A DNA stretch of 64,000 nt from Apteryx mantelli (taxonomy: Eukaryota; Chordata; Aves; Apterygiformes; Apterygidae), in NCBI RefSeq assembly GCF_036417845.1, contig NC_089990.1:1991501-2055500 (forward strand), read 5' to 3'. The number at the start of each line of letters is the position of its first letter. The stretch's first letter is position 1. Positions 1 through 64,000 of this stretch are shown here, in pieces. A model generated the notes under the pieces. It was not told the DNA's origin. It did no database searches and saw only the letters and a program-made list of their open reading frames with translations. Made by a program: the position numbers and the translations under genes.

Positions 1-3000
1 TGAAGGAAAGGCAGCCCTCTGCAGCGGGACAGCCACCTGGTACCACGGGTGGCCTCTACCAGGCAGCACCAACCTTTGCAGCTCCAGTGGGGAGCAGAGA
101 CTCCCAGACACACACACACAGTGTGTCCACTCGTACCCTCCGGCATGTCGCTGGAGGTGCTCGGGGCGCAGAAATTGCCTTGTCGCCGAGCTGTGCTGGA
201 GGGAGGGCCGAGACGTCGGCATCACATGACAGCATGCCACCAGCGGGCTTTGCGTCACCACAGCTCAGCACTGTCAGATCCTCCCAGACAAAAGGATGTG
301 GTTCTTCCGTGAGTGTGCAATGGGGAGGGCACTGAGTTTCCAGAGGTATGAGGGGAGGCTGGACAAATTCATGGAAGAGAAATCCACGGAAGTTACAAAA
401 TAGGAAGCTGCCTCTTCTGACAGCTGGGAGCTGGGCAGTCCACGGGGGAGGTATCCCCCTGTGCTTGCTTTGTTCTCAAACTGTTTGTGGGTGTTCGCTT
501 TGGCCCCTGTCAGAGTCACAATCCTGGGCCACACGAACCGTTGGACATCCAGGACTGTTTTTACGTTCCTCTGCTATCCCCCCTCCTTGGCCTCTCTTTG
601 CATAAGGAGCAGCTTTCGCTGTGGGGTGGGAAAGGGACATATGTAGGACACCTCTTAGTTCCTCCCTGAGCAGCTCCCTCAGCCAGCCAGGTCTTCTCCT
701 GCAACAAGCACCAAGCTGTGTGTCGCTGCCCCGAAGGGCGCCGGCTTATCCAGCAGCACGGCCCAGCTGAATACAGAACGGCTCTTCCTGAGGGTCCAGA
801 CTCTGTTGCTCTTTTTGCATCACCCCTTGTCCGGTCTTTAGCCAGGTGAACAGTTAGTTTTGCCCATGCCTGCAGGCCAGACCTTTGGGCTCGGATGCTG
901 TGTCCAGGAGAACGTCAGCAAGCTCTCGTCACTGCTGCTTTGGCCATCACTTTTTGTCCTCTTGACTCGAGACTCTGCCTCTCGATACTTCTGTTGCCCC
1001 TCTGCTCAGGAGGGAGCCCACAGTGGCCTGCTCTCGGCATAATTCAATGCTTAGCTTAATCCCAGCAGCAAGCTCTGTGTGCAGACAAGCCCTGACCCAG
1101 GAGCAGGTCTTGAAGCTGTGTTGCCACCCTGAGCTTTCCCTGGACTAGCCTGCTGCAGCCTCTTCTAGCTGTATCCCGAGGAGACACATTTGCCAGAAAG
1201 GCAAGGATTCACGTGGTCACATTTTCCAAGTGGCCGTTCCCTGCTCCTCGTCTGCTCTTGTATGGTCTTCCCCTCCATACAGCACACGCAGACAAATCAG
1301 GCAAGCAGCGCACCACTTCACTTTCTCCCTGCTGTGGCTCTCCAGCCCCTGGGTAGGTTCAGAAAGGGAAGCCTTTCTCCTGAGCTGGGAATCCCCTTCC
1401 TCACCCTCCTCCTTCCCTAGGAGAGACACTGACATGGAAGTGGAAGGGGCATTTTTAGCACTTACCCTATGTTTGTTTCAAGGATTAAGCTAAGAAGAGG
1501 AACTGATATCAAATGAAGAATGGCTTTGGCTTTAAAAGGAAACTTTTTTTTTCTCTGCTACTCAGTCATTGCAAAATTCTTCTCCAAAGAGGGGACTGGT
1601 AGAAATCACCTTTTATAGGAGGCAGCAGATTTTAGTAGGAGATTGAGGACAGGACATCAGAAATCTCTGGACACTATTTCCTGTACTGGTGCTGGCTTCT
1701 CATGGGCTTGGCCAGCTCCCATCTCGACCTCGCATCCCAGAGTAAGGAGACAGGGTGCTACTAATCACCTCTGCCCCCAGCTCTGGTCACTGTTACCAGC
1801 AACCGCAGGTGGTGGTGGGTGAAACCTGTTGTGGTACCATCTTCCTGGCCTGACGGGACAGAAGTGAAGCACAGGGGTACAAGCTGAGGGCTGTGTGGTA
1901 CTGTCAGTGCCGAGAAGGTGTAGTGTTCATCTGCACAGAGACAGGCTCCACAGACAGATCCATCTTATCCTGTGTCTGATGTGCCCTCTGCCTGCCAGAT
2001 CAGTCTCATATCTGCCCTCTCTTCATTCCTGCTCACCGACAGCTTTTGGCATCTATTGCTCATGGGTTCTCCTGAAAACCCTTGTATCTCACAGCTACAC
2101 TGCTCATTGTTGCTTCAGGATTTCGCCAAATTCCTCTTTCAAAGGCCAATGTAGACCAAGTCAAGGAAGCCACCTCTTTCCCAGGACAGTCGGATCTATC
2201 CACCTCAGAGGAGTACAGTGCTGATGCTTTGAACTGATGGCAGGAGTGTCCCCTGGGGCACCGAGGAGGGCTGTGACCCTCACATGCCCGTGGACACAAT
2301 GCCACTCTGAGACCCACACATGACCACAGCTAGCACTCAGCAAAGTCTCTCCTGCTTCTCAGGAGGTGTGAGCAAGTGCTTTGATGCCACCTGAGGTCTG
2401 GAAGTCAGCCAGAAAAGGTGACCTGCATGGCCTGTCTCCGTAACACTCAGCCGATGCAACCAGGGCTGGGAGGCAGGCTCCTTGAAACGGATGCTCAGGC
2501 ACCCATGTGTTCATGCCTTCCCATCTGACCCCAGCATCGTATCAGATATGGCAACTCATTCATTCAAGAGCCTCCAGATCCCAGGATAAGGTGCCATCCA
2601 CACCTTGAGGAGTCTGCCTGAAACCAACATAGCTAATAGGGGAAAAAAGCACCTTGTTGCAACATAAGACTTGCCAGCACCAACAAAGCAGGCAGGAGCA
2701 AGGTGAAAGCAGATACTCCAGGGGTGAAAAGGGGAGACTGTGGCCCTCAGACCAAAACCACTGGGAAAGGAATGGGCTTTGCCAGAAGGTGGCAATCTCT
2801 GCTCTCCTTTCTGGGTCTGACACTGCTCAGAGCAGCCCAGAGAAGGGGTTGACCCACTAAGCAGGGAATGGTCAATATTGTTCTGGAAACTCTAACCCAA
2901 CTCAGACCTGGCTTTGTATTGAATAGCCCTGTGTTTCTGTGAGCTAGTCCAAGGTTTCAGCCCCAGCTGCCGCAAAGCCTCCCTGTCTCGACCTTTTGCC

Positions 3001-6000
3001 ATCTAGGATCAGGAAAGGATGTCTGGGATGCTGAGCACCGGGATGCTCACCGCTTCTGCCTATAGGACACAGCTTCAGCATGCGGCAGAGGGATTCCTGC
3101 TGGGGAAGGAAGCAGAAGATCCAGTATATACTGCCCCAGAAGGGCATCTCGCAATATGGGGAAGAAAGGGCCAAGGTATGAATTGCTTATTTTTAGCAAG
3201 CTTTGAGGGGTAAAGAGCTGGCTTGGCAACTCTAGGGCCTGTAGACTGTCTACAGAGCAGGGACAGCTCGGGCGGTGGCAGGACAATGCTCCATGTCCCA
3301 AAGAGGTGGGTGAGCATCCATGATGTCCAGCTGCATCCAGATGTTCTGCTGTCCAGAAGCTCAGTCTGCAGGCCATGCCAGCCAGCGTGGGTGCTAGTGT
3401 CGTGAACGCCACGGTGCATACTACTGCTGGAGAGGAGAGTCTCTGCATGGGGCTCTTCCCGGGCCTCTCCCTGCATGCCGGTGTGCAGACCACTGGAGGC
3501 CTCCTGCTGCCGCGCAGCGCAGGCACATCCCGCTGATCTCAGTGCAAAGCAGAGCAAGGTCGCTTGAGAAACAAGGGAAGCCAAAGAGGTCTCGGGTGCC
3601 TTTGTCGTCCCCCAGCGAGAGGCCTTCCCCGCCTCGGCCTCTGCCTCTCAGGTGTTTCTCAGAGCTGTCCCCAAGCCCTCAGGCCTGCCACGGCACTCTT
3701 CACCTGTGGCAGTGAAAGCCTCGGAGTGTTGCGGGCAAGGCAGCACGTCCCGAAACTCCAATGCAGGCTGCTGCGTGGCCCTGCTGCTCTCCGCGCAGGA
3801 GCTGCTGGCAGGAGGCAAGCACCCCATGGCCCATCTAGATGACAAACCCCCGGGACAGGGCCCCGCTGGCACCTGGGAGCTGGGAGCACCGGCCCTTCCT
3901 CCACCTCCCCTCCTGCATAGAAGTGGGATTGCACTTTGCCCACCTTTGTGTATTGCTCAGGAGAGATTAGGGGACTGCTGGCCTCCCTGACCGTCTTGTC
4001 TGAAATCCTCTGTAACAGGGTATAGTTGTGCTGATGGTCACTTTTTCTTGGGCTGTGTGAGGCTGTTCCAGGTGGCTAATGAGATAACACTAGAAATCAT
4101 GCAAGGAGGATTAGCTTCTCTGACAGCCCGTGTTCCTGCTGAGACCTCCCTGTCCCTCAGCATCCCACTGTTCCTCTCATGGAGGCAGCTCTTGCTGTGC
4201 TGGCGTTGGTGGGAGTCGTAGCGTAACTGAAACACCAGTGGCGTGGGGACCTCTTCGGAGCAGGGTTAGCCTCTTCATTAGACCAGAGTCTCCACCACCA
4301 GTTCCCTTAGCAGAGCTGTGGCACTGGGAGAAGTTAAAGAAACAACAAGCAAAGAAGCTTTTCCTGGCGGGCTGGATGCAGGGTGCCTGTATACGGAGGA
4401 ATCCAGGGCCGCATGTCTGTAACCAGGAGGGACTGGAAGTCACTGGACTTCCTGCACATCTCTGGCTGAGGTTGGCAGAGGGGTCTGCTGGGAGAGGAAA
4501 TGTGGCAGCCCATGTCTGAGAAGGCCAACGCTGGCTTGCCTTTGCTTGGCAATTCCTGGCTTGCACATGCTTGGTGAAACATGGACTGAGCACATGATGC
4601 GCAGAAAAGCACCCGAGCACTTCCTAACACTGACAAAATCTACTCTTCCTGGTCAGAAAACTCCTAATCCCTCCAAGAGCTGTTGAGATTTTCCCTTAAT
4701 GTCCCCCTCTGAGCCCAAGGCATTTCCGCATTTCCTTAGGCTGAAAAAGGGAACTTACAGAGAGTATGATTTCATAACATCAAAATCTTACGGGTTGGAG
4801 TGAAAGGATCGTATGGGCCAGCGTGAGGAAGAAGTGTGGACACCATATCTGATCTCTGGTCAAGGTAAGAGAAGGATCTGCAAAAGCCATACTGGGAAGG
4901 TGAGATGGCAAAATATATCAGGGACTTCCAGAGCACACTAAGTACTATCAGGACAGAACTGGGTAAAGAAAGATGAAGGCTGAACTATGTCATGGTGGTG
5001 AGACTGGTCTAACTTGGGTTTTTCATGAATAGCTTCATAGCAGAGAACCCCAGCAGGCACAGCTTTACCCTAGGGTCTAAGGATACGAAGCTAGTGGTAA
5101 TGTGATGATAGGGCACCAGACACGGCAGTGCTGTCACCCTGTCCCACACAGTACCACCATCTGGCCCCCGATGACAGGTGCTGCTTCATAGGACTTTTCT
5201 ACCTCAACCCTCAATATCCATCATGCCAGGGAATTAACAGAGATTGTTTTTTGTTTCAGAGCTCTCAGGAGAAGAGGACCAGGGTCACACATCAGGTTCA
5301 TCTCTGCAGTTCTCCCAAGTGAGAGTCATTTCACATGTAAATGTGAATTGCATTGTGGAAATGGTCAGGTGTCTGAAATGTGTCTCAGACCACAAGGAAT
5401 CAGAGAGAAAGAGAAAGCTTCTCTAGGGGCTGCCCAGACTGAAAGAGTACAGCAAGTCCTGATGGTCCCTTGTCTGCTTCTTGCAGGCTTTCCTGGGCAT
5501 GCCTGTTCCTGCTGAACACCTTTCCCATGGAGCTGGGTGCACTGCCAGCAGATCACATTGCACCTGTGGATGAAGTCAGCCCAGATGCCTGTGCTTGACC
5601 TCCAAGCAGGTTGTAGGTTACTTACCCCGCAGCAGGGGATCACAAGCAGTGCTAGCTGATAGCCACAGCCAGCGTGTCTGACTTGCCCTCTATCTTTCCT
5701 ACCCCTTCTCTCCGCTGGGCAATAATTGGGGCTGGAGAGAGCAGCAGAGGGGGAGGACCAGCCCCGCTGCCCCAGAGGTGCTGGAGGACACTTGCATACC
5801 TGATGCCTAGTCTGTAGTGGTTGGCAGCAGCACATGCTACAGGAGAGGGAAGGCTCATTGCTACTTTCTTGTTTCATCTTGTCCAGTAAAAAATAGGCAG
5901 GTTGTTGTTATTTTGATCAGATCAGTCCTTGTTTTGGAGACAGAAACTAAAAAATGGGGTTTGTTGTTTAGGGAATATCAACCTGGGTTATTCCTTGTTC

Positions 6001-8497
6001 TCTCCAGCAGGGACCAGTGGAAATAGAGGCAGTGTCACATCCAGAGCTGGAACAGGCTGCCTGTTTGGATGACTCTGAAGCAGAAATGGGAGTGGATTGT
6101 ATTTGCTGGCCTCCACATGATCTCTGCAGAGGCATCCAAGCTGCGCACTTTGTAGAGCAGCTCAGTGGATTTACTTTTTTCCTTTATCGTTCCTACTCCC
6201 AGCTGTGGTCTTTTCTCCCTCTGCTGAAAAATCATTCCTCAGTTGACAAGAGCTTGCTATAACCTCAGAGCCCTTTGGAGTCAATACACAGTCATCAGGG
6301 AGAGGCCAGGAGCAGGAGGGTTAATGGGATCAGAATCAGCTGATTCCAGAGAGCCATAATATAGTGTCTCTTTCTTTCTTTTCTTGCTGTCTTTTAATTA
6401 AGCCCCTTGTGCCTCTGCCTGGGATTTGGGAGCGACCTCAGCCTTTCCTAGTAGGACCCTTCCTCATGGGCCATTGCTTAGGCACAATGCACCTTGGCCT
6501 TTTCATCCCAAGGGAGCAGCTTGGGAAGGTCAACAATTCAAGCTGTGTTTCATAGTTTTAGTTCACATGGCAGTAAGTCAAAGGGAGGTCAAGTGGGGGG
6601 GGAATACTAACCAAACACCTAATTATGTCCTGTGAAGGGAAAGCCCCTTCCAGTTAGAAGGAAAGTTATACAGCAAGGGAGGGAGTGAAAGCCCCAAGTA
6701 GAGGTCTTAGGCCTCTATTTCCAAAATAGATTGATGTTTGATTTTGCAAGAACACAAATTCAAGCACAGCCAATAGGACCCAGTGGAAGTCCTTCTTCTC
6801 AAACATGGTTTATGCTATGACATCCAACAGATCCACCGCAGGCATTTCAAGATGAACATGGAGAAAACCTCCAACTATGTGGTCAGAACTGGTACCACTT
6901 TCAGGGGATAGCACAGTGGTTTAGGAAAACATGAGGAAGCAACCCTTTTCAAAAGATAGTGCACACAGCCAGCAAGCTCTGCTGCAAGTCTTTCCTGAGA
7001 TGTTGCTAGGCCAAATCACAGCCCCAGGGCACGCCTCAGAAAAGTGGTCAGCTGGATTTTTCTATCAAGTGTCATCTCCCACTGTGGGAAGATATCAGGC
7101 TACCTGATTCCTGAAGCTCTCCACAGCAGCAAGGTGTCGCTTTTGTTTTTCCACTTTCTGAAGGGAAAGATTCACTGAGGCCTTGTCTCCCCTCCAGAAA
7201 AAAACAACTCAAGAGGCAACAGAAAAAACGATGTCAATCATGGTCCAGGGGTTCGCAGTGCTTGCAAGCTTAAACAGCACCATGCTGAGTTAGATCCTGC
7301 TTTGAGCACATTAATTTCTAATGGTTTAACTAATTAATTAGGGCTGTTTCTCAGGTTTTTATGTGCAAGGCTATACGGAGGAGTGCAAAGGCAGGAGAAG
7401 TTGCTTTGCAGCCCATCACCTTGCTGCAGGAGGGAGAAATTTTAACAGCATTACTTTGAAATGTGCTTGCTGGTTGCATGCTGACAGCCCTCCCGGTGTC
7501 CTTTTCTGCTCACCCTAATTCTCTGCAGTTTGGCCCTCAGACATTTATGAAACTATTAGCAGCTGCTAATGTCCTGATTGAGACAATAGGTCAATAACAT
7601 GGTTTGTCTGTAAGACAAGGGGGATAGGGCAGAAGCTGGGAAGGCAATGTCTAGGGGCAGGATTTCCCCACATTCAATTAGCTTCAGTCCCAGAACAGCA
7701 TTTGACTGGCGGAGTCACTGGGGATCCCAGATGCGGGAGAAAACTTCACGTCTGGCTGGCTTCGCCCATTCTCCGCAGGGGTCAGCCGCTCTGCTGCTGT
7801 CGGTCCCGCTGTGCGGTCTGTCCCCAGCAGTCCCGGCCTTCCCCAGGGGACTGGGTTGTCTCCGGGCTGCGGAGACGCCCTGTCCGCACCCTGACCGACA
7901 CATGTGCATCTGGAGCCCGGCTTCTTGTTGGAGAGCCCGCTCTCGTCGTGGGGCTCCGGAGGCAGAGGAGGCGGAAGGCTGAGACTTTCACTCGTCCTGT
8001 GTCAGGGAAAATGTACGTTTAAAGCTTCCCGCACAGAAAGTGAGAAAAAGCCAGAAAATAAGAGCAGCCCTTGCCAACCCCTTGTGTCCCCTACTTGTGT
8101 CAGCCCTTTCTGGCTCCCGCCAGCCAGTCCCATGGATGAGTTTTCATCTGCAGAGCAAAGCAATGGGCCTTTGCTTTGCGGTCCAGCGACCTCCCTCTTG
8201 CAGAGCGGATGCGGAAGGTGATGCTCGCTAAACCCAGGAGGCGCCAGGTATGGGCCGTGCCATGCCTCCGGCGTCGGGGCTTTCTGCAACCCGCTCCGCT
8301 GCGCCTCGCTGTGGGGCTGGAAGCTGCACGCGGCGGGTGAGGACTTCACGGGGGCACAACCGCCGCCTAGCGCGACCCGGACGGCTCCGGGCGGATGCCC
8401 GCTGCTTCACGCCCCGACACGGCGGGGGCTTTGCGAACGGCACCGAAACCGCCTTTGTTCACCTCCCCGGGGGGGAAGGAGCCTGGCGCCCGAGGGC
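1..8497. other. Intergenic region upstream of WNT11B
   Basis: I see no gene in this 8.5 kb. All open frames are short, overlap on both strands, and none encodes a domain I recognise. No tRNA, LTR or LINE coding fragment was identified. Base composition is moderate and becomes CpG-rich from about 7.7 kb toward the WNT11B promoter. An AT-rich patch near 7290-7480 is listed separately as a possible regulatory element. Confidence 0.6.
7290..7480. promoter_or_regulatory. Candidate upstream enhancer (AT-rich, TAATTA and TCF-like motifs)
   Basis: About 1.1 kb upstream of WNT11B, an AT-rich island in otherwise neutral sequence holds overlapping TAATTA homeodomain-type cores (around 7331-7340). CTTTGA-type TCF/LEF cores occur at 7300-7306 and 7454-7460. 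These short motifs are visible but occur often by chance. Regulatory function is inference from composition and position next to a developmental ligand gene. Confidence 0.25.
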
Positions 8498-8504
8498 TAT
8501 AAAA
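8498..8504 (+). promoter_or_regulatory. WNT11B: TATA box of WNT11B
   Basis: A TATAAAA motif followed by a G/C-rich stretch lies 48 bases before the WNT11B start codon. If transcription starts 25-30 bases downstream, the 5' leader is only about 20-25 bases long unless another promoter is also used. The surrounding 8.2-8.6 kb is CpG-rich. Confidence 0.6.
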
Positions 8505-8551
8505 GGGGGCGGCGGCGCCGCACGGTCCCAGCCGCGGCCCCAGCTCCAGCC

Positions 8552-11500
8552 ATGGGCCGCCCTGCCGTGCCCGCCGCCGTGGCCGCGGCGCTGCTCTGCC
8601 AGCTGGGCCTCTCGGCGGCCATCCGGTGGCTGTGAGTAGCGGGACGGGGGGGGATGTGGGTCCCGGGTGCCTGGCGGCGGCAGGCAGAGTCCCACCAGGG
8701 CTCCCCTCTCCCCCACCTCACGGCTCCCCTTCGGGGCTGCCCCCAACAGGGCTCTTCCCCCTCACAGCTCCCATCAGGGACCCCCAGTGGGTTCCCCCCC
8801 CCTCATGGCCCCCCCATCAGGGCTGCCCCTCTCCAGGGCTCGACCCCCATCAGGGCTCTTCCCCCTCACAGCTCCCTTCAGGGATGCCCAGGGCTGCTCC
8901 CCCCCATCAGGACTCTCCCCCCCCTCACAGCTCCCCTCAGGACCCTCTCTGAGGGCTGTTCCCCCCCCTCACAGTTCCCCTCAGGGACCCCCCATTGGGC
9001 TCCCCCCTCATGACCCTCCTTCAGGGCTCTCCCCCTTCACAGCTGTCCCCTCAGGGCTGCCCCATATCATGGCTCTCCCCCTCCGGGCTCCCCTCAGGGA
9101 CCCCTTCCCTTCCCTGTGGCTGCCTCCCCCTCAGAGCAGCTCCCCCCTCATGTCCCCCATCAGGGCTCTCCCCCTCCAGGCTCCCCTCAGGGACCCCTTC
9201 CCTGCCCTGTGGCTGCCTCCCCCTCATGCTGGCTCCCCTCACGGCTCCCCCCCTCACAGCCACCCCCTCAGGGCCTGGGCCAGCCCAAATCGGGGTGCAG
9301 CCGGATCCCCTCAGGGCCCGGCCCCCAGCGCTCTGTCCCCGGCCCCCCCGCTCACTGTCCCCCGTCCCTCGGAGGGGGGTGTCCGCGCACACCCCCCCCC
9401 TCCCCTCACGCCTGGCCTCTCCCCGCAGCGGGCTGACGGAGAGCGGCAGCCGGGTGGCCTGGAACGAAACCCAGCACTGCCGGCTGCTCGCGGGCTTGGT
9501 GCCCGACCAGTTCCAGATGTGCCGGAGGAACCTGGAGGTCATGCACAGCATCGTCCGGGCCGCCACCGACACCAAGAGCGTCTGCCAGAAAACCTTCGCC
9601 GACATGCGGTGGAACTGCTCCTCCATCCAGCGCGCCCCCGCCTTCGGTCCTGACCTGCTAAAAGGTAAAGGAACCTTCGCCCGGTGTTTTCATGCTGGTT
9701 TTTCTGCTTCTCGTAGCTTTTTGGGCAAACGGTGCTTTAGACAGTGCTTTAACAAACAAAACTGCTGTTCGTTTGATGGGCGTCAATCCTGCCTCAGATT
9801 CGTTGGGGAAAACTTGCTGCTATTACAACAGTGGTGTTAATTTGATTTCAGGCAAAACCAATTGCTAGAGGCTCTGAAAAAGGGAGAAGAGCTCTAATCC
9901 AGCAGAAACAGAGGCTATATAATGAGCGGATAATACAATAGGGGGCACAGGTTAAAAATACGGAGCACAAGAAAAATGTGTTAAGCCTAAGCTTTATCTT
10001 GTTGCAAGAAAGAAAGCAGCATTTGCGTTGAAAATATCCTCCTGAGTCTTTCTTTAGTGGCATGTAGCAGTGTTTAGCAATGATTGATAGGCAGTATTGA
10101 AGAAAAGTCTGGCAAAGAGCATGAGGCTGATACAGTGGGGTGTATCGCAGAGGTATGAAGGTGGCTAAGCTGGATCGAGTCAGATGGAGAAGAGAAAGGG
10201 AAGAGAAAATGCCTGGTGCTGACTTACACAGCAGATGTGTGAAGTGTTGGGAGGACTTCAGATGTGCAGGGACTTGAGATCCATGTGGGTGGGACAAGTG
10301 CGGTGGAAAGCAGTGCAGGACTTGCACACAGTGTTATGCCTTGTAAGGACTTCTGAGGCTGAGCAGGGCTAGCCATGGTGTGCTGCTGCCCGGCTTATCT
10401 GAGTGTCAGCCCTAACGAGTCATGTTTTCCCTATCCCCACTGTATGTGGGGAAGTGCAGTTGCTTTTGTGCTGAGACCTCTCCAAAATGCACCTGTTGGT
10501 AGTGGGTAGAAATGGAACCGATTGCAGGTGACTTGCTTGGCACCGGGAAAACCCTTTGCATTGCAAGGTTTGTGACTTGATGTGTTCAGGTGGGTGTGAC
10601 ATTTTCCCCCTTTTCTTTGCAGGAACCAGGGAATCTGCCTTTGTCCATGCTCTTGCTGCTGCTGCTGTCACGCACTCTATTGCTCAGGCCTGCGCCTCTG
10701 GAGAACTCCCTCTCTGTTCGTGTGGATCTGTCCCATCTGAGGTCCCGGGGCCTGACTTCCGATGGGGTGGCTGTGGGGACAACCTGCGCTATGGCCTCCA
10801 GCTTGGTGCTGCTTTTGCTGACAGTCCCTTGAAATCCAGCAAGCTGAGAACACAAGCTATCAAGGCCATGAATCTGCATAACAATGCTGTGGGCCGACAG
10901 GTGGGTATGGTCACTGGCCACAAATTGCTACAACAGGGGCACATAGTGATGCAACTTGGATGGCCGGGAGCCTAATGTAAGGTTGTAGACTCTGGCCAGG
11001 CTGTTGGGATGCTGTCCTTAAAGTGAGGAGACAACTAAATTGTTAAAATGGAGCTACATCTGTTTGCAGACACACACACGCACGTATCCCTGTACCCCTT
11101 ACACAACTAGGGAGGTATTGGCAACTTTACATTACGCTAATTCTTTATGCCCTTCTAATGGAAAGTAAAGGCCCATCCTGCTTCGTGGCTGCTCTGCTTC
11201 AAGGAATGCTGTCAGTTGTGCTTATCAGCTATGCTGAGAACTGCAAATTTCTTTGTGCTTTCATGCAGTCGTGTTCCCCAGATGAGGACTTGGCCATCTC
11301 TGGCCAGCACATGTAAGTTAGGGAAGCGTCTGGCCCCACTGCAAACTCCAGCTGGTATTTTCCCAAAGGTTACATTCTTATCACCAGGGGAATGAAGCAG
11401 GGCTGAGTCCTTGATTGCCCCATTATATTCATTGCAAAGAAAGCATTCTCTTGTTGTCCCAATAGCATTGTTTTCTTTTGCCTTCAAACAGGTAAAAAGT

Positions 11501-13224
11501 TTCTCAGGTGGCAGAAAGCAGCAGAGCTTTTTCATCTCTCGAAGCCTCCTGTGGATGCTCTTGTAAATAAATCAGTAGGGTGGGTACCAGGCGAAAGCAA
11601 AAGTAAATTCATCTGTTTTCCTGTCTTCTGCAGGTACTGAGTGACTCCTTGGAAACCAAGTGCAAATGCCATGGTGTTTCAGGCTCCTGTTCAGTTAAGA
11701 CCTGTTGGAAGGGTCTACCAAACCTGGGTGAAATTGCCTCTGACCTCAAATCCAAGTACCTGGCAGCTATCAAGGTGACCCACCGGCTCCTGGGGCCCAG
11801 GAAGCAGCTAATACCAAAAGAAATGGATGTGAGGCCAGTGAAAGAGACTGATTTGGTTTATCTGATCAACTCTCCAGACTACTGCACTGTGAATCTCCAG
11901 CTGGGGTCTCTGGGGACACAGGATAGGTAAGAAACTGCTACAAATACATAATAAATCAGCCTCTAATATAGAGAGGCTTCTGTTACATATATGTAACCGG
12001 AAATACTCTGGACAGTCTCTGCAGTCTCTCAGCAGTTTGGAAAGGGGTATAACTGCCATATCTTTATGCAGAGTGCTGCTTACATCTGCTGCAGTAAGCC
12101 TGTAGCCCCCTGTATCTGCAGAGGCAGACTGTACGAGCAGACCCACCAAAGACTTGGGCAGGAAGAACATCCTTTCCATTGCATTGACTCATGTGGCACC
12201 TTCTGTGGCTTAAACTAACACCTACCCATGTATGAGTGTCTGTACCACTGGGTTTGAGAGCACGCTCTAAGAAGTTTATGTGGATGGATGGTTCCCAGTT
12301 AGATGTGGACACCATGGGGATTGCTGGGAAGTCTTTGCATATTTTAAGCCTCCATGGGGAGGATGGCAGATGTTGCTTTTATGGAACTATGCAGGAATAA
12401 AGGCAATTGGGAGTCTAGCAGGCCATCACTGATAGTCCATCACCTCCACTCTGCTCCAGGACAGGATCCAGCCATTTCAGGGAGTGGAGTCAGGGAGGAA
12501 AAATCTTGCCCCTCCCTGCAAACCTATGGGTGCTGCATGCCTGTAAACAGGGTAGGAAGGTTCAGCAGTCCTTGGAGTCTGTGGTGTTTCCCAGAGGTCA
12601 TCTTTCTGGGGTGTATTTTTGTGGGGGGGGGGTGGTCTAGAAGGGTGGGGAAGCATAGTCTGAAGGCTGAGCCAAGGTTGCCTCAGGGCTGTGACTTGCA
12701 ATCCCTGTTAGATCTAGCAATAGCAGAAGTAACTGGTCCTAGCCATCCTCCCTTCCTTCTCCACTGGAAGTTCCTGCACCAGCGTGATATAGTGTGTGTC
12801 CATCCTCAGTCACAGCCACTGGCACAGTGTTTGCACTGTCATGGTAACATGAGCAGAAATCAGCTCCAGTTAGTGTGTGCCACAAGCAGCCCCTGCTTTC
12901 CCCCTGTATCTTGCTGCCTCTTGCTATGGGCAAGAAATCTTTGCCAGGAAGCCAGGGCAGACAGCTGTGGCCTGTACCCTCTTCTGCCACCATGATGGGC
13001 GGACATGTACAGTCTCTGAATTCTTGCTTGTACGTCCTCCCATTGGCAGGCAGTGCAACAAGACCTCCGTGGGCAGTGACGGCTGCAACCTGATGTGCTG
13101 CGGCCGTGGCTACAACGCCTACACTGAAGAGATGGTGGAGAGGTGTCACTGCAAGTATCACTGGTGCTGCTATGTGGTGTGCAAGAAGTGCCGGCGGATG
13201 GTGGAGAGATACGTCTGTAAATAG
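8552..13224 (+). CDS. WNT11B: Wnt ligand, WNT11 family (WNT11B)
   Basis: Secreted lipid-modified Wnt ligand that acts through Frizzled receptors. WNT11-class ligands mainly drive non-canonical planar-polarity and calcium signalling. Coding exons are 8552-8631, 9429-9664, 10623-10900, 11634-11926 and 13050-13224. All introns are GT-AG and the phases join into 353 aa, against 354 for human WNT11. Residues 1 to about 22 form a signal peptide. The family signature MRWNCSS is in exon 2, GTRESAF spans exons 2/3, [10 protein letters not shown] is at 208-217, and the C-terminus has the usual cysteine-rich [11 protein letters not shown] block ending RYVCK. Ser214 is the expected palmitoleate site, by analogy with human WNT11 Ser215. 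The sequence is WNT11-like throughout. I call it the WNT11B paralogue because of its IGBP1/P2RY4 neighbourhood, since WNT11 proper sits in the 11q13-type block. The start has a CCATGG context just behind the TATA box. No defects are seen. Confidence 0.93.
8690..9260. repeat. Degenerate C-rich minisatellite in WNT11B intron 1
   Basis: Intron 1 is built largely from variants of ctcacagctcccctcaggg and gggctctcccccctca, in units of roughly 25-60 bases. The clearest pair is 9076-9130 against 9170-9230, which match apart from a few bases. The array contains no stop codons in several frames, which creates long spurious open frames across the intron. I do not regard these as coding. Confidence 0.7.
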
Positions 13225-14297
13225 CGCAGGAGGCTTCACGGCAGGCGGGGGAGGACTCCTTGTGCTGGTACCCTCCAGCGTGCATCTGGAGCCTGGACAC
13301 GAACTGCAAGGGATGCTTTGAGCTATGGCAAGAAGGGGGCTGAGCTGGAAGCCTGGACTCTGGCATTACCACAAACCAAGTGATGAGGGGGAGTCTAAAA
13401 CCCAAGGCCGACCTTTCCTCCATTTCTCCAGAGACAAAGGGCTGCTCTTCTGCAGCTGATCAGGAGTGTCCAGCCCTCTGTCTCCTGCTGGGGACAAACC
13501 ATTTGTCACTCTGCATGCACAGACCCTTTTCTCCAGGGGTGAATGGGGACCCTGGGCTGCCATTGTCTCTTTGCAGGAGGTTTTTGACAGTAGCCTGAAA
13601 GCTAGGAGTGATGGATGGGAAAGGGGGTAAAGAGCTGCCCATTGGGAGAAAGCTGCAGGGGAAGAAAGCTGCTGCTCAGGGTGAGGGGTCATGGGCTGTT
13701 GCTCTGGGGGGGGCAGGTTTCTGCTGTGGGCTCACCCCACACCACTAAATGTTCCTCCTCAGGGGCAGATATTTGTCCAGTGTCTTTCACAGCATCTGAA
13801 ATGAAGACCATGTTTGGACACAGGGAGAACCAATTATTGCTCCAGGAGACTCATCAATCTTCTCCAAGATCTGCATGGAGATTGCTCCTCCTCAGTAATG
13901 AGAGACTTCATCTGTGACTGATGCCAATATACAAGCCTACGGACAGGAGGGGTCCTGGAGGCTGCCTAGGCAGGTTGGTGTGGCAAAACCACACACATCG
14001 ACCTTGTATTAACAAAACAACCATGGTAGCCCCGTAGTTTCTGCCCTCTGAACTTGTGTTGGAGGTGGAAGCCCATTCAGCAAGTGTGCTCACTCGTCCT
14101 TCCTACCCCTTCTGTTAGATCACAAGGGTATTCAGCCTATTTCCTCCACCACCACCACCCCCCCCTTAATACTGGGTGTGCTGGCACTCTGGCCTGGAGA
14201 GAGGACATGACTTCAGGGCCCTAGGGGAATAAGATTGAACCTTTAGACTCTGTACTCGCTTATTTAATGTAAGTGGGATTCTGGTGTGTGTTTTTTA

Positions 14298-14303
14298 AAT
14301 AAA
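14298..14303 (+). terminator. WNT11B: WNT11B poly(A) signal
   Basis: The first good AATAAA after the WNT11B stop codon lies about 1.07 kb downstream, in an AT-rich stretch. It would give a 3' UTR of roughly 1.1 kb. The sequence between the stop codon and this signal has no other gene. Confidence 0.6.
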
Positions 14304-14979
14304 CATATTACAGCATCTCTTCTGGTGACAGACCTACATGTTTCCTAGGACAGCCTCATTCCTCCCCTCTGTTGGAATTCAGCTGGCCACAGGGAAAATG
14401 AGGCTGTAAGGAGAGTGAAGCACTGTTTCTGCACCCTCACACAATGGTGCCACAACTTGTATGGCAGAGAACTGGTTCTGTTCTAAGACATGTTTTTTAC
14501 TTTCTGCTGCTCATTGGTCCAGGTTTGCCTTTAACCTACAGTTATTGCCGGTCAGCCTCAGCTATTACGCACGTACAGAAAACCTTATGGAATACTTCCT
14601 TGGGCCTCTGACCAACAAGCTAAGAATTCAGCCTTCTGGGGTTTAGTTTTGTTAGCTTGAAAACTGAGGAAGCATGGGCTTATTTTCTGATCCTTGTGAA
14701 CGTGGGCTGGACTGTGTGTGTGAACAGCAAGAAGTCAGAAGTTGCAGGATGGGGGGCCTGATATACCTTTCCTTCCCTCTGCTGCCCTGATTTATTCTAG
14801 CACTGAAGCTGGCCAAGTGTTTGCATAGAATAAGAGATTCCAGTTCATGCAGGCTTTGGAGAGAAAGGATGAGTCTAAATACAAATGTGCTCAGAAAACC
14901 TACAGCATGAGGAATATAGGTAAATGTGACTGAAATCCTAAGACAAATTCCTGCAGTTCACACCATGACCTAGAGACTC

Positions 14980-15340
14980 TGGCGGCTTTGCATGCATCTT
15001 GTTTTATTTGTGGTTTGCATTGAATGGAATTGGCTGTGTTCAGCCCTGAGTCCAGCTGTAAGATTACTCATTTCCATATTCATTCAATCATTTTAATAGC
15101 CTCTGCTGGGTCATGGAATCAATTCATAAGCTTTTATTGTAAATTGTCCCCTCCATTTAATGTGCTCCAGGTTTCTATATTAAGAGTGAATAAGAGCTGA
15201 GAGTCAAAGGTGATTTGAGAGAAGCCTGGGAGCTGGAAGTTGAAATGCTCAGGGGTGAAGCATATGCTCACATAGTTAACTAAGTGAGTTAACTATCATT
15301 ATCAGTTGTTAATGTGCCATTGACTTGATCAGGCTGCTGG
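14980..15340. promoter_or_regulatory. Candidate conserved noncoding element
   Basis: This AT-rich, CpG-poor block contains a GCATGC core, many ATTCA/ATTAA motifs and GTTAAC cores. The octamer agttaact occurs twice (15274-15281 and 15287-15294), separated by five bases. Each copy is itself palindromic, so the pair also reads as an inverted repeat. This texture is typical of vertebrate developmental enhancers, but no comparison was possible. Confidence 0.3.
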
Positions 15341-18291
15341 CATATAGCCTTCCCAGAGTGACAGCAAAGCCACAGCTGCAAGGCTTCCGTCACAGCTGCA
15401 AGGCCAAAAAAGCTATCTCTCAAGATTTTCTTTTAAAATGCAATTAGGAGTTAGTCACCAACATTCCTCAGAAAAGGGGAGTCTTCAAGCTGCTAGGCTG
15501 CAAAATGGGTGAAGCTTCTATATCCAGAACCAGGCTAAGCGGAGAGGTGATGCAGGTACTTAATTAGGAGGATTGCTTAAATACCTTCTCTATAGCCACC
15601 TCACTCTTCATTGCAAGATCAGAGGGAGGTGAAACTGGGAGGGGCTGTGAACTCTGCAGAGCATTGCAAAATGAGCTGGTGAGAAAAAAACAGGGGAAGG
15701 ATATTGTGGAGTGAGAGATTCGGCCAGGAGGGTGGGAAATGTGATTTGCATTTGGTAACTACAAACATACATAGCCTGGGGTAGAGGAGAAGGGCTACAA
15801 TAGCTAGGAATGCCCTGAGGAGGTGTTGTGATCCTCTCCTACAGAGGTCCTGTTTGAATTTCTGCCTGGGAAAAGGCAGGGTCAAGTGCTGAATATGCAG
15901 AGTCCTCTCCTTCCCTCACTTTTTGCATTCTGACTGCAGGCCCAACAGGGAAGAATTGGGAAAGGATTGGAGGGGTCATTTGGCAGTGAAGATGCTGGGC
16001 TCCATTTACGTCTTGGAGGAAATTGGAAAGCACTGTAATTAGTTGAAGGATGCAAATGGTCAGGCGGACAGGAAGGACTGTGGTGGGGAGATGACAGTCA
16101 AATGACAATGTTTTGAGTGGGAGGTGTTGTAATCCTGGGCCCACATCTGGAATTACCGGGCTTGTGAGATCTGCTAGACTGAGAGAGTCTCCCAGGGACA
16201 AAGAGCCAGAACAAGGCAATTAATACTAGATGATGGATGCAGAAGGAATAAACCATGCAGTTGAGGGGATCCATCTGACCGAATGCATTTTCTATCTCTA
16301 CTCCTGCCTGGACAGAAATGCCAGTAGGAAGTCGCCAGAGGAACACAGAGCCCTTTTCCCTCTGCCCAGGCTGGCACAAGAACCCTCTGAGGTAAAAGAT
16401 GGGAACAACTTGAATGTGGATGTCACCCTTCAGTGGCTTCCAGCGCTAGAAAGTGCAATGCCTTCTGCCAGAGAAATCAGTACAAGAGACTTTTTCTCCA
16501 ACCCTCTATACCTTCTGTTCCACCACAAATGTTTCAAGCTCTGGTAGATACCACTTCAGGACCTGATTAAACCTGGACCAGGAAGGTAGCACTGTCCCTG
16601 TAACTGAGAAGATCTGTGTAATGGTTGTGGCTTTGCAGCCCTTCAGACATTCCCTCCAACATTTCTTTTGCCTCAGTTTCACAATCAGTCCTCTCCAGAG
16701 TGTGGTAGACTGCTGTCATTACCCTCTGCTTCATGAAACCTCATCTGGCTTGTTACTGATGTTGGCGGATCTACCTCTTCACTTTTCTTTCCTAAGCCTT
16801 TTTTTATTATCTTTTTTTCTAATGTCTTGTGGCTTTTTGTTTATCTTTCTCTCTGGAAATGAAATTCCTGGAGCTGATTTTGCCATGGCCATGGCAGAAG
16901 TCTTTCACTTCTTGGTGCTGTGAATTGATGTGGAAGAGATGGCTCTGAATTTGGCTTGAGCTCAGAAAAAAGAAGGAAACTTATTCCTCTACATGAAGTA
17001 TGATGAGAAGTAGGCAAGGGGTTTGCTCTGAAGAGGCTCCTCTCCTCACTAGCTGATTTTTTTACTTGTGTTTGAAAGGAGTAACACTGAAATGAACAGG
17101 ATCATTCCCTACTGGTTAGATTGTGTGGACAATGAGGTCTATAGAAAAGAGAGCAATTTGCATGGATTCCTTTGACTTTGATAAAGAACAATTTTTTTAA
17201 TTTATTTCTTTATTCATTGAAGGATGCTCAATAAATTATTCCAGGAGGATAACCTGAGCAAAGGCAACTAGCTGTTGGTAAATAAGTAAGAGTTTTGGGG
17301 ATGAATGACTTTGTTCAAGAACATGTTGGGATGTTTCCTCCCTACAGCCCTGAGACTGCAGCTCTGACAGGAAGGTGGGGTGGGTCAGGGCTTTCACCTG
17401 CACCAGTGGAGTTCCTTGGCTATGACAAAAGCTGAGCCAGAATGAAAAGGCTTGGGATGGCATCACTGCCTGGGGGCTCAGCTGTTGATCAACATCTGTA
17501 CTGCTTTAGATATTTGGGGGATGTTACTTTGAACTTTGGGACAGCTGGTGCCTACGTTATTCCGCCTCAAGACACAAACATGAGTAAGTGCTTGTATTTA
17601 AGGAAGAACCTTTGCATCTCTGTTCTCCTTTATTTCTGGGGTGTTCAGCAGTATCATGACACCCTGAGGATGACAAGCAACCATAGGGATTGTCCTTATG
17701 GGGATCTTCAGCTGGGAAACAGGGATGAATCAACGAGAGTAACAGCCATGAGACTGAGGGGGAACTAGACTGCAGCCTGGAAGGACCTCAGGCGTAGCAC
17801 GAAGGGCAGTGGATGCAATGGCTGTGCTAGATTCAAAGAGAAAGAGACTCCCATCCCTTCTTCTCGGATGGTCAGGCGGGAATCCCTTCCAGATCAGAAT
17901 CATGTGTTTCAGCAAGTTGGTGAATCAGAGGAGAAAAGACCCAGATACAAAAGGCTGCTGTGGAGAACTACACTCTGAAGTCAAGAAACTGTCCCGTGGT
18001 GCTTGTTGGTTTCTTTGCAGAACAAAAGACACGCAACAGAAAAAGCCTGGGAGCATCATGTTACCTGCGCTTGTACCAGCACTGTCACCGGAACAGGACT
18101 TTGCTAGGAGGAGATATGGCCAAAAGTATTCTTAAGGAAAGGCTGACTGCTGTGCGAGCAGTCTTCAGCAGCGGGGACGCAGTGAGAGAGAGCTGGAGTC
18201 CTGTCAAGCTGAATGCAGCAAAAATGATGGGATCTCTCTCTAGGAAGGTCACACTGAGGAGACACCCTGCAGGAGGGAAGCAGCAGCTGTA

Positions 18292-18345
18292 CCACCCAAT
18301 GGTGCACAGGCTCAGGGACCACCCGATGATGCACAGGCTCGGGGA
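18292..18345. repeat. 27-bp tandem duplication
   Basis: Two adjacent 27-base units, 18292-18318 and 18319-18345, share the core gcacaggctc and differ at about four positions. The duplication lies in noncoding sequence between WNT11B and IGBP1 and explains the internal repeat in the spurious open frame that spans it. Confidence 0.8.
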
Positions 18346-20179
18346 CAGAACAGGCCAACTGCATGTTATGGTATCCTTATCACAGCCAGAGGGGCCAGGA
18401 AGAGAGTAGGGTTGCTACATTTCTAAGCACCTTGGTCTCCTTTCACCACCCTGTTTTTCCTCCCTCTCACTTGTTTTCTGGGCAATAGGGCCTAGTTTGA
18501 ATTCATTCATGTATAGTGTGGGTGGCGCACTGCAGGTTGCTTGTGGTAGACTTTTCAAATTGCAGAGAAGGTGCCCTGGCCTTATTGATGAATCACTAAA
18601 TAATAGCATCTTCCTTGTGTGCATTCCTGAGGAAACCACCTCCAAAGCCAGTCAGAAGGTGAGTTAAGCAGGGAAGGATGTGCAGAACAGTCTTGTCTCC
18701 AAAGCAGAGGCTGACTTAGGCCTATGAGCTGCCTTAGGGCTGCCATGCAACTGGGCTTTTCCAGATACATCCTCCCCCTCCCACCCCAGAACTCAGTCCA
18801 CTCAGATTTTGAGGACTTTCTCAGCTTATGTTTGTGTCAGCCATGACCACTGTGCATGTGCTGTGTGGTAGAGCAAGGAATTTCCAGGCATGCTTCAGTC
18901 TGGCTGGAGTGTTATTTGTGCGTACCATGCTGTAGGGCCACATGCAGGAGCTCCAACACCTTCCAGGAAGACTGGACGTACTTGTAACGTGTCTGGTGCT
19001 CCTGGGAAGCACTGGACAGGCCCTCTGGATGTGCAAAGCCAGATGTTCTGCACATGTGCATTAAATGGAATACACCATAGCGGTCCTGGTTTTACTACCT
19101 ATATAATGGAAAGCATGTGGGCATGTTTCATGTCTGGGAAACGATGGGCGGAAATATAAGGACACTCCAGAACCTGAGGTGAGATTGATCCCTAGATGTC
19201 AACTTCATGCTGAAAACCTACTGCACTAAAACACCCTGTAGAGCTGGAGAGTGGAAGAGATTGATCCCCTGCTTGTCAAAACCCTGGGAACTCCCCCTTT
19301 TCACGTGCAGTGGAACTAATCACAGCTACTATTCCTGTAGTCCCCAGCTTGAGGCTCATTGTGGTGTGAATAGGGGCTTGCTAGATAATTATGCCTGCCA
19401 AAGAACCATTTATTTTTTCCTTGTGTTAAGAACATTAGTTCTGTAATTGGAAGGGGCAGCTCAGAAAAACATGTCCTGCCAAGCAGACCTCAGTCAGCAG
19501 GAGAACAACATGTGCGGGTACTTGCAATTTTTTATGCTGGGGTTGAAGACCAGCAGATTGTGGGTGATTTTGGTCACTAGCTCTTATTTCATGCTCCTGT
19601 GCTGTAAGTAGAACCTATTCTTGACCAACTGGAGCAACAGGTGAAAATAGGGCTGATTAACTCCTAGCAGGGAAATTCATGAACTTCCAACCAGCTAACA
19701 AGTGAGCTGACCCACTTGGCTCTTAGAGGCATGGCCTTCTCCCTCTCAGAGGAAACAGGGCCTCACACAGATTTCTTACTCTCAGTCTGGTTCACGTCTG
19801 GTGAGCTGTGACAGTGTGTGTCTGAAAGCTGGTCCTGTGCCACCCCTGGATATCTGGGGCAAAATGGTCCCCACGCAATGCTAAGGGAGGGGAAACTGCC
19901 CCATCATCAGCCTGTTTGCAATTATTTGGAGAGCAAGCCTATAGCTCCCTGCGAACCGCTGCTCTGGTTTGCTCCGAGAGGTGAAGGCCTCAGAAGGGCA
20001 TGCCTATAGAAGATACCCGTTAACGATTAAACAGAGTTTTCCTATGGGAAAGGTGATCTCTGAACTGCTCAGAGAGCCTCTGGATAACACTAAGGGTGAA
20101 GGAGTTCACTCTAGCAGTCTCTTTCACTCTGATCCTTAAGAAAAAAGTGCTGCTGAAATCTTGGCTCTTAGTTAAAAGG

Positions 20180-20410
20180 GGTGATGATTTGATAGGTTTA
20201 TTGCAGCTTTTAATTAATCCGTGTGTAAGGGGAAGATGCTGTATTGATAGTGGCATTGCCTTTTTGTTGAAAGGGAACTAGTAATTGTTAGGGATGTCAT
20301 AGCATTTTGTGTTAGTGAAGAACAAATGGCTGTTGATTCATGGCCCCATTCTGCTTCCAATAATTATATTAATTAATTTTCCCACTGCTGGACAGAGTGC
20401 TGTTCTTCAC
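20180..20410. promoter_or_regulatory. Candidate conserved noncoding element
   Basis: AT-rich sequence with TTTAATTAAT near 20210 and an AATTATATTAATTAATTTTC-type cluster near 20360-20380. Homeodomain-type TAAT cores recur on both strands. It resembles enhancer-type noncoding DNA, but function is inferred from composition alone. Confidence 0.22.
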
Positions 20411-22999
20411 TTCCTGCCTGGTATGCAGGAATACTGCATAATGACATGTAAAACTGTTGACGTATCTCACAGTACTGGTGTCTGCATTTTCAGGCATAAG
20501 CAAAATGGTCACACAGAGAGAGGATGACAGGATAGTAAAACTATTGGGGGTCTATTCAGGACAAAGAATACAGGAACCTAAATCCACAACTGCTCTGTTT
20601 TTTATGATTAACTTTTTATCAAGCTTCCTCATGTATGTATGAAGAAAACAAACACAGGAGATGATAAACTGACTCATTCTAGTAGGTTAATTGCTGCAAG
20701 CCTGCCCTGAATTACTGTTGCACCATATAAATTTTTCACAGCTAGGTCAATTACTTTTATTGTACTTCTTATGGACCAATGTCAGTTTGTAGAAATACAG
20801 CTTTAACTCTTATCTGTCTTATCCCTATTTTAATTTCAGAAATATTGTAAGAAAGGACTCTGAGCTAAAAGCAAGGAAACGTGACTAGCTTTTTGTCTTT
20901 CTTTTGTTTCAAAAAAGCTACACAGAGAAGAAACGGGAGGCATTGCACTTATAAAATACTACACTGCCTGTACATATTGACATGCTGTGCTTTGTGTTGT
21001 CCAGACTGTCTGTCAGATTTAGATCCCATGCTAGGCAGTAAGAGTCCAATCCAGTACAAGCCATTAGTGAATCCCAGCTGTGGCACTGGCCGCAGTGTCC
21101 TATGGCTTAATGTCATTCTGACTCTTCCAAGTGCAGGAGAGGACCACACGCAGTACCTGCCATCACAGATTTAATAACTGCTCTAGCACCTGGGGCAAGA
21201 CACGCTGCCGTCATGACCTGTACGTTTGCCTGGGACAGCCTTGCCGCGGCTGCTGTGACTTCAGGTGGCCTTCAGGGAGGGCTTGCAGGGCCTCACTGCT
21301 AGCAATGACTTAGCTCCCTCTGGTGCAGCCGCGCAGACAAAACACACCCAGGCGCACACCAACACCTTCACCGCACAGAGATGTGCAGGCTGCTGCCACG
21401 CAAACCGCTGCGCTGGGAGACGAGAGCTGAGCACCATGCAGAAATGCTAGCGTAGGGTTCACATGCAGAATGGCTAACTAGCCTGATCTTCAAATGGGCT
21501 CATCAGGACAATATTGTTTATACTGATATAAAGCTTATGAAGTATTTGATTACAGCTTGGCTGGTGCTGCATAGCACCATGTTATGTTATGCAGACAAAC
21601 TCCAACCTTGCACTGCATATTTCTTCTGGTAAGATTAATGGAAAGAGATTCACAATATTAAAAAAAAAAAAACAAAAAAACAACCACCAAACCAATAATC
21701 TCCAGAGGTGTGGGTACTGGAGCAAAAATCACATGGGAGGTGACATGAGCTTTTGGAAATCCAGGTCCTCTTGGTTTAGCAGGAAGAACTCTAGGGAGCT
21801 TGTATTTAATGCTATCTACAAAAAAACCCCAAGGCCTAAAAAGATGAGTAACTGCTGTTATATATGTGGATGCACTTAAGATAAGACAGGCCATGAGCAA
21901 AAGCATCCGGTGGAAGGGAAAACCAGAGTAGACAACAGAAACAAACTTCTGCCAGTTTTCTCTGTAAAGTCTCTTTATATTCATGGCTCGTTTGCTTGAG
22001 CACACTGAATGTGAGACATTGCTCTACACCTGGCCAAGGGAGGGTATCCCCACTGGTAAAGAATCTCTTATGGCCGAAGACGTGAATCACTGCTCCAGAC
22101 ACGTACAACAGCACATTTGATTTTAAAAGGAGAACAGAAATACAATCCCTTTTAAAGGATTGATGTCCTCCATGGAGGCTCAGTCCATGCAAGCAGAGAG
22201 TGCTGACATTTGAGGAGGGCCTTAAGGGTGGTATTGCCCTGCCTTGGGTCGATCAACTGTTTGAGACCCTTCTGCCTCTCAGTCACTGGGGCACCTTGGC
22301 TGTACTCTTCATCGTTTGCTATCTTCTGCCCTGCCTTCAGCTTATCTCTTCATAACTAAAGTCACTGTCTAGCTCCCTTCTCCCTCTCTGTTCCTTCCTG
22401 AACACTGTGTTATTAACATGCCACTTGCTGCCGGATGCAGGTTACTTTGCTTGTGCCTTATAACCCTTGTCCTGCGATGCATCACCTTGTCTGTAGATGC
22501 TGGAAGTTGTGGAGAGATGGACCAGGTCTTATTTTCTGTTGTGATACAGAATGCTGCTTAACCGGTGTATATGCTGTGTGTCATATTAAAATCGGTATGA
22601 CTGGTAATGGTGACAGCCAAATCGGCAGAGCTAAAGAAGTGGCTAGCTAGCTGCATTTTCCACTTCACTTTGTCCCTTCCGATTTAATTTCTGGCATAAC
22701 CTGTTGTCTTTGTATTCTTTGGGCTATTCTCATAAGAGCCCAATTTCAAAGTAATTTGTTTAGAACAGATGTTTCATAAAAAATGTGCTATTTTAACATG
22801 GCAATGGCCTCTTTGCCATTCTCGCTCAATTTCTGAGTGGGAAGAAGGCACGTTTTCTGACAATTTCCCTAACTGTCATTATCTTTGCTTGGTCGGTAGG
22901 ACCCAGGCCACCACTAGAAGTTTAACGCCTTGGTAGGTGCGGTATTTGAGGAGTTACGTGAGCCAGACAAGGGCAGCAGGTCGGATTTTGCAGGCGATG

Positions 23000-23960
23000 G
23001 GCCCGTGTGAGGCGAGGTGACGCCGACTCCCTGAGGCGGGCGCGCAGCCTCACTTTTGGGGGCCATGCTGCTGCGGGCAACGGTGGCTGCCCGGCCCCCG
23101 GTGTGGCAGCCCGGGCTCCCCCCCCCGCCTCACGGGGCTCCCCTCGCCTCACGGGCCCCCCGACCGCCGCCCCGCTGCCCTCCTCACATGGCGCCCCGCT
23201 CTCGCAGCGGCGGCCGCCCTGCCCCTACCAAGATGGCGGCACGCCCTCTGCGGCGTGGCTCGCCGCCGCCACTAAGATGGCGGCCGGGGGCGGGCCCGGA
23301 AGCGGCACGGCGGCAAGGGCTGCGCTCCCGGCCCAAGATGGCGGAGGGGGCTGGTACGGAGGCGCCGCGGCTGCCCGAGCTGCTGGCGGCGGGCTGGCGG
23401 CTGTGGGAGGAGGTGGAGGCCGGCACCGAGCCGTCCTCGGCCGCCCCGGCCGTGCAGGACAAGGTGCGGCGGGGGCTCGACGCCCTGCAGCAGGCGGCCG
23501 CCATGGTGGCGCAGCTGGACCTGTTCAGGTGAGAGGCGGCGGGGGCGAGGCGGGCTGCGCCGCGCGGGTCCCCCCGTCGCCCCCCCGAGCCCGGTGCGGG
23601 CGGCGGGTGCGGGACGGTCTCGCCTCTCTCGTCCCGCAGCGAGAACGAGGAGCTGGAGGAGATCGCGTCGGCCGACTTGCGCTACCTGCCGCTGCCCGCC
23701 CTGCTGGGGGCCCTGACGCTGCGGCAGGTCAACCAGAGCCGGCGGCTGGAGCACCTGGAAAGCGCCCGCGCCCACTTCTGCCGCTTCCTGCGGCTCTGCA
23801 AGAGCTACGGCCTGGGCAGCTTCGCCCTGCCGGGCCCCGCCGGCAGCCCGCCGGCCCCCGCCGCCGCCCCGGGCCCGGCCGCCGGCGGCCTGGTGGCCAT
23901 GGCGTCGGCCCGGCAAGCCAAGATCGAGAGGTAGGTCGAGGGTGGAGGGGGGAGGCCTGG
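23000..23960 (+). promoter_or_regulatory. IGBP1: CpG-island promoter of IGBP1 with three YY1-type motifs
   Basis: A very GC- and CpG-rich block covers the IGBP1 promoter and first two exons. AAGATGGCGG, the classic YY1 core of TATA-less housekeeping promoters, occurs three times in the same orientation at 23230-23239, 23274-23283 and 23335-23344. The third copy contains the chosen start codon at 23338. No TATA box is seen. Confidence 0.65.
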
Positions 23961-26900
23961 GCCCCGGCCCCGGGCCCGGGGGGGTGGCTGGGCAGGCCTG
24001 CGCGGCGGTAAAGCGGTTCTCCTCGGCGCTGAGCGTTCGCTCCATCTTGAAACGCGCGCCGCCTCGTAGCTCTGCTCCCTCGGGGAGAGGAGAGACGTGT
24101 CTCGAGTTTCCAGTCTTCTAGTAAGTACCGCACATGCTTCCTTCGGTATCAGTTCCCTAGTCGCTGCCAGCTGCGTAAAGCCACACGCTGGGATTATTAT
24201 TTATTTTTATTTTTTACCACTGAACTTATTGATAGATCTTTAGTAAAGAGATATAAAGCCTCTTCATCGTGCTTTGCTTTAAGGCTTTTGATAATAAAGT
24301 TGTCGCTTGCTGTAGCAGCGCTGGAAGGCCCCATCTGGGCTCAAAGAGTGCTCACCTTGCACAAAGGCAAAACATGATTCCTGTTCTAGAAAGCAGTCTA
24401 AATAAAATGGGCTTTGGGGTAGGAGAGTGAGTTGGAGACGTTTGGGTGAGCGCAGCAAAGCCTCTGCAACACGGGATGGGTGTTGGCCGTCTTGGAGCTG
24501 CGCCTGATCCCGCGAGCGCGGCTGCACGGGGCATCATCCGCCCACGGGAAAACCGGAGGTGCCTGTGTTGTGAGTTTGGCTGAAAGCAGGTCATTACTCG
24601 ATCCGGCTGCGAGATGAGGAGTTGCAATTATATTTGCTTTCGGGAAAATCCTTAGACACTGTGAACACACTTCCTTAAGGAGGCCTGCATCTAGTCTGGA
24701 CCCATGCCATCCTAGCTGCCTTACCCTTGCTCTCTGCGCCGTACGTGAGCGCGGCGCTCCAGCGTGCCGGAGCCTGGGGAGCAGGCTGGCGTTGCAGCAG
24801 GCCAGCTGAAGCAACCTGCCCCGCTGCAAGGTTCTTCTAGGCTGCTTCTCCATTCAGCTCCTGTAGTTTTCTAATCCTTGGTTCTTACTGTTCATTTCTC
24901 ACTGTAAGTAAAGGAAGTTGGACACAATCATTTAGCCTAAAATATATTATTTAGGCTGTTTCCCTCCACACACCCCCAATAACTAAAACACTTTTCCAGT
25001 TCCTTTCTCAGCTGTTGTTTTTTTTTAACACAGTTTTGATTGAACTCTTCATGAATTAATCTGCTTTATAAGCAGCTCTTTGATATCTTCATGTAATGTA
25101 GAGACAGTTCAAAATAGCTATTGTGTTGGTTATCTCATTGAAGGAGCTGAAGAATTTAATTCCTTTTCCTCCAGCAGATTAGCCTTGCCAGTTTTTCCTC
25201 ATTTTACCTGGGAGGCTTAACATTTTAGGTTTGCTGACCTATTAGCACAAAAAAAAGGGGGGGGGGGGAAAGGCATTTTAACTGTCTTATTTTAACTACT
25301 CTTAACAGTCAGGAGTTACTTTAAATTACAACAGTAAACCTGCCTTTCTGTACATAATTCTCTTCTTAAGTACCTGACGTAGTGTTAAAATATTTTGTAA
25401 AGAGTAGCAAGGATCCAGAGTAAAGTCTAAACTTGAGTGGACAGATGAAAGTGATGGGAAAGATGTGAGGAAAAGGTATTAGCACTATATGTTTGTATAT
25501 GACTGCATTTCAAAATCTTTTGCAATTAAAGTGAATCCCTTCTGATTTCTGTATTTTTTTCCTGTGTCAAAAAACTTAAATTCTCAGTCAGGTGATTCTA
25601 ATTGAGGTGGGTGGATAAAGCCTTGTGCTTGGTGTTTTGCCTTGTGCTTACCCTTTAGAGGTCACCAGCAAGTAACCCCCAGTATGATCTAGTGCTGCCA
25701 ATGGTCCTCTTCTTCATAATGGAAATTTTCCTGTGAGTCTTTGCAGGAATGTTACTCTGTTGTTAAATGAATGGGAACTGCTTTCACAGGGAACTTTTTC
25801 TAAGATATGGGGAGCTCTATGGATGTCTGGGATTTGCTTATCCTAATGAGTGCTGGTCGCCAACTGGCACCTATGTAAAAAGCAGTGAAAATGGGATTGG
25901 GGCAGGAGGTGGTTCTTTAACTGAATTTGACTGAATTTCAAGAAATCGCAAGTTGTTTATTTTAAAAAACAGAGTATCTGGGTTATGCTAGAGAAAAGTT
26001 ACTTAAATGATCTCATTTTGTTCTCTGTGAGCCAGATATAAGCAGAAGAAGGAACTGGAGAACAGATTGGCCTCTATGAGAACCTTTGTGGAGAGTGGGC
26101 AAGCAGATGAGGATCAGATGCGAGAATTTTACCTCTTGCAAACCCAGAAATGGATCAACATCAGCCTTGAGGAAATTGAGAGTATTGACCAAGAAACGGT
26201 CATTTTGAGGAGCAGAGGTACAACAAAACAGGTACGAGATCTCTCTTGAACTGCAGGTCCTGTGGACTGTGGATACTTAGACCTGATGATAGACACTGTG
26301 GAGAGTAAATTAATCTCAGAGGCAGTTTTGTAAGTTTTATTCTGTGAAGTTCTAGTTTAAAATCTAGCTCGCATATGACCTAAGCGGATGGGTTTGGATT
26401 TAATTCCGAATGGGTGGTGGTCTTTTTTTTTTTTTTGGATTAGTCACTGTCTGGTGTCACCGCGTGTCCTAGACAGTCAAAGCTTGTGAAATACTAGAGT
26501 GCTGAATATCAAAGCTGATCTGGTCTGTGTGCAGAGGCTTTTCTCAGCTTTGCTCAGTTGTGCCAGTCCCTTAACACTAAAGAACTAAGTGGATTTTTAA
26601 ACAAGAGCCTTGGGTTGTTTTGTTCCCCTGCCCCCAGCATACAGTTCTAGCTTAGAAAACGTCAAAACATTCCAGGAATGCCTGTTCTGAATGACTGAAG
26701 CTTCTCATGAACCTGCAAGTCTTGTGTATACTAGTGTTTCTCGGCTTTGTGCTGCTCACCTAAATGTCTGGCTGGGATGCAAATTTCATAATGTGCCTAA
26801 ATGTGCCATAGCCTAGTTTTGTTGGTGTGACTTATTTGTGCAGTTCATTATCTGGCACTGTAGAAGTCTGCTTTTCTGTAGTGCCCAGATGATAACCTCA

Positions 26901-28908
26901 TTGTGAATGATGATTCTACTTGCTGCAGAAAGCACTGTCTGATCCCTGGAAAAAATAAGCTAAACTTCATGCTTCGATCTGAGCTGATCTGGTTCAGCTA
27001 CGTCAGCTTTGTGCTTTGATCAGAACTGGTATAACAAAGGCACAAATAGAAGTGATTTGTAGAAGCTCACAGATGGAGTTCATGATTTAAACTGGATTAG
27101 GGCCTGATTTGTCCATCCTGGGATGTTGCTCTGACAGCAGAGGCATTTCTCATCTACAAGACCTTTAATAACTTGTTTGGGATGGAAAGGAAAGAAGGGG
27201 GCTGCCATCTACATGATTATCTTTTGACTATTGTTTGCAACTTCAGTCTTCAGCACCACCACACGGTACTTCTCGGCAAGTCAGGGCTCCATTGAAACCT
27301 TTCATTCTTACCCGGGATGCTGCTCAGGCTAAGTATGTTGTTTTCTGATTATTTAGACACAGTGTGATGCAGTGCTCTGTCATATCAACCCTAGGATATT
27401 CTTTCAAATGCAGAAAACTGGTGGTTATTCTTAAAAAGTGTGCCACATCAAGATGTGGCATGTATTGTACATCTGGGGCAGGGAATGGGGCAAACTTCTA
27501 ATTTATTTCCGCCACCTTCTCTGTAATTTCTTCTGTTATCAGCATGCTTCAGTGTCTTTATTAATGCTGTTTCCCCCTATCGGAGTAGCAGAAGAGAAGA
27601 CTATACGAGGCAAATACAGCTGTGTTAGTTTATAGACCATGTGCTTGCTCTTTAGTTAGCTGTGGAGAGGCAAGGCTTATCTCACCCTCTAAACCTCTGC
27701 ATGGTATAACAGGATTGTTCTTCACTCTTTAAGAACCTGGTGGTGAAAAGCACATGTGGTGTCTGTTAATCCAGTGTGCACTCTGGAAGATTTCAGTGAA
27801 TTCAAATAAGTGATCTTAGTGGCTGGGAAGATGCAATACCTACCAGAGATTCATCAATCACAATAGCCTGTTATTTACAATTTTTGACTGTAAGGCTCTC
27901 CCTAGGGGATCAAGATCTTAACACTTTGTGGCACTGTCAGATTCTTGTAAAGAATATGGCAGCTAAAGCACAAAATGGGATAGAAACAGGGTTTCTTGTC
28001 ATGCTTTTGACATAACTTGTCCTGAGCCTTCAATGTATCTATTTAGCTAAGCAGTGCCTAATTCAGTTCCCAGTGGCCTCCTTGGCAGGTTAAGCTAGCA
28101 GAGACCTTTCTCCGTTGAATAGAAGTGATTCAGGGCCTTTGGAATAGAACAGTCTTTATCTCTCTAAACTTATTGGGTGAACTGTTTAAATACTGTTATG
28201 GCTAGGTTACTGGCAAGCCTGTTGCTGAAGGCCCAGACCCTAGAAATACATCTGTTCCCAAGTCATCCATGACAAAATGTCTTCTATTACAGTACAGATT
28301 GGAGTACAGAGTATTTCTCTGCATTGTTATCTGTTTCTGTTCATTAATAAGGGTACATAAAGCGCGTTCCTTGACTTTTTCTTCCCATAGAGTGTTTGGT
28401 GCTGGATATCCTGGCGTGCCAACTATGACAGTAGATGATTGGTATGAGCAGCGCAGAAGGCAAGGAGTCATGCCTGGTCAGAGCGTCCCTCAGAGAACAC
28501 CAGGTATGGAGTGGAAAGTAAAATTTGGCATAGAGAATTTGGGAACTGTTGCGAGGGGAAGAGTGAATGGGGATATGTTCAAGATACAAAACACCCACTG
28601 ACTGATGAAGAGTAAGAACAAACTTTGCCTATTAGGTTGCTGTTGGTTGGCAATTCTGCTTTCAGTCTGTACTGGCTCCCAGATGGGCTTCTATTCTGAG
28701 AACTGGGCTAGTGATCTTTCACTGTCTTACTGCCCCTCACTTTTATTCTTGACCTATAGCAGGTGTAACTGATGACGAACTGCAGAAGAAGCAGCAGGAG
28801 AAAAAAGAGGAAGAGGATGATGAGGAAGCTCTTCAGAAAGCTCGAAACTGGGATGACTGGAAAGATACACACCCAAAAGGCTATGGCAACCGACAGAATA
28901 TGGGCTGA
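23338..28908 (+). CDS. IGBP1: Immunoglobulin-binding protein 1 (alpha4/TAP42, PP2A regulator)
   Basis: IGBP1 (alpha4) binds and stabilises the catalytic subunits of PP2A, PP4 and PP6 in the cytoplasm and links them to TOR signalling. Coding exons are 23338-23528, 23640-23930, 26036-26231, 27247-27332, 28391-28503 and 28763-28908. They join in phase to 340 aa (human 339). The TAP42-like helical domain begins with [17 protein letters not shown]. Family hallmarks are [20 protein letters not shown] across exons 2/3, [11 protein letters not shown] in exon 3, [20 protein letters not shown] across exons 4/5, and the invariant C-terminus ending GYGNRQNMG. Intron 1 is only 111 bp. The last acceptor is NAGNAG, so exon 6 may also start at 28760. 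The frame stays open upstream of the start, so an N-terminal extension cannot be excluded, but the start at 23338 fits the family length. An Ala/Pro-rich insert sits near residues 125-140. Confidence 0.95.
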
Positions 28909-29266
28909 CGCTGCAGCTGCAGAAAGAGTAGGGCTTGGAAATCCTGTAAGAATGCCTATATCCTGGAGATATAGGAGTAAATAGACTGTACATACGCAGA
29001 GGTATCCTTGACTTCTCTGGGAGTCACTGGAGTCCAAGGAGTGAACAGGACAGTTTGTTTTGGTTTACATAAATGTCAGACTGAGAGTGCACTTGTCATG
29101 TGCAGTGATAACACAGGAGCTCTTGTCAAGTGGAGCTCTTTCCGAGGGATCGAACTACCTCTGCTCTCCCAGTCAGAGGAAGTCCTTGAAAGAAAGTACA
29201 TGAATTTGAAAACAGCTCTTTGTATTGTTGGTGGATGTATTTATTTTTTCTCTATATTTTAAACAA

Positions 29267-29272
29267 AATAAA
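29267..29272 (+). terminator. IGBP1: IGBP1 poly(A) signal
   Basis: AATAAA about 360 bases after the IGBP1 stop codon, in an AT-rich 3' UTR, followed by a T-rich stretch. It is the first canonical signal downstream of the gene. Confidence 0.7.
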
Positions 29273-31866
29273 ATCTCTTGTCCTGACTAGTTCTTGCTGT
29301 AAAATCCCTTGCTCTTTGTCCTAGGCTCTTCTAGAGCAATTTTGTAAGGTTGGTTTCCAGCAACCAAAAGAGCTGAGGATGGGAAATGTGAATTGTCAGG
29401 TGGTCTGTTCCAGAGAGTATTTTCAGTCAAGGCTTTTGAACACAACAGCTTGCACTGCAATGTTTATCTTGGCAAACAGGTCTTGTGCAGCCAGGTGTAT
29501 TGGTGGCCTTTCCACAGTCTCATCCCTTCATTCGTCCCAAAGTGGCAGACAAAAGTGTTTTGGATGTTTGTATGTTAAGTAGATCAGGTATTTCAAGGGC
29601 TGTGGTGTGAAGTGTTGATAATACACACAGTAAAATGCTGTAATAGAAATGTTTATCCTTTCACTTAGTGTAACAGGGAGATTGTGTGGCTATAACATAA
29701 TATAACATACATAATATAAATTCTGTGTGTATAAATGCTCGGCCAGCTTGGTGTATTATGGAGACTAACACTGGGAGAAATTGTGTAGTGTTCGAAAGAG
29801 GGGTGGTGCACTGACTGCCAGTGTGCTTTGAAATCTACTTACCAAATAGCCCTGTAATGGTGAAAACCCTGTCTGAATTCCTCTAAAGCTAGTTGAAATA
29901 GCTGTTGGTAATAATCCTGAACTGACAGAGAAGAGAGGACATGACTGTTTTGCCGTACCTAGCACTGACTCGGATCACAGAAGTAGCATTGCTGGGTAAG
30001 AAACCTGAAAAAACGCTGCAGGAAACTCTGGGCTCACCTAGCGTGGTGAACAGCTGTGATTCCGAGGTTGTTCTAAACCGGCATTCTGCTAATGGAAGCT
30101 ACGTTACAGATGTCAGGTAAAAACCAAAGCCTAATTCCTGTGGCAGCTGCTAATGTGGTCATGTGTGCTATCCAGAGCAGGCCAGAAGGTATTTACTGTC
30201 TGATTTTTGAAGTTCAGTCAGGGGTTTTCATCTGCAGGCTTTAGGGATGATGATTTAAAGAGTCTAGCATTTTTCCTTCATACTAACATCATTCAGGCAC
30301 AGCTCGGGAACCAGCTAGGCTGCAGTGGGATTTAGACATTTTATACCTAGCAGTATGAAGCAATCTCAGCTCTTAGCTAATCCGCATTTCTGAAGCTGTG
30401 GCCTGCAATGGATGCTGTTAATGCCCATTTTTCTAGGTATCAAATCTCTATAACTTAACAGATTCTTGTCTATGAATTTTTGTGAGCTTCAGATCTCTCC
30501 TCTGAAATGTTTTTTGCTCTAACACTCATGCAATCTTATACATGGATTTACCCCTTTCCTACATTTGGTGTTAGAGAGACTGCTCTTATTGAGTACTTCT
30601 GGAAAGGTAGGTCTGAGAACTAGTTCTAGTGAATTAGGTCCTGCAGATCTTTACTATTCCTGTCAATGTTAGCCTGGAGTCGCATCTCGTGGATACTTCT
30701 GTGCTACTTTTGGTTTGTTTGTTGGCTTTTTTTTTCCTATGTGCGTTTGCAAGGGAATCTTGCCTAAAGTTGTTTGATTTAGCTATACCCAATCCTCCTT
30801 TCAGCCTTCTGTGCTAGTGTTTCGGTGAGCTGTAATTCCAGCCAGAGCCACAATCCCCGTGTTAAGGCTATTCCAATGAACTCCTGAAGATGTTCCCACA
30901 CCCTAACCCTCCCCCAACCTTCACAGTAGGATCCAGGGAACCTTGGTGCAGATTGCTTTCTAAGCAGAAAAAAACTTTGGGTCTCCCATCCTCCATGAGC
31001 GCTACTCCAGTATTCACAGGCTAGCAGGCCATAGTCGTATGCCTGACAGCTAGTTCACCCATCATCCTCTTAAAGATGATTATCTTCTCAGAAGCATTAA
31101 TTTTTGATCTTATTCTAGCACAGAATGTGGAAAATCTTCTGCCTGGGTGGATCAGCCTTGGGTTGAAACAACAAAGAATTGAGCTTCACATTCAATCTCC
31201 TTTCCCATCACTTCCAGCAGCCCCAAAGGGAGAAGGGTGAGAGGGAAAACATCCACAGTCTCAAGAACATCAGGGAAATGGTGCCAGGTTGCTGGCTTTG
31301 GTGCCTCTCCTAGTCACAGGCAGCGTGCTTTCTCCTCCGCTGGACTGTGGCCGTGGAAAAGGATGGGATTTTGTGTTGGACAGTGGGACTAACGGTCAGG
31401 ACCCATCTGGCAAAGTGCGTTCCTGTAGCTTGGAGCAGGAGACCTGGGGATGACGGTTTCGGGCAGCCCGGGGGGAGTCACACCAGTAAGGCATGACAGC
31501 GGTTTGTGAAATACCCAAAGTTTGGACAGTACCATTCCCCGCAGGGGGGAAGGCAGCACCCGCTGAATGACCTCCGATAACGATGAAGAGCTGTGGTAAT
31601 TGTGCGTTTTGGAGGAAGAGCACAGCACCCTTTACGAAAGCAGCTCCTCGGCGCTCAGCACCATCTCCTTTCCCTCCTGAGGAGCACCAGCTTCTCCTCG
31701 CGCTGCAGGTCAAGGCCGGAGCCCGTCCTCTCCCCTCCGCAGCGGACAGTTTATCTTGGATCGGCTGGTGCAGTTAAAGTAACTGGATACACAGTCTCAG
31801 TCCGGTATTTCCAAACTTGCCTTTTAACCTGCAGAACCAGAGTCTGGAGCAGAACTTCTTGCCACC
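29273..31866. other. Intergenic region between IGBP1 and the DGAT2-like gene
   Basis: No gene was recognised. It contains one copy of a duplicated segment (29407-29531). The remainder is unremarkable unique-looking sequence, rising in GC toward the start of the DGAT2-like gene. Confidence 0.55.
29407..29531 (+). repeat. Copy 1 of a ~125-bp dispersed segment
   Basis: This segment is about 92 percent identical, by eye, to 36870-36994 in the same orientation. The longest uninterrupted match covers the gcttgcactgcaatg to aaacaggtctt part. It lies just past the IGBP1 poly(A) signal. It can form short hairpins (gttccagag with cttttgaac; tgttt with aaaca). No match to a known repeat family was recognised. 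Confidence 0.75.
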
Positions 31867-34800
31867 ATGAAAACAATTATTGCAGCCTATTCCCAAAATC
31901 GTAGTGGTAAGAAATTTCCAAAGCGTGTTTGAATGGTTCCTAATGCTCTGGAGTTGCGAGTATCTAGTCAGGCAATTAATGTTTGTTGTCACTATTGTCT
32001 ATCTGCTGCAGACTGCTTAGGGGAAAGGGAGGTGTTCGGAGCAATTTGGGGTTAGCAGCACCAGAGGAAAACATAGAGTTGCTCAACAGGAATGAAATTT
32101 CTTAAGTTTTTACTGACAATGTGTTAGATAATGTTACTCCCGCAAAATGCTACAAAGCGCAGCAAATTCTCCTTCATGTTTCTTTGCTGCTTCCGAGCTG
32201 TGGAGCCCAAATTTCTGGTGGGTTGCCTTCAGAAAAGTCCCTGTTACACAGGACGGAGACCTACGTGGGCGTGAGCAGAGCCACTGGGGTTTGTCCATTA
32301 CTCGGCTGATGGTTTCCATTCTGTGGTCTGGAAATTCATGGAGTGCTGCTGGGGGAGGCTATAAAAAGCAACTAAAAAAAGCAACTTTTTGGTAGGCACG
32401 AATCGCTAGGCAGAGCTCTTGTCTTCACTGGAAAAAACTAGGAATTTGGAAAGTTGGAAACCACAGGGCTCCAAGGGCTCTAAGATTTCTGGGAATATGT
32501 CGTGGGACGTGTGTCAGGGACGGGCAGGAGGGATTGTTTAAAGCATGGCAAACCGCTCGGGGGGCATAGGGAGAGGAAAAATAATTCTTCGACGCTGGTG
32601 ATGACTCCAGTGTTTAATTTTAATTGTCCCACTCCTGGTTTGGATTGAGCTGGGAAAAGTCGAGCCTCCATCATCCCAGCCTGGCCTAAATCTGGATTTT
32701 GGTGGTTATTCTCCAACTCGAGGGTCTTTCTGGGACCTCCCAGCCCAGGAGAGTGGTGTGGGTCCCTCCATGGAGGGGTCTCTGTTTGGCCGGCGCTCGG
32801 GTTTGGGGCTATTTTGCAGCCATGTGGCCCAAGAACCCGTGGTCACGGTGGCAGCCGAGGCAGGCGGACCTTTGGCCAGCGAGGCGAGCGCGGTGGGCCG
32901 GTGCCGGGGAGGAGGGGACGGGGATGCGCGTGGAGTTTGGATCCTGGCTCCCGGCCCGGCTGGCACCGCTCTGGGGTGGTTAATGGTTCACCAAGGTCGG
33001 TCAACCGGCTGGAGGGGGGAAAAAAGTGGGGATGTGGCGGGCAGCGAAGCAGCGAGGGCTGCTGAGCCTCCCCTGCCCCAAAGTCGGGGGTGGCCACCAG
33101 GCTTGCGCAAGCCCGGGCTCCGCGCTGTTTCGGGCCGCGTGGCCGGAGGGAGCCGGGGGCCAGCGGGTGTCCGTGCTTCGCAGGGAGTCGCGCCAGCGTC
33201 CAGGCTGCCCTCCGCACCCTGCTCACGGCGCCGTGGCCCTCGCAGCGGGACGTCCGCTCGTGGCTGCAGCTCCTCGCCGTCCTCCAGTGGGTCCTCAGCT
33301 TCCTGCTCCTGGGTGAGTGGAGCAAAAACGCTCTCGTGCCTTAACCCCGGTGTTTGCTGGGTTTTGTTGGAACGTGGGAAAGCTGTGCCTAGGTGGTGGT
33401 GGCGGCGGCTCTGAGGACGGGATGTCGTGAGCTGGCCGGGCGGGCGCACGCTTACCCCTTCTCCCCGGCTCCCGCAGGGGTGGTCAGTCTGCTTCTGCTC
33501 ATCTACCTCGTGTTCACCAGCTTCTGGCCCATTTCCGCCCTGTATCTGGCCTGGATCATCTTCGACTGGGACACGCCGGAGAAAGGTATGGATGGACACA
33601 GCCCTGTTTCCTGCGTCTTTCTAGCAGCACAGAGACGTCCCTCAGGAAATGTGGGATGTCTCATTTCTCCGCCTATCACTGAATTACCTCCGGGTTGCCT
33701 GGGGCGTGATGGTGGGACCAATGCAGAGAGAAGGAGAAGGTGGTGGGATAATTTGTGCCGCTGGGTGTGTCAAAGCCTTTGCGTCGATCGACGCAAGTAG
33801 CTTGCTGGATTTTGGGCAGGGACCCATGTGAATAGCTAATCGCACTCGTGGTAAAGGTAAGTCTAGGGATATTGGTCGGGAGCAGATGCACCAGAGGGTC
33901 CCCATCCCAGCGTGCTGGACTGAATGCACTGTGTCCTGCTTGCTCCTTCGGTCTTCTCTTCCCTGACCAGCCCCTTCCACAATGAACGGCCTTTCCACCA
34001 CCGCAACGGGCCCTTCTTCCATCTGCAAATTTCATCTAGGTAGAAAAGAGGGATGTGTTGCAAGTTGTTCAGCAAGACTACTGGAGCGGATTCACTGACC
34101 CCCGTTGGTGTATGTTTGCAGGCGGGAGGAGGCTGGCGTGCTTGCGGAAATGGCGCGTGTGGAAGCATTTCCGGGATTATTTCCCGGTTCAGGTAAGCCA
34201 TGGGTGGGCAAGGGGCCAGGGCGTTCATGCCATGTGCACCCAGCAGACCCCCCCCCTCCAAGCCCTGGTGCAAGCCCAGCTCCCTGAGGAGCAGCTCCAG
34301 TGGGAACTACCTCCCACCTCCTGGAAAACCAGAGGTGGAGGAGGTGGGCCAGGAAGGGCCGGTGCATGTGGGGCATCTCTCCAGCAGGAACCGTTCCTGG
34401 AAATGCCCTTGCTTTCCCCATTTGCCATGGCTTGCAGCCCGGCGGGAGGCAGTGGTCTGCTGCCCAGCGCGGACACGTGCTCCCAGCCCCACGGTGGCCG
34501 GCGGCTCCCGTGTGGCCAGACTGGTGGCCGCTGATCCTCCCTGGTTCCCGCAGCTGGTGAAGACCCACGACCTGTCACCCAGCCACAACTACATCATCGG
34601 CTCGCACCCCCACGGCATCCTCTGCGTCGGGGCCTTCTGCAACTTCGTCACGGGATCGACGGGCTTCTTGGAGATGTTCCCTGGCATCAGACCCTTCCTG
34701 ACCACCCTGGCCGGCAATTTCCGCCTGCCCATCTTCAGGGAGTACCTGATGAGCGGGGGTGAGCGTGCCCGGGGGGCCACTGCCAGGCACCCTGCGGAGT

Positions 34801-36371
34801 CCCCGGGTGCTCACCCCACTCTCGTCACCTCCTCTTCTCCATCTTAAACAAACTGGGTGCCCCAGGGGCTGGGGGTGGCCGTCCCTGCCTGCCCCGCTCC
34901 TGCCACTGGTCGCCTAGCTCTGCCCCATGCCCAGGGCCGCGTAGGCTGCTCTGGCAGGCAGCACCGGGGAGGGAGCACAGCTGGAGCAATGGAGGGGTGC
35001 AGGGACTGCATCCCCCGGCCTCCTGCTCCCACCTGTGGGCAAACCCCAGGACTGACAGCCCATGCTTGGGCCGGCTCTGCCTGGAGGCTGTGCGCCCTAG
35101 GAGCAAGAGGCAGTGCTCTGCCTGCACCCTGCCTGCACCCTGCCTGCACCATATCCACACCCTGCCTGCACCCTGCCTCCACTCTGCTTGCACCTTACCT
35201 GCACCCTGCCTGCAGGCCCAGGGCCCCAGCTGCTGGTGCTCTCCCAAAGCAGGGGGGACCTTGCCCCTGCCCCACACAGGCTGGCTCGAGGAAGGGCTGC
35301 GCCCATGGGGCAGCACAGCCGGGGTCACCACCGGGCAGGCGCTTGGTGCCAGCCCAGCTCACTCTTGCTTTGGTGCTGGGATGTGCTGTCTATACCCCGA
35401 GCACGGGGAGGCTTTCCGCTCCCTGCCACCTGCCTCCCCAGCAAACACGAGTATTAGCCCAGCCCTCCCAAAATGCAGCTCCCAGCCGGGCAGGCCCATC
35501 TCCATCGTCTCCGTTGCAACTCGCTGCTCTGCTCCCCAGGTCTGTGCCCCGTGACACGCCAGGCCATAGGGTACCTCCTGTCCAAGAACGGCACCGGGAA
35601 CGCCGTGGCCATCGTCATCGGCGGCGCGGCCGAGTCGCTCTCCTGCCGGCCGGGAGTCACCACCTTAATCCTGAAGAACCGCAAGGGCTTCGTGCGCATG
35701 GCCCTGCAGCACGGGTGAGCTGGGCTGGGTGGCCGCGGTGAGGGGCAGAGCTTCTCCTGCCCGCGGGCAACGGGGGTGCTCCGTGGACCGCGTGGCCCCA
35801 GGGAGCTGCGGGGTGCCCGGTCTCGTGGCAATGCCTCTCCCCTGCAGGGCGTACCTGGTGCCCTCCTTCTCCTTCGGCGAGAACGACCTCTTCCGGCAGG
35901 TGGTTTTCGAGGAGGGCAGCTGGATGAGGAGCATCCAGCTGCGCTTCCAGAAGATGATGGGCTTCGCCCCCTGCGTCTTCTACGGCCGGGGCCTCACCTC
36001 CGTTCAGTCCCGGGGATTTTTGCCCTACCCCAGACCCATCACGACTGTCGGTGAGCATCTCCGTGCTGCGGTGCAGTGCGTGCAGACCCTGTCCCCGGCA
36101 GCCCCGCGTGCCGGGAGGGTGGGATGGTGCACGGGGTGGGATCCCACGCCACTGCGGGCAGCGGCTCGTCCCTCACCCCTGGGGCTCACGGGCCTCCCTT
36201 GTGCCGGCTCTGGCAGTGGGGGAGCCCGTGACGGTGCCCAAGATCGAGGACCCGAGCTGCGAGACGGTGGACCTGTACCACGAGATGTACGTCCGCTCCC
36301 TGCTCAAGCTCTTCAACGAGAACAAGACCAAGTACGGGCTGTCGGAGACGGACGAGCTGCGGATCATATGA
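31867..36371 (+). CDS. DGAT2-family acyltransferase (DGAT2-like)
   Basis: A membrane acyltransferase of the DGAT2/MOGAT/AWAT family, which esterifies diacylglycerol, monoacylglycerol or long-chain alcohols with acyl-CoA at the ER and lipid droplets. Coding exons are 31867-31906, 33184-33312, 33478-33585, 34122-34192, 34554-34758, 35540-35714, 35848-36050 and 36217-36371. They join in phase to 361 aa. Exon 1 has a perfect GCCACCATG context and encodes [13 protein letters not shown], matching the first exon of DGAT2. The hydrophobic hairpin follows in exons 2-3 ([11 protein letters not shown], then [10 protein letters not shown]). The catalytic HPHG is at 134-137 and [12 protein letters not shown] is also present. 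Over the conserved core it resembles DGAT2 more than AWAT1/2 or DGAT2L6, although it occupies the AWAT/DGAT2L6 position beside IGBP1 and P2RY4. Substrate (diacylglycerol or wax alcohol) cannot be told from sequence. The exon 2 acceptor has a weak pyrimidine tract, so that boundary is less certain. Confidence 0.88.
35122..35216. repeat. 11-bp minisatellite in DGAT2-like intron 5
   Basis: About nine tandem copies of an 11-base unit with consensus ctgcaccctgc, several of them diverged (for example ctgcaccatat and ctccactctgc). It lies wholly within the intron between exons 5 and 6. Confidence 0.85.
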
Positions 36372-38765
36372 GCGAGGCTGGGCAGAAGCCACGGGCCGAG
36401 GCGGGCGGCCAAGTCCTGACCCGCAAGGGCGGCTGGCTCTTGCGGGTGGGGATTTCAGCCCGCCTGGCAGGTGGGCGCAGAAGGACAGGCACCGTGTTCA
36501 CGGGGACCACCTGGCCCCGGAGACCCTTCCCACGCACCGGGCACCGCCGCTGCCCCTTGCCTCGCTGCCTCCGCTCCAGCCCATGTTCCTCCATGGCGGC
36601 TTAGGAAAGGAAGATGGAAAAAAAGCAGAGTGAGGCACGGGAGGAAGGGAGAAACCAAAGGGAGGGAGGGAGGGAAAAATTGGCAGAGGGTCCCTGGCCT
36701 GTCGCTGGGGTGAGCAGCTGCTTTCCCGCTCCTCCATGGGCTGGCGCAGTGGTTCCCGCGGGACGGGGGCTCGCAGAGCTGTGGCGCGGGAGGCAGCGAT
36801 GTCCCCATGGGCCGTGCCGGTGGGATGCCGGGCCGCGGCAGGCGTCCTGGGGCGACGGGGAGGTGCTCCGTTCCAGGGAGTATTTTCAATCAAGGCTTTT
36901 GAACATGATGGCTTGCACTGCAATGTTTATCTTGGCAAACAGGTCTTACGCAGCCAGGTGTAGTGGTGGCCTTTCCACAGTCTCATCCCTTCAGTCTAAG
37001 ATGTTTTGGCAACGGGGAGGAGGGAAGGGCTATCTCGGTGTTGGACCGGGCGTGCTCCCTCCCAAGACGAGCAGGAGACTAGGTGTAGCAAGGAGGAGGA
37101 AGAGGGACAATTCCTAAGGAGAGCAGCTCTTAGGGGCAGCCCTCCATCAGCGTGAGGTGCTGGGCTGGAGAGAGGTCTCCTATGGGGAAGGGGTGGGAAT
37201 CCCAGGCCTTGGGACTTATTCAACCGGCCTCAATGAAACCTAAGACCACGTTACCCTACTGGAGGGACTGGTCCTGTTGCGGCCCCAGGTAATGAGCCTT
37301 TCCCACCACCGCGACCGGTTCTGCATCCAACACAGACTTGCAACCCCCAGATTTGCCTGGCTGTGGCGGGGAGGGAGGGCTGGCTGGGCTCAGCCCCACG
37401 TGCCGAACACGCTGCCGCAGCCCCATGCATGCGGTCCCCGAGGCTTTGCTTCCCGGCCCGTTTGCAAGCTGCACCGGGGCGCAGGGTTTGGCCGGGGCAC
37501 TTGCACCTGGTCCCACCTGGGGCAGGCGGTGCGTGAGGGGAAGGGAGGGCAGGGAGCTGGCGGTGCTGCTGGGCTGTTTCTCGCTTCTCTGCTCTCTGCG
37601 CTGAGCCGTGAGCGAGGGGCTCTCTGGGTCTGGCTGCTCCTGCCCTGATGGCTACAGGGAGGGATGGGGCACGCTGCCCTCTCTCTCCACGTTTGGAGCT
37701 GGCCGAGAGCTGTTCCTGATGTCTGGGGCTGAAAGGCACCTCCTTCTCCCTGCCTCGTCAGCAACTACCCAAAATGCATGCACTAAACCAAAGCGGTAGG
37801 GCCTGGTGAAGCTGAAACTTGTCCTTCTGGGGGGGGGTCCGTGACCCTCCTGGTGCAGGTGGCACCAGGGAGCAGCCCCTTCCTCGGCCTCGCTGGCGGG
37901 GACGGCGGCCAAGTCTCGCCCGATCCCTGTCCGCAGGGGGTGGTAGGAAGCGGGACATGACATCCTTAATGGGCTGGTGTGGGAAAGTCAATAGCGGTGA
38001 TGATAATCATCTCTGGCCTGCTCTTCTTTACGCAGGCACTCGGTTAAACAGGAGATCTGGGTAAACATTTAGAAAGCAAACACCCATAAAAAACAGATTC
38101 CTGAGGACTCATTAACCTCCCACCACTAGTCACCTCGCTATTTCACCACTCCAGCTGCCTCGTTCTTGAAACCCGTAGAAACGCTAACGTTAACGCGGCA
38201 CACGGTCAGCGTCGGTGTCAGATAAGGCCACGTTACAAGCATGAAGAAAGCTGGAGAAGGCTTTCCTCTGCGCTCAGAAACACCTTCTAAAGGCCTGATC
38301 CCTTCCCAGCAAAAAATGTGCAATCTGGAAGATGGATCTCTGCCGGCCCGGGCTGTGAGCTGAGCGAGGGGAGCCTGGCGTGGGGCCGCTTTTGGAGGCT
38401 GCAACGGCAGCGCGTGCGCAGATGAGACCGCTCTGCCGGGCAAGGCGCTCCGCGCGATGGTCGAGGCTGTGGCTGGGCACGAGCTGCTCTCGTTTGATGG
38501 GAACAGCTCGTAAAGACCCAGGGAGCGGCTTGCCTCGTGCCAACGGCCCTTTGAGGATCAGAGAGATTATTTTTTTAATATCGTTTAAAGATCATTTAAG
38601 TAATGGGGCATGCTGCACGGGGAAGGGAGAAGAAGGAAAAAAAATGCTATGTGGGCTCCCCCTCTCCTGCGATGTCCCCTTGCAAGTGGTCAGATACGAC
38701 CACCTGATATCTCTTTCTTCTGATACAGGGAGAAACAGGCCCGGACTTAGAGAAAGAAAATACGC
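36372..38765. other. 3' flank of the DGAT2-like gene and region between convergent genes
   Basis: Probably holds the 3' UTR of the DGAT2-like gene at its left end. No canonical AATAAA was found close to the stop codon, so the transcript end is not placed. A second copy of the 125-bp segment lies at 36870-36994. No other coding sequence was recognised. Confidence 0.5.
36870..36994 (+). repeat. Copy 2 of a ~125-bp dispersed segment
   Basis: Near-identical to 29407-29531, same orientation, with about ten base differences by eye. It lies roughly 500 bases downstream of the DGAT2-like stop codon, a position comparable to copy 1 downstream of IGBP1. Flanking sequences outside the segment do not match, so it is a bounded unit and not a larger tandem duplication. 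Confidence 0.75.
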
Positions 38766-38771
38766 TTTATT
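38766..38771 (-). terminator. P2RY4: P2RY4 poly(A) signal
   Basis: TTTATT on the plus strand reads AATAAA on the gene strand, about 830 bases beyond the P2RY4 stop codon. It is the first canonical signal and implies a 3' UTR of about 0.85 kb. Confidence 0.55.
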
Positions 38772-39598
38772 GGTGGGCTGATTAGCAATGAGCGCTTCCC
38801 CGCCGCTGCCCGAGCCGGGCACGGGGACGGCGGTGCTGGAGGGATCGCCAGCCCCACAAGTGGGTCACTCCCTTGCCTCGCCCAAGGACAATATTGTGAC
38901 AGGAACATCTCTAACAGCCTCTGCAACGCACGCAGGATGCCACAGCTGTCAGCCGGGCGTCCTGCCCCTCGTCCATCCCTGCCCCACGCCCTTCCCGCCT
39001 GCCACGGTGGCAGGGCCCCGCTCGCACGGCTGCGTCCCCGCTTCGGCGGGCCAGCTCCCACGCGCCGTTCTTGGGGCGCTGAGGGAAGCAAGGGAAGCGG
39101 TTCGTCTGCTGCAAGATTCATCTTGCAAAAGAAGCGTGGGCGGACGGACGGACGGATCAGCCCCCCGCTTCCCTCTCCCGTGTGCAAGCGGCGTTCAGGT
39201 GAAGCTCAGGCAAGATCCTGGGCATGGGGCATCGGCCGGGTCTGCAGGGCCCCGGACCTGGTGGGAAGGAGGACCTCAGCATTGCCTAGCTCTAGAGCCC
39301 ACCCGCCAACTGCACTGCGAGCTCCTCATCACCCTTATCTCGTCCAGTTCTGTCTTCCGCGCGTTGCCGCAGACGTCTCCTCCCTCGCCCAGACCTGCAG
39401 CACGTAGGTCTCTGCTCCAGTCCCGGCTCTGAGGTGGAGGCTGGGCAAGGGGAGAGGGTTCGGGGATGTAGAGGACGCCAGAGCACCGGGAAGGTGCAAC
39501 TCGCAAGAGACTAGGGGTGATGCCGGCACTGCAACCCCACCGGCTCCCCCTCAGCAGGCTCTCAGCGCCCTCCTCCGCCTCCGCGTTGTCCCTGTCGC

Positions 39599-40705
39599 TC
39601 AGGTGTCGCTGATGCGGTAAGCGGTGGCATGGCTGTCGCCCGCAGCCTCGTCCCTGGAGGTGGACACCAGGGCCAGGGCAGACTGGGGCCGGGGCCGGGG
39701 CTGGGGCCACTGGGCTGCCCCCCGGCGCAGCCTGCCCCGGTACTTGTCCCCAGCCATGAAGTACAAAATGGGGTCGAGGCAGCTGTTGATGCTGGCCAGG
39801 GGCCGCGTGATCTTGTAGGTGAAGTTGATGATGTTGAGGGTCCGGCATTCCGCTTGGAAGTAGCGGGAGGTGTAGTAGAGGGTCCGGGTGATGTGGAAAG
39901 GCACGAAGCAGATTGCAAAGACGGTGAGCACGATGATGATCATCTTGATGGAGCGCTTCTTGTAGGAGGGCATTCGGGTGCCGGTGCTGGAGAAGCTGGA
40001 TTTGCAGAGCTTCTTGGCCATCAGGCAATAGCACAGGACGATAACCAGGAAGGGCACCCCGAAGAGGAGGGCCATGACAGAGGAGCTGTAATGCACGTAA
40101 TGATCGAACTCCTCGGGCTTGGTGGTGTCGTGGCAAAGGGTGCTGTTGTGCCTGGAGCTGATGGTGACAAAGATGAGGTTGGGGATGAGGCAGATGGTGA
40201 CAACAAGCCACACACCCACACAAATGAGGCGTGCGTGCTTGGTCTTCACCCACTTGAGGGAGCGGATAGGGTGACAGATGCCCATGTAGCGGTGGACACT
40301 GATACACGTGAGGAAGAGGATGCTGCTGTAGAGGTTTGCGTAGAAAAGGAAGCGCACTATCTTGCAGAGACATTCCCCAAAGGGCCAGTTGTTGCGGTCT
40401 GCATAGTAATAGACCAAGGTGGGGAGGGAGAGCACGTAGAGCGTGTCAGAGACAGCCAGGTTAAACATGTAGGTCGTGGTGGCGTTCCATGGCCTCATCC
40501 TGGAGACGAAAATCCACAAGGCCCAAGAGTTGAGCAGCAGCCCCACCACAAACACGAACGCGTAGGAGACGGGCAGCAGGATGAACTTGAACTCCTCGTC
40601 GAACACGCACTTTGCTTCTGCCACGGTGGTGGCGTTCCCTACCAGCCAGGAAGCAGGCGTTGGTGTCCACAGGGCAACTGGGAATGTCCTCACTGAAGTG
40701 GCCAT
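39599..40705 (-). CDS. P2RY4: P2Y purinoceptor 4 (nucleotide GPCR)
   Basis: A seven-transmembrane receptor for extracellular UTP/ATP that signals mainly through Gq and phospholipase C at the plasma membrane. The single coding exon encodes 368 aa. N24 in NATT is a likely N-glycosylation site in the short extracellular N-terminus. TM1 starts near FKFILLPVSYAFVF, TM2 has the NLAVSDTLYVLSLP stretch, and TM3 ends in an HRY variant of DRY. TM6 carries the nucleotide-binding FVPFHITR (HxxR) motif and TM7 has KITRPLAS followed by DPILYF. The tail segment SALALVS matches P2RY4, supporting it over P2RY2, as do the IGBP1 and DGAT-family neighbours. An acceptor (TTCTAG) places the 5' edge of this exon at 40721, so at least one noncoding exon lies further upstream, not located. 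The gene converges with the DGAT2-like gene. Confidence 0.93.
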   Translation of the reverse strand: MATSVRTFPVALWTPTPASWLVGNATTVAEAKCVFDEEFKFILLPVSYAFVFVVGLLLNSWALWIFVSRMRPWNATTTYMFNLAVSDTLYVLSLPTLVYYYADRNNWPFGECLCKIVRFLFYANLYSSILFLTCISVHRYMGICHPIRSLKWVKTKHARLICVGVWLVVTICLIPNLIFVTISSRHNSTLCHDTTKPEEFDHYVHYSSSVMALLFGVPFLVIVLCYCLMAKKLCKSSFSSTGTRMPSYKKRSIKMIIIVLTVFAICFVPFHITRTLYYTSRYFQAECRTLNIINFTYKITRPLASINSCLDPILYFMAGDKYRGRLRRGAAQWPQPRPRPQSALALVSTSRDEAAGDSHATAYRISDT

Positions 40706-40723
40706 GTTCTCAAAGCCAGACCT

Positions 40724-43700
40724 AGAAGAGCAGTTAATAAAAACGCATTAGTTGTTGATCCCAACCATTGTCAGGCACAAAGAGTGGAAGGGAGCCAAAG
40801 ATGCCAGATTTTTTTCCCCCCCTCCAGGAGCTCCGGCCACTTTGATGATTCTCTGTTTTTCCTCAGCTCTCACATTTGGGCCTTGTAGTCAGCCAAGAAA
40901 GGCTTGACAAATCCTCCCCTTTGGAGCCCCCACAGTGACACCCGTTAATCATCCCTTTGAGCACCGCGCAGTGACACCAGCGCTGTGCGAGAGCCCGGGA
41001 AGCATGCCTCAGACAGAAAGGCTTGCGTCCCCGTCCCCGTCCCCCCCCAACCACCACGCCGAGCCCCAGCCGCCGGGCCAGCAAACCCACTGCGCCGCTA
41101 ACAAAGAAACCTTTATGAGCAACAGCAACCCCCTGCTCGGTGCCAGCGCAGGCTCTTGGAACCCAGCTCAGCCTAATTGGCACCATCCTGACAATGCTGC
41201 TCGTCCCGGAGGGGTCCTTGGCAGAAGAAAGGCTAGGGGAGAAGAAAGGCTTGTCTGGGGGAATATTATGGCCTGCAGAAATCCTTGGGGGGCTGTTAAA
41301 GGAGCCTTTGGGAGAGAGTGTCCCTGGACAGTGAGGGGCCTCCAGCTGCCGGGTATTCTCAGTAGGAGAGAGATGATCTAAGCGGTGCGGAGAGGAGCTG
41401 TGACAGAGCCAAGTCCCAGCGCAGGAGAGTGCAAGTTCACAAGCCAGGCAGGACATTTCCCTGTTGAGCATTGTTAGGATCAAAGACTGGGATTTTCATC
41501 ATCCTGGCAAATTAATCCCCAGGGTAAAATGTGAGGGCAAACTATAAAATGATTGCATCTGCATCTCAAGATGTCTAAAGTTCAGAGTCCGCTTCTCCAG
41601 AAGAAAGAGGGAGCTTCTACCGCAATTGTCACATCCTACAAAGCCCTGGGTCTCAGAAGAGTTTCAGCATCTCTGTTCTTCCAAGGTTGCCTTGCTTCCT
41701 TGCAAAGCACTTCCAGAACAGCTGCTTCCATCAGCCAAGGCAGCAGACTGAGAAGCCACAGGCAGGGTGGACAGAGGCAGCTCAACAGTTGGCCCCACAA
41801 TGGTGGAGGGTAAAAGAGCAGCTGGCTGGAGTAAAAACCTCTTTTAGCTGTCAGCTGCTGCAAGTCCAATTGGGCAATCTGTATATTCCGGCTTTGACCC
41901 GGTGCACAAGCTTGGTGCCAGCCAGTGCTTCTGCAGCTTTGCTAACAGCAGGCTAAAGCCACACCTTAAGCAAGGACAAAAAACCAGGACGCTTAACTGC
42001 ATACACTTACCTGCATTTTGGGCTCACACTAGATATGCCATTTTTATTTCAACCTGATAGGTTAAAACCATAATCAAAGATGCTCAAAAAAAGTAATTGT
42101 AAAGCCATATATTCTTATCCCATGGACATGCATCTATAGGGGTCCAGCAAAGATTCGCTCCTGGGCCAGTGGCATCTACCAAAGGTCCTGAGGAAAATAT
42201 AAAGCTATAGCTGGTAATATTTCAGAGGATTCAAAAGTAAAAGGGTCTGGCCAGTTACACAGGCTAAGCTGCATTTTCCCAGTGGGCCCCACTGAATCCT
42301 GGAGTTTTAAACATAACCAAAAGCAAGGGCTTGTTTGGAGAGTCAGGAAAGGCGGTCTGCACTTGTAACCTGAGGCTGGTGCTTCTGCACACAGTGGTGC
42401 TGGAAAGGACTTGCAGACCGAATCCAGGCGGGCTGAGCCCCATCTCCCCATTCTGTGGGCAAGTGGCTAGGGTCCATGGTGTCCTTAGATTAGTAACCAG
42501 GGAAATCTGAAATGGGAGCAGGAGTTGGCTTCTGCCGTGCTGCGGAGAGAGCTGAGGGTGCATCTGAACGCTGTATCTCACAGCAGGGGTTGCGCAGCGT
42601 GCGTTTGGTTTATGTTGGTTCAGAGCTCACCCACGAGATGACGTTAGGACAGAGGAGGACTCTGGGTCCAGGGAGATGACACACGTTGATGGGATGTTGG
42701 TTTCAGTGATACAAGGCAGAAGGCTGCGTTGCCTTCTGCTCTCCTCCCTCGGTCTCCTCTTCCTCCCGTCCCCTTTATCCCTTTCATTCACAGCTCCAGG
42801 GTCAGGTGAGACTGGATCCGTTTTGTCACTCTGCTCTGCAGAGCCTTGCCTGGATAGATTGGCATTCCTAGATTTACAGTCATGATCGTAAATTAATCAG
42901 CAGGCAGATGGGCTGAGAGACAGGAGGGTGTCCGTGCCGGGCCAGCCTCCGTGGCTGCGCATGATCTGCGCCGTTTGTTTGAGTTCTGGGCTGAGCTGGA
43001 GCCTCGGGCCCAAATCAAACACTCTGCAGTTGCTTTCCAGCTACAGAAAGTGCAGATTGCTTCACAGCTTTATTACAGGGATGAGTTCAGAGAGCAACAG
43101 GCAGATCCTGATCAAACATTAACAAAGGAAATTGTCAATTCCCCTGTAAACAGCAGAGAAAAAACAGCTCATGGGAAACCCTAGCAGCCTCCGGGCTCTG
43201 GTACCAGCTGCATCTTGCAATCTTGGCTTGGACCACTTTGCGGGAACACTTCCATGGAAATCCCAGGTGCTGGGAGAGCAATGGCAGGGATTTGGGAAGT
43301 GGCCTGTCTCTGCCGCCAGCATGGGCTGCAGCACCGGGAGCTGCTGGGCAATGCCAGCATCCCGCTGAAGGGGCTGCAGGGTGTCCTGCCAGGAGGATAC
43401 ACCCAGGTCTCCCTCACGTATGTGGTTCAACCACCCATCTGAGAGGTCCCAGAGCATTGGGACTATCATGAATCAAGCGGGCTCTGCCACTTAATTTAGC
43501 CGGCTTCGCCAGGTCTCATCCCTGGATCACGTCCATCAGCCACATTTCAGACATGTGCAAGGCAGAAGTTTCTGTGCATCTGGGAGCCAAGAAGATCCCC
43601 TGGACTATTTTGGGGCGGTGTGTCCAGCTCCCCTGGCATTCTTGGGTGCGTTTTATGGTGTTGTCCTGACTTGAGCCTGGACAGCTGCTCTGCTGCCCCG

Positions 43701-46700
43701 ACACGTCTATAGGGAAGTGGAGGAAGACCGAAATGGCGCCATCGGCGTAGTGAGGAGCAAAGAGCTTGCTCAGCTGTAAAGCTGCAAAGCTGCTGGCAGA
43801 GCTTTCTTTCTAATAAGCTTATTTCAGGCAATCTCTGACCAGACCTAGCTTGGATTTTTTTTTTTCCCCAACTTTAACTATATAGTTATTCATTGTCCTG
43901 GGGAAATGAGCAAATAATGCTGCTTCACCCACGAAGACTATGGAACATCTTATGTTCTCAGCTTGGGTAGGAAGAACAAGCCCTGGATAGAAAGCAGGCA
44001 TAGCAGGGAGTTAATAAAGTGATGCAGCTGCCTGTTCTTCTCTACCGCTAACATCCTTTGTGTAAGACTGTCTCAGACGATCACCACAATTCACAGATAA
44101 ACACCAGCTGATAAGCACGTACCTAGCAAGATGCAAGGCCTGAGAAAGTAAAAAGATTCGGACTCTCTCTGCCAGCAAAGCAATCCTCGCCGGAGCCTGC
44201 ACAGCAAAGTCAAGCAGTGGCTGTGCAGCAGAGCAGCAAATACTCTCTGTGGAGAGACCAGCGAACAGGGAAGGTCTTGCTGGGATCAAACGGGTGCCTG
44301 TACTACCCCGCCGGGGTTCGGAACGATCGTGCACGTATCACATCTGCGCTCAAGCCTTCCTCGCACCAGCATCTGCTCAGCTTCCCACTCCAGCTGCAGG
44401 CCTTTGTCCCAGTTCTCAATGCAGTCATTACCGAGCCCCAGCGACATCGAGTCTGAATTTGGATCTATGAATCATTTTGACAGCGGTGTCCTTAGAGAAA
44501 GGGCAGGGAGAAGCACACAAGGGAAGGCCTTTGCAGGGTAGAACCGGTTACTGAGACACCGTCGAGAGAAGGCGCCAGCCTATGAGTTCACCTGCCTTTA
44601 AGGGATCTTGTGATATGTTCCTCGTGGGAAAACCCTGCTGCTCCAGGTGTCTTTCACGGTAGAGATATTCCCTTCCATCTGCAGGTTCAACAAAGGACTG
44701 AGGCTCCTAATGCTAACTCAGCTTCTGGCTGACGAGTGAAACCAGTGCGAGGTTAAAAGCCTGCACAAGAGACGGGGGCTTAAGCCCTGTGCTGGGTGCG
44801 GGCCATCAGGACCACCCGCTCTCCTTCGGCTGGTCCCCAGGAGGGGAGGAAGCCCGGACTGTGACAGCTTCCACGCGGGACCTCACCGGTGGCAGGTACT
44901 GTACGACGTACCAAGCCCTGGTGATGGGGAGACCCGATCGGTGGAAAGGGACTTATCTTCAGCGCTGAAATATTAACCCAAGGTAATCCATCGCCCCTGC
45001 GGCACAGCACCATTGGCACCAGCCCGTCCAAAGGCAAGGAAAGGTGGCTCCGCTCCCCCAGGCAGAGCAGGAGCATGAGGAAGTCACTATTATCTATCCT
45101 TCAGCTGAGATTTTCCTAACACTGCAGCAAAGGGCCGTGTCAGAGCAAGTTTCGGAACAGAAATAAGAGGAGATGCCGGGAATCCCAGGCCCGAGATCGC
45201 TGCGGGTGTGCATGGGAATTTCCTGGCTCCCTCAGAACAATACAGAGCTCTGCTGGGCTGCTCTACCCTTGCAAAGCCAGGAAAAGGAGGGATCGGGCTT
45301 GGAAGGAGAGTCTAGCTCTGGGTATAACACAGCGCCTTAGAAGCTCACCTTCCAGCGTCCCATTAAACCAGTATAAATTTATTACAGCATAAAATTTTCG
45401 GTACATTTTTGCTGGCAGGACTGTCAAGAAAATCAAAGAACTGAAACCCCTGAGCTTGTGCATGGCCTCAGCAGAGCACCTGGAGCCACATCCGGGGGAA
45501 GAAACCGGCAGCCATCTGTCTCAGGTGCGGCCAGACTCCCTTCGTCGCTGGGGTTTATTGCACGGGTCTGGCCAGCAGCTGTTTCTCTCAAAGTCGAGAC
45601 ACCGATGAGGATATGAAGGATCAGGAGATTTGTTTTCCTCTTCTAACCTCTGAACAAATGGAGCATGAAACAACGCGATCTACCAGACCGGACGTGCTGA
45701 AGGATTCAGCGACCAAAGCCAATTTCCAAAAAACACAGGTCGACAATCATGAGGAAGATATGAAAAAATCCAGTGGGTTAAAAAAAAATAAAAATCTAAC
45801 ATCAAAAAGAAAAGAGAAAGACAAAGGAAAAGGGAGAAAGCATCTGAGTAGCTGTCTGGTGGAGGGCTCTTCAGATGGGAGCGTAGGTTCATGGTGTCTG
45901 TCTCCCAAAAATACAAAGCCTTGAGCATAGCTGGTATTTAGCAACATCTTTTAACTATCCCTAAGCCAGTTTTCTTCAGGAAAACTGCTGAAAGACAAAA
46001 ATGTGAGACGACTACGTTTGACACTCTAATCTCAACAGCCAACGTTTCCTGCTTCCTCATCTTAGTCATGAACAAAATCAGCGGTTTAAGTTGCTCTGAT
46101 TTACATTAGTCCACCCTGAGGACACGTCATCGCCGGGCCTGTTCCCATTTCCAGGTAACTTCACCAGCACCGTTTTTCCCTGGCCACGGCCTCTCCTGGG
46201 TGGACTTTTTCTGGAGGGAGCGAGCGCAGCTGCAGCGAGGCTCCGAGCTCCGTGTCAGCCGTGTCCCGGCCGGGTGCTGCCGCCTGGGAGCCGGCCAGGG
46301 AGACAAAAAGCCCTGGAGGAAAAGGACGCGGAGCGGCTCGCCTGGACCCCGGCACGCCGCAGCGTTCCCCAGGCCTCCTGCGTGCCGAATTTATGTAGGC
46401 GCGGTGGAAAGGCGTCAATAAAACGGATGAGCCCGGCAGTGCGGATGCCGGGCTCCGCTCGGGAGCCAAAGGTCCTGCCGCCCCGGGAGGACGGGGGACG
46501 CCGGGGCTGCGCCGTCCGGCCCCGCGCCGTCGGCACTTTGGGAGCTGCTGCACAGAAACGCGAATTGCGGAGAGGAGCGGCCGAGCCGCTGAGTGATATC
46601 TGGGCAGGGTGAGCTGGAAGCGAGGGAGACGCGGGGCTTTTCTTCTCGCCCAAAAACGCTCGGAAGTTGCAAAACAAGGGGGAAATTATGCAAAACGCCC

Positions 46701-47955
46701 TGCACAAGGACCCTTGTCCCTAATCGCCACGTGGTTTGCACAGCCAAAGCCCTGGCATGGGGAGGGACGGGGGGGGGGGGGACGGGGGGCGTGTGACCCA
46801 ATTTCTTTTTGATCCTTTTTCCTTTGGCTGCGAGAGCGGCTGCAGCCGAAGGGCGAACGCCGAGTCGCTGCCCCCGGAGCCGACGCTTCCTCCCCCGGGA
46901 GCGGACGCTTTCCGTGCTGCCCGTGGGCTCGTCCTTGCCGAGGTGACACCGTTTCCCAGCGGGGAGGGATGTGACATGGGTGTTTTTTTGTTTTTTTTTT
47001 TTTTTGACTAATTTTGCCAGTTCGGCAGGGTTCCCCCCAGACCCTCCACCTCCTCGGGACGAGCCCACGGAGCTAGGATGGAGGCAGAGCAGCCGGAGGG
47101 CAACTCGCCTCCGGAGGGGGACAACCCCCTTGGAGCGAGGCAGAGGGGGCAGAGGAGGAGGAGGAGGAGGAGGAGGAGGCAGCGCGTGGGGAGGGATGAA
47201 GGCCCCGCTGGGGAGGACGCCCAGGCCCGGCTGGGGCGACGACAGCAAGGACGGGGCGTCCCTCGGCGCCCGCTCGGTGCCCTCCCCCCGCCATCCCGAA
47301 ACCCGCACCCCTGGGGCGGCCGGGGCCAGCTCCCCGGGAAGGTCCCACGTCCCCTGTCCCCACCGTCCCCACCGTCCCCGCCGCCGCCACCGCCTCCGCC
47401 TCACCTCCAGTCCCGGCGCGGGGGCCATGCCGGGCTGGGCGCCCTCGAGCAGCACCGCTCCCGCTCCCGCTCCTGCTCCCGCTCTGCGGCTCGGGGAGCA
47501 AAGTGCCAGGGAGAGGCTGGGCCGGAGGCGGGCGGAGGCGGGGGCAGGTGCCCGAGGCCACCACCACCGCCTGCTTCCCTCGCCACCACCACCGCCACCA
47601 CCACCGGCACGGGGACGGGGACGGGGACGGCTGCCCCCCCTTGCCGCCCCCCCCGGCCCTGCACCCCGGGGTCTCACACCCAGTCCCCTCTCCTGGGGGA
47701 CAAAGGTGGCCACTGCCACCTTGAGGCCAGCCCGGGCATCGTGTCCCCAAGGATGGGCACCGCTCCGAGGAAGCTTCAGTTTCTTCGGAAGAGCGCGTTC
47801 ACCTCCGCGCTGCGGCCCCCCGCCGAGGACGCGGCACGTGCCAAACCATCCGGGCCGCGGGAGGAAGCGGCGCGTTCCCGCCGGGATGGCTCCCGCCGCA
47901 TCGCGGCCGGCGTCGAAGACCAGGCGGCCCCGCGGCGCCCTCCGAGCCCTGAGGC
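40724..47955. other. Region between P2RY4 and the SHIP2-type gene
   Basis: No protein-coding gene was recognised. It should contain the upstream noncoding exon(s) and promoter of P2RY4, which I could not place. The human neighbour ARR3 (cone arrestin) was looked for and no arrestin motif was seen. The open frame at 45613-45924 is lysine-rich, low-complexity and unlike any family I know. From 46.2 kb onward the sequence becomes extremely GC-rich with simple repeats: a T run near 46988-47005, (GGA)n near 47155-47182 and cac/ccg repeats near 47560-47610. Confidence 0.5.
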
Positions 47956-47961
47956 TTTATT
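47956..47961 (-). terminator. INPPL1: Poly(A) signal of the SHIP2-type gene
   Basis: AATAAA on the minus strand (TTTATT on plus) about 490 bases past the stop codon. It is the first canonical signal downstream of the gene and gives a 3' UTR of about 0.5 kb. Confidence 0.6.
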
Positions 47962-48452
47962 CTCGGTCGCGACGACGGCGGCGAGAGAGAGAGAGAGGCG
48001 CGAGGAAACGGCGACGCCGCGGCCTTCGGGAAGGGGATGGTCCTCACCTCCAGCGTGGCCTCCACGCGTCCCACGTCCCTGTCCCACAGGCTACCACCTC
48101 TCTTGGCTGGCGAGGCTCTCCACTTCCCGGTGGAGAAACGTCCGGTCGCTTACTGGCGAGGCCGGACAGCTTGGGAACGCGGCTGGTTTCACCGCAACAG
48201 GTCCGGGCTTGGGTGCAGGCATGGCACGGGCGCGTGCTGCAGCTGTCAGCGGGGCACGTTCGGCGAGACGTCGGCAGTGGTGGAGAAGACCGCGGAGGAA
48301 GCCAGCCAAGAGCGCATTTCCCAGTCACAGGTTTATCCCTGTGACCTCCAGTCCTGCCTCCTCTGCTCGGGGCTCTGGGCACCTTAGAGCAGAAGCTCCC
48401 CAAGAAGCTCCTCGGAGGAAACGCGCGCGCGTGGCACGTGCCACGCTGGCAT

Positions 48453-51400
48453 CTAGGCGTTTGGTTTCAGGTAGGGTCTCTGCTGCGGACTTTCAGCGGC
48501 GCTCTCGCGGAGTTTGGCTTGGATGAGCTTCCGGTGAGTAGGGCTCAGCACCCCGGCTTCCAGCAGGTCCTGCTCAGTGATGTCTCTGTACGGTGTGGGG
48601 TGAGAGAGAGCAACTGTAGGGAAGCCACCGAGAGGGCGCAGGGGCCAAGGGGATTCAGAAGGAATTGGGGGCTTGATCGGTTAACGGTCCCCTCTTCTGC
48701 GCTCTACCTTTCCTCCCTCCCTCCGGGCTTGGGGCTCACCAGGGACCTCGGGGACACAGGAGCTGGCCTGACCTGCTCCACTACTGCTTTGGCACTTGGG
48801 GACCGATTGCCCCACTGTGAGCTCCAGGATTTGGGGGAATACCTGAAGAACTCGAGGTCATCCCAGCCGTTTTCATACAGCCCCTCCTTGTATTGCTCCA
48901 AGCCGAGGTGACTCAGCCACGCGCCGATGCTGCGGGAGCGGTCGCCCCTGTCGCAGGGCCACTGGGGAGAGAAGGACAAGGACACGCTCCAGCAGCGTCG
49001 CGGCAGGGGACCGCGATGCGGCCGCCCTCGTTTCACCCACCGCGCGCAGCCAGGTGGTACCTCCGTGGTGCGGCCGTGCCGCCGGGCGTCCTGCGTGGGT
49101 GGCGGCAGCGGCGGCAGCGGCTCCAGGGCGCTGCGGGTCTGGCGCAGCTGCGCCTTGGGGCCACCGGCCGTGCCGGCGTCCGGGCGGCCGCCCCGCTCGG
49201 GGGACACCCGGTCCAGCTCGCTGAGGCACCTCGCCATGTGCAGCGCCGTCAGGGAGCAGTCGCCCTCCGCCGCCACCGCCGCCGCCACGTCCCTCTCCAG
49301 AACGGCCGATTTGGGCCTCTTCTGCCTGCCGGCGGGGAGGGGGCTGAGCTGGCGCCCGCGGCCGGGACCCCCCGCCACGCTGCGGGGCCGGCCGCCCCGC
49401 GGCTCTTCCTCCGCGGGCGGCGGGGCCGGGCTGCGGCGCCGCGGGCTTTCCGCCTGCCTCTCGCCGCGGGGGCGACGGAGGGCTTCGGAGGCGCCGGGCG
49501 CCGGGGCCCACGTGTTGGGCAACCCCTCGAATATGAAGTAGGCTGGGTTGGTGTAGCTGCTGGCCGCGTCCGGGACGCTGTGGGGCCGGCTCCTGAAACA
49601 CACGGCGGGACGAGGCGGGCTCAGCACCGCTGGCGCTGCCGGGGCTGGCGGCGGGGCCAAGATCTGCCGCGGGTACCTGACGCGGTGCGTGGGCGGCTTG
49701 GAGCACGTCGGGACATCGGCAGCCGCTTCGGCATCCTCCTCCTCGAAGCTGATCCACTCTGCAAACGACAAGGCTGGTGAAGGCTCGCTTGCAAGAAATT
49801 CGGGGCAGGAAGGGCACGGTTAAAGAGCTGCGTGCGGATATTTGAGTCCTGGCCTCTTTCAGCAGGAGCACAGGGTGTCTGGAGGACAAGTTAGTCCATG
49901 CACGGCCTCCGCTCGCTGCCGGAGAAGGGGAGCACCGCGCTGGGCATGGGGACCACTCAGCCACGCCACCCTCGACCCGTCCCAGGCAAGGCAGAGGCGG
50001 CCGAAGAGCGCGGCGGCGTTACCGTAGAGCCTCTCGCGGGTGCTGCGCCTGTCCTTGGGGACTCGGACCTTCATCCAGCCGCGCATGGAGCCCGTCTCCT
50101 CGCCGCGGTGGAAGAGGAAGGTCTCAAACTGCTGGGCCATGCTGCCAATCATGGACCTCATCGCGATGCAGCACTCGCCTGCGCCCACAGCACGCGGAGG
50201 CGTTAGCGGGACAGGAGCAGGGGCTGCTCTGTTTCCCGTTGCGGGACCCCCTTCCAGCAGCAACCCGGAGCGGGTGCTGCGCTGGGGAGGGTGGGTGTTG
50301 GGGTCCCCCCCTGCCAAATTCCAGCTGCAAAACCTCATACCCAGCAGGCCCACAGGCTGGGAGACACTGTTTCCCAAAAATTGCATGCAGAAGCTATTCT
50401 TGACACCACCCCTGCTTCCTTTAGGGGCCTCCTACAGGCCATCAAGGTCTCTCCCCGGTGCTCTGCTGGGCGCAGACCCACCGCAGCCCTGGGCTTGCAG
50501 CCTGTAGCTCCCTGCAGACCCCCCCCCCCCGCCAGGAGCCCCCGCCCCGAAGGCGTCCGCAGGGTGCCCGCAGCAGCCCAGCCCCGCCGTGCGCGGGGAC
50601 GTGCCGGCGCGGGGACACGCACCGTACGACTCGCAGCTCTCCACGCCCTTGATGCTGAGCAGCAGGTGCTGGTCCCCCAGGTACTCCAGGTCCGAGAGGA
50701 TGGGGTGCAGCTGCGCACGGGGAGAGCGGGTGCTGGGGAGCGCGGCCGCGGGGCCGGCACGAGGGTCGCTCCAGCCTCGGGAACAGTGATGGCCCCGGCA
50801 CTCCCCTTGGAGCAGAGCGCCGGTGCCGAGCCGGGCGGGAGGGATAGGGAAGGGGAGCGATGGGGGGTGCTGGCACGGAGCTGGTGCAAAGGGGCAGCCG
50901 GTGCCTCGTCCGCCCGCCCCTGCCCTACCGCGGCGGCCCGGACCCCCCCTCTCCCCGGCGCTCACCACGGGCAAGTGTTTGGCCGACCAGCTGAGCTTGA
51001 GGAAGCCGGGGATGTCGCAGCTCTGGGACGTGTTCTCCCCGCTCCGCTGGGGCTCTGCCAGCAAGAGAGCGTGAGGGCAGGCGGCTCCCTCCCGCCGCCG
51101 ATCCCACCGCCCTGCCCCACCGCGTGGCAGCCCGCCCGGGGCGCCGGCCTTAACCCGCACGGAGTCAAGCTCGGCGCCTCCGTGCCTTGCCCCAGGGCGC
51201 CCGGCTGCCCCGACGCTACGCGGCGGAGCGCAGCCATCCCCGCTGCCCCGGCCCGCGGGTGCACGGCTGCACGGACACCCCTCGCAGCCCAGGGTCCCGG
51301 CCCCGGCCCCAGCTCACCCTCCAGGCAGTAGGAGTGAAACTCGATGTAGCACTTGCTGCGGCTGGCGGTTTTCACGATCACCTCGATGCTCTCCCACTCG

Positions 51401-54400
51401 ATGCAGGCCAGCGATTCGGGGCTGGAGCCGGGTGCTGCAGGCAGGCGCCAGCGGCTCAGCGCGTGCTGGCCGAGCACCGCGCTCAGGGCTCGCCCCAGCA
51501 CCCAGCACTTTTGGGTGATAGAAGGTGGAAAACCCAGGAAGAAGCAGGGCTGCGAGCTGTCCCCGAGCCCAATTGCTCCAGGGGCAATCGCTCCCGGAGA
51601 GGGTGCTCCTTCACCTTCATCCTCACCCTCACCATCACCCTTACCCTTCTTGGGCACAAACTGCGATGTCACTCCCACCTCGAAGGTGGCGAAGACCGGC
51701 GAGTGGTCACTGCTCACGATGTCGTCGGTGCAGCCTGAAACGTGAGAAGGGGGAGCCAAGTGACAGCCGCTGAGCCCCGGCGCTTCCGGCAGCCCCCAAG
51801 CCCCCGGCAGGGCCCTGGGGGACCTCACTCACCGTACGAGTTACAGACCACGTGGGTCTCTGGGTGCGACTTCCACAGGATGCGGTCGCACCACGAGGGG
51901 ACGTTGATCCTCATCTAGGAATAGGAAAAACTGTGCTCCCGCAGTCCTCGTATCCGGCTGCTTTCTCCCACCAGCCCGGTGCTTCTCCCACCCCAGAAGT
52001 TTTCTCTCTTGTTCCCCACCAAGGGAATGGATAGAGGACTCCTAAAAGAGTCAGCCGCTGTCCCCATTTCCCCGGCAGTCCTGGACCTCTGGATCCCCAG
52101 CCTTGGAATGAGAGTGCAGGAACTCACCCCCGTAGTCTTGAACTTCTGCCAGATGTAGTTGTCCCGGGAGCCCCGTTCGTACCGGTAGGTGGGAGGGAAG
52201 GAGATGTCGCCCTCGCCTGGGAACCAAGGTGCAGAGCTGAGCCGGGGCGGGTGTCGTGGCTGTCCCCATGGCTGGAACCAGGCTGGGGACGCCGTCCTCC
52301 ATGCTCCCCGTCCTGCCGGGGGTCTCCCGAGCAGCACCCCCAGCCCCATTCCCATGCTGGGAGCGGCACGGCCGCGTCCCACTGGCACACGCGTGCCAGG
52401 CTGAGGCCAGCCTCCCTCCTCGCCCGGATGCACTGCCCCGGGGGAGGGCTGTCCTTGGTGCACATCGAGGACCCTCACGTTTTTGGCACCTCGCGCCAGC
52501 ACTCACTGAATCGTAGGAAGACCTTGTTCTTCTCCCGCTCCAGGTTGAGCTGGTCCACAGCCACGAGGGCTTCAAAGTCCCTCTTGGTTACGTGGGCTAG
52601 GATGTCCTGGGCAGGGAGGAGGAAAGAGACCGTGAGCATCCAGGCTTTTCTTCACCCTCCCTCTGCTTCAGCATCCCGACAGGCATCCGGGGCCCTTTTT
52701 GGCTCCTCCTCGGTACCAGCCACAGCAGGGACCCTGAGTGCACGCCCCGGCCTCCCCTTCACGCCTGCTTTCTTGGGGACTGGGACGGCGCCTGGCTGGA
52801 GTTGCCCTGTCCCACACATGCACATCCTACACGGGCTCCTACCTGCACATCCATGTTGAGGCGGTAGTTGAGGTCCCCGAACCAGAAGAGGTGGGTGAAG
52901 CGCAGCGTGAGGTCGAAGGCGCTGAGCCGCTTGTCACCCAGCACCAGCGAGCGCAGGATGTCGCTGTAGTTCTGGTTCCTCCTGCACGGCATGGGGGGGG
53001 GACGGGAGCAGAGCAGGTGAGGCAGCCCCACCACCAGCCCCGGCCCCATCCTGCCCAGCCGCTGGGCTCCTTGTGGTGGGGGCAGCCCGTGCAGGACGGG
53101 GACAGGGACCAGCAGCCCTGAACCCAACGTCTGACATTCAGGGACCAAAACTTCTCTCCCTCCGAAGGGCTCTGGGTGCAACCCCGGCTTCCTTCCAGCT
53201 GCGCTTGCAAGGAGCGAGCGGGAAACACGGTGGGAGGAGAAGCTGCGTCTGAGCTTCCCGTTACACAGAGGAAACAAGGGGCTCTGAGGAAGGACATCCT
53301 TTGCTAGCGGGTGGCTTTTCGGTTTTGTGTTTTATTGCTGTTTCGTCCGTGGTTCATCAGAAAATCTCCGTGATGCCTTTCTAAGCGACCCATCCGAACA
53401 AGGACCCACCTTGACTATTACGCATTGCTACCCCCAGCCGACCCCAGCGGGGTTTGACCCCCCCACCCCCACCCCGCGTCCCTCCGTCACCTGTGGGTCT
53501 TCTCACTCCCCGAGGCCAGGTGGCAGTTCACGAACCCGAAGGATGTCCCGTTGAAAAGGAAGGAGACGCCCACAGCTCCCTTGTTACCTGCGGGGACACG
53601 CGCGGCGCTGAGCAGCCGGGGGGGGGAGACGATGCTCCCTCGCGGCACGGCGGAGGTGGCACGCGGTGGGTTCCCCGCGCCGTGCCCCCAGGCTGCCACC
53701 CCAGCTTGAGGCATCCCTGACCGCACCGGCCCACCCTGCCCCGTCCCGCCGAGAGGACCCGCGGCCCCGTTCCCGGCGCGCACCGAGGGTGTTGGCAATG
53801 CCCGTCTTCACGCTGGACGTGTTCACGTGGCTGATGCGCCGCTCGTGCTCCGGTCTCACCAGCACGACTATCTTGATGCTCCAGAGGCACTGCAGGGCGA
53901 CCTGCGGGAGACAGGGGTGAGCTGGCCCGCACGGCCCCACACACGGGGGTGAACCGGGCTGCCTGGCCCCGGCCCGTGCCTGCCAGCTGCCCCCAACGAG
54001 CAGGACGGGGTGAAGAAGCGGAAAGATACGAAGAGGACGCCGGGTTTAGGTGTGAAAGCCCCAGCTCGATTACCGGTGGGAAATCAGCTTCCTGAACCTA
54101 CTTGTGGGAGTCTTCAGCCTTTTTATCAAGCGGGCATGCCCCTGGCAAAGCCGGAGAGGGCAGCTAAGGACGTGTCCCCCCCTCGAGCTTCGGCCCGCGC
54201 CATTACCACTCGGTAGTCTATGGCCATCAGCGTCTTCAGCGATGCTCGCAGGAACTCCACCCACTCGCGATCGCCCAGGGAGTTCTCCTGGGTGCCGACC
54301 ACGTAGATGTCGTGGGGGATGCAGGCCGTGGTCTCGTCCTGAGTGCGCCCCAGGCCCCGCGACGTCAGCCAGGAGGCGAGGGACCGCGGCGGCGGGGTGC

Positions 54401-57400
54401 TGCCTGGGGGGGGGGGGGGAGAGGGGACAGCGGTCACCGAGCGGCGTTTCCCAGCCAGCCCAGGCGGGAGGGATGACAGCGCGCGGCTGCCTCCAGGGCT
54501 GGTTCCCCGAGCCTCTCTCGGCCCCCAGGCCCTGCGTGTGTCAAGACCCCCACGGGGGATGGAAAGTATCGTGTCAACGGCACGGTCCACCCATGCGCAG
54601 CCCAGACCTGCGCTGAGATTTACAGCTACGCTCCAAAACCCTCCAAGTATCCCAGCTCCTCTGTTTACTCCATACGACCACAAAATAAGTGGATCACGAC
54701 AGGACTGACAAACCCAAAAAAGGCCCGGTCGGGGTCTTCTCCAGGCTTCTCGTCCCAGCAAGGAGCAGCTCCAACCCTAGACATCCCAGGGCAGCTCCTG
54801 CAGGCGTCCCCTTCCAAAGCCCTCCCTGGACGCACGACCAGCCGCGACGGCCTCCCTGCATGACACGAGCGTTTCCCAGCCCCTTACCCATGTTCCACGT
54901 CCCGACGTACACCGAGATGAGGTCAGGCTCGTCCAGGTTGGAGTGCTGGATCTTCATGAGCTGGAGCAGCTGGCAAAAGGCCTCTCGCTTCTGCAGGAAG
55001 ACACGGGTGTCCCCAGAGCCCCGGCACAAGACCCAGGGCTTTGGGGAACGTGGCACCGCAAGAGACGCCGATGGCCAGGTCTGCAGGGCTGCAGCCAGGC
55101 TGCGGGGACATCGACCTCCAGGCACAGGAGCCGGGGACATGCGGAGAGTTATTAACGTCAGGACGCGGCGAGGTCCTCTTACCCGCGCGTTCGGGAAGAC
55201 GAAGTCTCTGCTCAGGTTCTTGTGCTGGTCCCGGTCGTACACCAGCCTCACCTTGCTCTGCACGCTCTGGTATTTAATCAGCTGCAAGACTGGATGCCGG
55301 CAGGCGTGAGCGGGGCGACGGCAGGGCGCCCGCGTCGTGTCCAGCCGCCCATCCGGCACCCCCCGGCCTCGGCCACACAAGGGCTGGGGGTACGCACAGC
55401 CCACTCCCCGCTGTCCCCGCGGTCTCCAGAGAGGAAGGAGCCCATCGCCTCGGCATCAGGCCTGTCCCTGGGGTGGCGTCCCAGGCACATCCCTTGCCGC
55501 CCTTGCGGAGGGAACCCCTTGGCCCCGCACCGTCCCCTGGGCACCGGCAGAGGGGTTGGGGGCTCCTTACTTTTGTCCTGAGGGATGGTCTCTTCCGGGG
55601 TCCCGCTGCCCTTCTTGGTGACGGCCACCGTGCCCGACTCCACGTCCACCGTCAGGGCTGCTCGCTGCGACTTGCCCACCTTCACCTGCAGCACGGGGAC
55701 ACGCTCGCGGTGGGGTCGGCATCTGCCCCCTGCTCCGTCTGGCCCCCCCCCCCCCCCCCCCCGGGGCCGCGGTTCGCCCGTCCCGGCCTCACCTCGAAGC
55801 TCTGCACGGCCAGGGGCTTGGTGGCCGGCTGGGGGGCCGCGGCCACGCTGGGCAGCGCCAGGTTGTGCTTGGACACCGTCTCCTGCAGCGACCTCAGCAC
55901 CTGCGGAGAGAGACGGGCGCGAAGCAAGGAGACGGTGATGCGCCCCGGGGGGGGGGGGGGCGGGAGAGGGACCCCAGCCTCTCTGATGGGCGTCTGGAAA
56001 TGACAGTCGCCTCCGCCTTAGCATCCCAAATCCTGATTTCCGCCCCTCTGCCCCACCCGCCGCCCCCCGGCCGCTCTGCAGCGCGTCTTGCCCCGTCTCG
56101 GCCGCGAGGCCGGGCACATCAGGCACCTTTTTCTCCAGGGAGGAGAGGAGATGGTTGACAGTGGATATCTTGCTGAGGAGCAGCTCCAGGTCCGGATCAC
56201 TGGTCAGGAGACCCTGGGGAGGGAGACGGGACACTCGCTGGGGGCGGAGGCTTTCGGAGCAGCGCGGTCGGATCCGGCTGGTGGGTTCCTCCACGGCCGG
56301 TCCCACCTCCGGGGCAGGATGCAGCACGTGGAGTCCCCGGGGCCGGGCAGGGAATCGCTCCCCGTCCTGCAGCAGTGTGGGCTGGATGCAGAAATGAATT
56401 TGCCGTCCCTCCCCCAGGTCCCTTCGGTGCGAGGGTCCCCTCCACCGCCGAGGACGCACTGCGCCGGGACACCTGTCCCTGCAGGGCGCGCAGCACCTTT
56501 CCGGGTGCACGTAGGCACCGAAACCGCCCCGAGCGGTTCCTCGCCGAGCAGCTGCGCTCGCCCGCACGCGACGAGACACCCGCGGCCCCCAGCGCCCGCC
56601 CGGGGGGCTCACCTGCTCCCTCGCGGGGCTGCGGGGGGAAGCGGGAGGGCCGAACACCTTGGCCAGCGTCTCTAAACCGGCCAGCGTGAAGTCGATCTCG
56701 CTGCGGAGAGAGAGAGAGAGGGGAAGAGGCGTGAGCGCGGCGGAGGGAGCCGCTCGGCCGCGCAGCGGGGCGCCGCGCATCCCGCCGGGGCCGGGGCCGG
56801 GGCCACTCGCCTGTGCAGCCCCCGGCAGGCCGTGACGAGCGCGGTGCTGAGGTGCCGCAGCTGCAGGTCGCCGTTGCGCAGCGCCTCCAGGTCCAGCTGC
56901 AGGTGGTGGGTGAGGTACTCGGCCATGAAGCCCATGAAGTCGCTGGCTGGGCTGCGAGGGCGAGAGGCGGCTGAGAGCGCGGGAGCCTTTCCTCGCCCCC
57001 CCACCCCGTCCCCGGGGCTCGGTGCAATGTCCCGCTGCAGCCGACCCCGGAAAGCGCTGCCGGGCCGGAGCGGGGGAGCGTTACCTGCTGTGCACCTGCT
57101 CCTGCAGCCTCAGGTGCAGCTGCTGCGAGATGTGAGCCCGGCCGGTCCAGGCGCCGGGGGCGGCCCCGCCGGGGGGGCCCGCGTTCGCCGGGGCGCCGCC
57201 GCGGCCCTCGTCCCCATCTGCGGCACACGGGCACCGGCTCAGCGGGACGGGGCACGGCTCGCCCGCCTCCTCCTCCTCCTCCTCCTCCTCCCCGGCCGCC
57301 CCGCGCGCCCCCCCGCCGCCCCCCGCGCACCCGAGTCCTCGTCGGCCGCCTCGCGCGCCCGGTGCACGGGGTAGAGCAGCGGCGTCACCAGGCCGTTGTT

Positions 57401-59505
57401 GGGCTGCTGGTAGGCGCCGACCAGGTCGGTGAGGCTGCGGAAGCACTTTGCCTGGATGCCCTGGATGGTCTGGGGAAGGAAGAGGACGGGACGTTGCCGC
57501 GGCGTTTCCCAGCGCCGCTCCGGGCGCTCGGCGCCGCTGCTCACGCCGTGATGCCGGGCAGGGAGGAAGGGCTCGTGCTCTCGCGGTGGGGGACGATGAC
57601 GGGCAACCGGTTTATGGCAGCCGAGTGCAAAGGTTTAAAGCCGCGGGCTTAAAGGCGGCAGCGGGCCGGGCGGAACAGGGCGCTGCCGGGGAGCCGGCGT
57701 TCCCAGGCCGCAGCTGCGCTCAGCGCGTCGGAAACCTTGGCGAGGCCGCGCTGCAAAAGGGCTCCGTGCACAGAATTCACATCCTGTGGCGCCGCGCGCT
57801 GAAGCTGGCTTATGCAAAAAGAAAACCACACCGCTCGCTTGCGGCTCCAGCGCGCATGGAAGTGCAAACGCCGCCTCTGCAGGCGCGGCGCACGCGGCCC
57901 CCCCGACGGCGGCGGCGGCGGAGGCAAACGTGCCAGCCTGCCCACCCCCAAATCCCGCCGGAGCCCCAAATCCCGCCGCCGGCCGGGCTCGCCAGCTCGC
58001 TCCCGGCCCGGGGCGCGACGGCGGGAGCGGGACCCGCTGCACCCACCTGGACGGAGAGCAGCCCCTCGTCGTCGGGGAGGATGCGGTAGGTGTGCACGTG
58101 CCGCTGGAACCTGCCGCGAGCAAGCAGGGGCTCAGCGGGTGCCCGCGCGTCCCCTCGCACGGGCTGGGCCGCCGGGGGGGGGGGGATGCAGCCGGGGGCG
58201 CCCCGAGACCACGGTGCGACGGCCGCGGGCAGCATGCGGCGAAACACGGCACAGCCGGAGCGCGGCTTCATCCCGGCGGGCTCGTCGGGGGCCGCTGCAC
58301 CGGCGCCGTGCTGCACGCTGCTGCCGTGACCCGGCTGACGGGTTAGTGTCCCCCCCGGCGCTTCTCGGCACCATGTGTTTGCAATTTGCACCACGCGCCG
58401 GGCCAGGAAAACCATAGGAAACGGGGCGGCATCCTTCCAGCCCGGCGCGAGGCACCGCCCCGTGCCCTGCGCGCCTCGCTCACGGCTGCGGACGTGTCGC
58501 CGTGCCGCGGCCGGGCCCCCGGCAGCCCCCGGCGCCGAGAGGACGCCTCGGCCCGGCGCGGAGGCGGCGGAGGGCCGGGATGCTCTCGGCCACCCCGGAG
58601 AGGTGACGATGGAGGAAGAGCTGGGCCGGTGCATCCGACTGAGGAGGGGGCGTTTGCATCGCACCCCCAGAGCCAGGAATCAGCCGGAGCTGGCGCAGGG
58701 GGTCTGGCTGTGGGGCAGAGCCCCGAGCGGCCCCCGCTATGGAAAGCGGGATTGCCGGGGAGGCGGAAAGTGCTCCCATGCATCCGCGCTCCCCCAGGCG
58801 GGGAAAAACCCGCTGCTCCTGTCTCAGCCGGCCCGGTGGGGCTTGGCGCCGCGGGGGCGCGAGCGGGCGACCCCAAAGCACCGCCTGCGCCCTTCCCGGC
58901 ACGCTCGGGCGCCGGCACCATTCCCCGGCGGCTCCCTCCGTTCCCAGGGGCCGCTCGCTCTCCGGGGAGCGAGTGTCCGCAGCCTGGGCGTCCCCGACGC
59001 TCCCAGCGCTCCATGCTCCACTGATGTGCGGATGGGGCAGGCAGGGAACGCTGGGTTTTGCCCCAGCATCGAATCCCTCAGGTCTTCGTGAATTTTGGGG
59101 CTGAGCAGGGCTCCTGGTCGGGATCCGGCCCAGGGACACGGCACCTCCTGCGGCCGGACCCGGGCATCTCTCGGAGCTCCCCGCATGTGGCCGGCCAGGC
59201 TGCCGGAGCGGGCAGCAGCTCAGCCGGTGCCGCCTGCTTTTCCCGGGAAAAGGCCTTGCTACCGCCCCGAGTGACGGCGCCAGGGTCCCGCACGGGGTAA
59301 GGGGGGAGAGGGACCGCGGAGGGGGCCGAGGGCGAGGAGGAAGAGGAGAAGCGAGGCAGGTAACTCACAGGAGGCACAGGGCGTACGCCCCGGACACGGA
59401 CTCGCTGTCCCGCACCAGGAAGCATCCGTCCTTGCCCGCTTTGGCCAGCAGGTCTTCAGCCACCACCCGGCTGATGTCGCGGTGGTACCAGCTTGCTGCC
59501 GCCAT
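48453..59505 (-). CDS. INPPL1: SHIP2-type inositol polyphosphate 5-phosphatase (INPPL1 family)
   Basis: Removes the 5-phosphate of PI(3,4,5)P3 at the membrane, damping PI3K/Akt signalling. The 26 coding exons, 5' to 3', are: 59505-59369, 58110-58047, 57469-57331, 57217-57085, 56951-56811, 56700-56613, 56213-56127, 55900-55793, 55685-55571, 55289-55183, 54990-54888, 54403-54207, 53901-53784, 53587-53491, 52981-52843, 52606-52507, 52216-52128, 51914-51833, 51734-51645, 51434-51318, 51054-50966, 50710-50623, 50178-50023, 49758-49061, 48961-48843, 48585-48453. Phases are continuous, giving 1177 aa (human SHIP2 1258). The SH2 domain is at 1 to about 110, with phosphotyrosine-binding Arg32 in FLVRDSES. 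Catalytic motifs are TWNMG (404-408), GDLNYR (580-585), PSWCDR (660-665) and SDHSPV (690-695). NPAY is near 932 and a SAM domain near 1105-1165. Intron 5 is GC-AG. The SAM domain and NPAYF point to SHIP2, not SHIP1. Because of its neighbours it may be a second, 2R-derived INPPL1 paralogue, so the symbol denotes the family. Confidence 0.92.
54406..54419 (-). repeat. INPPL1: Homopolymer C tract forming the exon 12 acceptor
   Basis: Fourteen consecutive G on the plus strand read as a C run on the gene strand. It serves as the pyrimidine tract and runs into the CAG acceptor of exon 12. Similar mononucleotide runs occur at 55743-55762 and near 55947-55960, inside other introns of this gene. Confidence 0.85.
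56805..56810 (-). other. INPPL1: Non-canonical GC donor of INPPL1-type intron 5
   Basis: The junction reads CACAG then GCGAGT on the gene strand. Only this GC donor gives the phase needed to join LH to SEIDF of exon 6, matching the family sequence LHSE(V/I)D. The nearby GT two codons later puts exon 6 out of frame. Confidence 0.7.
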
Positions 59506-62500
59506 CCTCCGGCGCGGCGGGCGGCCCCGGGGCCGAGCCCAGCATCGGCCCCGCCGCCGGGGTCAGCGGCGCTCGCCGGGACGATGAGGATGAGGACGGC
59601 GGGGGCGGGCAGGCGGCGGGGAAGGCGCGAGCCGGGGGCTGCGGGTCACGGGGACGGTCGCGTCCCAGCGGGGCCCGGCTGCGGCGGCGGGAAGGGGCAG
59701 CGGCCGGGGGTGCAGATGCTCTCCATCCACTTGGCTCCAGCCGGCCTGTCCGGAGCGGGGAAGAGGCATGGATCAGCGAACCGGACCTTTCCCCAGGCAG
59801 CATCCCGCCGCTGCCCGGGGCGCCCAGCTCCCGCGGACGCACGCGCTCACCTTCCCTCGCTCGTGCCGCTGCTGCCTCCGGCCCCGGAGCAGCGGAGCCG
59901 GGAGGATGCACGGGCCGACGGCAGCTTCCTCCGCCCGGACCCCGCGGGGCGGCCGCCCGGAGCACGGGCGCCCTTCGCCTGCAGGCGCCCGCCGGCACCC
60001 CCGACCCCACCGCCGCCGCCGCCGCCGCCGGGCCTGCTCCGCTCGGCACGCCGGGCTCCCCGCCGCCGCGCTTCCTCCTTCGCCGCACTTCCCTGGCCCC
60101 GCTCCTCGCTCCTCCTCCCCGCCGGCGGGCTCGCGGCCGCCCGGAGGAAGCCGGCGCAGTCATGTGGGTGCCGCGGGGGCCGGGGCCGGTCCCCCTCCCA
60201 ACCGGGGCGGCCCCCGGGGCTTTCTCCTTGCGGCATCAGCAGGGCCAAAAGCCGGAGCGCGCGGCCGGGTCCCATCCCCGCCGGCGGCGCCGGAGCTCGC
60301 TCGGCTCGGAAAGCCCCGGGCTGCAGCCGGCGAGCTGCACAGCCGAGGGCGACGCGGGTCGCCCGCGCGGCAAATGCTTTGCAGGGCTCAAAACGCGGCC
60401 GCGGGCGGGGGGGGGAGGTTTGCACAGCGGAGCGACGGGGCTGCCGGATTTGGCCGTCGCACCCCCCCGGCCTGTCCCCGCGCAGGGCAGCGCTCCCTAG
60501 CCATGGGCAAAGGCGGATTTTGGACGGGACGAAATGCTGGCTAAAAACTGGTCGGCGCTCGGCAAAGGGACCCGATTCACACACACACGCACCCCCCCCC
60601 CCCCCCCCCCCCCGCAGAAAGCAGCCCGGCAGAGCGGAGCTGGCGCCTCGCCAGCCGTTTTTCCCGGGCAGGAGGTGCCGGGTGCGTGCAGGGAAAGCCG
60701 GGGGCGTTTGATCGGAGCGAGCCTCCGAAACGAGCCGCAGCAACAGGAGCTGCAAACCGCCCCGGGGACGAAGCTGCCGGGGTGACGCTGCTCCCGGGTG
60801 CCAGCCCGGACGTTCTGCCGCACGTTGCAGCCGCCGCGCGGGTGGTTTCGCCGTGCGCGTGGCGGGAGCGCGGTGGAGCCTCGTGCAGCGGGTGCCTGGG
60901 GAGGCGGCGGGCGCCAGGCGCGTCGGGACGATTATCCGCACGGCGCCCAGTTAATTACAGATGAGCAGCAGCCACCATCTGCTGCCAGGGGCCGGGGCCG
61001 CACCGGAGGAGGAGGAGGAGGAGGAGGAGGAGGAGGAGGAGGAGGAGGAGGAGGAAGAGGAGGAGGAGGACCGAGGCGTTTTGCACCGTTTGCACCCTGC
61101 GTTTTTCCCCGCCGCCAGCCGCTCTCTTTGCACGGCCTGAGCAGGTGTGCCCGGCCGCACGAGCTCTCTTTGCACGGAGAGCCGGCCCCTGAGCCGAAAG
61201 CAAATGGGAGGTGCTGCCGGGAAGCGACCGCGGCCCCCGTCCCCCGTCCCGAGCTTCCTCCTGGGCTGGCGGCACCTGGGCTTTCTGCCCCCGTCGCAGG
61301 GGGAAGCTGCGGCCTGGGCCGCCGAGAAGTTCGGCAGTTCCGTTTATTTTGGGCTGGCGGTTCGGGGCCGCGCGGCGGCATTTGCATCTCTCGTCACCTC
61401 CAGAGGACGGCCGCGACGGGCAGGGCCCGGCTGCTCGCCGCTTGCAAAGCAGCCGGAGCAGGAATCGCCGTCCCCAAAACCACCCGGCGAGAGGGTCTGC
61501 GCAAGGATCCCTTTGGAGACCCCCGTCCTGCTGGAGACCCGCTCCCGCAGGGACCCAATCCCTCCCTGATTTTCCCCCGCGAGCAGCCGCGCACGGCGAG
61601 CGGGGATGAGGCACGTCGGACGCAGGGCGCCAGAGGGCCGGCAGCGTGCCCCAGCCCCGCGGGTTCCCGCGTCCCCCGACCTTGGCGGAAATAGCGCCCG
61701 CTAATCCAGGCGCTAAGCCGCTCGCCGGGGTGCAATTAAAGAGATCACAGGTCCCGGCCGCGGACAGCGTGTTCTGGCAGCTAAAGCCCCCCCGGCCCCG
61801 AAGGCAGGGCACAAGCGGTGAGGGCCGTCCGAGGGCTCCTGCGCGGCGGCAGCGGCGGCAGAGCAGGGGAAGGCGCTGGGGGCTTTCTGCTCCCGGCGGC
61901 GTCGCGGGGGGCCTGGCTCCGGCGGAGGACGAGGAAGGAAGGGGGCAGGGAGCATTTGTCTCCCGCGCCTCCCGCAAGGCAAATCCGCTCTGTGTTTTCA
62001 AGGGTTTTTCTATTTGCAGCAGCAAACCTTGAATTAATAATGCGCTAATCAGGTCAGGCGAGGCCAAACCTCGGCGTTACGGAACGGCGCGGGGCGGAGA
62101 GGACCGGCATCACCGTGGGGCGCCTCCTCCCCGGCGCGGTCGCCCCGCTTGCCTTTCCCGGGACCGGCTGCGGGACCACGGCCACCGCTCCCGTTCCGCT
62201 CCCCGCGAGGACCGGGGCCGGATTTAGGAGGTGGGAGGTGCCGGGCCCGGAGGTGACCGGGGTTGACCAAGCCCATCGGCCGTGCAAGAAGCCGCCTGCG
62301 CCTCCCATCCGTCCGGCAGCAGCTCAGAAAAGTGCAGGAGGGAGGAAGAGCATCGGGCAGGTCCCCGGCTCCCGCCAGGTGCCCGGGGTGTCCCGGCCCC
62401 GCGCTGCGGCAGCTCGGCCCCGGAAAGCCGCCGCGTGAGCCGGCAGCTGTGCAGAAACCCCCTCGGCGCGGCGCCTTGGCCGGCCCGAGAGCGGAGCATC

Positions 62501-62714
62501 CACCTCAATCGCCATCACCTGGCTCCTAAGCCGGCTTTGCCGATCGCCGTAATCCGCTTCCTCAGGGCCCCGGCGAGAGCTGCGTTCGTAGCCCGCTCTT
62601 ACCCGCGAAGCGTCTCCCGAATTAGCGGACTAAGAGGATTCCGGCCTGAGAATAGCTCCGCCGCGCCGCGCACGCACGTGCCGCCCGTCCGCCGGCAGAG
62701 CCCCGGCAGGGACC
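59506..62714. other. CpG-rich promoter region upstream of the SHIP2-type gene
   Basis: Strongly GC- and CpG-rich sequence that presumably carries the 5' UTR and promoter of the SHIP2-type gene, which begins at 59505 on the minus strand. It contains a C22 run (60592-60613) and a (GGA)22 tract (61005-61070). An ATTTGCAT octamer lies at 61380-61387. TTAATTA-type sites occur near 60951 and 62030-62052. Long open frames in all six frames follow from GC richness and are not supported as genes. Confidence 0.5.
61005..61070 (+). repeat. (GGA)22 microsatellite
   Basis: Twenty-two GGA triplets with a single GAA-type interruption near 61053. It lies about 1.5 kb upstream of the SHIP2-type gene start. 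It creates spurious poly-Glu, poly-Gly and poly-Ser open frames. Confidence 0.9.
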
Positions 62715-62805
62715 ATGCGGAGCTATAAGAGCGGCAGGAGCGGGAGCGCGCCGCAGCCACCGGCCACCGAGGGCGAGGAAGAGGAGGCTGCCGGTCCGGC
62801 CCCAG
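62715..62805 (+). other. Doubtful first coding exon at the right edge
   Basis: An ATG in GGGACCATG context opens a 30-codon acidic frame beginning MRSYKSGRSG. It ends at a good donor (CCCAG then GTACGAG) inside a CpG island. No family was recognised and no second exon can be identified before the window ends. A TATAAGA at 62724-62730 falls inside this frame, so the ATG may instead be part of a promoter with transcription starting near 62755. Confidence 0.2.
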
Positions 62806-64000
62806 GTACGAGCTCCCCGCGCCCCGCGGGCAGCGGCGGCCCCTTTTCCCGGCTCTGGCGGCGGGGCCGAGCTGCCGGCTGCGAGGAGGGCGGCTTGGGG
62901 CTGAAAGAGCAGCAACCCGGCCAAAAGGTTTTCACAGCTCAGCGTGGAGGGCACGGACAGAGGTATCACGCGTTAGCAGTGTAGGAGAGCTTCGCCAAGC
63001 TGGGAAAAGTCCCCGAATCCCTCCTCTCTGAGCCTTGGGACTCAGCGGAGGAGCTCAGCTCTTCCCTTCCCTCCTGCTTTTAATGTCCCCCTGCCCGATT
63101 CCCAGGCTCCCGGGCCAGCGGAGGCTTTGCACCTCCTCTTGCTGCCGCCCAAGAAACCCTGCGGATGAGGAGGATGCTGAATTCCATAATCTGTACCAGA
63201 ACCCGTATGAACTTCATAATCCATCATAATCTTTGATTGGCAGAGCGCAACCAAAGATCCTGTGGCTGGGACTAATCCGTCCTCTTCCAGTGGGGAAGAG
63301 GATCAGCTCCCCCCTGTGCTGCTGGTCTCCTCTTTCTCCCCAGCATCGCAGCAGCTGCGGGAGGACGAGGTTGCCCAGGCACCACCAGGGCTTAGCAGCC
63401 TGCCGGGGTTTAAGCCCTGCTCGCGGCCGAGCCGCCTAAGTTTGGGAAGCTGAGCTCATCCCTTCTAATCTCCCTGCAAATCGCTTGATGATGAGTGAGG
63501 TCCCACGCCCGGGAACGAGCTCTGGGAAGAGGAGCCGACCCAGGGACCGGGGGGCAGCTGCAAGGGGGGGGATTCTCAAGGGGAATGAGGAGCAGCGGGA
63601 TGGGACGGTGGGACACGGCAGAGCGATTCGGGGCAGGCGATGCCCTCGCTTCGGAGCCGCGGTGCACGCGCGAGCCCCAGGTGCCGGCGTGCTTGACTCC
63701 TGCACGGCCAACGCGTGACGGCGCCGAGCACCCGCCGGCATTTCCCATTGCCGGAGAAACCGGCTGCAGGGAGGAGAGACCAACAGGCTCCCTAAAGCGT
63801 CCCCAGCTCTGGCTGCTCCGGCGTGGGAGCTTTTTTTTTCAGGGCGTTACGTTGTGGGTTGTGGGAAGGAAGAGGTCCTCGGGGAGGGGTGACGCTCCGC
63901 GGAGGTCAGCGCCACCGCCGCACGCCTTCAAGCCCTCCCGGCAGCTCGCCGGCGCTCACGCCGCTCTTGACCTTTCTGGCTGCGGTTTCCTCGCTCCCCT
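62806..64000. other. Right-hand edge, no gene recognised
   Basis: GC-rich sequence continuing the CpG island and then becoming moderate in composition. No domain, RNA gene or mobile element was recognised. If 62715-62805 is a first exon, this would be its first intron. Confidence 0.45.

Follow-up and report, generated by a model that had tools for sequence, protein, structure and literature searches.

A probable arm of an early vertebrate paralogon in Apteryx mantelli, with WNT11B and a third SHIP-type gene

In the 64,000-nucleotide stretch of Apteryx mantelli DNA analyzed here (hereafter the window), five genes were modelled: WNT11B, IGBP1, a DGAT2-type acyltransferase, P2RY4, and a SHIP2-type phosphoinositide 5-phosphatase (Table 1). 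Their outer limits, 8552 and 59505, are the ATG codons of WNT11B on the forward strand and of the SHIP gene on the reverse strand. Models were built with GT-AG introns only, from anchors picked by eye, and to the extent modelled the genes are intact. For the DGAT2-type gene, the ATG-bearing first exon was not found in the reading-frame lists, and position 33192 is an anchor rather than a splice site; in the SHIP gene, one junction scored poorly (exons 4/5, 56807/56696). The reading frames listed and the motif matches named no gene in 1–8500, 13300–23300, 41000–48400, or the left 50-kb flank. These models bear out the initial annotation, which held that IGBP1 and P2RY4 mark the neighborhood and that WNT11B and a SHIP2-type gene are still present there; as modelled, both genes have intact frames and the domains of their families. 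The mammalian X interval is not known to carry WNT11B or a SHIP-type gene.

Table 1 Gene models in the window, with exon positions and leading profile matches.
Feature	Position	Strand	Model and matches
WNT11B	8552-13221	+	5 exons, 353 aa, TAG directly after; Pfam wnt 382 bits
WNT11B exons	8552-8631, 9429-9664, 10623-10900, 11634-11926, 13050-13221	+	gene model
IGBP1	23338-28905	+	6 exons, 341 aa, TGA directly after; Pfam TAP42 289 bits
IGBP1 exons	23338-23528, 23640-23930, 26036-26231, 27247-27332, 28391-28503, 28760-28905	+	gene model
DGAT2-type gene	33192-36368	+	7 exons, 345 aa, TGA directly after; Pfam DAGAT 402 bits
DGAT2-type exons	33192-33312, 33478-33585, 34122-34192, 34554-34758, 35540-35714, 35848-36050, 36217-36368	+	gene model
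P2RY4	39602-40705	-	single exon, 368 aa, stop directly after; Pfam 7tm_1 193 bits
SHIP2-type phosphoinositide 5-phosphatase	59505 down to 48456	-	25 exons, 1082 aa, TAG directly after
SHIP SAM-domain exons (two)	48843-48961, 48456-48585	-	Pfam SAM_1 45 bits; PDB SHIP2 SAM 89 bits

The SHIP gene is the third of its kind in this genome, which also encodes INPPL1 (on C1) and INPP5D (on C9; the window itself lies on C13). Its Pfam domains, scanned on an earlier 906-aa model, comprise SH2, two SHIP C2 domains, 5-phosphatase, and SAM, and with an NPAY motif recognized by eye the order reads SH2, C2, 5-phosphatase, C2, NPAY, SAM. The three parts that characterize the SHIP2 type (SH2, 5-phosphatase, and a C-terminal SAM) are all present. 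SHIP2 (INPPL1) likewise has SH2, C2, 5-phosphatase, C2, and SAM, whereas SHIP1 (INPP5D) has the first four in common with the window gene, and the INPP5D gene on C9 gave no match to its SAM part. The best PDB match was SHIP2 (776 bits, against 568 bits for SHIP1), and the catalytic motifs RFTHLFWFGDLNYR and PSWCDRILWKS are identical to those of SHIP2. Among the remaining genes, IGBP1 clears the 26-bit cut-off of its TAP42 profile and is single-copy, all six of its own-genome matches being IGBP1 itself, and P2RY4 is closest in PDB to P2Y purinoceptor 4 (470 bits), followed by P2Y2 (382 bits).

We evaluated the relationships of the four multi-copy families in trees, of which those for P2RY and SHIP cover the bird–human depth. 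WNT11B and the C1 WNT11 formed one clade (support 99.4/100) apart from the other Wnts. The tree covered 11 of the Wnt genes found in this genome, with further Wnt loci from the genome search left out, and its human WNT11 row is provisional. WNT11 is the nearest relative of WNT11B by both identity (73.2% over 149 sites) and tree, while by single-match E-value nine other Wnt genes, in which the last exon is undivided, outrank WNT11. Four other Wnt pairs in this genome are closer to each other (74.5, 83.2, 87.1, and 94.0%), a point in favor of the 2R reading given below. The gene is already known from publications: passages of PMC3498729, citing Hardy 2008, describe WNT11B as a vertebrate duplicate found in chick, frogs, and fish and lost by mammals. 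The window gene, likewise a second WNT11 gene, looks like the expected orthologue and shows no difference from that description, the comparison being made with the account rather than with a published WNT11B sequence.

The P2RY tree, built from 10 of the 15 own-genome loci plus three PDB rows, placed the window P2RY4 with the reference P2RY4 (94.5/91) and the bird P2RY2 with the reference P2RY2 (99.7/100), and united the two pairs against the other receptors (99.7/100). The window gene shares 58.7% identity with the P2RY2 of its own genome. An origin as a bird-only P2RY2 copy was rejected (p-AU 2.6e-7), while a topology placing the gene beside the P2RY2 clade was above rejection (p-AU 0.092). 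Of the two relatives proposed initially, P2RY2 thus stands and P2RY6 does not.

A similar split was found for the acyltransferase, for which DGAT2 and MOGAT2 had been put forward jointly: the window gene groups with DGAT2, opposed to the MOGATs (100/100), and shares 67.0% identity with the own-genome DGAT2 over 191 sites. This tree leaves out a divergent C41b row and includes provisional human DGAT2 and DGAT2L6 rows; the latter had its own highest identity with the window gene (62.8%), although its place in the tree is unsettled (12.4/46). Presumably, the mammalian DGAT2L6/AWAT1/AWAT2 cluster shares the neighborhood of the window on the human map. Where the window has one gene, that cluster is attributed, in the relevant part of PMC6526905, to tandem duplication in the mammal ancestor.

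For SHIP, bird and human INPPL1 formed a clade that excludes the window gene (96.3/97). Using the SAP SH2 domain as outgroup yielded a weak rooting (86.6/76), and reading the window gene as sister to INPPL1 presumes a root on the INPP5D side, just as the sister reading for DGAT presumes one on the MOGAT side. Overall, the window genes adjoin their C1 relatives as the initial annotation anticipated, for SHIP and DGAT given these assumed roots. None of them emerged as a recent lineage-specific copy or fell within the orthologue clade of its C1 relative, although for SHIP a copy made in the bird lineage falls short of rejection at the 5% level (p-AU 0.052 for the catalytic domain and 0.070 for the concatenated alignment).

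We then compared gene order within the same genome. The suggestion that the window parallels the 11q13-type block held when tested there: the nearest relatives of all four multi-copy families lie within C1:2.095–4.273 Mb, a 2.2 Mb interval out of 1504 Mb, i.e., clustered beyond chance, and the C1 order INPPL1, P2RY2, DGAT2, WNT11 is that of the window (SHIP-P2RY-DGAT-WNT11). This comparison around both loci also added two families to the four collinear ones, both represented in the right flank of the window: an arrestin, with further copies at C1:2.367 and C9:28.263–28.268 Mb, and a RAB6-type gene, with further copies at C1:3.050 and C9:32.07 Mb, the C9 copy matching slightly better than the C1 copy (70.5 and 68.4 bits). 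Conservation is not complete: P2RY and DGAT on C13 are oriented differently from their C1 counterparts, and gene order is reversed at the SHIP-arrestin-RAB6 end. C9 carries INPP5D with an arrestin 43 kb away and, at a greater distance, MOGAT1 and the RAB6-type gene. Each of the three SHIP genes found has an arrestin at most 300 kb away. No fourth arrestin appeared among the 13 own-genome matches to a protein query, which gives a lower bound on their number, and the six places in the genome hit by profile PF02752 include none of the three arrestins. Because the flanking arrestin fits beta-arrestin-1 (456 bits) and cone arrestin (452 bits) alike, the name ARR3 rests on its position.

Taken together, the window is very probably one arm of a paralogon from the early vertebrate genome duplications (2R), and this reading of the block is well supported; the date of the duplication, like expression and biochemical function, is inferred. 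Linked families have relatives that are linked elsewhere in the genome, four out of four plus the arrestin and the RAB6-type gene, and the three arms detected (C13, C1, and C9) fall within the three or four that 2R would leave. The matching human blocks we take to be 11q13, Xq13.1, and 2q37. In the proposed scenario, an ancestral segment with one gene each of the SHIP phosphatase, arrestin, RAB6-type, P2Y receptor, DAGAT acyltransferase, and Wnt11 families would have been multiplied in 2R, after which the C1 copy (11q13-type) was presumably retained over 2.2 Mb, the C13 copy (Xq13.1-type, i.e., the window and its right flank) compressed to 78 kb, and a third copy retained in part on C9. The arrestin paralogon is already known from publications: passages of PMC5795056, which cite Nordstrom 2004 and Larhammar 2009, assign the arrestins to a 2R paralogon whose members have neighbors in matching blocks on different chromosomes. 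The window adjoins one arm of that paralogon, and the SHIP, WNT11, P2RY, and DGAT families are unnamed in those passages.

An alternative that the AU test leaves standing, at the p-values given above, is that SHIP alone is younger: a fast-evolving INPPL1 copy of the bird or sauropsid lineage, inserted between P2RY4 and the arrestin of an otherwise 2R block. We consider this improbable, since the gene has introns (25 exons), has an arrestin as its neighbor, like INPPL1 and INPP5D, and is only 75.5% identical to bird INPPL1 (412 sites) when bird and human INPPL1 share 91.3%. The paralogues could also have arisen by local duplications before 2R, the blocks then retaining different members, and the same caution is voiced for arrestins in part of PMC5795056. 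However, this would require parallel sorting of several families, whereas duplicating whole blocks takes a single event for each arm, and we regard it as quite unlikely. Least credible, to the point of being negligible, is a misjoin of a piece of an 11q13-type segment into C13, in favor of which no evidence was found: C1 carries its own set, and identity to the C1 relatives is just 58.7% (P2RY2), 67.0% (DGAT2), 64.3% (WNT11), and 75.5% (INPPL1), so the window genes are not misplaced alleles.

The 2R arm thus favored makes a three-arm duplicated block visible within a single genome. Judging by their families, WNT11B would probably be a secreted Wnt ligand, P2RY4 a nucleotide receptor, and the DGAT2-type protein a lipid acyltransferase. 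The third SHIP would probably be recruited to tyrosine-phosphorylated receptors via its SH2, NPxY, and SAM parts and, given its conserved motifs, probably convert PI(3,4,5)P3 to PI(3,4)P2, damping PI3K signaling; its sequence thereby points to a possible further enzyme that damps PI3K, in addition to the two SHIP genes that textbooks list for humans. At about even chances, jawed vertebrates started with a third SHIP of the SHIP2 type that arose in 2R in linkage with ARR3 and P2RY4; birds would have retained it in GC-rich sequence of the kind often missing from older assemblies, mammals would have lost it, and it would be undescribed as such. Should the gene prove old and be expressed, a mammalian loss would mean that the split of roles between SHIP1 and SHIP2 is derived, which can be tested in chick or frog. 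Since a surface-level literature search found no published description of a third SHIP gene, this is possibly the new part of the block. The zebrafish symbol inppl1b does occur in a gene list in PMC10801195, and with fish inppl1a/inppl1b already in print, one of them may be an annotated orthologue of the window SHIP.

Gene models and profiles placed WNT11B, IGBP1, a DGAT2-type gene, P2RY4, and a SHIP-type phosphatase gene in the window, with reading frames open over the full length of all models and the set ending at 8552 and 59505, as in the initial annotation. No first exon was identified in the model of the DGAT2-type gene; that of the SHIP gene (third-position GC of 0.90, in DNA of 65–75% GC) includes one weak splice junction. 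Each window protein was then used as a query against its own genome (1.504 Gb, 408 contigs), and since only the best candidates were scored, counts are lower bounds. The nearest relatives of the window SHIP, P2RY, DGAT, and WNT11-type genes lie on contig C1, where the order SHIP-P2RY-DGAT-WNT11, including INPPL1, is that of the window, bearing out the previously proposed parallel with an 11q13-type block. The IGBP1 query matched only its own six exons.

Coordinates of the window, flanking genes, own-genome matches, and repeats (C, contig)
Feature	Location	Remark
Window	C13:1991501-2055500	
SHIP gene	window 48456..59505	minus strand
Arrestin	C13:2.057-2.061 Mb	Pfam Arrestin_N
RAB6-type exons	C13:2.070-2.078 Mb (2070494-2078218)	two adjacent versions
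KIF4A-type start	C13:2.093 Mb	
INPPL1	C1:2.095-2.109 Mb	SAM match
Arrestin	C1:2.367-2.370 Mb	74%
RAB6-type	C1:3.050 Mb	
P2RY6-type	C1:3.291 Mb	
P2RY2	C1:3.342 Mb	56%
MOGAT2	C1:3.935-3.950 Mb	
DGAT2	C1:3.977-3.992 Mb	
WNT11	C1:4.259-4.273 Mb	
WNT4-like (L073)	C1:134756858-134757307	second such gene
MOGAT1	C9:21.95 Mb	
Arrestin	C9:28.263-28.268 Mb	63%
INPP5D	C9:28.31-28.36 Mb	no SAM match
RAB6-type	C9:32.07 Mb	score slightly above C1
Two adjoining DAGAT genes	C41:440663-448239	one MOGAT-like, other divergent
Receptor array	C2:167.27-169.53 Mb	P2RY4 search
C- and T-rich imperfect repeats	window 8740-9243	WNT11B first intron, spacing 93-104 bases
136-base repeat	window 29398-29533, 36861-36996	91% identity

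Paralogue names for P2RY and SHIP are based on trees with PDB rows; for WNT11 and DGAT2 they follow presumed human sequences, and the MOGAT and other Wnt names are likewise presumptive. An undivided last exon gives nine other Wnt genes a single match with a better E-value than any of WNT11; both the tree and sequence identity (49 to 80%, depending on the exon) put WNT11 closest to WNT11B. In a tree of 11 Wnt genes, the other nine being the top-ranked last exons of the genome search, WNT11B joined C1 WNT11 (branch support 99.4/100), and the presumed human WNT11 sequence paired with the latter (91.4/95). The window DGAT gene grouped with C1 DGAT2 apart from the MOGATs (100/100) and fell outside a clade of bird and presumed human DGAT2 (99.9/100); the presumed human DGAT2L6 sequence obtained no placement. 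Window and reference P2RY4 formed a pair (94.5/91), as did P2RY2 (99.7/100), and both pairs united against other receptors (99.7/100). A bird-only P2RY2 copy was rejected (p-AU 2.6e-7); a tree with window P2RY4 beside the P2RY2 clade gave p-AU 0.092.

The window SHIP gene encodes SH2, two SHIP C2, 5-phosphatase, and SAM domains (Pfam), and among solved structures it scored highest against SHIP2 (776 bits), followed by SHIP1 (568 bits). Identities across 412 sites of the catalytic domain mark the two further SHIP genes as INPPL1 (C1, 91.3% to SHIP2) and INPP5D (C9, 90.5% to SHIP1); the window gene showed 75.5% identity to bird INPPL1 and 60.7% to bird INPP5D. A bird-lineage INPPL1 copy is disfavoured, not rejected: bird and human INPPL1 grouped without the window gene (96.3/97 catalytic; 96.2/95 with SH2 and SAM), and trees enforcing such a copy gave p-AU 0.052 and 0.070. 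In an SH2 tree rooted on SAP, the window gene joined INPPL1 weakly (86.6/76). No third SHIP gene turned up among the listed results of open-access literature searches. Separately, the PDB 2ysx chain labelled SHIP II resembles the SHIP1 SH2 of 9vjl more than the SHIP2 SH2 of 2mk2, perhaps a naming slip.

The 50 kb right of the window, read by eye, holds an arrestin that scores almost the same against beta-arrestin-1 (456 bits) as against cone arrestin (452 bits); by its position it would be ARR3. An arrestin lies <300 kb from all three SHIP genes found (about 6, 258, and 43 kb on C13, C1, and C9). A single inversion of the SHIP-arrestin-RAB6 end converts the C1 order into that of C13, although some gene orientations do not fit this scheme; the set spans 78 kb on C13 versus 2.18 Mb on C1. 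The simplest account is a single ancestral segment multiplied in 2R. Published work agrees: an arrestin paralogon has been described (PMC5795056), WNT11B is reported to have arisen by duplication in vertebrates and to be missing from mammals through loss (PMC3498729), and the DGAT2L6/AWAT cluster is given a mammalian origin (PMC6526905). The at least three visual/beta arrestin loci fit the possible ARRB2 loss in birds reported in PMC5501109.

Among minor observations, the first pieces of the two C13 RAB6-type versions are 79% and 97% identical to the query, and may represent duplicated exons or tandem genes. L073 is 74.5% identical to the C26 WNT4-like gene over 145 sites, the C2 array comprises seven or more rhodopsin-type receptor genes that score almost alike, and the 136-base repeat pair is probably an interspersed element.
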